A DNA stretch of 64,000 nt from NCBI RefSeq assembly GCF_003721515.1, contig NZ_RJJD01000003.1:496001-560000 (forward strand), written 5' to 3'. Shown piece after piece: positions 1 through 64,000 of this stretch. The DNA comes from Rufibacter latericius (GTDB lineage: Bacteria; Bacteroidota; Bacteroidia; Cytophagales; Hymenobacteraceae). The notes below the pieces were generated by a model, which saw only the letters and a program-made list of their open reading frames with translations, did no database searches and was not told the DNA's origin. Each line of letters opens with the position of its first letter. The stretch's first letter is position 1. Both the position numbers and the translations under genes were made by a program.

Positions 1-204
1 AAATTTATTGGAAATCAGCTTTTCGGCTTGTTTCTCGGCATCGGTATCCTGGTCAAAGGAGTAGAGCTGCCCACCCTGCATCTTTTCCAAGATTTGCGCC
101 GAGTGGCCGCCACCGCCAAAGGTGACGTCTACGTAAATACCGCCGGGCTTAATGGCCAACGCATCTACCGATTCCTGCAACAAAACGGGCTGGTGGTACT
201 GCAT
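1..204 (-). CDS. rsmH: 16S rRNA (cytosine(1402)-N4)-methyltransferase RsmH, N-terminal part
   Basis: The frame starts at the ATG complementary to 202-204 and runs off the left edge, so only about 68 N-terminal residues are visible. They contain the RsmH/MraW opening: a YHxPVLLxES motif followed by the SAM-binding segment [11 protein letters not shown]. The enzyme methylates N4 of C1402 in 16S rRNA. The start lies 6 nt after the stop of mraZ, the standard mraZ-rsmH order at the head of the division and cell-wall (dcw) cluster, so the two are surely co-transcribed. Identity is confident; the rest of the protein lies outside the window. Confidence 0.93.
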
Positions 205-210
205 AGGCGT

Positions 211-678
211 TTATTCTATTGGGGGTAAGCTCGGTTGGTCACCGAGGAACTTCTGCGCCAGTTGCGAGAAATTCTCCTGGTCTTTAATTAAAAATGCGTC
301 GTACTTGTCTGGGTTCCAGATTTCCACTCGGTTTCCGAGGCCCACCACAATGGCGTCTTTCTCAATCTCAGCGTACCGTACCATGGTGCGCGGCAAGATG
401 AAACGTCCGGCGGTATCCAGTTCAATCTCGGTGTTTCCCCGGAAGAAGTTCCGCTGGAAATGCCGGTACTCTTCATTGAACTCGTTCAAGCCTGCTACCT
501 TGTCATAAATCGTTTTCCACTCTGATTTTGGGTACAACACCAGGCAAGGCTCAAACCCGCGGGTTAAAACTACCTGGTTTCCGCACTCATCCGGAAGGTT
601 GGATTTGATTTTGGCAGGTAGCACCAATCTTCCCTTCGGGTCTAGCTTACATTCGTATTCGCCGGAGAGGAAGTTCAT
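211..678 (-). CDS. mraZ: Division/cell wall cluster transcriptional repressor MraZ
   Basis: A 155-residue protein, the usual size for MraZ. It has two SpoVT/AbrB-like half-domains, each with the DxxGR(l/f)xLP motif (starting at Asp13 and Asp88). MraZ proteins form ring-shaped oligomers that bind direct repeats in their own promoter and regulate the dcw cluster. The ATG (676-678) is followed directly by the typical NFLSGEYECKLD opening. It leads the leftward operon with rsmH 6 nt downstream. A promoter and a repeat operator lie just upstream (716-772), so autoregulation is likely here too. Confidence 0.96.
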   Translation of the reverse strand: MNFLSGEYECKLDPKGRLVLPAKIKSNLPDECGNQVVLTRGFEPCLVLYPKSEWKTIYDKVAGLNEFNEEYRHFQRNFFRGNTEIELDTAGRFILPRTMVRYAEIEKDAIVVGLGNRVEIWNPDKYDAFLIKDQENFSQLAQKFLGDQPSLPPIE

Positions 679-715
679 GGTAGTGGATGCAGTGACGACA
701 GTCTTTGGTACAAAA

Positions 716-745
716 CAAAAGTACTAAAGGGGGAGGCAAAGTCAA
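716..745 (-). promoter_or_regulatory. mraZ promoter (Bacteroidota -33/-7 type)
   Basis: On the minus strand TACTTTTG (716-723) matches the Bacteroidota -7 consensus TAnnTTTG exactly. A TTG (743-745) lies 19 nt upstream, the normal spacing to the -33 element. Transcription would start near 709, leaving a leader of about 30 nt before the mraZ ATG. This is motif matching only. Confidence 0.65.
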
Positions 746-772
746 CCACGGTCTCCCACTTTTTCCCACTTT
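745..772 (-). promoter_or_regulatory. Candidate MraZ operator: three 10-bp-spaced repeats
   Basis: On the minus strand AAAGTGGG occurs at 765-772 and 755-762, followed by a weaker ACCGTGGT at 745-752, with an exact 10-bp period. A further AAAGTGGC lies upstream near 829-836. Known MraZ operators are short direct repeats with a GTG or TGGG core at 10-bp spacing in the mraZ promoter. The array touches the -33 element of the predicted promoter, as expected for repression. The function is inferred from family knowledge. Confidence 0.6.
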
Positions 773-940
773 GTGGATAAATCATGGTTATCCACCCCAC
801 TTATGCACATTATCCACATTTTTCCCCGCCACTTTGGGATAAGTTATGGATAACGTTTTCAATATATTTGCTAAATAACACGTGAATACTTACACAACTT
901 ATTCATTCATAAATACTTAACTAATTAAACCACCTTTAAC
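772..940. other. DnaA-box cluster with adjacent AT-rich stretch (candidate oriC)
   Basis: DnaA-box-like 9-mers are packed here: TGTGGATAA at 772-780 (perfect, minus orientation), TTATCCACC at 788-796 (one mismatch), TTATGCACA at 801-809 (fits TTATnCACA), TTATCCACA at 810-818 (perfect, directly abutting the previous one), and TATGGATAA at 846-854 (one mismatch, minus orientation). A very AT-rich stretch follows (about 855-935), as in a duplex-unwinding element. The region lies between divergent mraZ and the + strand gene at 1008. It could be the chromosomal origin, or a DnaA-regulated or DnaA-titrating site. dnaA is not in the window. Confidence 0.5.
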
Positions 941-995
941 GTACTCCCGTAAACACTTGTGGTAAGAAGGTGGAGGAAAGTGGAGCAAAATTCCA

Positions 996-1003
996 TATCT
1001 TTG
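996..1003 (+). promoter_or_regulatory. -7 promoter box before the Cys-rich protein gene
   Basis: TATCTTTG matches TAnnTTTG and ends only 4 nt before the ATG at 1008, so a transcript from it would be nearly leaderless. No convincing -33 element is visible at the usual distance. Confidence 0.4.
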
Positions 1004-1007
1004 CAGT

Positions 1008-1442
1008 ATGAGAGGGAAACTCAGACCAATTGTGCTCTTACTGCTGGCTTTTAGCCTCCTGACAGGTTCTGTTGGGGTGGCGGCGACACAGCGTTTTTGT
1101 GCAATGTTGGGCATGGCTCCTTCTCAGGATGCAGCCCAGAAAATGGAGGAGATGGGCTGTTGCACAGCTAAGAAAAAACCCGCCTGTCCCGAGGGAACAA
1201 CTCAGGTAGACAAGACTCCTTGCTGCTCTGTTTCCACGACCCACCACAAACTGGACGTGCCTTCCACGCTGAAATTCAGCAAGGTGGAGTTTGTGGCGCT
1301 TCTACCCGCGCTAACCTCGGTTTTCCTTCTTCCGCCAGTAGCCACGGCTACCGTGGAAGGTTCCTGGCCGTATTACTCTGATACCTCGCCACCTCGGGCG
1401 GGCCGAGACCTGCTGCATCATCTGCACATCCTGAACATTTAG
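1008..1442 (+). CDS. Secreted Cys-rich HYC_CC_PP-like protein
   Basis: A 144-residue protein with an N-terminal signal peptide (hydrophobic residues 6-26). Two vicinal cysteine pairs follow (CC near residues 51-52 and 71-72), then a C-terminal hydrophobic stretch with a PP motif. This matches the layout of the small Bacteroidota family called HYC_CC_PP, found beside metal-related TonB receptors. The biochemical role is not established; the Cys pairs suggest metal or thiol chemistry in the periplasm. It leads a three-gene set with the TonB receptor (84 nt downstream) and an HMA-domain protein. A small hairpin (stem GCCGAAGC, 1463-1489) lies between it and the receptor. Confidence 0.7.
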   Translation: MRGKLRPIVLLLLAFSLLTGSVGVAATQRFCAMLGMAPSQDAAQKMEEMGCCTAKKKPACPEGTTQVDKTPCCSVSTTHHKLDVPSTLKFSKVEFVALLPALTSVFLLPPVATATVEGSWPYYSDTSPPRAGRDLLHHLHILNI

Positions 1443-1525
1443 GTCTTTCATCTCTTCGCGCCGCCGAAGCCGGTTTTCTGTGCTTCGGCCCCAGAACAGA
1501 TGTTATACTTAAATGAAACCAACTC

Positions 1526-3748
1526 ATGTTATATTCTAAACGTCAGGTATTTTTAACCTTGACTTTATTAGGGCTCCTGCTCCCCTTTCTGGGAACAGCC
1601 CAATCACTTGCCGGCCGTGTAATTGATGCGGCGAACTCCACTCCACTTATAGGTGCTTCCGTTATCTGGTTAGGAACCGATAAAGCGACCAGCACCGATG
1701 CCAACGGCCATTTCACGCTTGCTGCGGCTCCTAACGGTGAAACCGCGGTCCTGATTTCCTACATCGGCTACAAACCAGACACGGTACAGGTGCAGGGCCG
1801 CCCTCATATAGTAGTGCAGTTGCGGTCTACAACTGCTATTCAGGAAGTGACCATTACCGGCAAGCAAGACCGCTACTCGGCCATGACACCCACCAACTCA
1901 CAGGTCATTACCGCTAAAGATTTAACCAAATCAGCGTGCTGTAACCTGGCCGAGAGCTTTGAAACGAACGCTTCGGTGGAGGTTTCTACCTCAGATGCCG
2001 TTTCCGGCGCGAAGCAGATTCAGATGCTGGGCCTGGACGGTGCTTACACATTGATGACGACTGACAACGTGCCCGCCCTACGCGGTTTGGCCACGCCGTA
2101 CCGCCTGAACTACTTGTCTGGTACCTACATAGACGCCATTGACATCATCAAAGGCACCGGCTCGGTGTTGAATGGCTATGAGTCTATTTCTGGCCAGGTG
2201 AACGTGCGGTTAAAAGACCCTGAGAAAACGGATAGGCTGTTTGTGAACCTTTACGGCAACAGCCTGGCCAAGTGGGATGCCAACGTAAACACCTCGTTCA
2301 CCCTCACGCCCAAACTGAGCACCGTGCTCATGCTGCACACCGACCAGCTCAGCAACCGGGTAGACAACAACAATGACGGCTTCCTTGACCTTCCCCTGGG
2401 CAAGCACTATAACGTGTTCAACAAGTGGAAATTCAATACTGGCAAACAATGGGTAGCTGAAGTTGGAGTTCAGGCGTTGCGCGAAACCAGAGTCGGAGGT
2501 CAAGTTGGCTACCGTTCCGGCATGCCGCAGGAAGAAGGAAGCTTCTATGGCACTGAGTCGGAGACGGACCGGTTCAGTGGCTTCTCCAAGACGTCTTACA
2601 CCTTCAAGAACAAGCCGTACCAGAGCATCGGGTTGATCTTATCTGGTGCCCGGCACGACTTTGACTCGCATTATGGTAGCAGATTCTATAAAGGCTACCA
2701 GAACAGCGGCTTGGCGAACCTGATTTTCCAGTCCGCGTTCGGGAACACTGCTCACACCTACAAAACCGGATTGAGCTATCAGTACGAAGACTATTTTGAA
2801 AATCTGGCTGGTCAGAGACTGAAACGTCAGGAGCGGGTGCCGGGCGCCTTTTTCGAGTACATTTACCAAAACAGCACCAATCTGACCTTGGTAGGTGGCG
2901 TGAGGGCTGACCATCACAACCTATACGGTTGGGTGTACACGCCGCGTTTAAACGTGAAATATGACTTCAACCCAAACTCTATTCTCCGTTTAGCGGCTGG
3001 CAAAGGCTTTAGGGTTGCCAACCCCATTGCCGAGAACGTGGCTTCCCTTATCAGCAACCGGGCGTTCTATTTCCAGAGCAACCTGCAGCCGGAGAAAGCC
3101 TGGAACCTGGGCGGAAGCTTCACGCAGTACTTTGAGGTGGGCGAGCGTAAGGGTGCCTTCATCACTGATTATTATTACACCACCTTCCAGAACCAGATTG
3201 TGCCGGACATGTATAGCAGCCCTTTCCAGGTAGCGTTCACGAACCTGAACGGACGGTCGTTCTCTAAAAGCTTCCAGGCCGAAGTGCAGTATGAGCTCAC
3301 CTCCATGCTGGACGTGAAAGCGGCCTATAAGTACTTTGACGTGCGCACCACTTACAACGGCGAGTTGCTCCAGCGCCCGTTCATCCCCAACCACCGTGCT
3401 TTCCTGAACCTGGGCTTCGCAACGCCTTTTGATAAATGGCGCGCTGATTTAACGGCCCAGTGGTTCGGGAAGAGACTGGTTCCCTCCATGGACCATGACA
3501 TGAACCAGCACGAAACCTCTATTATAACGCGAACTGTTAGCCCTTACGCGGTGTTTAATGGACAGATTACCCGGGCATTCAAACGTTGGGAAGTGTACGT
3601 AGGCGGCGAGAACCTGCTAGATTACAAACAAAAAAAACCGATTATGGCCGCTGACCGACCCTTCAGCCAGGACTTTGATGCCAGCATGGTGTGGGCGCCG
3701 GTGATTGGCCGTGTGATTTACGCCGGAATGCGGTTTACTTTGAAGTAA
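1526..3748 (+). CDS. TonB-dependent receptor, probably metal-related
   Basis: A 740-residue outer-membrane receptor. A signal peptide (residues 1-25) is followed by a carboxypeptidase-regulatory-like beta-sandwich domain (about 28-110), a plug domain and a C-terminal beta-barrel ending in an aromatic/basic strand. The plug includes an early CC pair (KSACCNLAESFE), seen in receptors next to heavy-metal proteins. Such receptors take up scarce ligands across the outer membrane using TonB energy. The flanking Cys-rich protein and HMA protein point to copper or another soft metal, or a metal complex, as substrate; this is inferred from neighbours. The ATG at 1526 directly precedes the signal peptide. 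Confidence 0.88.
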   Translation: MLYSKRQVFLTLTLLGLLLPFLGTAQSLAGRVIDAANSTPLIGASVIWLGTDKATSTDANGHFTLAAAPNGETAVLISYIGYKPDTVQVQGRPHIVVQLRSTTAIQEVTITGKQDRYSAMTPTNSQVITAKDLTKSACCNLAESFETNASVEVSTSDAVSGAKQIQMLGLDGAYTLMTTDNVPALRGLATPYRLNYLSGTYIDAIDIIKGTGSVLNGYESISGQVNVRLKDPEKTDRLFVNLYGNSLAKWDANVNTSFTLTPKLSTVLMLHTDQLSNRVDNNNDGFLDLPLGKHYNVFNKWKFNTGKQWVAEVGVQALRETRVGGQVGYRSGMPQEEGSFYGTESETDRFSGFSKTSYTFKNKPYQSIGLILSGARHDFDSHYGSRFYKGYQNSGLANLIFQSAFGNTAHTYKTGLSYQYEDYFENLAGQRLKRQERVPGAFFEYIYQNSTNLTLVGGVRADHHNLYGWVYTPRLNVKYDFNPNSILRLAAGKGFRVANPIAENVASLISNRAFYFQSNLQPEKAWNLGGSFTQYFEVGERKGAFITDYYYTTFQNQIVPDMYSSPFQVAFTNLNGRSFSKSFQAEVQYELTSMLDVKAAYKYFDVRTTYNGELLQRPFIPNHRAFLNLGFATPFDKWRADLTAQWFGKRLVPSMDHDMNQHETSIITRTVSPYAVFNGQITRAFKRWEVYVGGENLLDYKQKKPIMAADRPFSQDFDASMVWAPVIGRVIYAGMRFTLK

Positions 3749-3792
3749 TTGCTAATTGTTTGTTCTAAGTACCCAGAAAACAATTAACAATT
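3747..3792 (+). terminator. Stem-loop after the TonB receptor
   Basis: An AT-rich inverted repeat starts at the receptor stop codon: arms 3747-3761 and 3778-3792 pair in 14 of 15 positions around a 16-nt loop. There is no T-run afterwards, so it may attenuate rather than fully terminate, or protect the upstream mRNA end. Confidence 0.4.
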
Positions 3793-3806
3793 CACCATCA
3801 AGTCCA

Positions 3807-3840
3807 TTTTTGGCCTGATTTTGGTAAAACAACGGATAAT
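3807..3840. repeat. Dispersed quasi-palindromic module, copy before the HMA gene
   Basis: A copy of the recurrent intergenic module TTTnGG-n5-TTTT-n3-AAAA-n5-CC-AAA. Here TTTTTGGCCTGATTTTG is followed by GTAAAACAACGGATAA. It ends 51 nt before the HMA ATG. The right arm is imperfect. Confidence 0.4.
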
Positions 3841-3891
3841 CTCCTAAGTAAGAATTTTTGTCTTTTAAATCATAACTCTAAACTATTAACC

Positions 3892-4242
3892 ATGAAAACC
3901 CTTAAAATCTGGCTGTTTTCTTTAGTACTTACCGGTTTGGCTACTGTTGGCTTCGCGCAAGGCGGCAAGAAAGGCGAAGAAGTGAAAATCAAAACCTCGG
4001 CGGTGTGCGACATGTGCAAAGCCACCCTGGAAAAAGGCTTGGCCTATGAGAAAGGCGTCAACAAAGCCACGCTGGATGTAGAGTCTAAGATTTTAACCGT
4101 GTCGTATAACGGAGAGAAAACATCTCTAGATAAAATCAAGAAAGCTGTGAATGAGCTGGGCTACGATGCCGATGACACCAAGGCAGCTTCCCGCGCCTAT
4201 GACCGTCTGGATGCCTGCTGCAAAAAAGACGCTGTTCACTAA
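3892..4242 (+). CDS. Secreted heavy-metal-associated (HMA) domain protein
   Basis: A 116-residue protein with a signal peptide (residues 1-22) and one HMA/MerP-like ferredoxin fold whose metal motif is CDMC (Cys39, Cys42), a variant of the usual MxCxxC. A second Cys pair lies near the C-terminus (DACCKKD). HMA domains bind Cu(I), Hg(II) or similar ions through the CxxC pair. Its location after the TonB receptor suggests a periplasmic metal carrier or scavenger for that system. A strong terminator follows directly, closing the set. Which metal it binds cannot be read from the sequence. Confidence 0.85.
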   Translation: MKTLKIWLFSLVLTGLATVGFAQGGKKGEEVKIKTSAVCDMCKATLEKGLAYEKGVNKATLDVESKILTVSYNGEKTSLDKIKKAVNELGYDADDTKAASRAYDRLDACCKKDAVH

Positions 4243-4249
4243 GCATCAA

Positions 4250-4303
4250 TTCCTATAAACAGAAAAGCCTGCCTATATGAGCAGGCTTTTCTGTTTATAG
4301 GAA
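4250..4303 (+). terminator. Strong terminator after the HMA gene
   Basis: A perfect 23-bp inverted repeat (arms 4250-4272 and 4281-4303) with an 8-nt loop, starting 7 nt after the stop. T- and A-rich segments within the arms (CAGGCTTTTCTG) make it a plausible terminator on both strands. Confidence 0.8.
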
Positions 4304-4462
4304 TTTCTTCTAATCACTTTTTCAAAGTGGGAAACAAACGCAAGGGAACAGGGTTGTTTTCCTCCTTTTCTAGAGCCTAGTTCTTTCCTTCTATCTGAAA
4401 AACACCCTACCTTTAACCGCTCACCAACGATGGCTTGAGTCAAACGCCAAATCATCCACTCC

Positions 4463-6337
4463 ATGAAATCCGCGAAATACCTCCTATTCCTCGCGTTATC
4501 CGTTCATAGCACCTTTGCCCTCGCCCAACAGCAACTGCCCATGCCCCGCAACATCGCTGCGGCTTACCAGAAAGGCACCCGCAGCCTGGACGGCTCGCCC
4601 GGCAAAAGCTATTGGCAAAATACCGCCGATTATACCATCAAGATTGATTTCGACCCGTTTTCCCGAAAATTGGCCGGAACCGTAGACATTGACTACACTA
4701 ACAACAGTCCTGATACGCTCAAGCAGATTGTCTTCAAGTTGTACCCAAACTATTACCAAAAAGGAGCTCCCCGGGCCAATACCATAGCGCCCGAAGATGT
4801 AAGCGAAGGTGTGCAGATTGAGCGGTTCAGCGTGAACCAGGAAGCTCAGGACGTACAGAAACTCCGCATTGACGCCACCAACCTCACCCTCCGCGTCAAA
4901 CCCATTCCGCCCAAGCAAAAAGCCAAGTTATCCATCGCCTACCACTACATCCTGAATGCCGGCTCACACATGCGCACCGGGCAGGTAGACTCGCTTGGCG
5001 CGGCGTTTGTGGCCTACTTCTTCCCACGCATTGCCGTGTATGACGACGTGGACGGCTGGAACCGTATTCCGTACCTCGGCCCGGCCGAGTTCTACAATGA
5101 TTTTTGTTCCTTCAACACCGAGATCACCGTCCCTAAGAACTTCGTGGTGTGGGCCACCGGTGATTTGAAAAACGCCTCCCAAGTGCTCTCCAGGAAACAC
5201 GCCAAGCGCCTGGAAGATGCCGAGAAGAAGGACGCCATCATCGCTATTATTGACAAAAACGACCTGAAGCGCCAGGACATCACCGCCCAAAATGCCCGCA
5301 ACACCTGGAAATTCTCGGCTGAGAACGTGGTGGATTTTGCGTTCGCCACCTCAGACCATTACCTCTGGAACTCCAGCAGTCTGGTAGTGGACCCTAAGAC
5401 CAAACGACGCACCCGCGTAGACGTAGCCTATAATCCCGAGCACCACGATTTTGAGGAAGTCATCCACTTCTCCCGCAAAACCGTGGAAGCCATGAGCTAT
5501 ACCTTCCCCAAGTGGCCTTTCCCCTACTCCCACGAGACCGTGTTCGACGGGTTAGACCAGATGGAATACCCCATGATGGTGAACGACAACCCCGTGAAAA
5601 CCCGCGAAGACGCCATCACCCTCACTGACCACGAAATCTTCCACACCATGTTCCCGTTCTACATGGGCACGAACGAAACCAAGTACGGCTGGATGGACGA
5701 AGGCTGGGCTACCATAGGCGAATGGATTATCTCCTCCATCATTGAACCCAAGCTGGTAGATGATTACGGCGTGCTGCCCTACGCCCAAATGGCTGCTACC
5801 GAAGCTGACATGCCCATTATGACCTTGACCACGCAACAGAACGGCGCCCCTTTCTTCTTGAACTCCTACCCCAAACCAGCGCTTGGCTACCTCTATGTAA
5901 AACAGATGCTGGGTGATGAACTGTTCACCAAGGCCCTGCACCACTACATTGCGCAATGGAACGGCAAACACCCCCTCCCTTGGGACTTCTTCAATGCCAT
6001 GAACACCGGCGCAGGCCGCAACCTCAACTGGTTCTGGAAACGCTGGTTCTTTGACGAAGGCTACCCAGATCTGGCCATCGGCAACGTGCAGCAACAAGGC
6101 GGCCAGTACCAAGTCACCGTAGAGGCCAAAGGCACCAAACCCGTCCCGGTAGAACTGGTAGTCACCTACGCCGATAATAGCACTTCCAACATCACGCGCA
6201 ACGTGTCTGTCTGGGAAACCGGCAACACCACGGTTCAAGTTGATTTCAAACCTGCCAAAGCCGTAAAGAAACTAGAGTTGAAAGGCACCTATGTACCTGA
6301 TTCTAATCCCGGCGACAATGTGTATTTGGTGAAGTAA
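4463..6337 (+). CDS. M1 family (gluzincin) metallopeptidase
   Basis: A 624-residue exported protein with a signal peptide (residues 1-22) and an M1-like catalytic domain. The zinc motif HEIFH spans residues 390-394 and the third ligand is Glu413, exactly the HExxH-x18-E spacing. A substrate-binding segment resembling GAMEN (LDQMEYP) lies about 30 residues upstream of the zinc motif. M1 enzymes are aminopeptidases; exported Bacteroidota members trim peptides in the periplasm. The C-terminal part looks like a beta-sandwich. It is a single-gene unit between two terminators. The catalytic class is confident; the substrate is unknown. Confidence 0.9.
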   Translation: MKSAKYLLFLALSVHSTFALAQQQLPMPRNIAAAYQKGTRSLDGSPGKSYWQNTADYTIKIDFDPFSRKLAGTVDIDYTNNSPDTLKQIVFKLYPNYYQKGAPRANTIAPEDVSEGVQIERFSVNQEAQDVQKLRIDATNLTLRVKPIPPKQKAKLSIAYHYILNAGSHMRTGQVDSLGAAFVAYFFPRIAVYDDVDGWNRIPYLGPAEFYNDFCSFNTEITVPKNFVVWATGDLKNASQVLSRKHAKRLEDAEKKDAIIAIIDKNDLKRQDITAQNARNTWKFSAENVVDFAFATSDHYLWNSSSLVVDPKTKRRTRVDVAYNPEHHDFEEVIHFSRKTVEAMSYTFPKWPFPYSHETVFDGLDQMEYPMMVNDNPVKTREDAITLTDHEIFHTMFPFYMGTNETKYGWMDEGWATIGEWIISSIIEPKLVDDYGVLPYAQMAATEADMPIMTLTTQQNGAPFFLNSYPKPALGYLYVKQMLGDELFTKALHHYIAQWNGKHPLPWDFFNAMNTGAGRNLNWFWKRWFFDEGYPDLAIGNVQQQGGQYQVTVEAKGTKPVPVELVVTYADNSTSNITRNVSVWETGNTTVQVDFKPAKAVKKLELKGTYVPDSNPGDNVYLVK

Positions 6338-6533
6338 GGCTAAGATTACCTACAACTTCTGTAAGCAACTTCCACATCACCATCAATGCCATCTAAAGGA
6401 CTTTGTGGGCGAACTAATTAGGCGCTTAACCAACACTACTACCGTTCGCTGACAAGATCTTTCCAAAATGACTAAGAAGAGATGCGGGTCAGTTGTACTT
6501 ACTAGATTGGATTGGTATGATTATTAAACAAAA

Positions 6534-6573
6534 AAGCTGCTTAAAGAGACATGTAGTTCCCTTTGAGCAGCTT
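6534..6573 (+). terminator. Terminator between the M1 peptidase and crtW (convergent)
   Basis: Arms 6534-6546 and 6561-6573 (AAGCTGCTTAAAG / CTTTGAGCAGCTT) pair over 13 positions with one G-T, around a 14-nt loop. A T-rich tract follows on the + strand, and an A-rich stretch before it serves the minus strand. Confidence 0.65.
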
Positions 6574-6576
6574 CCC

Positions 6577-6612
6577 TTTTTACGCTAATTTTCCTAAAAC
6601 ACGCTTAAAACC
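6577..6612. repeat. Dispersed quasi-palindromic module, copy at the 3' end of crtW
   Basis: TTTTTACGCTAATTTTCC then TAAAACACGCTTAAAACC. The spacing of T- and A-tracts fits the module but the GG/CC pair is degenerate. It ends 1 nt before the crtW stop codon on the other strand. Confidence 0.3.
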
Positions 6613-6613
6613 A

Positions 6614-7318
6614 CTAACGCCCTTTTACCAACCTATCTTTCTCCTGGTAGAGCTTCCACCAAGGCAGATAAGGTTTATCATGGTGTTCATAGTGGTACCC
6701 AAAAAAATAGCAGCTGATAAAGGCCCACAAATGATTACGGTTCTGGGTAGAGGATCTATGCCGATTGTCATGGTCGTGCTCTCCCCGGTGCGGCAGGTAC
6801 GTCCCGAAGTAGAATAACTGGAAGGTAGCCAGAACTGAGGGGACCATCCAAAACAGGATAATGTTTTCAATAGGGAACCAGAGTTGCAGCAAATGGTAAG
6901 TTGCCGCCATGAGCAGGACTTGTACAACGGTTATATATTGCTTCGCGAAACTGAAAAACCAAAGGAAGAAGTTTCCGCCGCGGTAATCGGGGTCTTGGTC
7001 AGTGGCTACGTGCTTGTGGTGCAGGTGGTGTTTGGGGTACAGGCGGCCGTAATAATTGTAAGCAAACAAACCGGCGCAAATGGTACCGATGAAGGTATTC
7101 AGGTTCTTGTTGCCGGGCGCTACTACCCCGTGCATGGCATCATGGGCAGTAATGAAAAGTCCGGTGTAAAGATGTGTCATCACCAATACTGCCAAATAAG
7201 TAAGGGGTGATTTGAAAGAAACATTCCAGTGCAGGAGAAACCAAAGCACACTGAACCATGCCACCAAGATGGCACAGGCAATGATGATTCCGGTATGTTT
7301 TTGGAAAACTTGCTTCAA
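6614..7318 (-). CDS. crtW: Beta-carotene ketolase CrtW-type fatty acid desaturase-like enzyme
   Basis: A 234-residue membrane di-iron oxygenase with His-box motifs HDAMHG, HHLHHKH and, near the C-terminus, HYEHHDKPYLPWW, the hallmark of CrtW ketolases. Several membrane segments alternate with these boxes. CrtW adds 4-keto groups to beta-ionone rings. Together with crtB, crtI and crtZ nearby this predicts a keto-hydroxy carotenoid such as a flexixanthin- or astaxanthin-type pigment; the product is inferred. The only start with the correct N-terminus is TTG (7316-7318); an in-frame TAG lies just upstream and no ATG occurs before residue 47. It lies downstream of ispH. Confidence 0.85.
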   Translation of the reverse strand: MKQVFQKHTGIIIACAILVAWFSVLWFLLHWNVSFKSPLTYLAVLVMTHLYTGLFITAHDAMHGVVAPGNKNLNTFIGTICAGLFAYNYYGRLYPKHHLHHKHVATDQDPDYRGGNFFLWFFSFAKQYITVVQVLLMAATYHLLQLWFPIENIILFWMVPSVLATFQLFYFGTYLPHRGEHDHDNRHRSSTQNRNHLWAFISCYFFGYHYEHHDKPYLPWWKLYQEKDRLVKGR

Positions 7319-7422
7319 AACAGATGTCTGCTGGTTGTTCTACTTATACGAAGATACCTTGTTTTGCTAATAAAGAGACAAAGAACTAACACGGTATGAA
7401 GCCTTCTTAGGAAAGCAATGCG

Positions 7423-7458
7423 GTTTTAAGGGCACTTTCTACAAATTACCTTCAAAGC
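7423..7458. repeat. Dispersed quasi-palindromic module, copy downstream of ispH
   Basis: GTTTTAAGGGCACTTTC then TACAAATTACCTTCAAAG. The AAGG/CCTT pair and T/A tracts fit the module; the inner tracts are reduced. It lies 14 nt beyond the ispH stop. Confidence 0.35.
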
Positions 7459-7471
7459 ACCAGTTCCTTCT

Positions 7472-8317
7472 CTAAAAAGCCATTAGGGCATTGCGCACTT
7501 CTTCCATGAGCCACATAGGCGTGGAAGTGGCCCCACACACCCCAATGGTATTACCGGGCTCAAACCAGTCAGGGTTCAGTTCTTCCACTTTCGAGACGAA
7601 GAACGTATTGGGGTTGGTGTCTTTGCAGACCTGGTACAAAACCCGTCCGTTCGAGGATTTGGTACCCGACACAAAAATCACTTTGTCATATTTCTGGGCG
7701 AAACGGCGCAGTTCCTTGTCGCGGTTAGAGACTTGCCGACAGATGGTGTCATTGGCATCTACGGAGTAACCGCGCATTTCCAGTTCGTTTTTGATGCGGT
7801 AGAAGTTGTCGGTGCTTTTGGTGGTCTGGCTGTAGAGCGTGATGTTCTGGGGCAGCTCATGCCGGAGCAATTCATCCAGGTTTTCAAACACCACTGCTTC
7901 GTTGTTGGTCTGGCCCAGCAAACCCAAGACTTCGGCGTGGCCGTGTTTGCCATAGATGAAAATCTGGTCTTTCTTGTCGAAGGAGGTTTTGATGCGGTTC
8001 TGAAGTTTTAAAACAACCGGACAGGAGGCATCTATGAGGGTCAAATTGTTTTGCAGGGCGGTCTGGTAGGTAGAAGGCGGCTCGCCGTGGGCCCTAATGA
8101 GCACACTTTCATCGCGCAGGGCGCGGAGGGCCTCATAGTTGATAATGCGCAGGCCTTTCTGCTGCAAACGCTCTACCTCCTCATCGTTGTGCACAATGTC
8201 TCCCAGGCAATACAGGTAACCCTGTTCCTCCAGTAGGTCCTCGGCCATCTGAATGGCATAGATCACCCCAAAGCAAAAGCCCGAATTTGAATCAATATGT
8301 ACCTGTAGCTGACGCAT
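7472..8317 (-). CDS. ispH: 4-hydroxy-3-methylbut-2-enyl diphosphate reductase IspH
   Basis: A 281-residue enzyme of the non-mevalonate (MEP) pathway. It reduces HMBPP to IPP and DMAPP using a [4Fe-4S] cluster. The three cluster cysteines are Cys15 (GFCFGV), Cys99 (ASCPVV) and Cys193 (TICRQVS), and the conserved His and Thr motifs (IVHN, AHGEP, KHGHAE, SQTT) are present. The length is normal and the ATG is clear. Its place between crtW and crtB puts precursor supply next to carotenoid synthesis, although a 271-nt gap separates it from the crtIB operon, so it may have its own promoter. Confidence 0.95.
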   Translation of the reverse strand: MRQLQVHIDSNSGFCFGVIYAIQMAEDLLEEQGYLYCLGDIVHNDEEVERLQQKGLRIINYEALRALRDESVLIRAHGEPPSTYQTALQNNLTLIDASCPVVLKLQNRIKTSFDKKDQIFIYGKHGHAEVLGLLGQTNNEAVVFENLDELLRHELPQNITLYSQTTKSTDNFYRIKNELEMRGYSVDANDTICRQVSNRDKELRRFAQKYDKVIFVSGTKSSNGRVLYQVCKDTNPNTFFVSKVEELNPDWFEPGNTIGVCGATSTPMWLMEEVRNALMAF

Positions 8318-8588
8318 ATACCCTAAACAAGAACTATCCTGGATTGTTTGCGTGAACCTCTGCTTTTTTACCTTAAAAATACAGAAGTATGATCTGCAGC
8401 ATTTGCCTTGAATCCTCCGGCGGGATGTGGGAGACCTATTTGTTAAATATAAGCAAATGGGTACCTTTTACCACCACATGCCATATTTTCTTAGTACCTG
8501 TTTCAGAAGAAAGGTTTTTGTAAAACAGAACGCCTTTTGTTTTAACACTCTGGGAGTAAAGGACTCTTGAAAGATTCGGTTTATTACC
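8318..8588. other. Intergenic region between ispH and the crtIB operon
   Basis: About 270 nt without a supported gene. It must hold the ispH promoter on the minus strand; no exact -33/-7 pair is seen. A degenerate copy of the dispersed module (GTTTTTG/TAAAAC core) lies near 8502-8541. Confidence 0.5.
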
Positions 8589-9119
8589 CTAGAGTTCGAG
8601 TTTGGCTACTTGTTGTTGTTCCTGCTCGGTGAGCAGATCTTTGCGCAACAGAAAATCACGCATGATTTTGATGGTCTCTGCGGAGATACCGGAGCGCGGG
8701 TGGCGTAGAATGGCGTCCATGAAGACTCTCTTGTCATCCTCCAGATGGCTGCTCATGTTCAGGTACCGCGGAATGTAGTTTTCAATGGAGAACCGAAGAA
8801 ACCGCACCTCGGCATCTTGTTTGTCTAAGGCTACCGCTTGTTCAAAGAACTGGGAAGACTGGCGCAGGTATTTGAGTTTGGCGTAGGGGCTCCAGACGTG
8901 CTTGGCCATGATGGCATGCGACACCGCTTTGTACCCCAGTTTAAGGGGATCTTTCCCTTGGTATTTGTTCATGAGGGTGATAAACTTCTCAGCGATCTCC
9001 TCATCTTTGGCGGCGGTCTGGTAGTAGTTTAACAGCGAAGCATGCGCGTACGGATCTGCTTTCTGCTGCAGGAAAGCCAGGGAAAAGCAAATAAAAAGTA
9101 GCGAAGCGAGAACCTGCAT
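8589..9119 (-). CDS. Conserved exported protein of the carotenoid operon, unknown function
   Basis: A 176-residue protein with a short hydrophobic N-terminus (residues 1-17) that looks like a signal peptide or anchor. The remainder is helical and rich in charged residues. I recognise no catalytic motif. Its ATG overlaps the crtB stop by 1 nt (TGATG arrangement), so it is translationally coupled to crtB and is the last gene of the sigma-crtI-crtB unit. Small proteins of this kind recur next to crtB in Cytophagales. A role in carotenoid handling is inferred only from position. Confidence 0.7.
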   Translation of the reverse strand: MQVLASLLFICFSLAFLQQKADPYAHASLLNYYQTAAKDEEIAEKFITLMNKYQGKDPLKLGYKAVSHAIMAKHVWSPYAKLKYLRQSSQFFEQAVALDKQDAEVRFLRFSIENYIPRYLNMSSHLEDDKRVFMDAILRHPRSGISAETIKIMRDFLLRKDLLTEQEQQQVAKLEL

Positions 9120-9973
9120 CAGATGGTTTTAAACTGGTACCTAATATACGAACCCAGCAGCAAAGCCAACTTCGTATTGTCAGGCACTCTTACGCGTTCT
9201 GCCAAAATTTGGGCGGCCGGAAGCTGCTTAATTTTCTTAAAAAGTTTTAAATAATAGATATATGCCAGGTAAACGCCTAGTTTAGCCCCTTTGGGCAAAT
9301 CCAGAATCCCTTGGTACGCCTTGTCAAAATCCTGCTGGATATCCAGTTCAATCTCTTCCTTGTCCTTGTTACAGAACGACCGGAAGTCAACTTTAGGGAA
9401 GTACACCCGGCCGCGGTCATGGAAATCACTGCGGATGTCTCTCAGGAAATTCACTTTCTGAAAAGCTGCTCCCAGTGAACGGGCCGGAGCTTTCAGCCGA
9501 TGAAACATCTCCTCATCTCCTTCGCAGAATACCCGCAGGCACATAAGGCCAACTACCTCCGCCGAGCCGTAAATGTATTCGTCATAAAGGTCACAGTTGT
9601 ACTTCTGATCAGACAGATCCATTTCCATGCTGTGCAGGAAGGCATCAATAAATTCCCGGTCAATGCTGTACTGGTTCACCACCATCTGGAAAGCATGCAG
9701 CACCGGGTTCAGACTAATTCCCTCTTCCAGAGCCTGGTACGTTTCCTGCCTGAAACGCTCCAACAGTCCGGCCCGGTCATGGGTGTGGAACGTATCCACG
9801 ATCTCATCAGCGAAGCGCACAAACCCATAAATGGCGTAAATGGGATCGTGGAACCGAGGGTGCAGGGTTTTGATGCCCAACGTGAAGGACGTGCTGTAGC
9901 GTTGCGTAATGAGCTTGCTACATTCCAGCGTGGTGTTGTCAAAAAGAGTCTTAGGCGCTGAAATCATAGTCAT
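9119..9973 (-). CDS. crtB: Phytoene synthase
   Basis: A 284-residue squalene/phytoene synthase. It condenses two geranylgeranyl diphosphates to phytoene. The first Asp-rich motif DEIVD is at residues 56-60. The second Asp motif lies in the NFLRDIRSD segment, followed by the RGRVYFP signature; GSAEVVGLM is also present. It overlaps crtI by 4 nt (ATGA) and the downstream gene by 1 nt, so all three are coupled. Confidence 0.95.
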   Translation of the reverse strand: MTMISAPKTLFDNTTLECSKLITQRYSTSFTLGIKTLHPRFHDPIYAIYGFVRFADEIVDTFHTHDRAGLLERFRQETYQALEEGISLNPVLHAFQMVVNQYSIDREFIDAFLHSMEMDLSDQKYNCDLYDEYIYGSAEVVGLMCLRVFCEGDEEMFHRLKAPARSLGAAFQKVNFLRDIRSDFHDRGRVYFPKVDFRSFCNKDKEEIELDIQQDFDKAYQGILDLPKGAKLGVYLAYIYYLKLFKKIKQLPAAQILAERVRVPDNTKLALLLGSYIRYQFKTI

Positions 9974-11475
9974 AACGTTACGGTGGTTTCCTGCGGGGCA
10001 AATTCCTTCATAACCTCAGAAGCCACCACCTGACCAGAAATAAGGGAAGGCGGCACCCCTGGTCCCGGAACGGTTAATTGCCCGGTATAAAACAGGTTGC
10101 GTACTTTTTTACTTTTCAGGCTGGGTTTCAGGACCGCCGTCTGCAGCAGGGTGTTGGCCAGGCCATAGGCATTGCCTTTGAAAGCATGGTAATCTTTGAT
10201 GAAATCCTTATGCGCGTAGCTGCGCTTGTACACTACATGGCTCCTAATCTCCTGACTTGTAATTTTCTCAAGTCGGTCCATCACCAAGTGGTAATAGCGC
10301 TCCCTGGTTTCCTCGGTATCCTGTAGATCCGGAGCCACGGGAATCAAGACAAACAGGTTCTCTTTCCCTTGCGGCGCTACAACCGGATCTGTTTTAGACG
10401 GTACCGACACGTAGAACAGCGGCTTTTGAGGCCAAGCAGGCTGCGTGTAAATCTCATGGGCATGCGGCCCGAAATCCTCATCAAAAAACAGGTTGTGGTG
10501 GCGCAGCCCCTCCAGCTTTTTGTCTACCCCCAGGTAAAAGATCAGGGAAGAAGGCGCCATCACACGGGTGTCCCAGTATTTTTGAGTATAACTACGGAAT
10601 TCCGGAGGCAGCAGTTTAGTTTCCAGGTGGTGGTAGTCTGAGCCGCCAATGACCACATCGGCTTCGTATTCGCCTTTTGTGGTAATTACTTTGGTTATCT
10701 GGCCGTTTTCCAGTTCCAGGCTTTTCACCTCCTCACCCAGTTTTACCTTTACCCCTTGCTCCTCGGCCAGCGTCACCATACCTTCCACAATCTTGTGCAT
10801 GCCGCCCATGGGGTACCAGGTACCCAGTGCCATATCGGCGTAGTTCATGAGGCTATACAAGGCAGGGGTATTTTGAGGCAGTGCACCCAGAAACAGAATA
10901 GGAAACTCCATCAACTGAATCAGCCTAGGGTGTTTAAAGTATTTGCGCACATGCTTGTGCATGGACTGAAAGACATCCAACCGCAGTACATCTACCAATA
11001 GCTTTACATCCAGAAACTCTGAGAAAGAACGGCTGGGCTTGTACACTAGATTATGGATGCCCACCTCGTATTTATAGGCCGCCTGTTTCAGGAATGTGCG
11101 CAGTTTTTCTGCGGACCCGGGTTCCAGCGACTCAAACAGCGCTTCCAACTCAGGCATGGCGGCAGGAAGTTCCATGGTGTCCTGCTTTCCGTACAAAACC
11201 TGGTAAGAGGGGTCAAGGCGTTCTAAGCGGTAATAGTCTGAGGCGGTTTTGCCGAACTTCTGGAAAAACTGCTCAAAAACGTCGGGCATCCAGTACCAGC
11301 TTGGACCCATGTCAAAGGTGAACCCCTCGGCCTGGAACACCCGTGCCCTACCGCCAGCTACCTCATTTTTCTCCAGCAAAGTAACCTCATATCCGGCCTG
11401 GGCCATACTAGCCGCAGCCGCCAGGCCGGCGAACCCGGCCCCTATGACAATTACTTTCTTTCTGGGTTGCTGCAT
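9970..11475 (-). CDS. crtI: Phytoene desaturase
   Basis: A 501-residue FAD-dependent desaturase/isomerase. A dinucleotide-binding motif IGAGFAGLAAA begins at residue 11, followed by the EKN..GGRAR ribose-binding segment. The C-terminal CrtI signature is present (TVPGPGVPPSLISG). The enzyme converts phytoene to lycopene or a related product. It overlaps crtB by 4 nt. The sigma factor gene ends 160 nt upstream on the same strand. Confidence 0.95.
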   Translation of the reverse strand: MQQPRKKVIVIGAGFAGLAAAASMAQAGYEVTLLEKNEVAGGRARVFQAEGFTFDMGPSWYWMPDVFEQFFQKFGKTASDYYRLERLDPSYQVLYGKQDTMELPAAMPELEALFESLEPGSAEKLRTFLKQAAYKYEVGIHNLVYKPSRSFSEFLDVKLLVDVLRLDVFQSMHKHVRKYFKHPRLIQLMEFPILFLGALPQNTPALYSLMNYADMALGTWYPMGGMHKIVEGMVTLAEEQGVKVKLGEEVKSLELENGQITKVITTKGEYEADVVIGGSDYHHLETKLLPPEFRSYTQKYWDTRVMAPSSLIFYLGVDKKLEGLRHHNLFFDEDFGPHAHEIYTQPAWPQKPLFYVSVPSKTDPVVAPQGKENLFVLIPVAPDLQDTEETRERYYHLVMDRLEKITSQEIRSHVVYKRSYAHKDFIKDYHAFKGNAYGLANTLLQTAVLKPSLKSKKVRNLFYTGQLTVPGPGVPPSLISGQVVASEVMKEFAPQETTVTL

Positions 11476-11635
11476 GTTGATGGCTTAACTTAAAAGGTAT
11501 TGGAGCTCTCGTGATGAGTAGGTATACTCCAAACTGAGGGATATTGCTGAAACAAGATAATTCTTTTTTGGCCATTATCCAGCCGTGCCCTTTTTCCTGT
11601 GTCATTCAAGACAGCGGGAAGAAAGGGCACGGATG

Positions 11636-12151
11636 TTAATCGGCGTAGGCATATCCTTTGAGTTCCTGCTTCAACTCTTTGCGGGCCAGGTGAATCCGGT
11701 TTTTCACTGTACCGATGGGCAGTTTCAGCTTTTCCGAGATTTCCAGGTACTTATAACCTACATAGTACATCATGAATGGAGTACGCAACTCCTCGGGCAG
11801 ATTGTCAATGGCGGCATAGATATCATTCAAAGCAAATTCCCCCGAGGCCTGGTTCACAGAGATCATGCGGTCATCGGCAGGATGGGTCTGGATGTAGTCT
11901 GTGGGATCTACGGAGCTGGAGCGCTTGGTCACCTTGTTGTAGTGGTTGATGAAGGTGTTGCGCATGATGGTGTACAACCAAGCTTTTAAGTTGGTGCCCG
12001 CCTTAAACCGATCTCTGTTCACGAAGGCTTTCAGGAGGGTTTCCTGCACTAAATCCTTCGCATCATCACTATCACGGGTCAGGTTGTACGCGGCGGGACG
12101 GAGGGTAGGCGCCATGCGCTCTACAACGGAAGTAAATTCTAGTGCAGTCAT
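11636..12151 (-). CDS. ECF-type RNA polymerase sigma factor at the head of the crt operon
   Basis: A 171-residue sigma-70 family protein with only regions 2 and 4. Region 2 includes KDLVQETLLKAF and the WLYTIMRNTFIN helix (about residues 30-70). Region 4 has a helix-turn-helix, LEISEKLKLPIGTVKNRIH (about 135-155). No anti-sigma gene is adjacent. It lies directly before crtI on the same strand, so it probably belongs to the carotenoid regulon, analogous to light- or stress-induced ECF factors such as CarQ; that link is an inference. Its ATG touches a TTGTTTAAT motif that recurs upstream. Confidence 0.88.
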   Translation of the reverse strand: MTALEFTSVVERMAPTLRPAAYNLTRDSDDAKDLVQETLLKAFVNRDRFKAGTNLKAWLYTIMRNTFINHYNKVTKRSSSVDPTDYIQTHPADDRMISVNQASGEFALNDIYAAIDNLPEELRTPFMMYYVGYKYLEISEKLKLPIGTVKNRIHLARKELKQELKGYAYAD

Positions 12152-12152
12152 T

Positions 12153-12225
12153 TTGTTTAATCTTTAACAACAAACATTAAACAATAATACGCAACTAAAA
12201 TTTATTTAGCCACATCTTGTTTAAT
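12153..12225 (-). promoter_or_regulatory. Triple TTGTTTAAT motif upstream of the sigma-crtIB operon
   Basis: TTGTTTAAT occurs at 12153-12161, inverted at 12176-12184, and again at 12217-12225, within AT-rich DNA directly before the sigma factor start. A near-identical TTGTTTAAA lies at 14110-14118 before crtZ. The inverted pair forms a dyad with a 14-nt spacer, as expected for an operator of a dimeric regulator; the nearby MerR-type protein is the obvious candidate. Confidence 0.4.
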
Positions 12226-12707
12226 TATTTTTCATTATTATTAAACCAAGCAAACACACCCTCACTAGTATTAACAGAAAGGATAGCTCCTGCCAAATCA
12301 TTTGGACCAGAAACTCCAATCCATTTCTCAGGACTTTGATATGTCCAAAAGGCTAGGGATATGCTTCTAGGAAGCAATACATACTAGAAAGAGAACCACC
12401 CTGGATTTTGCCTACCCTTAAAAAAGGAGAAAAAAATTAGAGGAAGCAGGCATAGAATGGAGACGTACTTTCGCCTCGTTTCAGGAAAACAAGCCTAAAA
12501 ACTGGCAGTAGGTAACAATCCCGAAAAGGAAGTCGGCTTTACAAAGGAGGAATTACCGGTAGCCGGACAGTAAAAACCTTCTTCTTTTTAGGCCAAACAG
12601 AATGAAGGCACTAGCGGAGGAGGTGCGAGAGAATTCTCTTTACATGAATTCACCCTAGTTTTAGGAAAACACCGGGTAAACGGAAATGAAGGGAAGCTAC
12701 CGCTAAC
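12226..12707. other. Intergenic region with two copies of the dispersed module
   Basis: About 480 nt with no supported gene. Two copies of the dispersed module are visible: 12470-12502 (core GTTTCAGGAAAACAAGCC) and 12651-12683 (core GTTTTAGGAAAAC flanked by ACCC and GGGT). Nothing else is recognisable. Confidence 0.5.
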
Positions 12708-13604
12708 TCAGGCAGGAACCATCCTGAATTGGGAGAGCCACTGTTCAAAAGCATCCAGAGTCTCAAAGTAATGCACCTGCTCAGGTAAGTTCTGCTTCAG
12801 GGGCTGGAGAATGTAACCGCTGAGCAGCAATTGGGCGTCGGGGACCTGCTTCCGCAATTGGGCCAGGTACTCTTCTACCTCCTCCCGGGGCGGTGAGGTG
12901 GTGTAAGCCGAACAAATATAGTGGGGTTGGTACTGCTGAGCAGCTTTCACCAGGTCTTCGAAAGGCAGGTGCTGCCCCAGGTACAACGTCCGGAAGCCCC
13001 AGGCCCTGAATTGAAAATGGCTGTAGAGCAAAGACAACTCGTGCAACTCGCCTTCGGGAAGGTAAAGCAGCACCTTTGGAGTATCTGCCCGCCGGCTCAG
13101 GCGTTGCCCGTCAATGGCCACCAGCATCTTTTGCCGGATAAGTTGGCTGATGAAGTGTTCATGGGCGGGGGTGATATTGCCGGTTTGCCAGAGTAACCCA
13201 ATCTTGGTCAAAAAAGGATAGATGATCTGCTTCACTGAGGCAGGAAACCCCAGTTGCAGTACCGCGCGGCTGAGGACCCGCTCAAACAGACTCTCGTCCA
13301 GTTCAACCATGGCTATGATCAACTGGCTCATGAACTGATCCTGGTCCAGATCGCTCTCCGTGACTTTCAGGACCTCACGCGCTACCTGATCTGGGAGAAG
13401 CTTCGCAATTTTGGAGATTTTGTACCCTTCCTGGTAGAGCACTGCCACGTTGAGCAGGTTTTTAAGGTCTGCGTCATCATAGTACCGGATATTGGTAGAG
13501 GTGCGCTTTGGGGCCAACAGCTGGTATCGCTGTTCCCAAATACGAAGCGTGTGGGCCTTGATGCCCGACAAATGCTCTAACTCTTTAATAGAGTAATGCG
13601 CCAC
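12708..13604 (-). CDS. MerR-family regulator with B12-binding-type domain (CarH/LitR-like)
   Basis: A 298-residue protein. The N-terminal MerR helix-turn-helix contains IKAHTLRIWEQRY (about residues 15-27). A four-helix cap and a cobalamin-binding-like Rossmann domain follow. The photoreceptor signature W-x9-EH is intact (Trp139, Glu149, His150). The ExHxxG axial-ligand motif is Glu186, His188 and Ser191, so only the Gly is changed. CarH-type proteins repress carotenoid genes in the dark and release DNA when light breaks the Co-C bond of adenosylcobalamin. The start is GTG (13602-13604), giving the family opening AHYSIKELE. It follows crtZ by 29 nt. Confidence 0.85.
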   Translation of the reverse strand: MAHYSIKELEHLSGIKAHTLRIWEQRYQLLAPKRTSTNIRYYDDADLKNLLNVAVLYQEGYKISKIAKLLPDQVAREVLKVTESDLDQDQFMSQLIIAMVELDESLFERVLSRAVLQLGFPASVKQIIYPFLTKIGLLWQTGNITPAHEHFISQLIRQKMLVAIDGQRLSRRADTPKVLLYLPEGELHELSLLYSHFQFRAWGFRTLYLGQHLPFEDLVKAAQQYQPHYICSAYTTSPPREEVEEYLAQLRKQVPDAQLLLSGYILQPLKQNLPEQVHYFETLDAFEQWLSQFRMVPA

Positions 13605-13633
13605 AGGAGAGAGTTTAGAAACGGAACGTAAAG

Positions 13634-14083
13634 TTAACGCTTCCGGGCGATACGAAAGAATTTAGGATGGACCCAAAGCATGCCAAATGACTCTGAGCCG
13701 TCTCTGCCTTTGGTTTTATGATGCACTTTGTGCGCTATGTCCAAAGCTCTGAGATAGGTGCTCCTTGTTTTGCCAAACAGCTTCAGCCGTCTATGGATAA
13801 ACAAGTCATGCACCAGAAAGTAGGCCGCGCCATAGAGCGAAATACCCACCCCCACCCAGAACCGGTAGTCCAGCGTCTCAGTGCCATAGATGAAACACAA
13901 GGCGGCAATCACCCCATAGAACGCAAACGAGACATCGTTCAGCTCAAACAGGTGGTTGTGCCGGGTGTGGTGTGATTTGTGGATGCTCCACAAAAAGCCG
14001 TGCAACACATATTTGTGCACCGCCCACGCCACCAACTCCATAAAAGCAAAGGTTCCTAATACTATCGCCGCGTTCGTCAGCAT
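13634..14083 (-). CDS. crtZ: Beta-carotene hydroxylase CrtZ
   Basis: A 149-residue membrane protein of the fatty acid hydroxylase superfamily. Its four His motifs are HKYVLHG, HKSHH, HDLFIHRR and HKVHH, separated by hydrophobic helices. CrtZ hydroxylates C3 of the beta-ionone ring using a di-iron centre. The length is close to bacterial CrtZ (about 150-175). It is the first gene of a leftward crtZ-merR pair; TTGTTTAAA lies 27 nt upstream of its ATG. Confidence 0.9.
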   Translation of the reverse strand: MLTNAAIVLGTFAFMELVAWAVHKYVLHGFLWSIHKSHHTRHNHLFELNDVSFAFYGVIAALCFIYGTETLDYRFWVGVGISLYGAAYFLVHDLFIHRRLKLFGKTRSTYLRALDIAHKVHHKTKGRDGSESFGMLWVHPKFFRIARKR

Positions 14084-14109
14084 ACTCTCTCAACCAGATG
14101 GTAAGCCAT

Positions 14110-14118
14110 TTGTTTAAA
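14110..14118 (-). promoter_or_regulatory. TTGTTTAAA motif upstream of crtZ-merR
   Basis: Eight of nine bases match the motif repeated three times before the sigma-crtIB operon (12153-12225). Its place just upstream of crtZ suggests a shared operator; the evidence is the match alone. Confidence 0.3.
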
Positions 14119-14246
14119 CTATCTTCTGAAGCTTTCTTTTCTTTCAGGCAAGAATACGTAAAACACCCCTTAAATGTAGGAAAAGTGGCTAACTTCTTTC
14201 CCTTTCCTTCTGTCTTCCTTTGTAGGGAACTGTTAATACTTCCAAT

Positions 14247-15065
14247 TCACCAGGTCATGGGTTGTTTGTCCAGGAAAGCCTGAATACCCAATTGACAGTC
14301 ATCAGTGGCGCGGCCCAGGGCGTTGCGTTCTACGGCGTACTCCAGAGCTTCTCTCAGCGGAAGTTCCTGTACCCGGGCAATCATCTCCTTGGTGACTTCC
14401 ATGGATTGCCCCGAGTTCTGCACGCACAGGCGCGAAGCTAGTTCCTGCACACATTGGCTCAGTTCTTCCTCGGGCACTACCTCATTCAACAACCCAAAGG
14501 ACTTTGCTTTCTCCGCCGGAACCAAATCGCCGGTGAGCAGGAGTTCTTTGGTCCGGGCCTCCCCTATTTTGCGCAACAGAAACACTTTCACAATGGCCGG
14601 AAGAAACCCAATCTTTACCTCAGTGAACCCCAGCCTCGCAGAGGGCACCGAATAAGCGAAATCACAAACCGTAACCAATCCGCAGCCGCCGGCAATGGCG
14701 TGCCCGTTCACCTGGGCAATTACCACTTTCTTGAGGGTATAGATCAGGTAGAAAAGCTGCATGAGGTGGGTGGAGTCCTCCAGGTTCTCGGTGTAGGTGT
14801 TGTTCTTCAGCTGCTGAAGGTACTCCATGTCAGCACCCGCGCAGAACACCGGGCCCGATGCCTTCAGGATAACGACTTTGCAGGAATCGTCATTCTCGGC
14901 GGCGTCAAAAGCCTGTTTCAGTTCGCTGACCATCTCATAATTGAGCGCGTTCCGTTTTTCGGGTCGGTTCAACGTAATGGAGATCACCCTTTCTGAGCGA
15001 TGATAATGGATGTATCGGAAAGCGAGGGTCGCTGGAGTGGGGAGTTGCGGTTGTTCCATTTCCAT
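14247..15065 (-). CDS. Enoyl-CoA hydratase/isomerase family protein
   Basis: A 272-residue crotonase-fold protein. Oxyanion-hole segments are FCAGADMEYL and HAIAGGCGL; a conserved Glu occurs in GFTEVKIGFLP. The family hydrates or isomerises enoyl-CoA esters in fatty acid or amino acid breakdown. The ATG (15063-15065) is followed by an acidic, non-conserved tail before the fold begins. It is not clearly in an operon with crtZ (163-nt gap). The exact substrate cannot be assigned. Confidence 0.88.
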   Translation of the reverse strand: MEMEQPQLPTPATLAFRYIHYHRSERVISITLNRPEKRNALNYEMVSELKQAFDAAENDDSCKVVILKASGPVFCAGADMEYLQQLKNNTYTENLEDSTHLMQLFYLIYTLKKVVIAQVNGHAIAGGCGLVTVCDFAYSVPSARLGFTEVKIGFLPAIVKVFLLRKIGEARTKELLLTGDLVPAEKAKSFGLLNEVVPEEELSQCVQELASRLCVQNSGQSMEVTKEMIARVQELPLREALEYAVERNALGRATDDCQLGIQAFLDKQPMTW

Positions 15066-15187
15066 GTTTACGAAGCTTGCTCTTTTAGGATAAAAAAATT
15101 AAAAAGCCCTGCCTTAAAGCTTCCCCTTATGATTGAACAGCTCATTCATTTTTAAGTTTAGAAGCCGTTTTCCAGAAAAGACACAAA

Positions 15188-15217
15188 AAAGCCCGACCTC
15201 CTGAGAGGTCGGGCTTT
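15188..15217 (-). terminator. Terminator of the lipoprotein hydrolase gene
   Basis: A 13-bp perfect stem, arms 15188-15200 and 15205-15217 (AAAGCCCGACCTC), with a 4-nt loop. The A-run before it gives a T-tract on the minus strand. It lies 19 nt beyond the hydrolase stop. Confidence 0.85.
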
Positions 15218-15236
15218 CAATGGTAAAATCTTCCTT

Positions 15237-16445
15237 TTACAGGCTTCTGATGCCTTCAAACCAAGGAATCAAATCCTTGATCATGGGTTCTAAGCTGCTG
15301 AAGTGCGTTCCGCCTTTCACCGGGATAAATTTAACGTCAGAAGCGCCGGCGGCTTTCATGGCATCGTAGGTCACCTGTGAGTTCACGAACGGAACCATGG
15401 TATCGGCGGTGCCGTGGTAAAGACGCGTGGGGCTTTTGGGCACGAAGGTTTTCAAACTATTGTTTTTTAAGGCCTGCTTTAACGCCACCTCACCATCTCC
15501 CCGGAGACCAGCCAGGAAAGTAGGGTTAAACAGCTTTGCCGGGTCTTTGGCCAAGGCACTGTTGATGGAAGAACTGGTTCGTGTTCCGTCAATCAGCTCC
15601 TGGATACGGGTGGCATACGGCTCCTGGAAAAAGTCGGTGAGCGGACGGTTCCAGTTGTAGGTTTTGTTGTACGCCTGCAGAATAAAGGCCAAGTTGGCCG
15701 GGTAGTCATACGATTGCCCCGAGATCACGCGGGACAGCATTCCTTCCAAGTCGTATCCGCCGGCTCCAGCGCCAGATGCGGTGACGGCGAGGTCGTGCTC
15801 CTCGTTTTCCTCAATTTCTTTCTGCGCCGCCAAGGTTACGTAACCGCCTTCTGAGTAGCCCGCCATAAACAATTGGTCAGAGGCCTTGATATTATTTTTC
15901 TGGAAGTACGATTTGCCGGCCTTGATCATGTCTACCACAGCCAAGCCTGAGTGCTTCACGTCATAGTAAGGGTGCAGAATCTGCTTTGACTCGCCATAAC
16001 CCAGGTAATCGGGTACGAGGGTCAAATACCCGGCCGCACCAAACGCCTCAAAACCGGTCAAGGAATTGATCTGAAAGTTACTGGGAGCGTATTTCTGGTC
16101 AAACGTAGTGCCGTGGTGGGCACTCAACAAAGGGGCCGGAGCGGTGAGGTTCAGAGGCACCACCATCAGGCCTGAGGCACGCACCTCTTGCCCGTTGTAC
16201 TGGGTCAGGTACACCAAGCGGTACACATCTACATCAAACTTCACCAGCTTCGCCAGCTCTGGCTGCCCATTACTGATAGCCACTTCCCTTAATCCAGCGG
16301 CTTGGATGGTCGTCAGTTTTTCTGCCGAGACAAAGTGTTCTTTCTGGGTTTGCTGTACCTGCTGGTTATCCAGCACCTCAGATTCCTTGCAAGAGGAAAA
16401 CCAGGAGGAAACGGCTAGCAGGAAAGATAAAAATATCGTTTTCAA
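15237..16445 (-). CDS. Alpha/beta hydrolase lipoprotein (secretory-lipase/esterase-like)
   Basis: A 402-residue protein with a lipoprotein-type N-terminus (Cys19 after a hydrophobic run ending WFSS). The alpha/beta-hydrolase fold shows the nucleophile elbow GYSEGG, an Asp in the GTADTMVPF segment and a His in KGGTHF, so the Ser-Asp-His triad looks complete. Such proteins resemble fungal/bacterial secretory lipases and prolyl-type esterases. The frame has only a TTG start (16443-16445) in front of the signal sequence. It is monocistronic with its own terminator. The substrate is unknown. Confidence 0.82.
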   Translation of the reverse strand: MKTIFLSFLLAVSSWFSSCKESEVLDNQQVQQTQKEHFVSAEKLTTIQAAGLREVAISNGQPELAKLVKFDVDVYRLVYLTQYNGQEVRASGLMVVPLNLTAPAPLLSAHHGTTFDQKYAPSNFQINSLTGFEAFGAAGYLTLVPDYLGYGESKQILHPYYDVKHSGLAVVDMIKAGKSYFQKNNIKASDQLFMAGYSEGGYVTLAAQKEIEENEEHDLAVTASGAGAGGYDLEGMLSRVISGQSYDYPANLAFILQAYNKTYNWNRPLTDFFQEPYATRIQELIDGTRTSSSINSALAKDPAKLFNPTFLAGLRGDGEVALKQALKNNSLKTFVPKSPTRLYHGTADTMVPFVNSQVTYDAMKAAGASDVKFIPVKGGTHFSSLEPMIKDLIPWFEGIRSL

Positions 16446-16515
16446 GATTTTGCTGCGTTAGGTGAGTATTATTTACTAAGGATACCAGCCGGCCTAAAGT
16501 TCCTTTCAGGGGATA

Positions 16516-16554
16516 CGTTTCGGGCCTTTTTTCCTTAAAAACAGCTTAAAACAG
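16516..16554. repeat. Dispersed quasi-palindromic module, copy between hydrolase and trx
   Basis: CGTTTCGGGCCTTTTTTCC then TTAAAAACAGCTTAAAAC. It lies in the divergent promoter region, about 70-80 nt from both start codons, so it cannot be a terminator for either gene. Confidence 0.5.
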
Positions 16555-16633
16555 AACTTGTTTTAGTTCCTCTGGCTTTTACCTAAAATTGTCTTTTTCC
16601 GTATAAACTGGCTGAAACAAGACAGAAAAAACC

Positions 16634-16942
16634 ATGCCTAAAAAATCATTCCAGGAAATCATCAACAGCCCGGGCATGCCGGTGTTGGTTGACTTCTACG
16701 CCGACTGGTGCGGCCCCTGCAAAACCATGGCCCCAATCCTACAGCAAGTGGCTCGGCAGTACGAGGGAAAACTAAAGGTGATTAAAATTGATGTAGACAA
16801 GAACCCGGCTGTGGCGCAACAATACCGGGTACAGGGCATCCCCACGCTGCTGCTGTTCCACCAGGGAAAACAACTCTGGCGGCAGTCTGGGGTGGTACCG
16901 GGCCATCAGTTAAGCCAGGTGGTGCAACAGCACTTGCCATAA
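16634..16942 (+). CDS. Thioredoxin
   Basis: A 102-residue thioredoxin-fold protein with the redox motif WCGPC (Cys26, Cys29) after the conserved VDFYAD strand, and the cis-Pro in GIPTLLLF. It reduces protein disulfides in the cytoplasm; no signal peptide is seen. The size is typical of TrxA. It stands alone; a hairpin follows directly. Confidence 0.93.
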   Translation: MPKKSFQEIINSPGMPVLVDFYADWCGPCKTMAPILQQVARQYEGKLKVIKIDVDKNPAVAQQYRVQGIPTLLLFHQGKQLWRQSGVVPGHQLSQVVQQHLP

Positions 16943-16946
16943 TAGA

Positions 16947-16986
16947 GCGTTTTCATGCTGGTTTTGAGAAATCAGCATGAAAACGC
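16947..16986 (+). terminator. Hairpin after thioredoxin (also 3' of the histidine kinase)
   Basis: A perfect 14-bp stem, arms 16947-16960 and 16973-16986 (GCGTTTTCATGCTG), with a 12-nt loop GTTTTGAGAAAT resembling the centre of the dispersed module. It begins 4 nt after the trx stop. No clear T-run follows. Confidence 0.6.
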
Positions 16987-17023
16987 GGATAGAATAATTT
17001 TTGGATTGAAAGATAACTTTGGC

Positions 17024-17098
17024 GCCTTAGATGGATTAAGACACTTTAAGGACCTTCGGACACTACGAGGTCTGTTGAACCCGCAACCATGCTAAGGC
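17024..17098 (+). ncRNA. Possible small structured RNA (75 nt), unassigned
   Basis: A 7-bp closing stem (GCCTTAG 17024-17030 / CTAAGGC 17092-17098) encloses three possible hairpins: TTAA/TTAA, a bulged GACCTTCG/CGAGGTC stem with a 7-nt loop, and GTTG/CAAC. A TAACTTTG box (17014-17021) sits just upstream, at the right distance for a transcript starting at the closing stem. The 75-nt span recalls a tRNA, but the T-loop and D-loop signatures are missing, so I do not call one. It lies between convergent trx and the histidine kinase. Confidence 0.25.
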
Positions 17099-17154
17099 TT
17101 TACTTACCTGGATTGCTTTGTCAATCAAAAAGTAACAATCAGCAATCGAGTAAA

Positions 17155-18549
17155 TCAACTCTCCACCAATTCTTTGGTATGAATCAGGGGTAAGGTCAAA
17201 TGGAAAGTGGTTTGAACGTGGGGAATGGAAGTGGCGTGCAGCACCCCGCCGTGCTGGCGCACAATCTGGCGGGACAAGCTTAACCCAATACCGGAGCCCT
17301 CGGGTTTGGTGGTGTAGAAAGGAATGAAAATCTGCTCCTGAGACTCTGCCTCAATGCCCGGGCCATTGTCTATCACCTCAATCCTGACCATGTGCGGCTG
17401 TTTGTGGTCCTGGGCGGCCCGAAGAGTCACGGCGGGGAATTCAACTATACTACAGGCTTCCATTGCGTTTTTAAGCAGGTTTAGGAGAACTTGCTCTAAT
17501 TGCTCGGCATCGGCGGAAAGCCACAGTGGTTCCTCGGGTAATTGAAGGGTAAAGGCAATTCCCCGGCTTTTCATCTGGGCTTCCACCAGTCGGCTTACGT
17601 GACCGCAGAGCGCTTGCAGGGAAAGTTCTTCCAGGTGGGGCGGCGGTACCCGCGTGAGGCGACGGTAATTCTCCACGAAGTGCTGCATGCCACGGGTCCG
17701 TTTTTCAATGGTGCGCAACCCCAGTTGCAGGTCTTCCATGATGTCTTCCTCCAGGTACCCGGCCTGGGTAACGGGCCTCAGCTCAGATTGCACCAAATCA
17801 CTGATGGAGGAAGTAAGCGAAATAATGGGCGTCACCGAGTTCATGATCTCATGCGTGAGCACACTGATTAGCTTTTTCCAGGACTCCAGTTCCTGCGCCT
17901 CCATCTCTGAACGGATGTTCTGAAACGACATAATCCTGACTTCCTGTTCCTGGAGCCGCAATTCGGTGACATGCACCGTCAAGAGTACTTCCTCGGTGAG
18001 TTGCCGCAGCCTGATCAGGCGGGCTTCGTTGCGGGGTTCGGCAAACGCCACTTCTGCAAGGGCCGGATACATGCGCTCTATAGAATGGATGTTCTGCAGA
18101 AAAGGCAAATCCAGCAGACGGTGGGCGGCTTTGTTCATGAGCTGTATGTGCCCCTCGGCATCAAACGTGATCAACCCGATGCGCAGGTGTTCCACCACGC
18201 CCTGCAGGTAATGGTGATGAATCTCTTTTTCGGCCTTAATGCGGGCGAAGGCCCCGGTGATGTCATTGAACATGCGGTGCAACTCGCGGTACTGCGGCGG
18301 AGCCCCTTCCACGGCAAACCGCTGGGTGAAATCTGAATGCCTGATGGCCAGCAGAAACCGGATCAGATCGCGGTTGGTGCGCTGCACGTACTCAATCAGT
18401 TCCAGGATTTGGCCCACCGCCAGCACCAACAGGCAGAACAAAGAAATGTACCATGCGTGCCGAAGCCCCACGTACAACGCTGCCAGCAGGGTAAGTGACA
18501 AAAGCACCACCCGCACCGCCACCCGCACATTGAAGTACCTATAAACCAT
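17155..18549 (-). CDS. Sensor histidine kinase (NtrB-like, two membrane helices)
   Basis: A 464-residue membrane kinase. Two N-terminal membrane helices (about residues 10-50) have only a short loop between them, followed by a HAMP-like and PAS-like region. The H-box is VLTHEIMNSVTPI; the N-box is NLLKNAMEA; G-boxes are IDNGPGI and GSGIGLSLSRQI. It would phosphorylate the response regulator encoded just upstream, whose stop overlaps this ATG by 11 nt. The lack of a periplasmic domain suggests sensing within the membrane or by the PAS region. Divergent ABC transporter genes are the probable target. Confidence 0.92.
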   Translation of the reverse strand: MVYRYFNVRVAVRVVLLSLTLLAALYVGLRHAWYISLFCLLVLAVGQILELIEYVQRTNRDLIRFLLAIRHSDFTQRFAVEGAPPQYRELHRMFNDITGAFARIKAEKEIHHHYLQGVVEHLRIGLITFDAEGHIQLMNKAAHRLLDLPFLQNIHSIERMYPALAEVAFAEPRNEARLIRLRQLTEEVLLTVHVTELRLQEQEVRIMSFQNIRSEMEAQELESWKKLISVLTHEIMNSVTPIISLTSSISDLVQSELRPVTQAGYLEEDIMEDLQLGLRTIEKRTRGMQHFVENYRRLTRVPPPHLEELSLQALCGHVSRLVEAQMKSRGIAFTLQLPEEPLWLSADAEQLEQVLLNLLKNAMEACSIVEFPAVTLRAAQDHKQPHMVRIEVIDNGPGIEAESQEQIFIPFYTTKPEGSGIGLSLSRQIVRQHGGVLHATSIPHVQTTFHLTLPLIHTKELVES

Positions 18550-19915
18550 GTTTTTCTATCCGGCGGTACAAAGCGGTGCGGGTGATTCCCAACTCCCTGG
18601 AAGCGTGCGTGATGTTGCCGTTGTGCTTCATCAGTGCCTGCTGCACCAGGGTTTTCTCTACATTGCCCAGGGTGGCCTCAGTCTCCAGGGTGACCAGGTT
18701 ATGAGTCGAAGGTTCGGCTAAGTACACATCGGAAGGATGCAGTTGGCCCGGCTCGCTCATGATCACGGCCCGTTCCATGGTGTGCTCCAACTCCCGGATG
18801 TTGCCCGGCCAGGAATAGCCCAGCAGTTTCTGCAGAACCACCTTCTCCAGCCGAAGGTTTGGTTTTTGGTACTTTTTGGAAAAACTGGCCAGAAAATGCT
18901 CAGCCAGCGGCTGAATGTCTTCCTTTCGTTCACGTAGCGGCGGCAAATGAATTTCCACGGTGTTGATGCGGTACAGCAAATCTTGCCGGAAACGGCCCTG
19001 TTTCACCATCTCGTACAGCGGCATGTTGGTGGCGCTCACCAGCCGGATGTTCACCGGCCGCGGCCGATTAGAACCTACCGGGGTAATCACCCGGCTTTGC
19101 AGCGCCGTCAGCAATTTGGCCTGCAGCGGCAAGTTCAAATTCCCGATCTCGTCCAAGAACAGGGTTCCGCCCGAGGCGACCTCAAAGCGGCCGGCGCGGT
19201 CTTCCTTCGCATCGGTGAAGGAGCCTTTCACGTGCCCGAACAACTCGCTTTCAAACAGGCTTTCGGTTACGGCGCCTAGGTCCACGGGAATAAAAACTTC
19301 TTTGGCGCGGTGCGAGAGCCGGTGCAGCAGGCGGGCCGCTACTTCCTTGCCCGTTCCGTTCTCGCCCAGGATGAGCACGTTGGCATCGGTGGCGGCTACT
19401 TTCTCCAGGGTCTGGTACACGCGCTGCATGGCCGGCGAGGAACCCACCAGTTCCACACCCGGTTCGTTGAGGGTTTGGTTCAGGTGTTGCTGTTTTGTGC
19501 GCAGGCTCTGCACCTCTGAGGTGGACTGCCGCAGTTTGCACGCCGAGGTCATGGTAGCCAGCAGTTTCTCATTGTGCCAGGGCTTCACCACAAAATCGGT
19601 GGCTCCTAGTTTCAGGGCCTGCACGGCCAGGTCAATATCGCCGTAGGCGGTCATCATCACCACCACGGCCTGCGGGTCTACCTCCAGAATCCGCTGCAGC
19701 AAATCAAGCCCCTCGCGGCTGGAAGTAGCCCCGGCAGTATAGTTCATGTCCAGCAGGATCACGTCATAGGGCTCTTTCTGGAGCAGTTCTGGAAGTCGCT
19801 GCGGATTGATTTCGGTGCGTACCAGCGAGAAGTGCTGTTTCAGGAAGATGCGTCCGGCGGTGAGGATATCTTCCTGGTCATCCACTATCAAGAGGCGGCA
19901 GGGTATTTTGCTCAT
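18539..19915 (-). CDS. Sigma54-dependent response regulator (NtrC family)
   Basis: A 458-residue protein with three domains. The receiver domain (about 1-125) has phospho-acceptor Asp in ILLDMNYT. The AAA+ ATPase (about 150-380) has Walker A GENGTGKE and the sigma54-contact loop GSFTDA, a variant of GAFTGA. The C-terminal Fis-type helix-turn-helix has GITRTALYRRIEKHGL. Such regulators open sigma54 promoters when phosphorylated. It overlaps the kinase by 11 nt and is divergent from the ABC ATPase at 20278. Confidence 0.94.
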   Translation of the reverse strand: MSKIPCRLLIVDDQEDILTAGRIFLKQHFSLVRTEINPQRLPELLQKEPYDVILLDMNYTAGATSSREGLDLLQRILEVDPQAVVVMMTAYGDIDLAVQALKLGATDFVVKPWHNEKLLATMTSACKLRQSTSEVQSLRTKQQHLNQTLNEPGVELVGSSPAMQRVYQTLEKVAATDANVLILGENGTGKEVAARLLHRLSHRAKEVFIPVDLGAVTESLFESELFGHVKGSFTDAKEDRAGRFEVASGGTLFLDEIGNLNLPLQAKLLTALQSRVITPVGSNRPRPVNIRLVSATNMPLYEMVKQGRFRQDLLYRINTVEIHLPPLRERKEDIQPLAEHFLASFSKKYQKPNLRLEKVVLQKLLGYSWPGNIRELEHTMERAVIMSEPGQLHPSDVYLAEPSTHNLVTLETEATLGNVEKTLVQQALMKHNGNITHASRELGITRTALYRRIEKHGL

Positions 19916-20157
19916 GGGGCAAGGGGTATTTCAAAGGTGAATGCCAAGGTATTACAAGTAGGGTGCCACAAAGGCCATTTCGGTTCTTGGCTTGGCCTTA
20001 CTTACTGTTTATCAGTTGCTTCTGCCAACCCCGGTTAGGGTTGCGGAGGAGGGGGTGTACGCTTACAGACGAATAAATGTACGAAACCGTGCACTTTCAG
20101 GCAAGAGCATAACCATAGATCCACCAAAGAAGCTCATCGTCTGCACCTTACCTCTTT

Positions 20158-20173
20158 TGGCATTGCATTTGGA
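20158..20173 (+). promoter_or_regulatory. Candidate sigma54 (-24/-12) promoter of the ABC transporter
   Basis: TGGCATT-GCAT-TTGGA aligns with the sigma54 consensus TGGCACG-N4-TTGCW with three mismatches, one in the -12 GC. It lies about 105 nt upstream of the ATPase ATG and divergent from the NtrC-type regulator gene. Weak on its own; context supports it. Confidence 0.35.
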
Positions 20174-20210
20174 AGCTGTTTTCTGCGATATGGCTCCGGC
20201 CCGGCCTCAC

Positions 20211-20246
20211 CGTTTAGGGCCTGTAATCCGGAAAACCGCGCAAAAC
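20211..20246. repeat. Dispersed quasi-palindromic module, copy before the ABC ATPase
   Basis: CGTTTAGGGCCTGTAATCC then GGAAAACCGCGCAAAAC. It ends 31 nt before the ATPase ATG. The left inner T-tract is interrupted. Confidence 0.45.
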
Positions 20247-20277
20247 CATCACCCACTAACCCGCCAAGAAAAGAACC

Positions 20278-20988
20278 ATGCTAAAAACCGTCAACCTCCA
20301 GAAGAAATACACCACCGATGAAGTGGAGACCACTGCCCTTAACGGCATTTCCTTTGAAATAAAACAAGGCGAGTTTGTGGCCATGATGGGACCCTCTGGT
20401 TGCGGCAAATCCACGCTGCTCAACATCATTGGGCTGCTGGACAATCCTAATAGCGGCGAGTTCTGGTTTCTGGGCCAGGAGGTGTCCAGAACCTCTGAGC
20501 GGCAGCGGGCGAACCTGCGCAAAGCCCACATTGGGTTTGTGTTCCAAAGCTTCAACCTCATTGACGAGCTTACCGTGCAGGAGAACATTGAACTGCCGCT
20601 CATCTACCAGAAGATGTCAACTAATGAGATAAACCAACGGGTGAACGAGGCCATGGAACAGATGCAAATTGCGCACCGCCGCAACCACTACCCCCAACAG
20701 CTCTCCGGTGGGCAGCAGCAGCGGGTAGCCATCGCCCGGGCGGTGGTAGGTAAGCCCGCCCTCCTCCTCGCGGATGAGCCCACCGGTAATTTGGACTCGG
20801 CCCACGGCCGCGAGGTCATGGAACTGCTCAGCACCCTCAACGAGGCCGGCACCACGGTAGTAATGGTAACCCACTCCCCTTCCGATGCCGACTACGCCCA
20901 CCGCATCATCCGCCTGCTAGACGGCCAGATTGTGACCGAGAGCATTACCGAGCGGCACGCCGCCCGAGTTCTGAGTCCGGAGTTCTGA
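20278..20988 (+). CDS. ABC transporter ATP-binding protein (MacB/LolD type)
   Basis: A 236-residue ATPase with Walker A GPSGCGKST (residues 39-47), Q-loop, signature LSGGQQQR and Walker B LLLADEPT, followed by the H-loop in TVVMVTHS. The MacB/LolD/FtsE group drives FtsX-fold permeases that extrude peptides, antibiotics or lipoproteins from the periplasmic side rather than moving solutes through a channel. Three permeases of that fold follow on the same strand. The last codons and the stop lie inside a 14-bp tandem repeat (20966-21007), so the C-terminal tail VLSPEF is repeat-encoded. Confidence 0.94.
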   Translation: MLKTVNLQKKYTTDEVETTALNGISFEIKQGEFVAMMGPSGCGKSTLLNIIGLLDNPNSGEFWFLGQEVSRTSERQRANLRKAHIGFVFQSFNLIDELTVQENIELPLIYQKMSTNEINQRVNEAMEQMQIAHRRNHYPQQLSGGQQQRVAIARAVVGKPALLLADEPTGNLDSAHGREVMELLSTLNEAGTTVVMVTHSPSDADYAHRIIRLLDGQIVTESITERHAARVLSPEF

Positions 20989-21257
20989 GTCCGGAGTTCT
21001 GAGTCCTGAGTTGAAAACAAAGATTGTTGAACTGCTGGCGCGAGCCTCCGGCTCGTGTCCGCTGGCATTCCAGATTCCAAGTTTGGAGATTGATTCGGCC
21101 ATAGATATATCCAATATGCGTGCGGACACGAGCCGGAGGTTCGCGCCAGCGACAGCAACGATGGAAGCCTTCCGTTTAGGGCTTTTTTTCAGAAAAACAG
21201 GCTTAATCCACCCCGCGTTTCCTTGACTCAAGACTCAGAACTATAGACTCAGAACTC
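20966..21257. repeat. Composite inverted-repeat island between ATPase and permease 1
   Basis: On the left are three tandem 14-bp units GAGTTCTGAGTCCG (20966-21007, the last with one change). On the right are two inverted copies, GACTCAGAACT (21232-21242) and GACTCAGAACTC (21246-21257). Inside is a 29-bp inverted repeat (21034-21062 and 21122-21150, 28 of 29 matching, containing GAGCCTCCGGCTCGTGTCC) around a 59-nt AT-richer spacer, plus one dispersed module copy. No ORF is inside. This nested architecture resembles a MITE- or REP-type insertion. Confidence 0.6.
21173..21209. repeat. Dispersed quasi-palindromic module, copy before permease 1
   Basis: CGTTTAGGGCTTTTTTTC then AGAAAAACAGGCTTAAT. 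It ends 56 nt before the permease ATG and lies within the composite repeat island. Confidence 0.5.
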
Positions 21258-21265
21258 TTCACACA

Positions 21266-23695
21266 ATGTTCAAAAACTATCTGAAAGTGGCCTGGCGCAA
21301 TTTGGTGCGCCAGAAGATCTACTCCACCATCAACATCGCCGGGCTCACCATTGGCATCACGGCCTGTATTTTGATCTCGCTGTACGTGCTAGACGAGTTC
21401 AGCTATGACCGCTACCACGCCAACGCAGACCGCATCTACCGCGTCACCCGCGATTTCAAGTCTGATGACGGGAGCGTGAGTCTGGCGCTGGGGCACGTGG
21501 CCCCGCCGTTCGGGCCTTTGATAGAACAGGATTTCCCTGATATTGAGAAGGTGGCCCGGGTGCTGAACACCCAGGTACTGGTAGAGGACAAGGAGCAGCA
21601 GAAAGCCTTCAACGAGAAGCGGGTGTACTTCGCGGAGCCGGAGTTGCTGGACATTTTCACCATTCCCATGCTCAAAGGTGACGGCAAGAAAGCCCTAGCG
21701 GAGCCTTACACCCTGCTCATGAGCGACGCCATGGCCGAGAAATATTACCCCGGCGCCGACCCTGTTGGCAAAGTGCTGAAGGTGTACAGCCAATTCTCGG
21801 TGAAGGTGGGCGGCGTGTACAAGGCGTTTCCGGCCAACTCGCACATGCACCCGGACTTCCTGGTGTCCTTCACCACCTTAGCCGATACCGCCATCTACGG
21901 GGCCAACCAATTGGCTACCAATTTTGGGAACAACTCCTTCGGGACGTACTTGCTGCTGCCCAAGAACTACCCGGCTCAGAATCTGCAGGCCCAGTTCCCG
22001 GCTTTCCTGGACAAGCACCTGGGTGAATCTGACCACGCCCGCTCCCGCAAACCCTCTGAGTTTACGACCCTGCACCTGCAGAAAGTCACCGATGTGCACC
22101 TGCGCTCGCACCTGGACTCTGAGGAAGAACCCAACGGCGACATCAACACAGTCATGATTCTGAGTGCGGTGGCGCTGTTCATTTTGCTCATCGCCTGCAT
22201 CAACTACATCAACCTTTGCACTGCGCGCTCCACGAGTCGCGCGAAGGAAATAGGCATTAGAAAAGTAGTGGGCGCGCATCAGCAGACCTTGGTGGGGCAG
22301 TTCCTGATGGAGTCTATTTTAGTGGCGATCTTATCTACCATTCTGGCCTTGGGCTTAGCCGAGGCGCTTTTGCCCTGGCTTAACAATTTCACGGGTAAAA
22401 CGCTGGCGCTGGATTTGTTCTCGAAGCCTTACATGCTGGGCATTATCCTTTTGCTTCCGTTGATCATCGGGGGCATGGCGGGCTTGTACCCGGCCGTGTA
22501 TCTCTCCAAGTTCAGGCCGGTGGTCGTGTTGAAAGGCTCCCTGAGCAGCGGCGCCCGCAACCCGTTCTTGCGCAAAACGCTGGTGGTGGCGCAGTTCTCC
22601 ATCTCCATCGTGCTCATCATCGCCACGGGCGTTATCTCGCAACAGTTGACCTACATGCAGAACAAGGCGTTGGGGTTTGACAAGGAACGACTGGTGGTGT
22701 TCAGCTTTGACAACGGCCTTACCGATAAATACGAGGCCTTCCGGAACGATCTGGTGGCCTCGGCCAACATCCAGAACGTGGGTCGCTCGCTGCTGGTGCC
22801 CTCAGACCGGTTGCTCAACTCCATGGGCGCCTCAGTGCAGCGCGGCGATTCCTTGCAGGGCACCAGTCTGGCCATCCGGTTTGTGAACGTAGACCATGAC
22901 TTGTTTCAGACCTACGGCGTGAAACTGGCGGCGGGCCGCAACTTCCTCAAAGACCACCCGACGGATACCTCTTCTTTTATCCTGAATGAATCCTCGGTGC
23001 GCATGATTGGCTGGAAGAGCCCGCAGGATGCCATCGGGCAGACCTTCAAGTACGGCAACATTAAAGGCCACGTCATTGGCGTGGTGCGGGATTTCCACTT
23101 TGAGTCTATGCACGAGGCTATTTCACCCATGGTGTACCTCCTGCCGCCCAATAACCAGAACTACAGCAACATCACGGTAAAGTTCAAGGGAGATCCGCAG
23201 GAAGCGCTGGCGCACATCCAAGCCACCTGGAAGAAATTCCTGCCCAGCACCCCATTTGAGTACCAGTTCATGGACGACATGTTTGGCAAGCTCTACGAGG
23301 CCGAGGTCCTGAAACAGCAGATCTTCACCATTTTCGCGGCCATTGCTATTTTCATTGCCTGCCTGGGGCTGTTCGGGTTGGCGTCTTATACCGCCGAGCA
23401 GCGTACGAAAGAGATCGGCATCCGGAAAGTGCTGGGGTCCTCGGTGCGGGAAATCATCCTGCTCCTGTCCAAGGATTTTGCCCTGCTGGTGATCATTGCC
23501 ATTGCCCTGGCTTCGCCGATTGCCTGGTTCAGCATGGACCGCTGGCTGGAGGATTTCGCCTACCGCGTGCCGCTGAACTGGAGCACTTTCATCCTGACTG
23601 GGCTCATTGCCATGACCATTGCCATGCTCACCGTCAGTTTCCACGCCGCCAAAGCCGCTTTCCTCAACCCTGTGAAAGCCCTCCGGACAGAATGA
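21266..23695 (+). CDS. ABC transporter permease 1 (MacB/FtsX-like)
   Basis: An 809-residue permease. A membrane helix near the N-terminus (about residues 20-42) is followed by a large periplasmic MacB-PCD-like domain, three more helices with the FtsX motif (KEIGIRKVVGAH), a second periplasmic domain, and a final FtsX domain with KEIGIRKVLGSS. This double-FtsX layout is typical of Bacteroidota permeases beside a MacB-type ATPase. It shares its plan and many motifs with the permeases at 24281 and 26772, so the three are paralogs. The substrate is unknown. Confidence 0.92.
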   Translation: MFKNYLKVAWRNLVRQKIYSTINIAGLTIGITACILISLYVLDEFSYDRYHANADRIYRVTRDFKSDDGSVSLALGHVAPPFGPLIEQDFPDIEKVARVLNTQVLVEDKEQQKAFNEKRVYFAEPELLDIFTIPMLKGDGKKALAEPYTLLMSDAMAEKYYPGADPVGKVLKVYSQFSVKVGGVYKAFPANSHMHPDFLVSFTTLADTAIYGANQLATNFGNNSFGTYLLLPKNYPAQNLQAQFPAFLDKHLGESDHARSRKPSEFTTLHLQKVTDVHLRSHLDSEEEPNGDINTVMILSAVALFILLIACINYINLCTARSTSRAKEIGIRKVVGAHQQTLVGQFLMESILVAILSTILALGLAEALLPWLNNFTGKTLALDLFSKPYMLGIILLLPLIIGGMAGLYPAVYLSKFRPVVVLKGSLSSGARNPFLRKTLVVAQFSISIVLIIATGVISQQLTYMQNKALGFDKERLVVFSFDNGLTDKYEAFRNDLVASANIQNVGRSLLVPSDRLLNSMGASVQRGDSLQGTSLAIRFVNVDHDLFQTYGVKLAAGRNFLKDHPTDTSSFILNESSVRMIGWKSPQDAIGQTFKYGNIKGHVIGVVRDFHFESMHEAISPMVYLLPPNNQNYSNITVKFKGDPQEALAHIQATWKKFLPSTPFEYQFMDDMFGKLYEAEVLKQQIFTIFAAIAIFIACLGLFGLASYTAEQRTKEIGIRKVLGSSVREIILLLSKDFALLVIIAIALASPIAWFSMDRWLEDFAYRVPLNWSTFILTGLIAMTIAMLTVSFHAAKAAFLNPVKALRTE

Positions 23696-23698
23696 TTT

Positions 23699-23750
23699 AT
23701 TGCTTCGTTTAGGGACTGATTTTGAAAAATCCGCCCCTAAACGAAGCAAT
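23699..23750. repeat. Dispersed module with 16-bp perfect arms, before doxX-like gene
   Basis: Perfect 16-bp arms (23699-23714 and 23735-23750; outer sequence ATTGCTTCGTTTAGGG) flank the module core with GATTTTGAAAAATC at its centre. It lies just after permease 1 and 29 nt before the DoxX ATG. Confidence 0.75.
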
Positions 23751-23779
23751 CGCTTTTATCACCTCAACCCATTCCCTTT

Positions 23780-24247
23780 ATGGAAGATCACTTGGCGCCT
23801 CACTCATTCTTGGACCGGTACAAACCGTACTCGGCGGTTTTGCTGCGTCTGGCGTTTGGGTTTCACTTGATTTATTTCACGCAGGACAATGTGTTCAGCT
23901 ATGCGCGCATGCTGGAGTTCCGGGATTTTCTGGAGGTGCGGCATGTGCCATTTCCGTTTGTAGGGGCGATTGTCTCGGTGGCGGTGCAGTTTCTGTGCGG
24001 CATTTTCCTGATCGTAGGCTGGCAAGTTCGGATGGTGGGCTTTTTCATCCTGGTGAATTTCATTCTGGCTTTCATTATTGCGCACCGCGGACAGAGCTAC
24101 GAGCAATTTTTCCAGCCGGTGCAGCTGATAGCAGTGGGTGTGTGTTTCCTTCTGCACGGCGCCGGCGCCTTGTCGTTGGACCATTTTCTGCACCAGCGGC
24201 GAACGGAACCGGAAACCGCCATACCCAAACGACAAGCAACTTTCTAA
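23780..24247 (+). CDS. DoxX family membrane protein
   Basis: A 155-residue protein with four predicted membrane helices, an arginine-containing LRLAFGFHL segment in helix 1 and a compact DoxX-like layout. DoxX relatives are small integral membrane proteins linked loosely to redox or thiol stress; no fixed reaction is known. It is sandwiched between permeases 1 and 2, all on the + strand with small gaps, so it probably shares their transcript. A role in the transporter is not implied by its family. Confidence 0.75.
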   Translation: MEDHLAPHSFLDRYKPYSAVLLRLAFGFHLIYFTQDNVFSYARMLEFRDFLEVRHVPFPFVGAIVSVAVQFLCGIFLIVGWQVRMVGFFILVNFILAFIIAHRGQSYEQFFQPVQLIAVGVCFLLHGAGALSLDHFLHQRRTEPETAIPKRQATF

Positions 24248-24280
24248 AAAGAACTCCTTCCTCAAAACAGACTTGACCTC

Positions 24281-26680
24281 ATGATAAAAAACTACCTCAA
24301 AATAGCCTGGCGGAATCTGCTTCGGCAAAAAGCGTACTCGGCCATCAACATCATTGGGCTAGCCACCGGTATTTCGGCTTGTCTGCTCATCTTCCTGTTT
24401 GTGCAGCACGAGTTGAGTTACGAGAAGCATTTCTCCAAAGCAGACAGCACGTACCGGGTGGTGAACGACCTGATTGTGGACGATGAGATTGAGAAAGCTT
24501 CCCTCACCACCGGCGGTCTGGCCCCAGCCCTGAAAGCGGATTACCCCGAGGTGGAAACCGCCGTGCGCCTGGTCAACGGCGACAAGCAGGCTGTGAGCGT
24601 CAGTGATGATAAGGTTTTCTACCTCAACAACTCCTATTTCGTTGACAGCACTTTCTTCTCCGTTTTTGATTACGAGTTCCTGAGCGGCGATCCGGCTAAG
24701 GCCTTGGCGGCTCCCTTGTCCATGGTCCTCACCCAGGCTACTGCCGAGAAACTCTTCGGGAGTGCGGCGGCGGCGATGGGGCAGTTAGTGAAAATTCAGG
24801 GCGAGTCGTTCAAGGTAACGGGCGTGCTGGCTCCATCCGGCCCCTCGCACCTGACGCCAGATTTCTTCGCCTCCATGAGTTCACTGGGCAACGAGTTCAT
24901 GCAGATGATGGAAGGGGAATGGGGAAACACCAACACGTACACGTATGTGGTACTGCGCAACCCCTCACAGATGGCTTCGCTGCAGGCGAAAATGGGCGAT
25001 TTTTTCCAAAAGAGGGTAAAACCAGCCTACGACCAGATGCAATCCTCGGGCCGGGTAGACTACAAAATTCAGCCCCTGACCGATGTTCACCTCACCAACG
25101 ACTGGTTGTATGAACTCTCACCCTCGGGCAACCGGTCGTACATTTTTATTTTCTCGGCGGTGGCCATTTTTGTGCTGCTCATTGCCTCCATCAACTACAT
25201 GAACCTGGCCACGGCCCGCTCCGCGAAACGCGCGAAAGAAGTGGGTCTGCGCAAGGTAGTAGGCGCGCACCGTTCGCAGTTGGTAGGTCAGTTCCTGGGC
25301 GAGTCACTGGTGATTACGTTGCTGGCGGTTCTGTTGGCCTTGGCGCTGGTGGAGTTGCTGCTGCCTACGTTCAACGGCCTTACGGGCAAAAACATTGGTT
25401 CGTCTTACCTGCTCAACCCGGTGTTCGGGCTCACGTTGCTGGGCATTATTCTTCTGATTGGCTTGGTGGCGGGCAGTTACCCGGCATTCTTCCTGTCGGG
25501 CTTTAAACCGGTGGATGTGCTTAAATCAGACAAAGCGCCGCGGGGCAGTGGTGCGACCTTGCGCAAAGGACTGGTGATTCTGCAGTTCACTATTTCGCTG
25601 GTGCTCATCATCGGCACCGTGGTGGTCTACAGCCAGATGGATTTCCTGAAGAAAGCCGACCTGGGCTTCAACAAAGAGCAGGTGGCCGTAATTGACATTC
25701 CCAGCGGAGACACCACCCTCACGAGTAAACTGCCTTTGATCAAGAGTGAGATGCTGGCCAACCCGAATGTGACGCAGGTCTCGGCCTCGGCCCAGATTCC
25801 GGGTCAGGGCGCGGGGGTGCTCATTTTTATGGTGGAGCGCAACAACGCCATGGTGGAAAAAACCATGAACATGATGACCGTGGACTATGACTTCCTGGAC
25901 TTGATGGGCATTAAGCTGAAAGCCGGCCGAAACTTCTCCCAGGACATGGGCACCGACCAAAGCGCAGGCTTCATCATCAACGAGGCGGCCGCCAACCTGC
26001 TGGGTTGGCAGGACGCCGTGGGCAAACGTATCGGGTTCAGTGACACTACCAGCGGCAAAGTCATTGGAGTGGTCAAAGATTTCAACTACACCTCACTGCA
26101 CGACAATATTGCGCCGGTGGTACTGCGTGTGCGGCCCAGAACCTCAGGCTATCTGCTGGCGCGGCTCTCCGGCGAAAACTTTGAGGAAGCTTTGGCGCAC
26201 GTGAAAACCACTTGGACTCGCTTTGACCCCAACCGCCCCATTGACCTCACCTTTCTGGACGAGAGTTTCAACGCGCAGTATCAATCTGAGGAGAAGATGC
26301 TCAGGATCTTCGGGTACTTCTCTATTCTGACCATCATGATTGCCTGCATGGGCTTATTCGGGCTTACGTCTTTCATGGCCGAGCTGCGCACGCGAGAAAT
26401 TGGAATACGGAAAGTGCTGGGTTCCTCGGTGATGGGTATTGTGATGCTCCTGACCAAAGATTTTGCAGTGCTGGTGGTTATTGCCATCGTGCTGGCTTCA
26501 CCCCTGGCCTGGTACGGCATGCAGAAATGGTTGCAGGAATTCGCTTACCGGGTGCCGCTGAGCCCATGGTTGTTTGTGGGGGCGGGCGTGGTGGCGCTGG
26601 CCATTGCCATAGCCACAGTGAGCGTGCAGGCGGCTAAGGCGGCTTTGTTAGACCCCATCAAAGCCCTTAGAAGCGAGTAA
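24281..26680 (+). CDS. ABC transporter permease 2 (MacB/FtsX-like)
   Basis: A 799-residue paralog of the flanking permeases, closest to permease 3: the first 40 residues are nearly identical (KNYLKIAWRNLLRQKAYSAI). It has the same N-terminal helix, periplasmic MacB-PCD-like domain, central FtsX motif (KEVGLRKVVGAH), second periplasmic domain and C-terminal FtsX motif (REIGIRKVLGSS). It starts 33 nt after the DoxX gene. Repeated permeases with one ATPase suggest alternative or hetero-oligomeric transporters. Confidence 0.92.
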   Translation: MIKNYLKIAWRNLLRQKAYSAINIIGLATGISACLLIFLFVQHELSYEKHFSKADSTYRVVNDLIVDDEIEKASLTTGGLAPALKADYPEVETAVRLVNGDKQAVSVSDDKVFYLNNSYFVDSTFFSVFDYEFLSGDPAKALAAPLSMVLTQATAEKLFGSAAAAMGQLVKIQGESFKVTGVLAPSGPSHLTPDFFASMSSLGNEFMQMMEGEWGNTNTYTYVVLRNPSQMASLQAKMGDFFQKRVKPAYDQMQSSGRVDYKIQPLTDVHLTNDWLYELSPSGNRSYIFIFSAVAIFVLLIASINYMNLATARSAKRAKEVGLRKVVGAHRSQLVGQFLGESLVITLLAVLLALALVELLLPTFNGLTGKNIGSSYLLNPVFGLTLLGIILLIGLVAGSYPAFFLSGFKPVDVLKSDKAPRGSGATLRKGLVILQFTISLVLIIGTVVVYSQMDFLKKADLGFNKEQVAVIDIPSGDTTLTSKLPLIKSEMLANPNVTQVSASAQIPGQGAGVLIFMVERNNAMVEKTMNMMTVDYDFLDLMGIKLKAGRNFSQDMGTDQSAGFIINEAAANLLGWQDAVGKRIGFSDTTSGKVIGVVKDFNYTSLHDNIAPVVLRVRPRTSGYLLARLSGENFEEALAHVKTTWTRFDPNRPIDLTFLDESFNAQYQSEEKMLRIFGYFSILTIMIACMGLFGLTSFMAELRTREIGIRKVLGSSVMGIVMLLTKDFAVLVVIAIVLASPLAWYGMQKWLQEFAYRVPLSPWLFVGAGVVALAIAIATVSVQAAKAALLDPIKALRSE

Positions 26681-26719
26681 CTGTTTAGGGGCTGTTTTCT
26701 AAGAAATGGCTCCTAAACG
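26681..26719. repeat. Dispersed quasi-palindromic module between permeases 2 and 3
   Basis: CTGTTTAGGGGCTGTTTTC then TAAGAAATGGCTCCTAAAC. Outer arms GTTTAGG (26683-26689) and CCTAAAC (26712-26718) pair perfectly. It begins immediately after the permease 2 stop and ends 52 nt before the permease 3 ATG. Confidence 0.65.
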
Positions 26720-26771
26720 AAAACTATTTCAGAACTTAGGACGGCCTCCAGGGGCGCGATTTTATACCCGA

Positions 26772-29192
26772 ATGCTCAGGAATTACCTCAAAATAGCGTG
26801 GCGGAATCTGCTGCGCCAAAAAGCGTACTCGGCCATCAACATCATCGGGCTGGCCACCGGTATCTCGGCGTGCCTGCTTATTTTTCTGTACGTGGGCCAC
26901 GAGCTCACATACGAGCGCAACTTCCCTGATGCCGAGCACATTTACCGGGTGGTGAGCCGCGTGAATTTCCACGGCAACAATGACCTGTTTTCGCTTTCCC
27001 CCAAGCCCCTCGCCGACCACCTGCGGCGGGAAGTTCCGGAGGTGAAAAAAGTGGCCCGTCTGGCGCCTTCTTTCAAACAGACCATCTGGAAAGACCAGGT
27101 ACCGTTCCTAGAGGATAAATTATTTTACGCCGATAGCACGTTCTTCCAGGTGGTGCCCTACACGTTTTTGGCCGGAAATCCGGAAACCGCGCTAAAAGCT
27201 CCCAAAACCATCGTGATCTCAGCCGAACTGGCCCAAAAGTATTTCGGGGGAACGGAGCAAGCGCTGGGCAAACCCCTGCAATTCAGTAAAAACCAGTACA
27301 CCGTCACGGGCATTTTCCAACCCGAAAAGCACTCGCACCTTCTGGCCAATGCCTTTCTTTCCATGGTCACCCGCGAAGAAGCGGAAAGAGCCGGGAAAGA
27401 TACCGAGACCATTGCCCAGGAACAAAACGAGTGGATTTTCTTTGCCTACTACACCTATTTCACCCTCCACAACCCAGCGGCTTTGCCCACGTTTGAGCAA
27501 AAACTGGCCGATTTGGTGCAACGGCGGGCGGTGCCCTGGATGAAGGAAAACCAGATTACGGCCTCCATGGAACTGACGGTGCAGCCCATCACAGACATTC
27601 ACCTCAACAATGATTTCCAGACCGATATCAGCCCTTCGGGGAGCCGCTCTTACGTGTACATTTTCTCCATGGTGGCGGTGTTTATTCTGCTCATTGCCTG
27701 CATCAACTACATGAACTTGGCTACGGCCCGCTCGGCCAATCGGTCCCGCGAGGTGGGTTTGCGCAAAGTGGTGGGCGCGCACCGGACCCAAATCATGGGG
27801 CAGTTCCTGGGCGAATCCATCCTGATTACGCTCTTGGGTTTGATTTTGGCGCTGGCCATGGTGGAGCTGTCTTTGCCGGTCTTCAACCAACTCACCGGGA
27901 AAGAATTCGCCCTTTCCTCATTCCTGAACCCCAACTTCGGTTTGCTGGTGCTGGCCATTCTGCTGTTTGTGGGTCTGGTGGCGGGCAGTTACCCAGCTTT
28001 CTTTTTGTCTGGGTTTAAACCGGTGGAGGTTCTTAAATCTGACAAAAGCCCGAGGGGCAGCAATGCCTGGCTGCGGCGGAGCCTGGTGGTGGTGCAGTTC
28101 ACCATTTCACTCGTCTTGATCATCGGCACGGCCGTAGTGTACAGCCAATTGCAGTTCCTGAAAAACAAGAGCCTGGGGTTCAACAAAGAGCAGGTGGTTG
28201 CCATTGAAATGCCCAAAGCGGATTCTGTCACCTTGAGTAGGATGCCGGTGGTCATGCAGGAACTGACCCAAAACCCAAACATCCTGCAAGTGGCCACGGT
28301 GAATGATATTCCCGGGGAAAAACTGTCCCGGCTGCTGCTATTGGTGGAGGACGAGGCCGGCGCCGAAATAGACAAGACCATGAACGTGATGTTCGTGAGC
28401 TACAACGCCCTAGAACTGATGGGCATTGAACTCACCGAAGGCCGTACGTTCCAGAAAGGCATCCCGACGGATGCTAAGGGAGCCGTGATTGTAAACGAGG
28501 CCGGGGCCAAGTGGCTGGGCTGGAAAAATCCCCTCGGTAAGCGCGTACAGGTGACAGACCATGATGCCAAAGTAATTGGGGTAGCCAAAAACTTCAACTA
28601 CACCTCGCTGCACAACCCCATTGAGCCGCTCATGATCTTGCCCATCCCAGAGGGGAGCCGATATCTGCTGGCCAGGATTAGCCCACAAAACGCAGAAGCC
28701 ACGCTCACCTTTCTGGAGCAGAAATGGAAAGCCTTTGCTCCCAAGCACCCCATGGAATACTTTTTTCTGGACGATTATTTCAACCGGCAGTACCAGGCCG
28801 AGGAAAAGATGCTGACGGTTTTCGGGTATTTCGCGGCGTTGACTATTCTCATCGCTTGCCTGGGCTTGTTCGGGCTGGCTTCTTTCACCGCCGAGCAGCG
28901 CAAAAAAGAGATCGGCATAAGAAAGGTGCTGGGTTCTACGGTGGTGGAGATTGTGCTGCTGTTGTCCAAGGATTTTGCGCTGCTGGTGCTGCTGGCCATT
29001 TTGATCGCCTCGCCGTTGGCTTGGTACGGCATGAAGAACTGGCTCCAGGATTTTGCCTATCAGGTAAATTTAAGTCCATGGCTGTTCTTTACCGCCGGGT
29101 TGGCCTCGCTGGTCATCGCCGTGGCTACCGTCAGTTTCCAGGCGGCCAAAGCGGCGTTGCTGGACCCTGTGAAATCGCTCAGGAGCGAGTAA
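26772..29192 (+). CDS. ABC transporter permease 3 (MacB/FtsX-like)
   Basis: An 806-residue paralog of permeases 1 and 2. I use the ATG at 26772 because it gives the conserved LRNYLKIAWRNLLRQ opening; a longer frame from 26706 would translate part of the dispersed module. Domain order is as in its paralogs, with FtsX motifs REVGLRKVVGAH (centre) and KEIGIRKVLGST (C-terminal). It is the last gene of the transporter cluster; a module copy follows its stop. Confidence 0.92.
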   Translation: MLRNYLKIAWRNLLRQKAYSAINIIGLATGISACLLIFLYVGHELTYERNFPDAEHIYRVVSRVNFHGNNDLFSLSPKPLADHLRREVPEVKKVARLAPSFKQTIWKDQVPFLEDKLFYADSTFFQVVPYTFLAGNPETALKAPKTIVISAELAQKYFGGTEQALGKPLQFSKNQYTVTGIFQPEKHSHLLANAFLSMVTREEAERAGKDTETIAQEQNEWIFFAYYTYFTLHNPAALPTFEQKLADLVQRRAVPWMKENQITASMELTVQPITDIHLNNDFQTDISPSGSRSYVYIFSMVAVFILLIACINYMNLATARSANRSREVGLRKVVGAHRTQIMGQFLGESILITLLGLILALAMVELSLPVFNQLTGKEFALSSFLNPNFGLLVLAILLFVGLVAGSYPAFFLSGFKPVEVLKSDKSPRGSNAWLRRSLVVVQFTISLVLIIGTAVVYSQLQFLKNKSLGFNKEQVVAIEMPKADSVTLSRMPVVMQELTQNPNILQVATVNDIPGEKLSRLLLLVEDEAGAEIDKTMNVMFVSYNALELMGIELTEGRTFQKGIPTDAKGAVIVNEAGAKWLGWKNPLGKRVQVTDHDAKVIGVAKNFNYTSLHNPIEPLMILPIPEGSRYLLARISPQNAEATLTFLEQKWKAFAPKHPMEYFFLDDYFNRQYQAEEKMLTVFGYFAALTILIACLGLFGLASFTAEQRKKEIGIRKVLGSTVVEIVLLLSKDFALLVLLAILIASPLAWYGMKNWLQDFAYQVNLSPWLFFTAGLASLVIAVATVSFQAAKAALLDPVKSLRSE

Positions 29193-29193
29193 C

Positions 29194-29232
29194 CTGTTTC
29201 GGGTCTGTTTTTTAGAAATCGGCTTTAAAATG
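29194..29232. repeat. Dispersed quasi-palindromic module after permease 3
   Basis: CTGTTTCGGGTCTGTTTTT then TAGAAATCGGCTTTAAAATGG. It starts 1 nt after the stop codon. The right arm has drifted (GGCTTT instead of nnCCnG). Confidence 0.5.
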
Positions 29233-29306
29233 GAAGGCTTTGTTTTCCTTTTCCGGGTAAAGCTGGCGGTGCGTATGGTAAAAGGTCCGGATCGTTGCTA
29301 AGGGTG

Positions 29307-29350
29307 CGTTTCGGTTTTAGGTACAGTTTTACAAAATCAGGCCAGAAACG
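29307..29350. repeat. Dispersed quasi-palindromic module upstream of the M61 gene
   Basis: Outer arms CGTTTC (29307-29312) and GAAACG (29345-29350) enclose GTTTTAGGTACAGTTTTAC and AAAATCAGGCCAGAAAC. It lies 145 nt before the M61 start. The rest of the 29233-29495 gap shows no gene; TAACTTTC near 29454 is a weak -7 box. Confidence 0.5.
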
Positions 29351-29495
29351 AATATGTAAGTTTCCGGGCCGCCCCACGACTAAAGAACTGCGGGGAACAG
29401 ACGTTTTCCCTATAATTGAAACCTGATTCTTCCGGTATAGACACCTAAACCCGATAACTTTCGTTTTCTTAGCATTCCAACACCTATAAAACTAT

Positions 29496-31361
29496 ATGTT
29501 GAAAAAATCATTGGCGGCCCTGGCGTTTGCCGCTCTCTTGCATTCTCCCCTGCTGGCGCAGAGCAACGCCACCCCTGCTTACCGTTTTTCCGTGGACCTG
29601 GGGCAGGTCAAAGACGATAAACTGCAGGTAACTCTGATCACCCCAGATTTCAAAGAAGACGAAGTCCTCTACCAGATGCCCAAAATGGTGCCCGGCACCT
29701 ATGCTGTCTATAATTTCGGGAAGTTCGTCTCTGACTTCCAAGCCTTTGACAAGAAAGGCAAAAAGCTGAGCGTGGAACGCCTGGACCAGAACACCTGGAA
29801 GATAAAGAAAGCCAAAAAACTGGCCCGCCTCACCTACCTGGTAGACGACACCTGGGACACGCCCAAGAAAGAGGACATCGTGTTTGAGCCCGCCGCCACT
29901 GATATTGAGGAAGGCAAGGTGTTCCTGATCAACACGCACGGGTTCTTCGGGTACTTCTCCAACATGACCAAGGCGCCTTACCAGATCACGGTAAACAAAC
30001 CGCAGGACTTCTACGGCGCTACCCCGCTCAGAGCCACCAGCTCTACGCCAACGTCAGACACGTACCTGCTCCAGAACTACAACGACCTGGTAGATGCGCC
30101 CATGCTGTACAGCCGTCCGGACACGGCCATGCTCAAGGTGGGCAACGCCGATGTACTGATCGCTACGTACGCTGCCGGAGGCGGAGCCCGCTCTAAAAAC
30201 TTGGCCGAGAACATCAAACCTATTCTGGAAGCCCAACGGATGTACCTGGGAGGAACCCTGCCGGTAGACAAATATGCTTTCCTGATCTACATTGACAACA
30301 AGCAGAACCGCACCGGAGCCTACGGGGCACTGGAGCACTCGTATTCCTCGGTTTATTATTTCCCAGAGATGCCTCCGGCGATGCTGGCTGAACAAGTCCG
30401 GAACATCTCGGCGCACGAGTTCTTCCACATTGTGACTCCTTTGAACATTCACTCCGAGGAAATCGGGAACTTTGATTTCAGCAACCCCAAGATGTCCAAA
30501 CACCTTTGGATGTACGAGGGCGTGACCGAGTATTTTGCGCACCACGTGCAGGTAAACCAAAAACTCACCGAGTTACCTGATTTCCTGACCGAGCTACGCA
30601 ACAAGATCATTGCCTCGCAGCAGCAGTACAACGATGCCCTTTCCTTCACTGAACTAAGCCTGGGCGCCCTTGACAAGCACGAGAAACAATACGGCAACGT
30701 GTACCAGAAAGGCGCTTTGATTGGCATGGCCCTAGACATCAGGCTGCGGGAGCTCTCGGGCGGCAAATACGGCATCCGGAACATGATGAAAGACCTGAGC
30801 CGGACCTACGGCAAAAACCAGTCGTTCAAAGACGAGGAGCTGTTTGACAAAATCACTTCCCTGACGTTCCCCGAGGTGCGCGACTTCTTCAAGCGCTACG
30901 TGGAAGGTAACGAGCCCCTGCCGTATTCCGAGATCTTCCGGAAAGTGGGTATTACGTACCAGCCAACGGGCACCCAGAAACGCATTTCCCTGGGCAGACC
31001 TACCATCGGGTATGACCAAGCCTCGGGGCACCTGGTGGTGGCCAGCATTGAGAACCTGAATGCTTTTGGCAAGCAGTTGGGCTACAAAGCCGGCGACCAG
31101 TTATGGCAGATCAACGGCGAGGACCTGAACCTACGCAACGCCACGGACATCATGAACAAGCACGTGGTGAACGCGAAGGAAGGTACCCCAATTGCGGTGA
31201 CCGTGGGGCGTAAAGACGCCAATGGTACCGTGAAGCCTGTAGTACTTAAAGCCAACCTGGTCGCCGCTGAGGAAACCGTTTCGCACCTGCTCACGCCGGA
31301 CACTAACGCTACTCCGGCCCAGTTAGCCTTGAGACAAGCTTGGCTGTATTCTAACTTGTAA
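29496..31361 (+). CDS. M61 family (glycyl aminopeptidase-like) metallopeptidase with PDZ domain
   Basis: A 621-residue exported protein. A signal peptide (1-21) precedes an N-terminal beta domain and a gluzincin-like catalytic domain with HEFFH at residues 307-311 and a downstream Glu in MYEGVTEYF (Glu341). A C-terminal PDZ-like domain follows (about 520-600). This is the M61 arrangement; known members cleave N-terminal Gly or Ala peptides. It is a single gene bounded by module copies, with a hairpin and T-run after the stop. Confidence 0.9.
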   Translation: MLKKSLAALAFAALLHSPLLAQSNATPAYRFSVDLGQVKDDKLQVTLITPDFKEDEVLYQMPKMVPGTYAVYNFGKFVSDFQAFDKKGKKLSVERLDQNTWKIKKAKKLARLTYLVDDTWDTPKKEDIVFEPAATDIEEGKVFLINTHGFFGYFSNMTKAPYQITVNKPQDFYGATPLRATSSTPTSDTYLLQNYNDLVDAPMLYSRPDTAMLKVGNADVLIATYAAGGGARSKNLAENIKPILEAQRMYLGGTLPVDKYAFLIYIDNKQNRTGAYGALEHSYSSVYYFPEMPPAMLAEQVRNISAHEFFHIVTPLNIHSEEIGNFDFSNPKMSKHLWMYEGVTEYFAHHVQVNQKLTELPDFLTELRNKIIASQQQYNDALSFTELSLGALDKHEKQYGNVYQKGALIGMALDIRLRELSGGKYGIRNMMKDLSRTYGKNQSFKDEELFDKITSLTFPEVRDFFKRYVEGNEPLPYSEIFRKVGITYQPTGTQKRISLGRPTIGYDQASGHLVVASIENLNAFGKQLGYKAGDQLWQINGEDLNLRNATDIMNKHVVNAKEGTPIAVTVGRKDANGTVKPVVLKANLVAAEETVSHLLTPDTNATPAQLALRQAWLYSNL

Positions 31362-31374
31362 TCTCTACTTGATA

Positions 31375-31430
31375 GGCAGTGCCCGTTTCGGGGGTGTTTT
31401 CAGAAAAACGCCTTTGAAACGGGCACTGCC
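31375..31430 (+). terminator. Module-type hairpin with T-run: terminator of the M61 gene
   Basis: Outer arms of 15 bp pair perfectly (31375-31389 and 31416-31430; GGCAGTGCCCGTTTC), enclosing the conserved module core GGGGGTGTTTTCAG / AAAAACGCC. A TTTTT tract follows at 31431. This copy can act as a rho-independent terminator. Confidence 0.8.
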
Positions 31431-31537
31431 TTTTTGAGGAATGTTAAAGATATTGCCCCGGAAAATTCTAGCCTACCTACCCTTCCCCTCGGCTTATTAA
31501 AACAGTTGATTTAATCTGCTATCTTTAAGGGAACGTT

Positions 31538-31572
31538 GCCTAAACCCCTGAAAACATATCAGGGGTTTAGGC
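31538..31572 (+). promoter_or_regulatory. Perfect hairpin in the leader of the TonB receptor gene
   Basis: Arms 31538-31551 and 31559-31572 (GCCTAAACCCCTGA) pair over 14 bp with a 7-nt loop. A TATCTTTA box (31520-31527) sits just upstream, so the hairpin would lie at the very 5' end of the mRNA, a few nt before the likely GTG start. It may stabilise the mRNA or regulate translation. Confidence 0.5.
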
Positions 31573-31577
31573 GTTAT

Positions 31578-33950
31578 GTGTTAAATCTGACCACCTCAAG
31601 CGTGCACACTCTCTACAGAAACTTTCCTGTAAAGGGACCAGTACCCCTGCGTACTCTGTTCTTTTTGCTTTTCCTTCTCCTGCCTCTCTCCTTTACCCAG
31701 GCCCAGGACCGTGTGACCCTGAGCGGTACCTTGCGTTCTGCCCTTACCGGCGAAGTGTTGATTGGGGCCACTGTGGCAGTAGCCGGCACTACCAACGGGG
31801 TAGAAACCAATACCAACGGGGTGTATGCCCTGAACCTGGTGCCCGGCACCTATCAGATCCAGTTCACTTACATCGGATTCCAGACTTTAACCCAGGAGGT
31901 GGTACTCCGGAAAAACACCCGTCTGAACGTTGAACTGCAGGAAGCCGCGAGCCAACTGGGCGAGGTAGTGGTAGAATCTGAGCGGAACACGTTTCAGGAG
32001 CGACTCACCACGCCCCAGATGAGCATGGAAACCCTTTCCTCACGTGAGGCGAAGTTGCTGCCGGCGCTCTTTGGCGAAGTAGATATCATCAAAACCCTAC
32101 AACTGAAACCCGGCATCCAGAACGGTGGCGAGGGCAGCAGCGGTCTGTTTGTGCGGGGCGGAAGCTCAGATCAAAACCTGGTTTTACTGGACGATGCCCT
32201 GGTGTACAACCCCAGCCACTTGTTCGGGTTTTTCAGCGTGTTCAACCCAGATGCGGTACGCGGGGTGGAACTGTACAAAGGCGGTTTTCCGGCCCAGTTC
32301 GGTGGCCGGCTCTCCAGCGTGCTGGACGTGAAACTGCGGGATGGTAACCGGAAGGAAAATGATGTATCCGGCGGAATTGGCTTGATTGCCTCTCGCCTCT
32401 CGGTGGAAGGGCCAATTCAGAAAGACAAGTCCTCATTCCTCATCTCGGGGCGCCGCACGTACGTGGATGTCTTTACCCGATTGATCAACAAATCGCAGGA
32501 AAGTGACCCGGATTGGAGTCCTATCCCCGATTACTATTTCTACGACTTCAACGCGAAAGCCAGCTTTGAACTTGGTCCCAACGACCGGCTTTTCATCAGT
32601 GGCTACTATGGCCGCGATTTCTTCAAATTCAACGACGAGGACTTCAACTTCAATTTTAACTGGGGAAACAAAGTGGGTTCAGCACGGTGGGCGCACCAGT
32701 TTTCGCCCCGTTTTTACGTAAATACCACGTTTTCGGCTTCTAATTATGAATACGCCATTAAAAACGAACTGGATATTTACTCCTTCAGCCTCACCTCCCA
32801 CATCACTGACCTTACCCTGAAATCTGACTTCGAGTACATCTCCTCGGAGCATCACCACCTGCGGTTCGGGGGCTCGGTGACCGATCATCGGTTTACCGTG
32901 GGTCGGCTGGAAGCCAACAGTCAGGATGGATCGGTGAACGTGAATGCGGGTAATAATTACCGAGGGCAAGAATATGGTGTTTACGTCTCCGATGACTGGA
33001 CCTTTAACCCCGTTTTCACCCTGAGCTACGGCTTGCGCCTGTCTGGTTTCCTGGGCAACGGCAAGAACTTCGTGGGCCTGGAGCCCCGGGCGGCGGCTAG
33101 CTACCGTCTTTCCGAAACGCTTACTCTCAAGGCAAACTACACCCGCATGTTCCAGTACGTGCACCTGATCTCCAACTCCGGGGCCTCGCTGCCCACCGAT
33201 ATCTGGTATCCGTCGAGCCCCGGCGTAAAACCGCAACGCTCCGACCAGTACACCATTGGCCTTACCAAGCTGCACAAAGGCAAATACCTGTTCAGCACCG
33301 AGGCCTATTACAAGAAAATGAAGCGCCAGTTGGATCTGCGCGACGGGGCCGAGATCTTCGGGAACAATGACCTGGAGCAGGAGTTCGTGTTCGGCACCGG
33401 CGACAGCTACGGCCAGGAGTTCTACGTGGAGAAGAAAGAAGGCAAAACCACTGGCTGGATAGGCTACACGCTTTCTTGGTCTAACCGCACCTTCCCAGAC
33501 ATCAACAACGGCAAGACCTTCCCTACCCGCTTTGACCGGCGCCATGATATTTCGGTGGTAGCCATTCAGGAAGTGAGCAAGCGCATCAGTGCCACGGCCA
33601 CGTTTGTGTACGGCACCGGCAATGCCTACTCCCTGCCCGTGCAGCGCTTCATTTTCCAGGATGTGAACGGCGAAGATTATACCGTGATTCCGGTGTACCC
33701 AGAGCGTAACTCCTTTAGGCTAGCGGCTTATCACCGCCTGGACCTGGGTCTGGTGTACAAACTCCGCCCGAAACGTGGTTCTTCTGACCTTACCCTCAGC
33801 GTGTACAACGCCTACAACAGACGCAACCCTTACTTCGTGTATTTCGAGACCATCAAAGACGAGGAAAACGACCAGATCACCGGTTTTGTGGCTAAGCAGG
33901 TTTCCTTGTTCCCGGTGATCCCGTCCATTACCTATAACTTTAAATTCTAA
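31578..33950 (+). CDS. TonB-dependent receptor paired with a DUF4249 lipoprotein
   Basis: About 790 residues. A signal peptide (core TLFFLLFLLLPLS) precedes a carboxypeptidase-regulatory-like domain, a plug domain with the GxFVRGGSSDQNLVLLDD motif and a C-terminal barrel. The frame has no ATG near the N-terminus. Possible starts are TTG 31536, GTG 31578 and GTG 31602; I chose 31578 because 31536 would place a stable hairpin inside the coding region. Its stop overlaps the ATG of the DUF4249 gene by 1 nt (TAATG). The ligand is unknown; TonB/DUF4249 pairs resemble SusC/SusD couples. Confidence 0.88.
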   Translation: MLNLTTSSVHTLYRNFPVKGPVPLRTLFFLLFLLLPLSFTQAQDRVTLSGTLRSALTGEVLIGATVAVAGTTNGVETNTNGVYALNLVPGTYQIQFTYIGFQTLTQEVVLRKNTRLNVELQEAASQLGEVVVESERNTFQERLTTPQMSMETLSSREAKLLPALFGEVDIIKTLQLKPGIQNGGEGSSGLFVRGGSSDQNLVLLDDALVYNPSHLFGFFSVFNPDAVRGVELYKGGFPAQFGGRLSSVLDVKLRDGNRKENDVSGGIGLIASRLSVEGPIQKDKSSFLISGRRTYVDVFTRLINKSQESDPDWSPIPDYYFYDFNAKASFELGPNDRLFISGYYGRDFFKFNDEDFNFNFNWGNKVGSARWAHQFSPRFYVNTTFSASNYEYAIKNELDIYSFSLTSHITDLTLKSDFEYISSEHHHLRFGGSVTDHRFTVGRLEANSQDGSVNVNAGNNYRGQEYGVYVSDDWTFNPVFTLSYGLRLSGFLGNGKNFVGLEPRAAASYRLSETLTLKANYTRMFQYVHLISNSGASLPTDIWYPSSPGVKPQRSDQYTIGLTKLHKGKYLFSTEAYYKKMKRQLDLRDGAEIFGNNDLEQEFVFGTGDSYGQEFYVEKKEGKTTGWIGYTLSWSNRTFPDINNGKTFPTRFDRRHDISVVAIQEVSKRISATATFVYGTGNAYSLPVQRFIFQDVNGEDYTVIPVYPERNSFRLAAYHRLDLGLVYKLRPKRGSSDLTLSVYNAYNRRNPYFVYFETIKDEENDQITGFVAKQVSLFPVIPSITYNFKF

Positions 33951-34786
33951 TGGGAACTCCCTTTTCTCTGCGGGCCGCTTTCTCTTCCCTGCTCTTAGCA
34001 GGGCTGATTTCTTCCTGTGACATGGAACAGGAGATTGCCGTGCCCTTGCCCAACCTGCCGCCTCAAATGGTGGTGGAATGCTACCTCATCAACAACGAAC
34101 CCATGAAGCTGGCCTTGCAGGAGTCATCGGGGTATTTTGCGGGTCCTGAGGCCCTGCTGGTGGAGGGCGCCACCGTGACCATCTCCAAGAACAACGAGGA
34201 ACCGGTAGTTCTGAAAGACACCTTGATCGTGGATGAGGAAAACGAAAAGGTTTACACCCATTTCAACCGTAGTTTGGTGAGTGCCGTGCCCGGCGATGTA
34301 TTCAAACTGGTCATCACCGATACCAAAGGCCGCCGGGTAACCGGAACTACCACGGTCCTGCCCCCTGCTCCCATTGACAGCGTAGGCTACAAATTCAACA
34401 GCAAACCCGAGGAAAGCCAGGAAGCTTATCTGATGGTGCGCTGGCAGGATGATGCGGCCCAGAAAAACTTTTACCGGCTTCTGGCCCACAAAAAGGACAG
34501 CGTGGGAATAGACAGCCAACTAGACGCCGAGGTGAATGACCGCTTGCGAAACGGAGAGAAAATCACCTACACCACCACCTACCGCTTCGACCGGAACGAT
34601 ACTTTAACCATTAAGCTGTTCCACCTTGACCAGGCTTACTACGACTTCATCAGCAGCGTAGAGGATTCCCGCCGAGCCAACGGCAACCCCTTTGCCCAGC
34701 CTGTCACCATTAAATCAACGGTAGCCGGTGGGTACGGCATTTTCACGCATCTGAATTACGATTCCAGGGAATTGATCATCAAGTAA
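33950..34786 (+). CDS. DUF4249 domain-containing lipoprotein
   Basis: A 278-residue protein with a lipoprotein signal ending at Cys23 (GLISSC). The remainder fits the DUF4249 layout: an early VVECYL strand, a beta-rich core and a C-terminal helical segment with a YGIFTHL-like ending. DUF4249 proteins accompany TonB receptors in Bacteroidota and probably sit on the outer membrane as the receptor's partner. It is translationally coupled to the receptor (1-nt overlap). A very strong terminator follows. Confidence 0.82.
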   Translation: MGTPFSLRAAFSSLLLAGLISSCDMEQEIAVPLPNLPPQMVVECYLINNEPMKLALQESSGYFAGPEALLVEGATVTISKNNEEPVVLKDTLIVDEENEKVYTHFNRSLVSAVPGDVFKLVITDTKGRRVTGTTTVLPPAPIDSVGYKFNSKPEESQEAYLMVRWQDDAAQKNFYRLLAHKKDSVGIDSQLDAEVNDRLRNGEKITYTTTYRFDRNDTLTIKLFHLDQAYYDFISSVEDSRRANGNPFAQPVTIKSTVAGGYGIFTHLNYDSRELIIK

Positions 34787-34805
34787 GGTTGTAACCCGAT
34801 ATTAC

Positions 34806-34864
34806 TAAAGCCCAAGAAGAAGCGGCTCCGAAAAATTTCCGGAGCCGCTTCTTCTTGGGCTTTA
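34806..34864 (+). terminator. 25-bp perfect terminator stem after the DUF4249 gene
   Basis: Arms 34806-34830 and 34840-34864 pair perfectly over 25 bp with a 9-nt loop. The stem is GC-rich at the tip and A/T-rich at the base. A weaker module copy (34880-34913) follows on the way to the pnp gene. Confidence 0.8.
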
Positions 34865-35036
34865 TACTTTGAGGGACTGTTTTAGAAGAGTTTTGCGAAA
34901 ACACCTCCAAAACCGGAGGATAAAAGTTGGCAAGGGAAGGCCTATCTAGTTCGCCCCCAAGATCCTTCCAGGATGACAAAGGAGAAGGAAGCAAACTTCT
35001 AGATAAATCCTATAGACCCAGGATTCAGAACTCACC

Positions 35037-35855
35037 TCAGTCTTGTCGCTTGATAAGTTCTTTGATGAGCAGGGTCATGTTGGGTTCAGCTTTAGCGGCG
35101 GCTTCCAGAATGTCTTTTAGTATGACTTTCTTGATTTTGCCCGGCACGCAGAGGTCGGTAATAACGGAGACGGCGAAGACGGGCAGGCTCATGTGGACGG
35201 CGGCGATCACTTCGGGCACGGTGCTCATGCCCACGGCATCGGCCCCGATGGTTCTGATGTAGTGGTATTCGGCTTTGGTTTCCAGCATGGGACCCGGGGC
35301 GCTGGCGTACACACCGGTTCTCACCTGCAATCCGTTTGCTTCGGCTACTTCCAGGGCTTGCTGTACCAGGAGTTCGCTGTAGGGTTCACTCATGTCGGGG
35401 AAACGGGGACCGAGTTCGTCCAGGTTCTTCCCGATGAGCGGGTTGGTGGGTAACAAGTTAATGTGGTCGGTAATCACCATCAGGTCAGAGGTGTTGAAGT
35501 CGGGGTGCAGTCCGCCGGCGGCGTTGCTCACGAAAAGCTTCTGGATGCCCAACAGCTTCATCACCCGAATCGGGAACACCACCTGTTCCATGGAATAGCC
35601 TTCATAGTAGTGGAAACGCCCTTGCATCACCACTACCGGACGGCCGCCCAGCTCCCCGAAAATCAGCTTACCGGAGTGGCCCTCCACGGTAGATACCGGA
35701 AAATGCGGGATATCGCCATAATTCAGGCTGTAGGCAATTTGAATATCCTGGACCAGAGCGCCCAGGCCGGTACCCAGCACAATGCCGAAATGTGGTTGAA
35801 AGTTGTCTGTTTTCTGACGGATGTAATCGCAAGCTTCTTGCAGGGTTTCAATCAT
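35037..35855 (-). CDS. Purine-nucleoside phosphorylase (trimeric class)
   Basis: A 272-residue enzyme that cleaves purine nucleosides with phosphate. Family motifs are VLGTGLG, the phosphate-binding GRFHYYEG segment, NAAGGL, GPMLET (Glu192) and GADAVGMSTVPE. At the position of the base-selecting Asn of 6-oxopurine-specific enzymes (Asn243 in human PNP) this protein has Asp234 (VSVITDLC). I start at the ATG 35853-35855; a longer frame to 35915 translates a dispersed module copy and is unlikely. It lies downstream of sppA behind a terminator. Confidence 0.9.
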   Translation of the reverse strand: MIETLQEACDYIRQKTDNFQPHFGIVLGTGLGALVQDIQIAYSLNYGDIPHFPVSTVEGHSGKLIFGELGGRPVVVMQGRFHYYEGYSMEQVVFPIRVMKLLGIQKLFVSNAAGGLHPDFNTSDLMVITDHINLLPTNPLIGKNLDELGPRFPDMSEPYSELLVQQALEVAEANGLQVRTGVYASAPGPMLETKAEYHYIRTIGADAVGMSTVPEVIAAVHMSLPVFAVSVITDLCVPGKIKKVILKDILEAAAKAEPNMTLLIKELIKRQD

Positions 35856-35871
35856 GGTAATTGGGTAAGTC

Positions 35872-35907
35872 GCTTTGGGGCTGTTTTCGGGGAAACGGCC
35901 CCAGAAC
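35872..35907. repeat. Dispersed quasi-palindromic module in the pnp leader
   Basis: GCTTTGGGGCTGTTTTCGG then GGAAACGGCCCCAGAAC. TGGGGC (35876-35881) and GCCCCA (35898-35903) pair perfectly. It ends only 16 nt before the pnp ATG and follows the sppA terminator, so it belongs to the pnp upstream region. Confidence 0.65.
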
Positions 35908-35977
35908 GGGTTCATAAAGGGGGCGGAAAGGTCGTAAAAAATTGGGAAAACCTTTTGTTTGGCTTGCTTAAAAACAA

Positions 35978-36003
35978 AAAAGGCTGCCTTTTGGCAGCCT
36001 TTT
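35978..36003 (-). terminator. sppA terminator
   Basis: An 11-bp stem (AAAAGGCTGCC, 35978-35988; arm 35993-36003) with a TTTT loop. On the minus strand it is followed by a T-rich tract. It lies 23 nt beyond the sppA stop. Confidence 0.85.
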
Positions 36004-36026
36004 CAGGAGAAGTTCTATTCTGGTAG

Positions 36027-37796
36027 TTAATTGATTTCGATCTCAAAAGGCAGACGAGCCTGAATCCCCTGCATTTGCATAACGCGTTTGTACTGCAGGT
36101 AATAAGGCAGCATCTCGCCCAGTTCTTGCCGTAAAGAATACATTTTTACCTGAGACTCGGTATCGGAAAGCAGGTTGTCCATGAAGGTTTTCTGGGCCGG
36201 CAAGGTGCGCAGGCGGTACTCCCCTTCCTTAAGCTTGGCTTTTCTGGCGGCAATGGCAATGGCTTGCTCCATGCCTCCGAGCACATCCACCAATCCTCTT
36301 TCCTTGGCTTCAAGCCCAGACCAAACCCGACCGGAGGCTAATTTCCGAAGATCAGCCACAGGCATGTGCCTTGACTGGGCGGCTTTGGTGGTAAAGTCGT
36401 TGTAGATGCGTTCTACTTCGCGCTGGATGTGCATTTTCTCATACGGCGTCATGGCGCGGGTCACGGAGGGCACGTCTGAGAATTTACCGGTCTTCACGCG
36501 GTCTGTGGTAATACCCAGTTTGTTTTTCAAGAAGTTCTCAGAGTTGACCATCATGCCAAACACGCCAATGCTGCCGGTAATGGTAGTAGGATGCGCCACA
36601 ATGGTATCACAGGCCATGGCAATGTAATATCCGCCGGAGGCGGCTACATCAGACATAGAGGCAATGATCGGTTTTACTTTCTTGGTGAGCATCACCTCGC
36701 GCCAGATTACGTCTGAAGCCAGCGAACTACCGCCCGGCGAGTTGATGCGCAGTACCACGGCCTTCACGTTTTTATCAAGACGGGCCTTCCGGATGGCTTC
36801 TGACATGCCCTGTCCGCCAATGCTTTCATTATCGCCTTTGCCGCCTACAATATCGCCGGAGGCATAGATGACGGCTATTTTGTTTGAGGACGAGCCCGAT
36901 TTCTTCTCGGTGTCGGCTACTTTCTTGTAGGTTCCCAGGTTGACCAGCTTCAGCTCCTTGTCTTTCTTAACGCCGGTTTTGCTTTTCATGAAGTCGGTGG
37001 CTTCATCATAATAGCCCAGGTGCGTCACCAAGCCATGGCGATAGGCGTCCTGCGCGTTATGCACCAGCATGGAATCTGACACGTTTTTGAGGTACGCGAA
37101 ATCTTTCTTGCGGGAAACGGCAATGTTTCTCAGCATGAAATCATTCAGGGAATTCAGGAAAGACTGGGTCTGCTCGCGGCTGGGCTCACTCATTTTATCC
37201 AGGATGAACGGCTCCACGGCGCTTTTGTATTCGCCTACCTTAAAGATATACGGTTGAAGATCCAGCTTCTCCAGGGTGCCTTTGAAGAACATCACCTCAG
37301 AGCTCAACCCGTTCAGCTCCATGGTGCCTTGGGGATTCAGGTAAAACCGATCGGCCACGGAGGCAAGGTAATAGGCTTTCTCGGTGGAGAACTCGCTGTA
37401 GGCAACCACAAACTTCTTAGATTTCTTGAAGTCCAGCAACGCATTGCGGATTTCTTCTACCGATGCCATACCGGCCTGAAGCAGATCCAGGTTCAGGAAA
37501 ATGCCTTTGATGTTGTCATCAGCTTTGGCCTTCCTGATAGAGGCTTTGATTTCATCCAACCCGATACCTTCCTGCCCGAACATATCCCCGAAACCAAACT
37601 CGGCAAACGGGTTACGGGGGGCGCGTTCCACTACCGGCTGACCCAATTTGAGCTCCAGCACAGAACCTTCGGCAATGCTGACATCATCACTGGAGGAGGT
37701 TGCCGCGGCAATGCCCAACAAGAGCAGGAAGCCTATGAAAAAAAATAAAAACAGGCCCACAAAGGTGGCCAGTACAAACTTAAAAAACTGTCGCAT
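36027..37796 (-). CDS. sppA: Signal peptide peptidase SppA, 67-kDa (two-domain) type
   Basis: A 589-residue membrane-bound protease. An N-terminal membrane helix (about residues 5-30) is followed by two tandem SppA/ClpP-like domains. The nucleophile Ser lies in the second domain (INSPGGSSLASD) and the catalytic Lys is expected in the first (STEKAYYLAS). SppA degrades cleaved signal peptides at the cytoplasmic membrane. I start at the ATG 37794-37796 (RQFFKFVLATF); a longer frame adds a non-conserved tail. Confidence 0.92.
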   Translation of the reverse strand: MRQFFKFVLATFVGLFLFFFIGFLLLLGIAAATSSSDDVSIAEGSVLELKLGQPVVERAPRNPFAEFGFGDMFGQEGIGLDEIKASIRKAKADDNIKGIFLNLDLLQAGMASVEEIRNALLDFKKSKKFVVAYSEFSTEKAYYLASVADRFYLNPQGTMELNGLSSEVMFFKGTLEKLDLQPYIFKVGEYKSAVEPFILDKMSEPSREQTQSFLNSLNDFMLRNIAVSRKKDFAYLKNVSDSMLVHNAQDAYRHGLVTHLGYYDEATDFMKSKTGVKKDKELKLVNLGTYKKVADTEKKSGSSSNKIAVIYASGDIVGGKGDNESIGGQGMSEAIRKARLDKNVKAVVLRINSPGGSSLASDVIWREVMLTKKVKPIIASMSDVAASGGYYIAMACDTIVAHPTTITGSIGVFGMMVNSENFLKNKLGITTDRVKTGKFSDVPSVTRAMTPYEKMHIQREVERIYNDFTTKAAQSRHMPVADLRKLASGRVWSGLEAKERGLVDVLGGMEQAIAIAARKAKLKEGEYRLRTLPAQKTFMDNLLSDTESQVKMYSLRQELGEMLPYYLQYKRVMQMQGIQARLPFEIEIN

Positions 37797-38163
37797 AATG
37801 AATATTTCCTTCTGAAAACAGCGCACAGGCCAAGCCTATGGTGTTGCTTCATTTGTCGTAAAATAGGCAGAAAACTTACAAATCCCGTGGCTTCTTCCTT
37901 TCCTTTTCAGGAGGCATGCTGCTTTAAAACAGATCGGCCGAAGATTTATTTCACCTCTTCTTGCCTTAATGCTTTCATCTTCAGAAGATTCCTTCTTAGC
38001 TGAGAAAAGGCCCAAAAAACTAATTTTGAAACCTCCTTTGGATGAAACTGTTGTTTGGGCTCTTCCCTGGTTCCTTTCTACCCAGCCAGCAATTTTTAGT
38101 TTACCTTTTAGGCGATTCCGCGTACTTTCAGCAAAAACCGGCATCTGCCGTATATAGGCTTAC
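37797..38163. other. Intergenic region between sppA and the gene at 38164
   Basis: About 367 nt that must hold the two divergent promoters. An open frame on the minus strand (37836-38144) has no recognisable domain and I do not call it. No exact -7/-33 pair is seen. Confidence 0.5.
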
Positions 38164-38754
38164 ATGAATAAATGGATACTAGCGGTGCTTCTTGTTTTAG
38201 CCTCGTTCTCAGGGCAGGCGCAATACAAGCGGAACCTAAACATCAAGTATTTCGGGCTGACGTTGCATCCTAAAGGCGACGATAACGCCGAACTGATGCC
38301 CCTGAACCCCGATGGCAAAGGCTACCTGGTTGTGAACATTGGCGCCAGTGTGGGGTATGAGCATTTTTTTGTGCCAGGTAAGTTCTCCGTCAAAGCGATT
38401 CAAGCTTTTTACGCCGATTGCGCTATGCGTTTTGCCGGGTTCACCCATTTAGGGGTGCGGGCAGTGGTCTTCAACATTGGGCGGCACTCCTTGAACGGAG
38501 GCATTGGCCCTACGCTGGTGTACCGCCGCAACTGGGCAGAACTGGACGGCTACAACGTGTCTACCTCTTTCTTTGGCGGCGAACCAGATGACAAATGGCA
38601 GTACAAGATGATTTGGTACGCCGGGGAGTTTGAGTACAACTACCGCCTCTCTGACCGCGTGGATTTCTCTACCTCCTTTGTGCCCGGCTACCCAGACATC
38701 ATGAGTCTATCTTTTGGCGTGCGCTACTGGCTCAAAGATAAAGTAAAGGAGTAA
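38164..38754 (+). CDS. Exported protein, predicted small outer-membrane beta-barrel, unknown function
   Basis: A 196-residue protein with a clear signal peptide (residues 1-19, cleavage after GQA). The mature part alternates hydrophobic and polar residues and ends in the strand SLSFGVRYWLKDK, as in small outer-membrane beta-barrels of Bacteroidota. I recognise no named family. It is monocistronic, followed by a module copy and a hairpin terminator. Confidence 0.7.
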   Translation: MNKWILAVLLVLASFSGQAQYKRNLNIKYFGLTLHPKGDDNAELMPLNPDGKGYLVVNIGASVGYEHFFVPGKFSVKAIQAFYADCAMRFAGFTHLGVRAVVFNIGRHSLNGGIGPTLVYRRNWAELDGYNVSTSFFGGEPDDKWQYKMIWYAGEFEYNYRLSDRVDFSTSFVPGYPDIMSLSFGVRYWLKDKVKE

Positions 38755-38767
38755 AGGGAATCTCTCC

Positions 38768-38805
38768 CGTTTTGGTGCTTGTTTCCCGAAAACAAGGCCG
38801 AAACC
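38768..38805. repeat. Dispersed quasi-palindromic module after the barrel protein gene
   Basis: CGTTTTGGTGCTTGTTTCC then CGAAAACAAGGCCGAAACC. TTGTTT and AAACAA form the inner pairing. It lies 13 nt after the stop and before a separate terminator. Confidence 0.55.
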
Positions 38806-38857
38806 ATTTTACCTTCGGGTGTCCTTGTTTGGAAAGTCTTACCGGGAAGGATAAAAC

Positions 38858-38890
38858 ATGAAAACCCCTCCTAGCGGGAAGGGTTTTCAT
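38858..38890 (+). terminator. Hairpin between convergent genes 38164 and 38957
   Basis: ATGAAAACCC (38858-38867) pairs with GGGTTTTCAT (38881-38890), with partial pairing inside the loop. It can serve both convergent genes. A further degenerate module copy (38941-38968) overlaps the 3' end of the minus-strand gene. Confidence 0.55.
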
Positions 38891-38956
38891 ACACCTACAC
38901 ATCAACAATCATCCAAACGTATTTCTTGTTTCCATTTACAGCCCGAAATTTGAAAA

Positions 38957-41305
38957 TCAGGCCCGAACGGCAATTCTATTTGCCCATTTCATGCGGTTGG
39001 CATAACGGGCTAAGGCATCATCCAGAGACGGTAATATTTGGCCGCGTTCACTGCTTAAGGCGCTGTAGCGGGGTCTGGGTGCCTGTTGTCCTTCCAACTC
39101 ATTGGCCGAAAAGCCTTGTATCAACCCAGGGTCAAGGCCGGCAATCTGCGCGGCTTTCCGGGCAAACTCAGCCCAGGACAGTTCTCCTTCGTTGGTCAGG
39201 TGCCAGATACCAGATTCCTCGTCCACGAGCAGGTCAAGGCAGGCATTTACCAGATCGGGCACGTAGGTGGGCGAAATGATGATGTCTTCCGGAGCCAGGA
39301 ACGTGTTTCCTTGGGTGAGTTGCTTTATCATCAAGGTCAGGAAGTTGGCCTCGTCCCACGGGCCGAAAAATGAACTGGTTCTTACCACCAATGCTCCTGG
39401 GTGCATGTCCTGCACATATTTCTCGGCTTGGGCTTTGCTTTGGCCATACACGTTCAGGGGGTTCACGGCATCGGCCTCGGTATAGGGTTGCTGCTTCAGG
39501 CCATCAAACACCAGGTCAGAGGAGAAAGTCAGGTACTGGATTCCCCTTTTCTGACAGGTGGCCGCCAGCAACATGGCCCCGTGCGAATTCACCAGGTGGC
39601 AGTTTTCGCAGTCTTCCTCCGCCTCGTCTATTTTCACATAGCCCGCCGCATTGATCACCGCCCAGGGATTATAATAGTTCATGGCCCGCTCAATAGAAAA
39701 CGGATCGGTGATGTTCATCTGTTTGCGGCCCACTAACCGGTACGGGATGTGGCGGTCACCGCAAAGGCGGGCAAACGCGCTCCCCAACGTACCCGTAGCG
39801 CCGGTGATGAGAATGGGCCGGGTGGTATTTTCCAGGTGAAGGACCTCTTTCTCGGTAAGCCCATCGCCGTCCGGAATGGTTTCTGTTTCGCAGATTGGAT
39901 TCCAGTTATTGCGCCACACCGATTTGGTTCCTCTCCCAAACCTACTCTCTTCGCGGTTCAGGAAAAGCTCCGCATGTTTGCTTTCCTCGGTAAACGGATA
40001 GAAAAAACGGTCGGGGCGCTGCCACCAACCGGGCAGATGAAACAGCGGATGTTCGTACTCCTTGCCCTGCGCCAATTGGGTCAACATTTTGGCCAGAGCC
40101 GTGGGGCGGGGTTTAGGTCCGCGCACATCAAAGACTCCTGGCTCATAGAAGCCATCGGCGCGGGTGACCAGGTTCACCCAGTCAAAGGTGCCCAGCAAAG
40201 ACCAAGCCGCCACGCCTACAACGTTTACTCCTTCTTTTTTCAAATCTGTGCAGGAATCCCACACGTGCTTAAACCACTGCACCTGTTCCTCGCGGGCTCC
40301 GCAGATATGGACCTCGGTCACCGAGATCGGCAAATTGTACCGGTCCCAGGCCTCGCGTAGCAACACCCGATGACCCGAATAGAACCCTGCCGGGTCCTCG
40401 GTTTTCACCCGGAGCGCCTCCACGTCTGAGTACTGGTGAATGCCGTTTCCGCCGTGGGTCCATTCCGGGAAAGCAGCCAGGTTCTCGTCCAGGTAGCGCT
40501 CGCTGGGCGGGTAATGGTTTATACCGATTATGTCTGGTGGGCACGGATTGTCCCGGAACCATTGTAGGTCTTCCTCCGGAATGCCGTTGTCCACGAAATA
40601 CTTCCACATGGAGTGCTCCGGGGTAAGCGTACCGGTAAGTAAATCCAGACTTGCCCAGCGGCGGTCGTTATCTAGTTTGGCCTGGTAGGCCAATAATGGG
40701 GAACTATAGGTTTTGCCAAGGTCCTCTGTCTGCACCAGTTTAGCGTTGGGAATTACCTCCCGGATGGCCTGCATGGCCAGGACGGTGGCTTTGCACTGAT
40801 GCAGCAAAGTTAGCCCAAAGGTGAGACCATCTTTCCCGTGCGGGTACCAGTGGCCGTACAAACCGCTAAAACGGGCGGTTGTCAAAGGTTCATTTACAGG
40901 GGTAAAGTACTCCAGCCAAGGGTAACGTTCGGCTACGGCGCGGGCGTACTCGGCTACTCCTTCAGGGAAAGTTGGATCAGCGAGGTTAGTATGCCGTGGG
41001 CCGCTGCCATGGTGCACCAGGCCAATGATGGGGGTAATTTTATGCTCCTGTAGCAGTTGCATGCGGCGGTCGGCCCAGGTCCAGTCAGCGGTGGCGGGTC
41101 CGTTGGGGGCGGTGAGTTCCCAGAGCAACGGATACCGCATTTTACTTACGCCAATGGAGGCAAACAAGGCAATGTCTTCTTCCCGTACGGCGTGTCCGTT
41201 TAACTGCATCTGGTCCAGGTAATCATCGCCTACCCGGTTTACCGTACACTCCAACCCAGCCCAGACTTCTGGGTACAGGGGGTTCAGGTTTTCACTTTTC
41301 TCCAT
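38957..41305 (-). CDS. Fused GH1 glycosidase-like and RmlD-like NAD(P)-dependent sugar reductase
   Basis: A 782-residue two-enzyme fusion. Residues 1-430 form a GH1-type TIM barrel with acid/base Glu139 (TPVNEP) and nucleophile Glu331 (SVTEVH), both present. Residues 495-782 form an extended SDR/RmlD-type domain with the NAD(P) motif TGATGTLG (501-508) and the YxxxK pair (Tyr620, Lys624). RmlD enzymes reduce dTDP-4-keto sugars; GH1 enzymes hydrolyse beta-glycosides. No signal peptide is seen, so it acts in the cytoplasm. The joint substrate is unknown. No frameshift or in-frame stop lies between the halves. Confidence 0.88.
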   Translation of the reverse strand: MEKSENLNPLYPEVWAGLECTVNRVGDDYLDQMQLNGHAVREEDIALFASIGVSKMRYPLLWELTAPNGPATADWTWADRRMQLLQEHKITPIIGLVHHGSGPRHTNLADPTFPEGVAEYARAVAERYPWLEYFTPVNEPLTTARFSGLYGHWYPHGKDGLTFGLTLLHQCKATVLAMQAIREVIPNAKLVQTEDLGKTYSSPLLAYQAKLDNDRRWASLDLLTGTLTPEHSMWKYFVDNGIPEEDLQWFRDNPCPPDIIGINHYPPSERYLDENLAAFPEWTHGGNGIHQYSDVEALRVKTEDPAGFYSGHRVLLREAWDRYNLPISVTEVHICGAREEQVQWFKHVWDSCTDLKKEGVNVVGVAAWSLLGTFDWVNLVTRADGFYEPGVFDVRGPKPRPTALAKMLTQLAQGKEYEHPLFHLPGWWQRPDRFFYPFTEESKHAELFLNREESRFGRGTKSVWRNNWNPICETETIPDGDGLTEKEVLHLENTTRPILITGATGTLGSAFARLCGDRHIPYRLVGRKQMNITDPFSIERAMNYYNPWAVINAAGYVKIDEAEEDCENCHLVNSHGAMLLAATCQKRGIQYLTFSSDLVFDGLKQQPYTEADAVNPLNVYGQSKAQAEKYVQDMHPGALVVRTSSFFGPWDEANFLTLMIKQLTQGNTFLAPEDIIISPTYVPDLVNACLDLLVDEESGIWHLTNEGELSWAEFARKAAQIAGLDPGLIQGFSANELEGQQAPRPRYSALSSERGQILPSLDDALARYANRMKWANRIAVRA

Positions 41306-41891
41306 AATTTCCTAGTTCAGATCAGAGCCAGAGGCAAATACATCTGGTAGAAACAAATGCACTTATCTTTGCTTTGCTGGCAGCAGATTCCTTGGTAAAA
41401 CGCCCAAAGATTGTGTAGCCATTCCTCTTTAAATCTGTGAAGTGAGGTGCTTATTTTCCAGTAATTTTTCTAATTGGCTTACTGGTTTAGGGGAGTTACG
41501 CGGGCGTAGGGAGTTAGTTGAAGAACCGGCTAAATATAGGTGTATGCACTAAAAAAACCGTATTTACAGCAAAACACCCCGTAAATAGGACATAAAGGGG
41601 TGTTTTCGCGCAAACAAATCCTAAAATACTAATTATCAATACTTAGTAAATAACAGACCTAATTTCAGGAAAACTTCAATATATAAAATGAAAATATCAG
41701 CCCGAAATTCAAGTTTGTTTTCGGGGTATGATTTCGATAGAAAGGAGAATTGAAGAAGCTTCAGCTATGAGATTTAAGGCAATATAAAAAGGCCTGAACG
41801 AAGAGTTTAGGCAAGGAGAATACCTGGCCTAAAAGAAAAGTATAAAAACCTCTCCTTACAGGGGGATGAAAAGTAAAACGCACCAACTTCT
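41306..41891. other. Long intergenic region upstream of the GH1-RmlD gene
   Basis: About 586 nt without a supported gene, AT-richer than its surroundings. It holds a hairpin with arms AAAACACCCC (41571-41580) and GGGGTGTTTT (41597-41606) around a 16-nt loop; TATTTAC and GTAAATA flank the left arm. A degenerate module half (AATTTCAGGAAAAC) lies near 41660. Confidence 0.5.
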
Positions 41892-43016
41892 TTAGCTAAG
41901 AGAAAAGCCAGATGAGGTGTTGACAGGAAGTGATGGTTGGGGATTGGTTTTGGGCAGCCTGATGTAAAAGGTAGTTCCTGCTCCTTCCTGGCTTTCAAAC
42001 CAGATTTTACCGTGGTGCCATTCTACAATGGTCTTGATGATGGACATTCCTAATCCAATGGAAGTCTCTCCCCTTAAACCTGGCCGGCGGGCTTTGGTAA
42101 ATTTATCAAAGAGCTCAGCATGGAACTTCTCAGGAATGCCTACCCCGGTATCGGCTACTTTCACCAATATGGTCTCCTGCTCCTCTTCAAGGCTAACAAT
42201 GATGGAACCTCCTTCAGGAGTAAACTTAAGGGCGTTGGAGACTAAATTATTGATGACCTGCAGAAATTTTATGTCATCTACCTGGGCATAAATTTCCTCA
42301 CTACCGGGCTTAAACTGAACCTGAACGGTCACCAGGCTTTTAGCATCTAGATGGTACACTTCCATGGTCTCCCTGAATTTTTCAACCAGGTTTACCCGTC
42401 TAGAGATCAGTTCTGTGTTAACAGATTCCAGAAACTCCTGGTTAAGGAACTCCTGCAACAGTTGTACTCCTTTTTGGCTGCTGCGCTCAATGAGAGAAAT
42501 AATATGGTGTGCATCTTCGTCTGCGGCGTCTCCCAGGTGTTCGTCCAGTAATTGGGAGAGATTCCTGATCACGCCCAAAGGGCCAGCTAAATCATGGGAG
42601 ATGATGTTCAGAATGGAGTTCTTTTTATTGGAGTACTTTTTTATGTTGTCGTTGTAGGTACGCTGGGCGGTAATGTCCTCTACGTGGCCTAAGAGAAACC
42701 ATTTCTCTTGACCTTCTTTCATGAGAAATGGATTGAGGCACACCCACTGTTCTTCCTGCTGGGGAAGTTGAACCCTGAACTCAATCTGCGGGCAACTCCC
42801 CTCCTTCCTGGGCTTAGTCAAGATATCGGCCACATGGCTTTGGTCCTCGGGGTGCACTAGATCCAGCAGCGCGTTTACGGGAGAATTTTCAAAAGAAGTT
42901 TTGAACAGGGCCTGAAACTTGGGGCTTAGGTAAGTGAATTGCTCTGTATTACAGTCGTAAGCAAAGTACGCCAGTTGCGTCTGTTCAACTAAGGCTTGGA
43001 ATAAAGAGGCTTTCAC
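41892..43016 (-). CDS. PAS-domain sensor histidine kinase (cytoplasmic)
   Basis: A 374-residue kinase without membrane segments. A PAS domain (about 10-125) is followed by HisKA with the H-box IISHDLAGPLGVIRN, an N-box NNLVSNALKFTPEGG and G-boxes VADTGVGIP and SIGLGMSIIK. The start is GTG (43014-43016). It is divergent from a second PAS kinase at 43223, with a palindrome midway between them. The signal is unknown. Confidence 0.88.
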   Translation of the reverse strand: MKASLFQALVEQTQLAYFAYDCNTEQFTYLSPKFQALFKTSFENSPVNALLDLVHPEDQSHVADILTKPRKEGSCPQIEFRVQLPQQEEQWVCLNPFLMKEGQEKWFLLGHVEDITAQRTYNDNIKKYSNKKNSILNIISHDLAGPLGVIRNLSQLLDEHLGDAADEDAHHIISLIERSSQKGVQLLQEFLNQEFLESVNTELISRRVNLVEKFRETMEVYHLDAKSLVTVQVQFKPGSEEIYAQVDDIKFLQVINNLVSNALKFTPEGGSIIVSLEEEQETILVKVADTGVGIPEKFHAELFDKFTKARRPGLRGETSIGLGMSIIKTIVEWHHGKIWFESQEGAGTTFYIRLPKTNPQPSLPVNTSSGFSLS

Positions 43017-43085
43017 GATTGGGTGCGGGGAAACGCTGTCATCCCATAGGCCGTCTCTTTCAAATATACAAGGTAAGGACTGGTT

Positions 43086-43133
43086 AAGTTTCTTTCTGTA
43101 TATATCTATATGTATATAAACAGAAAGAAACTT
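43086..43133. promoter_or_regulatory. Perfect palindrome midway between two divergent histidine kinase genes
   Basis: AAGTTTCTTTCTGT (43086-43099) and ACAGAAAGAAACTT (43120-43133) are exact inverted repeats around a 20-nt TA-rich centre. The midpoint lies 94 nt from one start and about 113 nt from the other. A minus-strand -7 box TATATTTG (43061-43068) lies 18 nt from the left arm. It could be an operator or a cruciform-forming site. Confidence 0.5.
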
Positions 43134-43222
43134 GATGTTTATTCAATTAGGAGTACGTATAAACCTTTTTTATTTTAGTAAGTAAAAACCGGCGTAAGCA
43201 AAGCTTCTTGACGTGTAACTCC

Positions 43223-44362
43223 ATGGATCCTAACTACTCTGCAGAAAGCATCAACTCCTATTTTGTAAACCAGGTAAAAGACTACGCCATTTTTGCCACG
43301 GATACAAAGGGTTGTATCGTCGCCTGGAACAAGGGAGCGGAACGGCTGAAAGGGTATACCGAGAAAGAAATCGTTGGCCAGTTTTATGGCATTCTGCACC
43401 CCGATGAGTACCAACGGGCAGGGCATCCGGAGAAAGAAATGAAAGAGGCCTTGGAGAATGGTTCTTATGAGGCCGAAGATTGGCGCAAACGCAAAGACGG
43501 TTCCCTCTTCTGGGCCACCGTCACGCTTACGCCCATTTTTTCTGAAAACGGGCAACATTTAGGATTCACTAAAATCACCGGAGACCTTACCAAACAGAAA
43601 GAACTGCAGCATAAACTTGCCGAACGGCAGCAGGATGCCCTGGAGCACAAGAACATTGAGCTCACCAGAACAAACAAAGACCTGGATAACTTTATTTACA
43701 CAGCCTCCCATGATTTGCGGTCTCCTATCACCAACATAGAGGCGCTAGTGGAGTTCCTGGAAGAAATGCTTAAGGAATCAAACTTCCTGAATGAAGAAAC
43801 CCAGGAAATCCTGAACCGGATCGTGGACTCCATCCATCGGTTTAAACGCACCATTGAAGATTTGTCAGAGATCAGCAAACTGCAGAAAAACACTGGCCAA
43901 GAGGAAACAGAAGAGGTAGTCACCAATATCAAGGATGTGTATGAAGACATAATAGCCGATCTGAACTACCCCAACAAACAAAAGCGCTGCTTTATCCAAA
44001 CCGATTTTCAGGTCCATCAACTCAGGTTCTCCAAGAAAAACTTCAGAAGCATTCTCTACAACCTGCTCAGTAACGCCATCAAATACCAAGCAGCAGACCG
44101 CGAATGTATTATTAGATTCCATACCCGGTTGCAGGAGCCCTTTGTGGTACTTTCCGTCAAAGATAATGGCCTGGGCCTCACAGAGCATCAGCAAAACAAC
44201 CTGTTCACCATGTTCCGGCGCTTCCATGACCACGTAGAAGGCAGCGGTATTGGGCTTTTCATGGTAAAACGCATTCTAGACAATGCGGGCGGTAAAATTG
44301 AGGTAAACAGCAAAGAAGGGGAAGGCACTGAGTTTAAGGTATATCTGCCTGCCGCCATGTAA
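43223..44362 (+). CDS. PAS-domain sensor histidine kinase
   Basis: A 379-residue soluble kinase. A PAS domain (about 10-125; AIFATDTKGCIVAWNKGAE) precedes a coiled segment, the H-box ASHDLRSPITNIE, an N-box NLLSNAIKYQ and G-boxes KDNGLGL and GSGIGLFMVKRI. I start at the ATG 43223; a TTG five codons upstream is possible. A single-domain response regulator starts 53 nt downstream and is the probable phosphate acceptor. Confidence 0.9.
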   Translation: MDPNYSAESINSYFVNQVKDYAIFATDTKGCIVAWNKGAERLKGYTEKEIVGQFYGILHPDEYQRAGHPEKEMKEALENGSYEAEDWRKRKDGSLFWATVTLTPIFSENGQHLGFTKITGDLTKQKELQHKLAERQQDALEHKNIELTRTNKDLDNFIYTASHDLRSPITNIEALVEFLEEMLKESNFLNEETQEILNRIVDSIHRFKRTIEDLSEISKLQKNTGQEETEEVVTNIKDVYEDIIADLNYPNKQKRCFIQTDFQVHQLRFSKKNFRSILYNLLSNAIKYQAADRECIIRFHTRLQEPFVVLSVKDNGLGLTEHQQNNLFTMFRRFHDHVEGSGIGLFMVKRILDNAGGKIEVNSKEGEGTEFKVYLPAAM

Positions 44363-44415
44363 TTACCTTAAACCTTCTACTTATTTATTGGTTATCCTTC
44401 CATTACTTTAAGGCA

Positions 44416-44850
44416 ATGGAACATAGAAACCCCTTAAACACCCACCCCGAAACAACCTCCACACCCATTGAAACCGTCATGGTCATTGACGATGATGCCA
44501 ACTGGGTGTTTATCTCTAAACTTTACCTGAAGAAAGCGGGCATCAAGAACGAAGTAATCACGGCCAAAAACGGCCAGGAAGCCATCAGCAAACTTCAGGA
44601 ACTCACCAGCAACGGAGACCAAAAACTCCCCGACCTGATCTTCGTGGATCTTTGGATGCCGGTCATGGATGGCTTTGAATTACTGGAACAGATCACCCAA
44701 TTAAACCAACTAGACCTGAGCCAAACCAAGGTGTATGTCTGTAGCAGTTCCTTCAACCCGCAGGACAAAGAAAAAGCAAGCCAATTCCCCATTACCGGTT
44801 TCCTGACCAAGCCTTTCAACCAGGAGACTCTTAAAGAGATTTTAGGGTAA
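44416..44850 (+). CDS. Single-domain response regulator (CheY/Rcp1-like)
   Basis: A 144-residue receiver domain with no output domain. The acidic pair is in VIDDDANW, the phospho-acceptor Asp in IFVDLWMPVMDG, the switch Ser in CSSSF and the Lys in LTKPF. Such Rcp1-like regulators work with PAS or phytochrome-like kinases; the partner here is the kinase 53 nt upstream. The stop lies in a module-like segment (44840-44873), and a strong terminator follows. Confidence 0.9.
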   Translation: MEHRNPLNTHPETTSTPIETVMVIDDDANWVFISKLYLKKAGIKNEVITAKNGQEAISKLQELTSNGDQKLPDLIFVDLWMPVMDGFELLEQITQLNQLDLSQTKVYVCSSSFNPQDKEKASQFPITGFLTKPFNQETLKEILG

Positions 44851-44869
44851 ATTCTCGAAAACACCTATA

Positions 44870-44911
44870 AAACAGAAATGGGCAATCTCTGGTGGTTGCC
44901 CATTTCTGTTT
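44870..44911 (+). terminator. Bidirectional terminator between response regulator and rarA
   Basis: A perfect 16-bp stem (arms 44870-44885 and 44896-44911; AAACAGAAATGGGCAA) with a 10-nt loop, between convergent genes. Confidence 0.8.
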
Positions 44912-44948
44912 CCCCTGCTGAAAAGGCATCCGTTAGCGGAATGCCCTT

Positions 44949-46223
44949 CTAATACCTATACCACTCGCCCCACTGGTTGCGCAGGTTCTTGCGCATCTCG
45001 TTCTCCCGAGCGTTGTTGCCGGGGTTGAAGAATATGGTGCCTTTCAGTTCATCGGGCAGGAAATCCTGGGGCACGAAGTTGCCTGCGTAATCGTGGGCGT
45101 ACTTGTACTCGTTTCCGTAGCCTATTTCCTTCATGAGTTTGGTGGGCGCATTGCGCAAATGCAACGGCACCGGCGGACTTCCCTGCTCCCGCACGTAAGC
45201 CCGAGCCGTTCTGATCGCTTTGTACGCTGCATTGCTTTTGGGCGAAGTGGCCAGGTAAATGGCGCATTGAGACAGAATAATATCGCACTCGGGGTACCCG
45301 ATCACCGTCACTGCCTGGAAGCACTCGTTGGCCATGATCATGGCCGTAGGATTGGCGTTCCCGATGTCCTCTGACGCCATAATGAGCATGCGCCGGGCAA
45401 TGAACTTAGGATCCTCGCCGCCTTCAATCATACGCGCCAGCCAGTACACCGTGGCATTGGGGTCTGAGCCCCGCATGGATTTGATAAACGCTGAGATAAT
45501 GTCATAGTGCGCCTCGCCGCCTTTGTCATACAAAGCCAAATTCTGCTGGGCAATCTGCTTCACCATATCATTGGTGATGACCAGTTTCTCCTGCTTTCCG
45601 CTGCCGTCAATCACAATCTCCAGCAAGTTGAGCAACTTGCGGGCATCACCGCCTGAAATGGTGAGCAGCGCCTCGTATTCCTGCACTTCAATGTCCTGGT
45701 TCTTCAGGATTTCGTCTTCGGTGAGGGCTTTTTGCACCAGTTCCACCAGTTCCTCTTTCTCCAGCGACTTCAGGATGTACACCTGGCAACGGGAAAGCAA
45801 CGCCGGAATTACTTCAAACGAAGGGTTCTCGGTGGTAGCCCCAATCAGCGTCACGGTGCCTTTTTCCACCGCGCCTAACAAAGCATCCTGTTGCGATTTA
45901 TTGAACCGATGGATCTCGTCAATGAACAACACCGTGCCTTGGCGTTTACGGGCCTGGTCAATCACATCCCGGATGTCTTTCACGCCCGCATTGATCGCAC
46001 TCATGGCTACGAACGGCACTTTCAACTGGCCCGCAATGATCCCGGCCAGGGTAGTTTTACCCACGCCCGGCGGCCCCCAGAAAATCATGGAAGGTACCAT
46101 GCCAGCTTCAATGTAACGGCGGAGTACGCCTTTGGGGCCAACCAGGTGTTTTTGGCCGGCATATTGGTCCAGGTTGTGCGGGCGCATGCGCTCCGGCAAA
46201 GGGGCTTTGGTGGTTTGGAACAT
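44949..46223 (-). CDS. rarA: Replication-associated recombination protein A (RarA/MgsA/WRNIP1)
   Basis: A 424-residue AAA+ ATPase acting at stalled forks. Walker A GPPGVGKT is at residues 50-57, Walker B in VLFIDEIHRFNKSQQD, and sensor 1 in IGATTENPSFE. The C-terminal MgsA domain contains SMRGSDPNATVYWLARM and the NAPTKLMKEIGYG segment. Length and motifs are full. A module copy (46297-46335) lies 74 nt upstream of the ATG. Confidence 0.95.
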   Translation of the reverse strand: MFQTTKAPLPERMRPHNLDQYAGQKHLVGPKGVLRRYIEAGMVPSMIFWGPPGVGKTTLAGIIAGQLKVPFVAMSAINAGVKDIRDVIDQARKRQGTVLFIDEIHRFNKSQQDALLGAVEKGTVTLIGATTENPSFEVIPALLSRCQVYILKSLEKEELVELVQKALTEDEILKNQDIEVQEYEALLTISGGDARKLLNLLEIVIDGSGKQEKLVITNDMVKQIAQQNLALYDKGGEAHYDIISAFIKSMRGSDPNATVYWLARMIEGGEDPKFIARRMLIMASEDIGNANPTAMIMANECFQAVTVIGYPECDIILSQCAIYLATSPKSNAAYKAIRTARAYVREQGSPPVPLHLRNAPTKLMKEIGYGNEYKYAHDYAGNFVPQDFLPDELKGTIFFNPGNNARENEMRKNLRNQWGEWYRY

Positions 46224-46296
46224 GGGAAGCGGTTTCTGGTGTACCTCTCGGGATTAAGCCGAAGGAAACAAAAGGCAATTTACTTTCTTTCTCCCA

Positions 46297-46335
46297 CTGT
46301 TTTGGGACAGATTTTCAGAAATACCCCTAAAAACA
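46297..46335. repeat. Dispersed quasi-palindromic module upstream of rarA
   Basis: CTGTTTTGGGACAGATTTTC then AGAAATACCCCTAAAAACA. GTTTTgGGg and CCCCTAAAAAC pair. It lies between divergent rarA and the + strand gene at 46465. Confidence 0.5.
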
Positions 46336-46464
46336 CGTGACGGATAGTTGCCTTGGAGAAAGCGTTTTTAAGATGGAGCAGGTCCAGGCAATTCCGCTTA
46401 ACCTGGTTTGCAGACCTGCGTATGCGTTGGAAAGGCCTTTCTGCTCACCAAAACCTAACATAAG

Positions 46465-46890
46465 ATGGAAACTTCAACAGCCGGGCGCACCCTCCTGAAG
46501 GCCGTGGCCGCTTTTACCACCGTGGGTGGTTTTCTGATGGACTGGAACAAAACCCACCTGTTCAACCCCGCCTGGACACCCCACGCCCGGTTCCATGACG
46601 CCATGACCATCTTGAACGGAACGCTCCTGGGGGCAAGCAGCCTGTACCTGCTCCAAAAGAAAGACGGGGACCAAGAGGCAAACCTGAAGGCTGGGGCGCT
46701 GCTGCCGGCCATTTTTTACCTGGCTCAGGCGGGCAGTTTCACCTTCCCGGGTGCCAAAGGCATGGACGCAGAATTCCCCGAGAAAATCCCCAGCGTGGGA
46801 AGGCTCCGGCTAAACGAAGGTCCGTTTTCCCTGGTGATGCTGGCGGCTTTGGGTGCGGGTTACCTTTTAGCGAGACAAGACACAAAGTAG
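46465..46890 (+). CDS. Small membrane protein, possibly DUF6640-like
   Basis: A 141-residue protein with four predicted membrane helices (near residues 10-28, 45-62, 76-92 and 118-135). The conserved-looking segment DWNKTHLFNPAWTPHARFHD resembles a family I recall as DUF6640; I am not certain of the assignment. No function is known. It is alone on the + strand between divergent rarA and convergent genes. Confidence 0.6.
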   Translation: METSTAGRTLLKAVAAFTTVGGFLMDWNKTHLFNPAWTPHARFHDAMTILNGTLLGASSLYLLQKKDGDQEANLKAGALLPAIFYLAQAGSFTFPGAKGMDAEFPEKIPSVGRLRLNEGPFSLVMLAALGAGYLLARQDTK

Positions 46891-46899
46891 CTTTCCGTC

Positions 46900-46940
46900 C
46901 TGCTTCGGGGCTGTTTTTGAGAAAACACCCTTAAAACCAG
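46900..46940. repeat. Dispersed quasi-palindromic module after the small membrane protein
   Basis: CTGCTTCGGGGCTGTTTTTG then AGAAAACACCCTTAAAACCAG. CTGcTT and AAaCCAG continue the arms outward. It starts 10 nt after the stop. Confidence 0.6.
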
Positions 46941-47099
46941 CTAGCTCTTTTTGCCCGTTCTTCACTTTCTGTAAGGCGATTTGCCTTAAACCTCGGATGT
47001 AATTTTTGAGACGGAGATGCAAAGCGTGGATCATCCCCCTACCCCCTTCAAAGGGGACCATCCGAATAGCAAATCAAACGCGTTTTCTTATTCATTCAC

Positions 47100-48509
47100 T
47101 TACCCCAAGGTAGACGGACAAACAAAGGAGGTTCTGGGAACATCGGTTTCCGCGAGGGCTTTGAAGCCTCCGGCTACGTCTACCAGGTTGTTGTACCCGC
47201 GGGCTTTCAGGATAGAGGCCGCTACCATGGAGCGGTAACCGCCGGCGCAGTGCAGGTACACCGTTCCTTCTTTCGGGATTTCAGGTAAGTGTTCGTTTAG
47301 GGCACTTAAAGGAACGTTAAGGGCACCTTCTACATGCTCCGCGCTGTATTCACTTGGTTTCCGGACGTCAATAACTACGGGGGTTTCCTCTTTCAGGCGT
47401 TGGGCAAATTCCTGGGCAGAGATGGAGAGCAAAGTATCGGTTTCCCGGCCAGCGGCTTTCCAGGCATCCAGCCCGTTTTGTAGGTAACCCAGAGTGTGGT
47501 CATAGCCCACCCGGGCCAGGCGGGTCACTACTTCCTCTTCGCGGCCAGCGTCGGACAGGAATACCAGGGGCTGTTGGATGTCGGGGATGAGTTCGCCTAC
47601 CCAGGGGGCAAAGCTGCCGTCCAGTCCGATGTTGATGGAGTTAGGAATGTGCCCGGCGGAGAAATCGGCGGCTTTACGGGTATCCAGCACCAGAGCTCCA
47701 GTCTCGTTTACCACCGCCTCGAAGGCTTCTGGGGAAAGGGCTTGCAGGCCTTGGCTCAGCACGTTTTCAATATTGGCGTAGCCTTGCTTGTTCAGTTGCA
47801 CATTCAGGGGGAAATAGCCCGGAGGAGGCAACAATCCGTCTGTTACCTCTTTCACGAACTCGGCTTCGGTCATATCGGCCCGGAGGGCATAGTTCGTTTT
47901 CTTCTGGTTTCCTAAAGTATCGAAAGTCTCCTTGCTCATGTTCTTGCCGCAGGCGCTTCCGGCCCCGTGGGCGGGGTACACCAACACATCATCGGCTAGG
48001 GGCATGATCTTGGTGCGGAGCGAATGGAACAGGATTCCGGCCAGTTGTTCCTGGTTCAGGTCTGACTTGGCGGCCAGGTCTGGGCGGCCCACATCGCCTA
48101 TGAACAGGGTGTCGCCGGTGAAAAGCGCGTAATCTTTGCCATTCTCGTCTTTGAGCAGATACGTCACTGATTCCAGGGTGTGGCCCGGCGTGTGGAGCAC
48201 CTGAAGGGTGACCCCGCCCACCGTCAGCACTTCACCGTCCTGGGCCAGATACGCCTCAAACGTAGGCTGGGCCGCGGCTCCGTACACAATGGTAGCTCCG
48301 GTAGCCTGCGCCAAATCCACGTGCCCTGACACGAAATCGGCGTGGAAGTGGGTTTCCAGCACGTATTTGATGGTAGCCTGGTCTTTCTGGGCTTTCAGCA
48401 GATACGGCTTTATCTCGCGCAGCGGATCAATGATGGCAGCTTCTCCGTTGCTCTCAATGTAATACGCTCCCTGGGCCAGGCACCCGGTATAGATCTGTTC
48501 TACTTTCAT
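47100..48509 (-). CDS. MBL-fold hydrolase with two rhodanese domains (persulfide dioxygenase-like)
   Basis: A 469-residue protein. The metallo-beta-lactamase domain (1-250) has THFHADFVSGH (His54, His56, Asp58, His63) as in ETHE1-type persulfide dioxygenases. Two rhodanese domains follow; the second has an active-site Cys (LHCAGGYRS), while the first reads FLSDAGREEE and lacks it. This predicts glutathione- or thiol-persulfide oxidation to sulfite plus sulfur transfer. The TauE-type exporter gene 90 nt upstream could export the sulfite. I start at the ATG 48507-48509. Confidence 0.9.
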   Translation of the reverse strand: MKVEQIYTGCLAQGAYYIESNGEAAIIDPLREIKPYLLKAQKDQATIKYVLETHFHADFVSGHVDLAQATGATIVYGAAAQPTFEAYLAQDGEVLTVGGVTLQVLHTPGHTLESVTYLLKDENGKDYALFTGDTLFIGDVGRPDLAAKSDLNQEQLAGILFHSLRTKIMPLADDVLVYPAHGAGSACGKNMSKETFDTLGNQKKTNYALRADMTEAEFVKEVTDGLLPPPGYFPLNVQLNKQGYANIENVLSQGLQALSPEAFEAVVNETGALVLDTRKAADFSAGHIPNSINIGLDGSFAPWVGELIPDIQQPLVFLSDAGREEEVVTRLARVGYDHTLGYLQNGLDAWKAAGRETDTLLSISAQEFAQRLKEETPVVIDVRKPSEYSAEHVEGALNVPLSALNEHLPEIPKEGTVYLHCAGGYRSMVAASILKARGYNNLVDVAGGFKALAETDVPRTSFVCPSTLG

Positions 48510-48599
48510 ATTCTTTACGCTTGACTTCTCAAAATTAAACGTTTCTGGCAAATCGGACTTTAAACCCCTTTGTTTCCAGCATTAGCTACCGCCTGCGTT

Positions 48600-49391
48600 T
48601 TAAGGCTGAATTTCTTTTAACAGGATGAAAACGCCCATGCACAGCACAAACCACCCGAAGCCTTTTTTCAAGGCTTTGCTGTTGATTTTATGGGCATACG
48701 CCGCTCCCGCCCAAATACCCACGCCAGACAGCCCCGAAAACGTGAGCAGGAAACCCCAGTCAATGGAGTAATGGAACATATCGCCCAGGAACCCTACAAG
48801 AGAATTCCCTGCGATGAGTACCAAAGACGTGCCAACTGCTGTTTTCATGTCCAGGCGCAGCAAAAGGACCAGGGCGGGGATAATAAGGAAACCACCGCCC
48901 GCCCCCACCAACCCGGAGATGAGGCCTACCAAAACAGCCTGACTACATACGAGCAAATAATGGGGTCGTTTAGGATTCTGGAATTGGATTGGATGGCCTC
49001 GGTCCTGAATCATGCGGCAGGCTGCGCCCACCATAAGAAAGGCAAACAGCACCATCACAAATTCCTCTTTGGTCACCTTCAGCTTTCCCAGTTCAAACAA
49101 GTGATGAGGCAAAGCCGGCATCAGGTACAGCCGAGTCAGGTAAATGGTGAGCACCGAGGGAACCCCGAACATCACCAGGGTGGGCCCGTGCACCAGGCCT
49201 TTCCGGAGGAACCGCATGCCCCCAATAGAGCTGGTGGCGCCCACCACAAACAAGGAATAAGACGTGGCGATAACCGGATTCAGACCGATGAGGTACACCA
49301 GAATGGGAACGGTTAAAATAGAGCCTCCGCTGCCGGTAAGCCCTAGGGTACCTCCTATCAATACTGCGGCCAGGTAGCCTACTATTTCCAT
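48600..49391 (-). CDS. TauE/SafE family sulfite exporter-like permease
   Basis: A 263-residue membrane protein with about seven or eight helices. It has the TauE half-repeat glycine motifs (LGLTGSGGSIL near residue 20 and GLVGAGGGFLIIP near residue 160). The family exports sulfite or related organosulfur anions. It precedes the persulfide dioxygenase-like gene on the same strand with a 90-nt gap, forming a sulfur module: oxidation inside, sulfite export out. The substrate is inferred from that context. Confidence 0.88.
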   Translation of the reverse strand: MEIVGYLAAVLIGGTLGLTGSGGSILTVPILVYLIGLNPVIATSYSLFVVGATSSIGGMRFLRKGLVHGPTLVMFGVPSVLTIYLTRLYLMPALPHHLFELGKLKVTKEEFVMVLFAFLMVGAACRMIQDRGHPIQFQNPKRPHYLLVCSQAVLVGLISGLVGAGGGFLIIPALVLLLRLDMKTAVGTSLVLIAGNSLVGFLGDMFHYSIDWGFLLTFSGLSGVGIWAGAAYAHKINSKALKKGFGWFVLCMGVFILLKEIQP

Positions 49392-49460
49392 GTTTCGTTT
49401 TTTGCTTCGGCAAAGGTAGAAGATACTTTGACCTGACCCAGAAACTAAATTAATGGAAAC

Positions 49461-49496
49461 GTTTAAAGGCCGTTTTCAGGAAAAGAAGCCTAAAAG
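49461..49496. repeat. Dispersed quasi-palindromic module between tauE-like gene and 49599
   Basis: GTTTAAAGGCCGTTTTCAG then GAAAAGAAGCCTAAAAG. It lies in a divergent promoter region, 70 nt from the tauE-like start and about 100 nt from the ATG at 49599, so it is not a terminator of either. Confidence 0.55.
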
Positions 49497-49598
49497 AAAA
49501 GAAAGCTCTGAACCGGTATGCCCCCAGTGTGAAGCTTCTTGCCTTGTCAGAGACAAAATAATCTCTTTATATTAGGCCATCACTTGATCAATCTCGCC

Positions 49599-50339
49599 AT
49601 GCTGCTGCTAAACCTGTTTCTGCCGGTGGTTCTTTCCATCGCCTCTTTTCTCAACCCTAACCCACCGGCCCTTACCGGACAGGAGGTTCTGAAGAAGATG
49701 CACGCCAAGTACCAAGGCAAGTTTGATCCTTACTTCACCTTTGACCAAACGGCAGTCAGCTACAAAAGCCCTACTGATTCTTCTTCCCAGGTGTGGCACG
49801 AGGCCATTGCTTTCCCGGGCAAACTGGTGATCAAGTTTGGGGAGTTTGAGAAAGGGAATGGCGCTCTATTTGCCCAGGACAGCCAGTACGTGTTCAAAGA
49901 CAATGTCCTGCAAAACCGTAGCCGGAGGGTACATGAGGTTTTGGTTTTGGGGTTTGATGTGTACCACCAGCCAGTGGAACGCACCATCGGCCAAATGCAG
50001 GAAGCGGGTATTGACCTATCCAAAGCCTTCTCCACCACCTGGCAGGGCCGAAAAGTGTACGTGGTAGGCGTGAGTTCCCTGGACGAGAAAGCCAGCCACT
50101 TTATCATTGACCAGGAGAAGCTTTGGGTACTGCAAACGGTTAGGCAAACCGGCGAGCGACGTAACACCGTGGAGTTGAAAGGCTACCAAAACGTGCAAGG
50201 CAACTGGATCGCTACGGACCTGACCTTTTACCTGAACGGGGCCAAGACCCTGCACGAAGTATATTACAACATGCGTTTCCCTAAAACACTCCCTGACCAT
50301 CTGTTTACCGTGGCCGGGTTTCCGGCGGCCCGCTGGTAA
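49599..50339 (+). CDS. Exported LolA-like/outer-membrane lipoprotein-sorting-like protein
   Basis: A 246-residue protein with a signal peptide (LLLNLFLPVVLSIASF). A beta-rich body begins with the segment LKKMHAKYQGKF common to Bacteroidota proteins with LolA-like folds. The alternation of strands (KLVIKFGEFEKG, YVFKDNVLQNRS, FIIDQEKLWVLQT) supports a half-barrel. The specific family (perhaps DUF6503-like) is uncertain and no function is claimed. I start at ATG 49599 because it opens the signal peptide; a TTG at 49539 is in frame. Confidence 0.65.
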   Translation: MLLLNLFLPVVLSIASFLNPNPPALTGQEVLKKMHAKYQGKFDPYFTFDQTAVSYKSPTDSSSQVWHEAIAFPGKLVIKFGEFEKGNGALFAQDSQYVFKDNVLQNRSRRVHEVLVLGFDVYHQPVERTIGQMQEAGIDLSKAFSTTWQGRKVYVVGVSSLDEKASHFIIDQEKLWVLQTVRQTGERRNTVELKGYQNVQGNWIATDLTFYLNGAKTLHEVYYNMRFPKTLPDHLFTVAGFPAARW

Positions 50340-50343
50340 GCTC

Positions 50344-50380
50344 CTTTCAGCCTTCTTTCAGAAAAAGAGGCAGAAAACAG
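50344..50380. repeat. Dispersed quasi-palindromic module before the YdeI-like gene
   Basis: CTTTCAGCCTTCTTTCAG then AAAAAGAGGCAGAAAACAG. GCCT and AGGC pair, with the GG/CC polarity swapped relative to most copies. It ends 42 nt before the ATG at 50423. Confidence 0.4.
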
Positions 50381-50422
50381 AATTGTTTCTTAGTTTCGGC
50401 AAACGAACCACCGCACCCTTCC

Positions 50423-51022
50423 ATGGCTACTTCAAAATTGACCTCAGAACAGAGCGAGCAGAAAATAGACGCCTTCTTTACCGATGCCCCGGCCTTTGCC
50501 AAACCTATCTGTGAGAAAATAAGAATAGCCATTGCCACCGCTGACCCAGCCCTGAAACCTACCTGGAAATGGAATACGCCGGTGTACGAGAAAGCCGGCC
50601 CGGGCATGGTTTGCGCCATGAGTGCGCACAAACAGCATGTGAACCTGGCTTTTTTCCAGGGCGCTTTGCTGCAAGACCCCCACAACTTATTTTCTGGTCA
50701 GGATGCCAAAGGTATGCGTACCATCCGGTTCACCGATGTCTCGCAGGTAAATGAACCCATCTTGGTAGAATACGTGCGGGCTGCGGCCCAACTGAAGGCC
50801 GGCACCGCCGCCAAAACCACAGAGCGCAGTGTCATTGAAATCCCCGAAGACCTGAAACAGGCTTTAGCCGAGGCCCAGCAACTGGAGAAATTTGAGGGGA
50901 TGGCCTATACCCACCGGAAAGAGTACGTCCGCTGGGTGACGGAAGCCAAGCGCACCGAAACCAGAGACAGCCGCATCCTGAAAACGGTTGAGCGAATCAC
51001 AGAGGGCAAGAAGTTCAGTTAA
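50423..51022 (+). CDS. YdeI/DUF1801 family protein
   Basis: A 199-residue cytoplasmic protein. The N-terminal half is a DUF1801/YdhG-like domain (core KPTWKWNTPVYE, VNLAFFQGALL). The C-terminal part carries the OmdA/YdeI-like helix (IPEDLKQALAEA ... HRKEYVRWVTEAKR ... ILKTVERI). The family is widespread and its biochemical role is not established. Its last 8 nt overlap the end of the convergent NAD(P)H oxidoreductase gene. Confidence 0.85.
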   Translation: MATSKLTSEQSEQKIDAFFTDAPAFAKPICEKIRIAIATADPALKPTWKWNTPVYEKAGPGMVCAMSAHKQHVNLAFFQGALLQDPHNLFSGQDAKGMRTIRFTDVSQVNEPILVEYVRAAAQLKAGTAAKTTERSVIEIPEDLKQALAEAQQLEKFEGMAYTHRKEYVRWVTEAKRTETRDSRILKTVERITEGKKFS

Positions 51023-51551
51023 TTCCGTTCAGCGTATCCTGTATCTCCCGCAGAAACTCCCGGATATCGCCCGGGTGACTTATATCGGTTTCCACTTCTT
51101 CGGTGGACGCATACAGGGTTCGCCCGAATTTCATGTTGAGGTACTTGGCGGTAAGTTTGAAAGGCATCTCAAACCCATCGGGCAGTTCAGAGTCGGCACC
51201 CACGGCAATCAGGAAAACGGTTTTCCCTTTTAACTGCCGGCCCACGGGTTTCTGCACGGTGACCACATCGGTGAGACGGTCAAAGAACGTCTTCAGTAAT
51301 CCGCTCATGGCGTACCAGTACACGGGCGTGGCAAATACTACCACGGAGTGCTGCACCACTAAATCCATCACCCGCTTAAAGTCATCCTTCCCCGGATAAT
51401 CATTCTCGTACCGATAAGGCCAGATATGGTGGTCCAGCAGGTCTACCAATTGATGGGGAGTTTCCTGGAAAACCTTCTGAACGAAAAGCCGGGTATTGCT
51501 TTCCTTACGGGCGCTGGCCAACAGAACAAGCGGAGCGGAGGAAGTAACCAT
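51015..51551 (-). CDS. NAD(P)H-dependent FMN oxidoreductase (flavodoxin-like)
   Basis: A 178-residue flavodoxin-fold protein. The FMN phosphate loop is SARKESNTR (residues 13-21), and the conserved ATPVYWYAMSGLLKTFFDR segment contacts the flavin. The family reduces quinones, azo dyes or free FMN with NAD(P)H. It is a single gene, convergent with the YdeI-like gene by an 8-nt overlap. The substrate is unknown. Confidence 0.88.
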   Translation of the reverse strand: MVTSSAPLVLLASARKESNTRLFVQKVFQETPHQLVDLLDHHIWPYRYENDYPGKDDFKRVMDLVVQHSVVVFATPVYWYAMSGLLKTFFDRLTDVVTVQKPVGRQLKGKTVFLIAVGADSELPDGFEMPFKLTAKYLNMKFGRTLYASTEEVETDISHPGDIREFLREIQDTLNGIN

Positions 51552-51784
51552 GTCCGGATTAGTTTAGATATCCTTTAAAGTTACGCATAAAACGCCCCTT
51601 TCCTTCTCAGGTTCTTTCTCCCTTCAAGCCGAATTAAAGAAAACAGGCATAAAACGCACATTTTACCTGCCTGTATTCCGTCTCCTTTTAAGGGGTAGTA
51701 ATATGTGTCATTGAGTGGAATATTCTCAGCAAGGCCTATTAACTAACCACTGAAATCTAGGAACGGACAACTGGCATCTATCCT

Positions 51785-52966
51785 CTACTCCACCACATGC
51801 GCCACAAACTGGGAGAGATTTGTGATGATGCCCTTCTCGCGCCTGAACCCGATGGCGCTGCCTTCCCCCGCCCAGAAAACACCAGCCTGATATCGGTAGC
51901 CTTGTTCATCCTGAGGCAGTTCGGCCCAGGCCTGGTAGATGTGGGGTTGGTTGCTGTAGTCGCCCGAAGTAGAAGCTACATCGGCGCTTTCGCGTACCTG
52001 GATGTTTTGTCCTTCCCGCCCGAAATAGGGTTTCTCCACTGCTTTCCCCGAAAAGGCCGTGAACTCGGTGCGCAACAATAACGGGTGGTATGGAAACTGT
52101 TGCCACAGCCAAGCCAGCATGCCTTTGCTCTGGAAAATGAGCGAGTATGCCGGATTGGCAATGAGAACGCTGCGGGAATACTGCAAATCTACCAAATCGG
52201 TGCAAAGTTCTGGCTCGTATTGGGCAAGCAATTCCCAGGGCACTAACTTAAAAAGAAAGGGGAACCGGCGCCATTGCTCGGCTGCGGTTTGGGCCCATAC
52301 GCCCCGCTCTGCCCCCAGCGTGGAGACCTCCATCTCGTCTGCGGCGCAGATGTGCGTGTCAAAGCCGGCTTCGCGGGCAGCCTGAGAAAGCACCTCGCAA
52401 TTGGTAAAATCTTCTTTGCTTTCGCCTAAATACACCAGCAGCAGCGCCGGCTCAAGTTCAGGGTTGAGTCCTTGCCAGGTTCTGAACTGCTCTACCAAGG
52501 CCTCATACAAGCCATTGGCCTGTTGGCTTTCGTTTTTGCCGGCGGCAGCCAGGCTGGCCCACTGAACCACGGCTGTCTCGGGGATGGAGGTGGCGGTATC
52601 GGCGTTGAATTCCAGCAGTTTTATACCCTCGGGGGTTTGGGCAAAATCAAAGCGACCGTAGAGGTGCCAGTGGCGCTCATCGTTCCAGGAGTGGCGCACG
52701 GCGCGCCAGATCCGCTCCGGGATACCCATTTTGCGCAGGAAATCATCGGGCAGCTCGTCGGGCACGGCCTCTACCATCATCTGGTAAAGTGTGGAAGCCG
52801 CCTCCAGCAGATCATCGGCGGAAGCCTGCGACAACACTACCGCTTCACCTGAAAGATACGTTTGGCATTCTTCCTCCACTACCCACTCCCATCCCATCTG
52901 GTGGACCATTCGTGTGACATCGCCGTGGTGCGGCATTAACCTGATTGGGAGTGCAGTATCTGGCAT
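51785..52966 (-). CDS. YgiC-like glutathionylspermidine synthase family ATP-grasp protein
   Basis: A 393-residue protein of the glutathionylspermidine synthase preATP-grasp family. Conserved segments include GRFDFAQTPEGIKLLEFNADT and LRTEFTAFSGKAVEKPYFGREGQ near the nucleotide site. It lacks the amidase domain of E. coli Gsp, like YgiC/YjfC. I start at the ATG 52964-52966; an upstream TTG is in frame. The YgiB-like lipoprotein gene lies directly upstream, the same pairing as ygiB-ygiC in enterobacteria. The substrate of the YgiC group is unknown. Confidence 0.85.
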   Translation of the reverse strand: MPDTALPIRLMPHHGDVTRMVHQMGWEWVVEEECQTYLSGEAVVLSQASADDLLEAASTLYQMMVEAVPDELPDDFLRKMGIPERIWRAVRHSWNDERHWHLYGRFDFAQTPEGIKLLEFNADTATSIPETAVVQWASLAAAGKNESQQANGLYEALVEQFRTWQGLNPELEPALLLVYLGESKEDFTNCEVLSQAAREAGFDTHICAADEMEVSTLGAERGVWAQTAAEQWRRFPFLFKLVPWELLAQYEPELCTDLVDLQYSRSVLIANPAYSLIFQSKGMLAWLWQQFPYHPLLLRTEFTAFSGKAVEKPYFGREGQNIQVRESADVASTSGDYSNQPHIYQAWAELPQDEQGYRYQAGVFWAGEGSAIGFRREKGIITNLSQFVAHVVE

Positions 52967-53013
52967 AGGAACCGGTAGAAAAGAATGATGAAGAAGAGCT
53001 GTATTCAACAATA

Positions 53014-53051
53014 CGCTTTAAGGCTGCTTTTCTTAAAACAGCCTTAAAGCG
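53014..53051. repeat. Dispersed quasi-palindromic module between ygiB- and ygiC-like genes
   Basis: Arms CGCTTTAAGGCTG (53014-53026) and CAGCCTTAAAGCG (53039-53051) pair perfectly over 13 bp, with CTTTTCTTAAAA inside. It lies within the presumed operon, 47 nt before the ygiC-like ATG. Confidence 0.75.
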
Positions 53052-53090
53052 GTACTTAAAATTAATCAAAGATTGTAAACGAGAAATGGA

Positions 53091-53744
53091 TTACCCGCCA
53101 AATCCGCCAGAGGATCTTCCGCCGAAGCCTCCTGAACTTCTTCCGAAGGTACCGGAACGGCTGCTGGCAGGGCGAGAAGAACGAACGTTACCGGCCGCGG
53201 CTGATCTGCTGTACGCCCCGGTGGTACCCCGGAATGCCTGAGCCCCGCGGGCACGTTCAGCGGTTGTCTGCTGGCGCCAGGCCTCGTTCCGCTGAATGGT
53301 GTTAGGATTGGAATAATAGGCCCGGTTTGGGGAAAGCATGCGCCCAGCCATGTACCCGATGCTGCTCCACATGAGCACGTTCATCATACTGAAACCAGAA
53401 CCGTTGTGGGGGTTGGCCTGGGTGTATTCCTGCATGCGGCGCTCCAGTTCCAACCCTTGCAGGGTATCTACTTTCCCGTCGTTGTGTTTCAGAATGGCCA
53501 TCACTTCGCCGGCACCGGCAGGGCGTTCATCGGTGATGCGCCAGTTGTCTGGACTTACCTCGGTCATCTCGGTAATTACCCCTTGGCTGTACTTTGGAGC
53601 GGTTTCTCCTGCGTTCCACTCCGTGGAAGTTTCATTTTGCGCCGAGCGGTTATCTGAGCAGGAGGCTAACCCAAGGCAGGCGGCGGCGCTCACCAACAAC
53701 ACGTTGCGCGAGAAATCACCAATCAGGAAATAACGCTTTTTCAT
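53091..53744 (-). CDS. YgiB-like lipoprotein with Gly/Ser/Arg-rich C-terminus
   Basis: A 217-residue lipoprotein (Cys29 in GLASCSDN). A compact middle domain with a hydrophobic segment (MMNVLMWSSIGYMAGRML) is followed by a low-complexity tail rich in Ser, Arg and Gly (repeated SSGGFGG). The tail and the neighbouring YgiC-type ATP-grasp gene match the UPF0441/YgiB group. Function is unknown; the pair may modify or build a cell-envelope peptide. The adjacent segment 53761-53790 upstream is a weak module copy. Confidence 0.7.
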   Translation of the reverse strand: MKKRYFLIGDFSRNVLLVSAAACLGLASCSDNRSAQNETSTEWNAGETAPKYSQGVITEMTEVSPDNWRITDERPAGAGEVMAILKHNDGKVDTLQGLELERRMQEYTQANPHNGSGFSMMNVLMWSSIGYMAGRMLSPNRAYYSNPNTIQRNEAWRQQTTAERARGAQAFRGTTGAYSRSAAAGNVRSSRPASSRSGTFGRSSGGFGGRSSGGFGG

Positions 53745-53815
53745 AAGTATGTAATAAAAGCCGTTTTAGGCTTGCTTCTGTAAATGTAAACGAAAAATAG
53801 GACCAAACGGGTATG

Positions 53816-54634
53816 CTATTCCCAAAGCGGGTAATGCTCCAGGTGCACTTTCTGCTGAAAGAATATCTGGGTGGAGGCCTCAAACGACACCGTGTAGTCA
53901 GAGACATAGAAATGCGGCTCGCCGGGCAGCCGTTCTGAGGCAATTCCCGCCTGCTCCAGCACTTTGCCCACGTGGCGCGACACTAGTTCAGAAGCATCCA
54001 GGACCTCTACCCTGCCTTTGTAGAACGCGGTGATCTGCTCCTTAATTAAGGGATAGTGCGTGCAGCCCAGAATCAAAGCCTCTATGCCGTCAAGCGCCGG
54101 ATCTGAGAGGTACGTCTGGATAACGCTTTCTGAGATGGTGTTGTTGAAAAAGCCTTCCTCTATCATGGGCGCCAGCAAAGGTGTAGCCAGTGACTTCAGT
54201 TGAACGCCGGCGTTCAGGTCATCTATCTTCTTTTTGTAGACGTTGGAATGCACGGTTTGTTTGGTGCCTATCAACCCTACGGTTTTCTCCGAGAATCTTT
54301 CTCCCACATATTTCACCACGGGGTCAATCACATTCAAGACAAGGGCCTTGCTGCCCACATATTCCCGCACCAGTTCATAAGCAGCAGCAGAAGCAGAATT
54401 GCACGCAATTAAAATTACTTTACAATTCTGTCTAATTAAAAGGTCGCATATTTTCACGGAGTAGGCCTGGATGGCAGCGGTAGATTTATCGCCGTAGGGC
54501 AGGTGCGCCGTGTCTCCAAAATACACCAATTGCTCGTCGGGCAAATGCGCTTTAATGGCTTTAGCCACGGTTAATCCGCCAATTCCGCTATCAAATATCC
54601 CAATGGCCCGAGCCCAGTTTTCAGCTTTTGTCAT
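53816..54634 (-). CDS. murI: Glutamate racemase
   Basis: A 272-residue enzyme that makes D-glutamate for peptidoglycan. The two catalytic cysteines are Cys78 (ACNSASA) and Cys191 (LGCTHYPL). The N-terminal FDSGIGGLTVA and YFGDTAHLPYG motifs are intact. Length and start are normal. It is a single gene 71 nt upstream of ygiB-like on the same strand. Confidence 0.96.
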   Translation of the reverse strand: MTKAENWARAIGIFDSGIGGLTVAKAIKAHLPDEQLVYFGDTAHLPYGDKSTAAIQAYSVKICDLLIRQNCKVILIACNSASAAAYELVREYVGSKALVLNVIDPVVKYVGERFSEKTVGLIGTKQTVHSNVYKKKIDDLNAGVQLKSLATPLLAPMIEEGFFNNTISESVIQTYLSDPALDGIEALILGCTHYPLIKEQITAFYKGRVEVLDASELVSRHVGKVLEQAGIASERLPGEPHFYVSDYTVSFEASTQIFFQQKVHLEHYPLWE

Positions 54635-54776
54635 CTATCAAAATTTACTCAAAATGAGATTAATACACCCCATCCGTAAAAACACCTATATTTATAAAAT
54701 CCAAATCTAAAATGCATTTTATCGCAACAACCCAAATTCAAAGGGCGTAAAAGACCATACAAGTTGAAACTAAAAT

Positions 54777-54782
54777 AGGAGG
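54777..54782 (+). promoter_or_regulatory. Perfect Shine-Dalgarno sequence before the SPW gene
   Basis: AGGAGG lies 7 nt before the ATG at 54790. Most genes in this window, as in Bacteroidota generally, have no such site, so it stands out and suggests strong translation. Confidence 0.75.
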
Positions 54783-54789
54783 AATAAAA

Positions 54790-55182
54790 ATGAAAGTATT
54801 ATCAACCCGTACCCACGGGATCATGGATTACCTGGTGGGTCTATTATTGATTGCTGCTCCGTTTATCCTTGATTTTGACCGTGGAGGAGCAGAGACTTGG
54901 GTACCAGTTATTGTAGGTGCCGTTATTATTTTACAGAACCTAATGACCAACTGGGAAGTTGGGGTTTTCCGGGCCATGTCTGCTAACATGCACTTGAACA
55001 TGGATTACCTGATTGGTATTTTCCTGGCCGCGTCCCCTTGGATCTTCAATTTTGACGAGTATGTATACCTGCCCCATTTGATTGTAGGTATTGTGATTTT
55101 GCTGCAAGCCATGATGACCCGTGTAGTTCCGGCTCACGGTGCGGTTACTAACCACAGAATGCATCACGGACATACCCACTAA
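54790..55182 (+). CDS. SPW repeat-containing membrane protein
   Basis: A 130-residue protein with four membrane helices arranged as two SPW repeats: each has an MDYLxG(I/L)xL(I/A)AxP(F/W)I segment (first near residue 12, second near residue 69) followed by a helix ending in ILQ. The C-terminus is His-rich (HRMHHGHTH). Function is unknown. It has an unusually strong ribosome-binding site and its own terminator, pointing to high expression. Confidence 0.88.
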   Translation: MKVLSTRTHGIMDYLVGLLLIAAPFILDFDRGGAETWVPVIVGAVIILQNLMTNWEVGVFRAMSANMHLNMDYLIGIFLAASPWIFNFDEYVYLPHLIVGIVILLQAMMTRVVPAHGAVTNHRMHHGHTH

Positions 55183-55218
55183 GGGTAATTAAGTTTTTGA
55201 GTTAAAGATAGCGCAAAG

Positions 55219-55244
55219 AAGGCTGGGGTTTCCCAGCCTTTTTT
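55219..55244 (+). terminator. Terminator of the SPW gene
   Basis: A 9-bp stem (AAGGCTGGG, 55219-55227; arm 55232-55240) with a 4-nt loop and a following TTTT. A classical rho-independent terminator. Confidence 0.88.
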
Positions 55245-55297
55245 GTGTTCTTCTCTTTTTACCGGAACCGTCTCTGGGATACCCTTTTCTGTTTGCG

Positions 55298-55305
55298 TAC
55301 CTTTG
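55298..55305 (+). promoter_or_regulatory. -7 promoter box before the ABC-F gene
   Basis: TACCTTTG matches TAnnTTTG and ends 4 nt before the ATG at 55310, predicting a leaderless or nearly leaderless mRNA, as for the gene at 1008. Confidence 0.4.
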
Positions 55306-55309
55306 CGCC

Positions 55310-57211
55310 ATGAATTACCTTTCAGCTGACTCTATCTCTAAAAGCTACGGCGATCGCTGGCTTTTTCAGAACCTTATATTTGGTATTAACCGAGGCCAAC
55401 GCATTGCCCTCATCGGCGCCAACGGAGCCGGAAAAACTACCCTTTTGCAAATCTTAGCCGGTACCGTTCCGCCAGATAACGGAACAGTAAGCGTGCGCAA
55501 GGGCATCAGGGTGGGTTATTTATGGCAACAGCCCGAGTTCCCCGCCGGAGCCACGGTGCAGGAAGCCATTTTCTCGGGACAGACCGAAGTCCTGGATGCT
55601 ATCAGAGACTACGAAGCTTGCATTGAAGACCCCAACACCACCGATGCCCGCATGCAGCAGGTGATGGAACGCATGGAAAATCTGCACGCCTGGGAATACG
55701 AGGTGCGCACCAAGCAGATTCTGGGCAAACTGGGCATCCAGAACCTGGACGTACAGGTAGAGCACCTTTCCGGCGGACAGAAAAAGCGCGTGGCCATGGC
55801 CCGGGTTCTCATTGAAGAACCAGACCTCCTGATTCTGGATGAGCCTACCAACCACTTGGACCTGGAAACCATTGAGTGGTTTGAGAACCTCTTGACCACC
55901 GAACAGACCACCCTTCTAATGGTAACCCACGACCGTTACTTCCTGGACCAGGTAGCCAACGAGATCGCGGAACTAGACCGTGGACAGGTCTACACCTACA
56001 AAGGCAACTACAGCTATTACGTAGAGAAAAAAGCCGAGCAGGAAGAAGCCAACGCTGCCGAGATGGGAAAGGCCAAGCAATTGCTCAAAAAAGAACTGGA
56101 GTGGATGCGCAAGCAGCCCCGTGCCCGAGGCACCAAGTCCAAGTCAAGGGTAGATGCGTTTTATGACTTAAAAGATAAAACCTCGCAAAAAGACACGCGC
56201 ACTGCCTTGGAACTGTCTGTTAAGAGCACCCGCCAGGGAAACCAGATACTGGAGATTGACCACCTGAGCAAAAGCTTCGGGGACAAAGTGATACTGGATG
56301 ATTTCAGCTACATCTTCCGGAAGAAGGACCGCGTAGGCATTGTGGGCCCGAACGGTGCCGGCAAAACCACCTTCCTAAACATGCTTACCGGCCGCCTGGC
56401 CCCGGACAGCGGCGAAATCATTGCCGGCCAGACCACCGTTTTCGGTTATTACACCCAATCTGAGCTAACCTTCAACGAGAACCAGCGGGTGATTGACGTA
56501 GTGAAGGAAGTAGCCGAGGTAGTGGAAACCGGCAACGGCGAAATCATCACGGCCAGTCAGTTCCTGCAACATTTCCAGTTCCCTCCGGCCCAGCAATACA
56601 CGTTTGTAAGCAAATTGAGCGGTGGCGAGAAACGCAGATTGCAGTTACTGCGCGTCCTTATTAAGAACCCAAACTTTTTGATTTTGGATGAGCCTACCAA
56701 TGATTTGGACATCCAGACCCTGAACATCCTGGAAGATTTTCTCCTGAACTTCGGTGGCTCGCTGCTCATCGTTTCTCACGACCGTTACTTCATGGACCGT
56801 TTGGTAGAGCACCTGTTCGTGTTTGAGGAAAACGGCCAGCTCCGCGACTTTCCGGGAAACTACACAGATTACCGTGAGTGGGCCAAGGAGCGTGAGAACA
56901 TGAAACTAGATGAGGTGAAACCTATCACTAAAGCCGTTGAACCTGCCGCTTCCATTCCTTCCCCTACTGCCGCTCCGGTAGCAGATGTGACACCTAAACG
57001 GAAAGCCTCGTTCAAGGAAAAACAGGAGTATGAACGCCTGGAGAAAGAAATAGAGAACCTGGAAGCCGAGAAAGATGCCTTAGCCGAGGAGATGAATTCC
57101 GGTTCTGCCAACCATAAACGTCTGGCAGAATTGGCGCAGCGCATCAAGGACATCAACACCGCCGTGGAAACTAAAACGGAGCGTTGGCTTGAGTTGGCCG
57201 AGTTCGTCTAG
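55310..57211 (+). CDS. ABC-F family ATP-binding protein (Uup-like)
   Basis: A 633-residue soluble protein with two ABC domains joined by a charged linker. First Walker A GANGAGKT (residues 36-43), signature LSGGQKKR; second Walker A GPNGAGKT, signature LSGGEKRR. A C-terminal coiled coil (about 560-630, Glu/Lys-rich) is typical of the Uup branch. ABC-F proteins act on the ribosome or, for Uup, in branched DNA or ribosome quality control rather than transport. No membrane partner is adjacent, as expected. Confidence 0.92.
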   Translation: MNYLSADSISKSYGDRWLFQNLIFGINRGQRIALIGANGAGKTTLLQILAGTVPPDNGTVSVRKGIRVGYLWQQPEFPAGATVQEAIFSGQTEVLDAIRDYEACIEDPNTTDARMQQVMERMENLHAWEYEVRTKQILGKLGIQNLDVQVEHLSGGQKKRVAMARVLIEEPDLLILDEPTNHLDLETIEWFENLLTTEQTTLLMVTHDRYFLDQVANEIAELDRGQVYTYKGNYSYYVEKKAEQEEANAAEMGKAKQLLKKELEWMRKQPRARGTKSKSRVDAFYDLKDKTSQKDTRTALELSVKSTRQGNQILEIDHLSKSFGDKVILDDFSYIFRKKDRVGIVGPNGAGKTTFLNMLTGRLAPDSGEIIAGQTTVFGYYTQSELTFNENQRVIDVVKEVAEVVETGNGEIITASQFLQHFQFPPAQQYTFVSKLSGGEKRRLQLLRVLIKNPNFLILDEPTNDLDIQTLNILEDFLLNFGGSLLIVSHDRYFMDRLVEHLFVFEENGQLRDFPGNYTDYREWAKERENMKLDEVKPITKAVEPAASIPSPTAAPVADVTPKRKASFKEKQEYERLEKEIENLEAEKDALAEEMNSGSANHKRLAELAQRIKDINTAVETKTERWLELAEFV

Positions 57212-57234
57212 TTCTCTATATCAGATAGAACCTA

Positions 57235-57288
57235 CAACGGTTTGCTTTGTCGCTGCTTTCTTGAAAACGACCCCAAAGCAGACCGTTG
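57235..57288. repeat. Dispersed module with extended arms after the ABC-F gene
   Basis: Outer arms 57235-57249 and 57274-57288 (CAACGGTTTGCTTTG) pair at 14 of 15 positions around GTCGCTGCTTTC/TTGAAAACGACCCC. First of three tandem hairpins in this convergent gap. Confidence 0.65.
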
Positions 57289-57302
57289 CATTTACAGTTC
57301 TC

Positions 57303-57342
57303 TTGTTTTGGAGCCCATTTTATCAAAACAGCCCCTAAACAA
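57303..57342. repeat. Second tandem module copy after the ABC-F gene
   Basis: TTGTTTTGGAGCCCATTTT then ATCAAAACAGCCCCTAAACAA. Arms TTGTTT (57303-57308) and AAACAA (57337-57342) pair. It lies 15 nt after the first copy, the only clear tandem pair in the window. Confidence 0.6.
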
Positions 57343-57355
57343 ACCGAGTAAAAAC

Positions 57356-57407
57356 AACAAAGCAGATCGGCCTGGAAGAGAAACCCTCCAGGCCGATCTG
57401 CTTTGTT
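57356..57407 (+). terminator. 20-bp perfect terminator between the ABC-F gene and 57448
   Basis: Arms 57356-57375 and 57388-57407 are exact inverted repeats with a 12-nt loop. The stem contains AACAAAGCAGATCGG, similar to the arm of the module copy at 57274-57288, so the two hairpins may be related. It serves both convergent genes. Confidence 0.75.
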
Positions 57408-57447
57408 ATATTTCGGTAAAATAAGACCCGTAACTATTCCGACAAAA

Positions 57448-58128
57448 TCAATACACGTTGGGTTTGCGCTGGTAACTGAATGAGAAGCCTACCTTCTGCG
57501 GCGTGCTCACCTGCTGTTCTTCCAGTTTCTGCTTCACAGTTATCTTCCTGATTTCCTCTACATCAGGGGCAATCAGGTCATTGTTCACCGATGCCACCAT
57601 GGCGCTTTCTATGAAAACGCGCAAGGTTTCTTCTTTGATGACGTTTTTGGCCATGTCATTGTAGGTAAGATCCAGCTGTTTCACGCCTTCCAGGTAGAAG
57701 TGGTTTTCTATGTTGATGAGCACCCGGCCCAGCAGGTACCCCGGATCGTTCAGGCGATTATACTTTATAGAGTCGGCCATGAAGTTGTAGGCCATGATGT
57801 GCCCGAAGAAACGCCGGCGGAAATCCTCGTCTACGTAGCGGCTTTTCATCAGCTCATGGTCATCCGGCAGGGTGATCACGTTGGAATGCATGATAAACAT
57901 GAGCAGGTCGCCCGAAAATTTTATGTGGAATTCGAAGTCGTTGACACTCCGGTATTCAATCAATACATTGGAATCTACCTCGCTTATCCGCTTTTTCAGA
58001 TTCTCGACCAATTCAATAGAGCAGCTTCTGAGTTTTTCAAAGACCTCACGGGTATTCCTGAAAATAGCTTGTTTGGTGCTAGACTTCTGCCGTAACCCTT
58101 CAAAAATCGTTTCAATTCTATCTTCCAT
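57448..58128 (-). CDS. Conserved cytoplasmic protein, unknown function
   Basis: A 226-residue protein without a signal peptide or membrane helix. It is rich in charged residues, with a helical start (RIETIFEGLRQKSS) and a central mixed alpha/beta region (NDFEFHIKFSGDLLMFIMHSN). I recognise no motif. It is a single gene, convergent with the ABC-F gene and followed upstream by the CoA-transferase gene on the same strand (76-nt gap). Confidence 0.75.
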   Translation of the reverse strand: MEDRIETIFEGLRQKSSTKQAIFRNTREVFEKLRSCSIELVENLKKRISEVDSNVLIEYRSVNDFEFHIKFSGDLLMFIMHSNVITLPDDHELMKSRYVDEDFRRRFFGHIMAYNFMADSIKYNRLNDPGYLLGRVLINIENHFYLEGVKQLDLTYNDMAKNVIKEETLRVFIESAMVASVNNDLIAPDVEEIRKITVKQKLEEQQVSTPQKVGFSFSYQRKPNVY

Positions 58129-58204
58129 AGTACACAGTTTCGTAAAGCTTGTTCCTGAGCCTTTCTGGGCAAAGTATTCCTAATAGTACTTTCCGAAGCA
58201 CCTT

Positions 58205-59428
58205 TTAGTTTTCTATTTTCTGGTCAGAGGGGAATATCAGCTGGTTTTGGGCTAATTTCTGCAGCTCCTGAGGGGTAAGACGAGCCCGTTCCTGCAGCAC
58301 CTGCCAAGTATCCTGACCCAGCGCCGGCGGCTCCGAAAGAGACAAAGGTAAGGAATCCTGCCCTGTAAAAGCGACCTGGCGCACTCCCTTTGGTTTCCCT
58401 TCCGCATTGAGGAGCAACTGCGGTTGGGCAAGGGGCTGAATTAGCGCTTCAGGAATGGTGTGCACTGCCCCGGCGGGGACGTTTCGCTCCACTAAAGCCG
58501 CAAGTAATTCCTCCTGTGGAAAAAAAGCCACTGATTCCCGAAGCTGTAAGTTTAAAGAATCCCGGTTCTGGACCCGCTGGTTGTTTGTTTTATAGGCGGG
58601 TTCATCTGCCAATTGGGGCTTGCCTAACACCTGGCACAAAGACTGGAACTGCCGGTCATCACCAACGGCCAGCACCAGCTCTTTGCCATCGGCGGTTTGG
58701 AAAATGGTACCGTAGGGCACAATGTTGGGATGCTCAGAACCCATCCGTTCAGGGGCTTTTCCGGCTACCAGGTAGTTGGTGGCCTGGTTGGCCAATGAAG
58801 CAATGGCAGCTTTCAGCAAAGACACTTCCACGTAGCACCCCTGGCCTGTTCTTTCTCTTTTGTATAAGCCCGCCAACAGGCCCTCCTTTAGTTGGTGCGC
58901 CGCCAGCAGGTCAATCAGGGCAACGGGCATTTTAAGGGGTGGGCCGCCTCTCTCTCCGTTCAGGTACATGAAACCGGCCTCGGCCTGCAGCACGGCATCA
59001 TAACCGGCCCGCGGCACCTGGCTCCCGTACCCAGTGATATGGCCGTACATGATTTTGGGGTTAATTTGGAAAACCGAGGCATAATCCATCTGCAACTTTT
59101 CGGCATCGCCGGGCTTGAAGCTGGCTAGCACGATGTCTGCTTTCGCCAGGATTCTACGCACCACTTCCCGCACCTCACTAGCCGATAGGTCCAGGCAAAC
59201 CGACTTTTTACCCCAGTTGGCCGAAGCAAAATACGCCGAAACCGATGTGGCTGAATCTTCTGAGGACAGCTTCCAGCGACGGGTCACGTCACCGTGGGTT
59301 TTCAGGTTTTCTATTTTGAGCACCTCGGCACCCATCTCGGCGAAGAACTGTCCTACGCTGGGCCCGGCCAGCACACTGGCAAATTCCACAACCGTTAACC
59401 CGTGAAAAAGCCCTGTATTTTCGTCCAT
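58205..59428 (-). CDS. CaiB/BaiF family CoA-transferase (class III)
   Basis: A 407-residue protein with the class III opening GLTVVEFASVLAGPSVGQFFAEMGAEVLKIE and the YDAVLQAEAGFM segment with the candidate catalytic Asp. The second half holds the HPNIVPYGTIF segment typical of the family. These enzymes move CoA between carboxylic acids. I start at the ATG 59426-59428, which opens with DENTGLFHGLTVVE; a TTG 33 nt upstream lies inside a degenerate module copy. Confidence 0.88.
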   Translation of the reverse strand: MDENTGLFHGLTVVEFASVLAGPSVGQFFAEMGAEVLKIENLKTHGDVTRRWKLSSEDSATSVSAYFASANWGKKSVCLDLSASEVREVVRRILAKADIVLASFKPGDAEKLQMDYASVFQINPKIMYGHITGYGSQVPRAGYDAVLQAEAGFMYLNGERGGPPLKMPVALIDLLAAHQLKEGLLAGLYKRERTGQGCYVEVSLLKAAIASLANQATNYLVAGKAPERMGSEHPNIVPYGTIFQTADGKELVLAVGDDRQFQSLCQVLGKPQLADEPAYKTNNQRVQNRDSLNLQLRESVAFFPQEELLAALVERNVPAGAVHTIPEALIQPLAQPQLLLNAEGKPKGVRQVAFTGQDSLPLSLSEPPALGQDTWQVLQERARLTPQELQKLAQNQLIFPSDQKIEN

Positions 59429-59509
59429 CCTTTTTGACACTGTTTTCCCAAAAATGGGCAAAAAAAAGGCAATTGAAAATTCCTTGGTCAGAAAGGACCT
59501 GAAACAAAA

Positions 59510-59542
59510 AAGCAGGCAGCGACCAGAAGTCGCTGCCTGCTT
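59510..59542 (-). terminator. Terminator of the first T9SS protein gene
   Basis: A perfect 14-bp stem (arms 59510-59523 and 59529-59542; AAGCAGGCAGCGAC) with a 5-nt loop and a preceding A-run, which is a T-run on the minus strand. It resembles the terminator at 62587-62615. Confidence 0.85.
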
Positions 59543-59576
59543 AGCATCCTATCAATCCAATTCTACTTTCTTACTC

Positions 59577-61943
59577 TTATCTTACCACGATGCGTTGGGT
59601 GGTGCTGCGCCCGTTTGCTGTCACAGAGAGCATGTAAATACCGGCTCGCAGATTCAACCCGGTCAGGTTCATGTCCACCTGCGAGTCTACGCTGCTCCAA
59701 TCCTGGCTGTGCAATACTTTGCCGCTCAAATCTGAAAGGCGGATGGTTGCCGCGCCTTGCACCTGCTCAGCGAACCTAATTCCTACCACTCCGCTTGTTA
59801 CCGGGTTAGGGAACACATTGATGGCTGCCTGACTTGCCGACCCGGCGTTGTGGCTTACCGCAATTACTTTTGAATACTCGAAGGCATTGTCGAAGTCAAC
59901 CTGCCTAAGGCGATAATACAAGGTACCGGAGGCAGCCGTGCGGTCTGTATAGGCATAGTCTATTAAGGCGGAGGAGTTGCCGTTTCCTTTCACTTCCCCT
60001 ACTTTCTTGAAGTCTTTGCCGTTGGCGCTGCGCTCAATCTCAAACCGGTCGTTGTTTATTTCAGAGGCAGTGGACCAGGCCAACTCTACGGCTCCGTTGC
60101 GGGATACTCCCTCAAACCTGGTCAAGGTTACCGGCAGCGGGTTACCGTTTCCGCAGTCATTGACATAGATTTCTTCTTCTAAGGCGGTACTACCGCAGTC
60201 ATTGGTCGCAATTACCCTAAAAGTGTAATTCTGTTCCAGCTGGGCTTCTTCCAGTACGGCTACCACGGTCACGAACCCAACTCCCTCGTCCAGGATGATG
60301 AATCCTTCGGGCACATCAAAGGAGTACGTTACACCGGCTCTCACCTGCGCTACCCTTATGGTAGCAGGTTCATCGGACAGGTTGCAGACGGAGTCTGGGG
60401 CCACCAGCGCCACGGTTGGTTTGGTGCAAGGACCAGTTGGGCAATCTTCCACTTCAACGGGCAGACAAACCGCCTCGGCCCCACAGTTATTTCCGTTGAC
60501 GGCCACTACGGTTACAAAGAGGGTAGAATCTGGTTTGGCGTTGTTCACAGTTACGTTCACATAGCCATATCCCTGAGAAACCACCTGAAATTCTTCTGGC
60601 AAAAAGAACTGATATTTCACTTTACCAGCTGGGTCTCTCTTTTCTACCGCAAACTTATAGATCTTTTCGCCGGAGGCACATACCTCACCAGGAGCCTCTA
60701 CCTCTAAGTCAGGCTTGGTGCAGGGACTGCAGTTTTCCTTAGGAGTTACCGTTACCGTTGCCTCGCCGGCTTCGCAGAGAGATTTGTTCTTTTTACCACT
60801 GCTGGCCACCATGACAGACACTTCACCGGAAGCTGTTCCCGCTTTCACAACCAAGGTGTTGGATTTCTGGCCGGAAACAATGGTCCAGCCAGAAGGCACA
60901 CTCCAGGCAAAATCATAGGTGCTGTTTTTGCTGTTTCCGTTGCCATTTGCCTTGCTAACCGAGGCTTTAAAGGCCAGCACATCTCCGGAACAGTACTGCG
61001 TATTGCCTTCTATGTTCACCGCTATGTCATTGCCCGGCTTCACAGGAAGGGTGGCTACTTTGGTACCGCATTTTGAATGGTTCACGGTTACTTTCATGGT
61101 ACCGTTTTTCATACCTACCCGCACCTTCACTTTGTTTGTACCCTGGCCACTTACAATTTCCCAGCCTGTGGGCGAATTACCAGCTTGCGCTCTTGGCACA
61201 TCCCAATCATAAGAAGTGTAGTTGTTTCCGATGCTGTACTCTACAACTTCACCAGGACATGGCTTGGCAGGACCTTCAATGGGTCTTGGCTGCGAATCAC
61301 TGCAATCTGAGTTGCCGTTGCCGCCATTTCCGTTTCCATTACCTCCGTTACCATTGCCGCCGTTTCCGTTTCCACCGTTACCATTATTGCCATTTCCGTT
61401 CCCGCCGTTGCCGTTTCCGTTACCTCCATTTCCGTTGCCATTGCCTCCGTTACCGTTGCCTCCACCATTGCTATTGCTGGTAGAAGAGCAGTTCTGCGGA
61501 TTTAAGGAGTAGGTTCCTACATTCTGGCCGGCCTTTGCCTGGATGCGTATTCTGCTCATCTTGGAGAAGGCAGAGCTTGGCAGTTCATAGGAGAAAACAT
61601 CTTCGGCCCCGTTCTTATAGGCCTTGATGGCCTTACCCTCGAACTTTACCGAGTAGAAAGGATTATTAGTTGTGTTCTCGATAGTGTAGGTATATTTCTG
61701 GCCCTTTGGGGCGGAAGCTCTCACCCCAGCAGGCAGCTCAAAGGCCACATTGCTTAAATCTTTGTCGCAGTTCACCCTCACCGAAAAGGTCAGGCGCGTG
61801 GTGGAAGCGTTCACCGCCGCGGCACTCACCAGCTTGAAGTCAAAGCATTCACCTGAACCGGAACACTGGGCCTGAACTTGAGAAATGAAACCGAAAAGTA
61901 TAAGCAATAAGGAAGCAGCCCATGAAAGTATAGATCTTTTCAT
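59577..61943 (-). CDS. T9SS type A sorting domain protein with Gly/Asn-repeat linker
   Basis: A 788-residue exported protein. A signal peptide (1-26) is followed by a Cys-containing beta domain (27-152), a 55-residue Gly/Asn low-complexity linker (about 157-211), several beta-sandwich (Ig/PKD-like) modules with recurring Cys and VVSGQ-type segments, a fibronectin-like domain (PVTLTRFEG ... YTDRTAASGTLYYRL) and a C-terminal type IX sorting domain (VFPNPV ... GKVLHSQ ... GIYMLSV ... QRIVVR). It is probably exported by T9SS to the cell surface. It is a tandem paralog of the next gene. Confidence 0.88.
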   Translation of the reverse strand: MKRSILSWAASLLLILFGFISQVQAQCSGSGECFDFKLVSAAAVNASTTRLTFSVRVNCDKDLSNVAFELPAGVRASAPKGQKYTYTIENTTNNPFYSVKFEGKAIKAYKNGAEDVFSYELPSSAFSKMSRIRIQAKAGQNVGTYSLNPQNCSSTSNSNGGGNGNGGNGNGNGGNGNGNGGNGNGNNGNGGNGNGGNGNGGNGNGNGGNGNSDCSDSQPRPIEGPAKPCPGEVVEYSIGNNYTSYDWDVPRAQAGNSPTGWEIVSGQGTNKVKVRVGMKNGTMKVTVNHSKCGTKVATLPVKPGNDIAVNIEGNTQYCSGDVLAFKASVSKANGNGNSKNSTYDFAWSVPSGWTIVSGQKSNTLVVKAGTASGEVSVMVASSGKKNKSLCEAGEATVTVTPKENCSPCTKPDLEVEAPGEVCASGEKIYKFAVEKRDPAGKVKYQFFLPEEFQVVSQGYGYVNVTVNNAKPDSTLFVTVVAVNGNNCGAEAVCLPVEVEDCPTGPCTKPTVALVAPDSVCNLSDEPATIRVAQVRAGVTYSFDVPEGFIILDEGVGFVTVVAVLEEAQLEQNYTFRVIATNDCGSTALEEEIYVNDCGNGNPLPVTLTRFEGVSRNGAVELAWSTASEINNDRFEIERSANGKDFKKVGEVKGNGNSSALIDYAYTDRTAASGTLYYRLRQVDFDNAFEYSKVIAVSHNAGSASQAAINVFPNPVTSGVVGIRFAEQVQGAATIRLSDLSGKVLHSQDWSSVDSQVDMNLTGLNLRAGIYMLSVTANGRSTTQRIVVR
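61311..61475 (-). repeat. In-frame tandem repeat encoding the Gly/Asn linker
   Basis: About 165 nt of short units reading GGN, GNG or NGG codons on the minus strand (on the + strand CCG/CCATTTCCGTTTCC-like units). Only Gly and Asn are encoded over about 55 residues. Its length is expected to vary between strains by slippage. Confidence 0.85.
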
Positions 61944-62586
61944 GATAGGATATTTTGGACTGTAAACAGGAATAGGTAAGAGACGCAGGTATTCAATTAC
62001 CCTGGCAGACAGGGAGGAAGGGAGTAAAAGAGCCAGAATCGGCTGTAAAGCTGTTTATAGCAAAATGCTTATGCAGACTTGTTGTGAAGAGGAAGTAAAA
62101 TTAGTGCCATAGACTCTTAAACTGTAATGTAAAACCTTAATTATCTTCAATTTTCTACTTACCTTCTATTTAACGATGCCTAATTTTTGCGGTTACACCA
62201 AATTGCACTTTCAATTAATAACACAAACAGAAACTAAACTAAATACAAACTTTTCACCTGTTTTCGGCTCATTTTAACCAAAACACTACTTTTTCACCAC
62301 TATTCTTTTTTCCAAATATATCACTCAACTAATACTGTCTGTATCCTTGCTCCTACATGAAATTACTTCTTCAGCTCTTAAATACATCCAATAAGAAGAT
62401 CAGTGTTTATACATCCTTATTCATCATATAAAAATCTCTACCAGTTCTAGACACTCCTTTGCTCCCACCTCACAATTCAATCTCTGCCTTACCTCCTACC
62501 TTAAGCATCCCTCTTGCCCACAAAACGAATTGAAATTTTCTGCTGGGCTTCAGGATTTGCCACTTACCCAAAAAGACATAAAAAAA
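61944..62586. other. AT-rich intergenic region between the tandem T9SS genes
   Basis: About 640 nt, AT-rich, with no supported gene. It must hold the promoter of the gene ending at 59577. A minus-strand TATATTTG (62314-62321) is one -7 match, but 370 nt from the start codon. No module copy is recognised here. Confidence 0.5.
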
Positions 62587-62615
62587 GCAGGCAGCAACCA
62601 AAGGTTACTGCCTGC
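62587..62615 (-). terminator. Terminator of the second T9SS protein gene
   Basis: Arms GCAGGCAGCAACC (62587-62599) and GGTTACTGCCTGC (62603-62615) pair at 12 of 13 positions with a 3-nt loop, with an A-run before it. It shares its sequence with the terminator at 59510, consistent with tandem duplication of the whole gene unit. Confidence 0.8.
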
Positions 62616-62639
62616 CTGCATCCTATCAAACTCTCTTAA

Positions 62640-64000
62640 TTAGCGAACCATGATTCGCTGGGTGGTGCTCTGACCGTTTACATTTACTGTGATCAGGTAA
62701 ACACCCGCTTTCAGGTTCAGGTTGGTCAGGTTCACCGGCACCTCAGAGGCAACGCTGTTTACATCCTGGGTGTGTAACACTCTGCCGCTCATGTCTACTA
62801 GACGAATGGAAGCTTTTCCGTTTACTGGCTCCTGGAAGCGCACGTTCACTTGTCTGTCAGTTACCGGGTTAGGGTACACGCTTATTCCGGCGTTGTTGTT
62901 TGCGGTAGCAGCGTGGCTTACGGCAATCACTTTTGAGTACTCAGTTGAGTTGTCAAAGTCAACTTGCTTCAGGCGGTAATACACGGTTCCTGCGGCAGCG
63001 GTGCGGTCTGTGTAGGTGTAGTCTACGGTGGCCGAAGAGTTACCTGATCCTTTTACCTGACCTACCATCACGAAGTCTTTTCCGTTAGCGCTGCGCTCAA
63101 CCTCGAAGCGGTCGTTGTTGATCTCAGAGACAGTGGTCCAAGCCAGGGTTACTGCTCCGCCACGTGATGCACCTTCAAACTTGGTAAGCGATACTGGTAG
63201 TGGGTTACCCAAGCCGCAGTCTGCTACAATGATAACTTCCTGGGCTGTTGCTGTACCACATTCGTTTGTGGCGGTTACGGTAATGGTTTGTGGCTGACCT
63301 AATTGCTCTTCCTCAAACACCGCTACTACTGTCACGTAATCAGCACCTTCTTCCAGGACAATGAATCCTTCTGGTACGTTGAAGGAGTACGTCACGCCTT
63401 CCTGTGGTTGCGCTACTCTGATGGTGGTAGGCTCATCGGCTAGGTTACAGATGGTGTCTGGGGCAACCAGGGCAACTGTTGGTTTCTCGCAAGGAGGAGT
63501 AGTTCCGCAGTCTTTCACATTAACTGACAGGCAAACCGCCTCGGCACCGCAGTTAGAAGCATTGATGGCGACTACTGTTACATATAGTGTGGTGTCATAC
63601 TTCGCTGAATTCACATCTACCTTCACATAGCCGTTTCCGCTTTCTACTACTGTGAATTCTTCTGGCAGGTAGAAGTGGTATTTTACGCCTGTTTTTACAT
63701 TTTTCACTCTGAAAGTGTACAGGTCATTAGTACTGTGGCACACTTCAGAAGGACCGTCTACTGCTAACTCTGGTTTAGGGCACTGGCCGCAAACTGGGTT
63801 TACAGTTACTGGCTGGGTATCGGTTCCGGTTCCGCAGAATTTAGGGTCTTTCTTTTTCTTGGCAGTAACATTCACTCCTACGTTACCGGCGGCAGTTCCT
63901 GCTTTCACAATCAATTGGCTTGTTCCCTGGCCAGATACTACTTCCCATCCGGTTGGTACGGCCCACTGGTAGGCATATTCAATATCGCTGCTGTTGTTGT
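62640..64000 (-). CDS. T9SS type A sorting domain protein, C-terminal part (runs off the window)
   Basis: The frame is open to the right edge, so the N-terminus is missing; about 453 residues are visible. They contain beta-sandwich modules (AYQWAVPTGWEVVSGQG, VKAGTAAGN, LVAPDTICN), a fibronectin-like domain (PVSLTKFEG ... YTDRTAAAGTVYYRL) and a type IX sorting domain (SVYPNPV ... GRVLHTQ ... GVYLITV ... QRIMVR). The C-terminal half is closely similar to the preceding protein, so the two are tandem paralogs. Secretion to the cell surface by T9SS is inferred from the sorting domain. Confidence 0.88.
   Translation of the reverse strand, partial: NNSSDIEYAYQWAVPTGWEVVSGQGTSQLIVKAGTAAGNVGVNVTAKKKKDPKFCGTGTDTQPVTVNPVCGQCPKPELAVDGPSEVCHSTNDLYTFRVKNVKTGVKYHFYLPEEFTVVESGNGYVKVDVNSAKYDTTLYVTVVAINASNCGAEAVCLSVNVKDCGTTPPCEKPTVALVAPDTICNLADEPTTIRVAQPQEGVTYSFNVPEGFIVLEEGADYVTVVAVFEEEQLGQPQTITVTATNECGTATAQEVIIVADCGLGNPLPVSLTKFEGASRGGAVTLAWTTVSEINNDRFEVERSANGKDFVMVGQVKGSGNSSATVDYTYTDRTAAAGTVYYRLKQVDFDNSTEYSKVIAVSHAATANNNAGISVYPNPVTDRQVNVRFQEPVNGKASIRLVDMSGRVLHTQDVNSVASEVPVNLTNLNLKAGVYLITVNVNGQSTTQRIMVR

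What the first reader, a model, noticed from the sequence alone, without database searches (positions are those of the whole stretch)
3807..57342. A dispersed ~33-nt quasi-palindromic module occupies more than twenty intergenic regions
Reading all gaps side by side shows one recurring pattern: TTTnGG, 5 nt, TTTT, 3 nt, AAAA, 5 nt, CCnAAA. Good copies: 16516, 20211, 21173, 23699, 26681, 29194, 29307, 31375, 35872, 38768, 46297, 46900, 49461, 53014, 57235, 57303; weaker: 3807, 6577, 7423, 12470, 12651, 34880, 44840, 50344. The core is conserved while outer arms differ in sequence yet stay complementary at several loci (16 bp at 23699, 15 bp at 31375, 13 bp at 53014). Copies lie both 5' (16-57 nt before starts) and 3' of genes and often beside a separate terminator, so termination alone does not explain them. 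T-tracts in the left half and A-tracts in the right half are spaced near 10-11 bp, which predicts bent DNA. One copy per ~3 kb implies of the order of a thousand per genome. I know of no description of such a family.
Basis: partly seen in the sequence, partly recalled or inferred. Interest (0 to 1): 0.85.

Follow-up and report, generated by a model that had tools for sequence, protein, structure and literature searches.

The report
Genus-wide DNA dyads at gene boundaries
Bacteria of the genus Rufibacter carry an estimated two to three thousand copies of a 40-letter two-sided DNA motif, usually one per gap between genes and kept in the same places across species; it looks like the docking site of an unknown DNA-binding protein that marks the ends of gene units.

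Summary
The motif is real and larger than reported. The own genome has 742 matches (≤2 mismatches) against 2 for the reversed pattern. All 16 genomes of the genus (Rufibacter) carry it (44-1312 matches at ≤1 mismatch); 188 other family genomes have at most 2. A dyad scan recovers 24 of 24 reader copies and finds 40 sites in the window, about 500 per Mb.

As a whole it is not a REP, terminator or uptake-sequence family. Conserved are two inverted ~17-bp half-sites (GTTTnGGgCyTGTTTT), 2-4 bp apart. In most copies of the own genome arms pair no better than arms swapped between copies, G-T equals A-C mismatches and the halves are strand-symmetric: a double-stranded DNA site. Gaps are filled more evenly than chance, near 3' ends. 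Copies sit at the same places in diverged species; T-tracts are conserved while flanks are not. A minority (41 of 865 with ≥8-bp outer arms) form long 3'-end hairpins with covarying arms.

Best reading: binding site of an unidentified dimeric protein marking transcription-unit boundaries. Protein and function are inferred.

The parts
3804..3844 (.). dyad, 59 nt after a stop, codirectional gap; hit in 5 of 5 congeners compared (weak in G004)
6574..6614 (.). dyad, convergent gap, 3 nt from a stop; hit in 5 of 5 congeners compared
7421..7460 (.). dyad (weak)
12464..12504 (.). dyad, codirectional gap
12644..12684 (.). dyad (weak); the G004 copy at this place lies in a terminator-like hairpin with 13-bp arms
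16514..16555 (.). dyad in a divergent gap; hit in 5 of 5 congeners compared
20209..20249 (.). dyad, divergent gap
21171..21211 (.). dyad, codirectional gap
23704..23745 (.). dyad, 12 nt after a stop, 17 of 19 core pairs and 5-bp outer arms
26680..26721 (.). dyad, 3 nt after a stop
29193..29233 (.). dyad, 4 nt after a stop; at 5-6 nt in 4 congeners
29312..29352 (.). second dyad of the gap
31382..31422 (.). dyad in the apical part of a long hairpin with 10-bp outer arms followed by a T-run; arms pair with other letters in G009, G010 and G006, short in G008, G012 and G007
34876..34916 (.). dyad, convergent gap
35870..35910 (.). dyad overlapping the 5' end of predicted ORF 35037-35915 (-)
38767..38807 (.). 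dyad, 16 nt after a stop, convergent gap
38932..38971 (.). weaker dyad overlapping the 3' end of a predicted gene
44836..44875 (.). dyad overlapping an ORF end, convergent gap
46296..46336 (.). dyad in a divergent gap; also in the 4 congeners where the gap was found
46899..46940 (.). dyad, 12 nt after a stop, convergent gap
49458..49499 (.). dyad in a divergent gap
50341..50381 (.). dyad, 5 nt after a stop
53013..53053 (.). dyad, codirectional gap; hit in 5 of 5 congeners compared
57242..57282 (.). dyad with 9-bp outer arms; arms of 7-8 bp with other letters in G008, G014, G010 and G005, short in G003 and G004
57303..57343 (.). second dyad of the convergent gap, highest-scoring copy of the window

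Best explanation
The family is a genus-wide set of DNA-level dyad sites: two inverted ~17-bp half-sites (GTTTnGGgCyTGTTTT, with T-tracts about one helical turn apart) separated by 2-4 bp. Each is most likely bound by a dimer of one abundant, sequence-specific DNA-binding protein not identified here. The sites sit usually once per gap, mostly just behind the 3' end of the upstream gene, and I think they act as transcription-unit boundary elements, blocking read-through and/or the spread of supercoils in both directions. At a minority of loci the dyad forms the upper part of a long 3'-end hairpin whose lower stem is conserved, covarying and partly terminator-like. Shown: copy number, genus restriction, dyad anatomy, strand symmetry, even filling of gaps, 3' bias, positional conservation, constraint on T-tracts, species-specific consensus, covarying arms at a minority. 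Inferred: the protein, its dimer state, and the boundary function.
For: Half-sites exceed background only as inward-facing dyads: half-site pairs at gaps 2, 3 and 4 number 126, 211 and 100 (neighbouring registers of one site counted separately), and unpaired half-sites on one strand (195) do not exceed the reversed control (218). In the own genome 171 of 187 intergenic copies have fewer than 16 of 19 core pairs and average 10.1, arm-swapped controls of the same kind 10.5. Oriented along transcription, G-T 329 versus A-C 314 (p=0.58); the two halves differ in none of 8 genomes beyond what 19 tested positions allow (lowest nominal p 0.046). Gaps ≥80 nt with a dyad: codirectional 86 of 139 (56.3 expected), convergent 38 of 47 (26.2 expected), 0 of 2000 length-weighted simulations as high. 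Presence at orthologous gaps, stratified by gap type and length: own genome versus G004, 61 shared of 103 against 50.4 expected (0 of 5000); offset median 7 nt versus 22 nt for non-orthologous gaps. T-tract columns 0.77-0.88 identical, 30-nt flanks 0.45-0.63, over 8 species pairs. In G004 the copies of shared gaps have its own tight consensus (98 of 158 half-sites match ≥15 of 17 letters; 9 of 162 in the own genome).
Against: No binding protein was found; HU copy number is the same in and out of the genus (1-2). A share of copies pairs better than swapped arms: with ≥17 of 19 core pairs 10 of 183 versus 0.6 expected in the own genome, 70 of 154 versus 33.5 in G004, 29 of 122 versus 11.2 in G001; in G001 the whole folding-energy distribution is shifted. 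A pure binding site does not need this. Divergent gaps also carry copies, and in the own genome these too are evenly spread (25 of 56 gaps ≥80 nt, 19.2 expected, p=0.0045). In 464 kb, 46-56 of 234-249 copies lie inside predicted ORFs, with 5-9 expected in all from the control. Adjacency of gene pairs is no lower across dyad gaps. The GG columns are no better kept than the letters between. A ±1 bp tolerance in half-site spacing is unusual for a rigid dimer. The length-weighted null overstates evenness if copies only avoid promoter regions.
Confidence: 0.47

Rival explanations
1. A REP- or MITE-like mobile palindrome family that burst at the base of the genus, tolerated at 3' ends and excluded from promoters, later partly co-opted.
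For: High copy, palindromic, intergenic, convergent > codirectional > divergent density in the own genome; tight consensus in G004 and G001 (24.8 and 22.6 bits per half); a tail of perfect palindromes.
Against: Y1 transposase genes are absent from G006 and present in motif-free genera. Copies are evenly spread over gaps, agree at orthologous places and are constrained at T-tracts. In G004 the shared sites carry the G004 consensus, i.e. sites changed in place; new insertions in addition are not excluded (10 gaps of 103 have a dyad in G004 only).
Confidence: 0.15
2. RNA hairpins: intrinsic or bidirectional terminators, or 3'-end stabilisers, whose upper part happens to share a consensus.
For: 3' bias. 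Copies with outer arms ≥8 bp: 22 convergent, 19 codirectional, 0 divergent, against 162, 367 and 104 for arms ≤3. T-runs beside arm 6-7 copies 14/26 versus 96/367. Arms covary between species: 140 of 330 cells changed on both sides and still paired. Excess of near-perfect copies in G004 and G001 and better folding than chimeras in G000, G004 and G001.
Against: Most copies of the own genome do not pair above swapped controls; no G-U excess and no sense asymmetry; most copies have no T-run, and arm ≥8 copies have it on the sense side in only 6 of 19; terminator-like hairpins occur with and without the motif at rates within the range of four sister genera; no Rfam match in the window.
Confidence: 0.2
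3. Nucleoid-architecture or topoisomerase sites (gyrase/BIME-like, or sites of a nucleoid-associated protein) with no direct role in termination.
For: Thousands of strand-symmetric DNA sites, densest between convergent genes, where positive supercoils gather (recalled).
Against: Even filling of gaps and placement a few nt behind stop codons kept between species suggest a per-transcript role; HU is not expanded.
Confidence: 0.15
4. DNA-uptake-type sequences in inverted pairs, as in Haemophilus and Neisseria.
For: A genus-specific word in inverted pairs at 3' ends, as described for USS terminators in H. influenzae (PMC5217627, passages seen).
Against: Single half-sites show no excess: 56 of 331 intergenic and 139 of 195 coding half-sites have no partner, together below the reversed-control number of 218.
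Confidence: 0.02

Closest known systems
REP / BIME elements with TnpA-REP (RAYT)
   Same: 20-50 nt, palindromic, high copy, mostly intergenic (PMC8266576 passages); preference for 3' ends is recalled
   Different: No GTAG/CGTC-type tag, no Y1-transposase dependence, hairpin not intact in most copies of the own genome, positions kept across a genus
USS/DUS inverted-pair terminators (Haemophilus, Neisseria)
   Same: Lineage-specific word forming dyads at 3' ends (PMC5217627 passages)
   Different: Single half-sites not abundant; no stem and T-run in most copies
Unassigned spaced palindromic motif pairs in other bacteria (e.g. GCTTAT-N5-AAGCG, 114 copies in A. ebreus; PMC5217627 passages)
   Same: Spaced motif pair, intergenic, 44 convergent, 59 co-oriented, 4 divergent, near gene ends, function unknown
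   Different: 52-125 copies in the passages seen; here thousands (extrapolated), genus-wide, positionally conserved, with per-species consensus
Roadblock terminators and insulators bound by DNA-binding proteins (Reb1, TTF-I, CTCF; recalled)
   Same: Would work alike: a DNA site at unit ends read by a protein
   Different: No binder or effect has been shown here

Membership tests
REP (GTAG/CGTC superfamilies) | conserved tetranucleotide beside the palindrome | tested here: not met
   flanking columns from -6 to -20 carry no consensus; consensus ends at cG/tG next to TTT
REP (GTAG/CGTC superfamilies) | associated RAYT (Y1) transposase | tested here: not met
   0-6 PF01797 matches per genome in 16 genus genomes, none in G006; 0-8 in 23 other genomes
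REP (GTAG/CGTC superfamilies) | intact hairpin | tested here: not met
   171 of 187 own-genome copies have <16 of 19 pairs and average no better than arm-swapped controls; a minority, larger in G004 and G001, are near-perfect palindromes
Intrinsic (Rho-independent) terminator | hairpin followed by T-run | tested here: not met
   not met for the family as a whole; met at part of the long-armed minority, e.g. 31382-31422
DNA uptake sequence (USS/DUS) | abundant single copies, in and between genes | tested here: not met
   half-sites enriched only as dyads
Known Rfam RNA family | covariance-model match | tested here: not met
   0 matches in the window at gathering threshold
Binding site of a dimeric DNA-binding protein | inverted half-sites at near-fixed spacing, strand-symmetric, under purifying selection | tested here: met
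   spacing varies by one bp either way
Binding site of a dimeric DNA-binding protein | identified binder and measured binding | not testable with these tools
   needs pull-down, EMSA or ChIP

The most novel reading that the evidence does not exclude
At the base of Rufibacter a DNA-binding protein acquired thousands of sites, one at almost every transcription-unit boundary, giving a bacterium a dedicated genome-wide insulator/roadblock system. Protein and sites co-evolve, so that each species has re-tuned its sites in place.
Probability: 0.3. Interest if true: 0.92.

Novelty: new variant of a known kind. Interest (0 to 1): 0.76.

Why it matters
High-copy intergenic palindromes in bacteria are usually put down to mobile REPs, uptake words or terminators. 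This family, as a whole, fails those definitions where tested. It is genus-wide, absent from the other family genomes searched, and kept site by site while species differ in consensus. If a single protein reads it, Rufibacter would offer a bacterial model of genome-wide transcription-unit boundaries, and a natural experiment on how a protein and its many sites change together.

Tried and rejected
RAYT/REP origin: tested with PF01797 in 39 genomes, no link. The one Y1 match in the own genome has three dyads within 1 kb, all on one side, not the flanking arrangement recalled for RAYT genes. HU expansion: none. RNA hairpin as the general explanation: wobble and asymmetry tests negative. My first complementarity test used one fixed centre and was confounded by variable spacing, so it was repeated with free centre, by spacing class and by folding; all three show an excess in part of the copies. 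Terminator replacement: terminator-like hairpins are within the range of four sister genera (100 kb each, 14-37 gene ends per class) and somewhat commoner beside the motif. Do dyads mark gene pairs whose adjacency is lost? Not significant (p=0.39 and 0.46). Rfam: nothing. Literature: 8 searches. Two papers hold the words Rufibacter and palindromic, once each (not opened); none hold Rufibacter with genome and intergenic, or Hymenobacteraceae with repeat and intergenic regions. Only passages found by term were seen in PMC3733652, PMC8266576 and PMC5217627; other papers were seen as listings only. Finding the binder by presence/absence was not attempted: whole proteomes were not at hand.

Limits: genes were called with a home-made dicodon caller, so starts and small genes are uncertain. 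Positional analyses used 464 kb of the own genome, 480 kb of G004, 240 kb of G001, 160 kb of G008 and 80 kb each of nine other congeners (13 of 16 genus genomes), not whole genomes. Orthologous-gap tables contain only gaps whose two genes are reciprocal best hits, adjacent in both species, and ≥60 nt in both; others were dropped. Unstratified, the odds ratio is above 1 in 43 of 43 species pairs with ≥15 gaps and p<0.05 in 33 of them; only 7 of the 43, chosen by me, were tested with strata. In one search only the first cases were printed. In one search copies were picked in one species and the alignment may be anchored by the motif. The confidence of the best explanation was lowered from 0.50 to 0.47, and that of the RNA-hairpin rival raised from 0.18 to 0.20, after rechecking the G004 and G001 pairing excess.
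Full report
What was checked. In 464 kb of that genome a symmetric weight matrix gives 264 hits against 8 in the reversed sequence; 195 of the 264 are intergenic though intergenic DNA is 21% of the stretch.

Who has it. With up to one mismatch, 16 of 16 genus genomes have 44 to 1312 matches (controls 0-1); of 188 other genomes of the family, 183 have none and five have one or two. In the wider sample with up to two mismatches the 43 genomes outside the genus have 0-12 matches, like their controls (0-18). Density by dyad scan with per-species matrices is 338-638 per Mb in eight species, controls 0-6 hits per stretch. The spread in pattern counts thus reflects mostly how tight each species' consensus is (11.7 bits per half in G008, 24.8 in G004).

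Anatomy. The unit is two inverted half-sites. Inward-facing half-site pairs at gaps 2, 3 and 4 number 126, 211 and 100, with 13 at gap 1 and at most 6 at any other spacing; outward pairs are at most 5 at any spacing; the one strong tandem signal, an offset of one base, is register ambiguity in the T-tracts. As distinct sites, 48, 135 and 65 of 249 have gaps 2, 3 and 4; after refitting the matrix the register moves to 7, 94 and 130 of 234. Unpaired half-sites do not exceed background. The strongest columns are TTT and TTTT, about one helical turn apart in each half; GG and the letters between are looser, and beyond about five flanking bases there is no consensus.

DNA or RNA. If these were hairpins, the two arms of one copy should match each other better than arms taken from different copies. 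In 187 intergenic copies of the own genome they do so only through a tail: 16 have at least 16 of 19 pairs versus 1.8 expected, and the other 171 average 10.1 pairs versus 10.5 for swapped arms below the same limit. Against this, with per-species matrices the tail is larger elsewhere: at least 17 of 19 pairs in 70 of 154 copies of G004 (33.5 expected) and 29 of 122 of G001 (11.2 expected), but 10 of 183 (0.6) in the own genome and 4 of 62 (0.2) in G008. Folding energies beat chimeras in G000, G004 and G001, not significantly in G008; in the own genome the medians of the core hardly differ (-7.7 and -7.2), in G001 the whole distribution is shifted. Oriented along the transcript in codirectional gaps, G-T and A-C mismatches are equal (329 and 314, p=0.58; in the outer arms 812 and 861, p=0.24), and the upstream and downstream halves do not differ beyond chance for 19 positions (eight genomes). 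I conclude that the main element is a strand-symmetric site in double-stranded DNA, with self-pairing an extra property of part of the copies.

Where it sits. In the own genome density is 3.9 per kb between convergent genes, 2.0-2.1 in codirectional gaps and 1.0 in divergent gaps; in G001 convergent and codirectional are equal. Gaps of at least 80 nt with a dyad: 86 of 139 codirectional (56.3 expected from the same number thrown at random by length), 38 of 47 convergent (26.2 expected). The same evenness appears in G004, G001 and G008 for these two classes. In divergent gaps it is weaker: significant in the own genome (25 of 56, 19.2 expected, p=0.0045), not in the other three. A length-weighted null is generous to this result if copies merely avoid promoters. 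In codirectional gaps of at least 120 nt the copies crowd towards the upstream stop: 34 of 91 centres lie within 60 nt of it and 5 of 91 within 60 nt of the next start.

Conservation. At orthologous gaps presence agrees beyond what gap type and length predict in the seven pairs tested: own genome versus G004, 61 shared of 103 gaps against 50.4 expected (0 of 5000 permutations); G003-G014, 23 of 37 against 17.4; G013-G006, 19 of 37 against 14.0; the other four have p between 0.009 and 0.033. Without strata the odds ratio is above 1 in 43 of 43 pairs, p<0.05 in 33. Shared copies lie a median of 1-9 nt apart relative to the nearer gene end, against 18-35 nt for other gaps of the same type. Within aligned copies the T-tract columns are 0.77-0.88 identical, the letters between them 0.48-0.72 and the 30-nt flanks 0.45-0.63, over eight species pairs; the GG columns (0.41-0.68) are no better kept than the letters between, so the T-tracts carry most of the constraint.

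Change in place. In G004 (R. immobilis) the copies in gaps shared with the own genome have a tight species consensus (98 of 158 half-sites match at 15 or more of 17 letters; 9 of 162 in the own genome), while the DNA around them is unique. I read this as many sites following one changed reader; homogenisation by copying cannot be excluded, and the many near-perfect palindromes of G004 would fit it.

The long-armed minority. Forty-one of 865 copies in gaps of 13 genomes have outer arms of eight or more pairs (best of three registers, one mismatch allowed). They lie 22 between convergent genes, 19 codirectional and 0 divergent, against 162, 367 and 104 for copies with arms of at most three. At such loci (19 loci) the orthologue often keeps pairing with different letters: its arm is six or more in 52% of comparisons, against 4% where the arm is 0-2. 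Counted by cell, 236 of 330 are paired, 140 of them changed on both sides, against 2601 of 6592 paired at short-armed loci scored at the same eight positions; comparisons share loci and are not independent. Examples in the window are 31382-31422, where the arms differ between the own genome, G010, G009 and G006 yet pair and are followed by T-runs, while G008, G012 and G007 have short arms, and 57242-57282. T-runs are only moderately enriched: 14 of 26 for arms 6-7 and 6 of 19 for arms of 8 or more on the sense side, versus 96 of 367. Here the dyad forms the upper part of a 3'-end hairpin. This ties the family to transcript ends without making most copies terminators; terminator-like hairpins are found beside and without it, at rates within the range of four sister genera.

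What it probably is. A dimeric protein reading each half at two places a turn apart would explain the dyad, the symmetry, the constraint and the species-wide consensus. Roughly one site per gap, crowding at 3' ends and shared by both genes at convergent ends, suggests a boundary role: stopping read-through, or holding supercoils, or both. The protein, its binding and the function are inferences. Doubts: copies in divergent gaps, copies inside ORFs, spacing tolerance, and the share of self-complementary copies.

Known families. REPs are described as palindromes with a tag tetranucleotide, served by a Y1 transposase that reads the folded hairpin (passages of PMC8266576; PMC3733652); tag, transposase and hairpin were each tested and not met for the family. 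Uptake words need abundant single copies: not met. Motif pairs between convergent genes with unknown function and 52-125 copies are on record in other bacteria (passages of PMC5217627) and are the nearest precedent. Eight searches of the held library found no description in Rufibacter or its family; papers outside that library were not searched.

Noticed in passing
window 4644, 11243, 18859, 27162, 32726, 35870, 42870, 43522, 48595, 52028, 59049: Eleven dyads lie inside predicted ORFs, against about two expected in the whole window from the reversed control. Whether they are functional is unknown.
   Followed up: partly
window 59428-59468: A dyad 3 nt upstream of a start codon; one half (around TTTGCCCATTTTTGG) is nearly unchanged in four congeners while the other half varies: possibly a regulatory use of the site.
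   Followed up: no
L023:4803-5054 (G000:C17:380803-381054): The only Y1 transposase match of the own genome; three dyads lie within 1 kb on one side.
   Followed up: partly
Rufibacter stretches versus L203-L222: Predicted non-coding fraction is 17-25% in stretches of 13 Rufibacter genomes versus 12-19% in 100-kb stretches of four sister genera, by a simple gene caller.
   Followed up: no
window 24281-26680: MacB/FtsX-type permease; one search shows partial paralogues just upstream and elsewhere in the genome, so this looks like a permease array with dyads in the gaps.
   Followed up: no
window 16377-16633 and 46224-46464: Divergent gaps keep a dyad together with a conserved neighbouring stretch (cctaaagttccttt; gcaatttactttcttt) in several congeners.
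   Followed up: no
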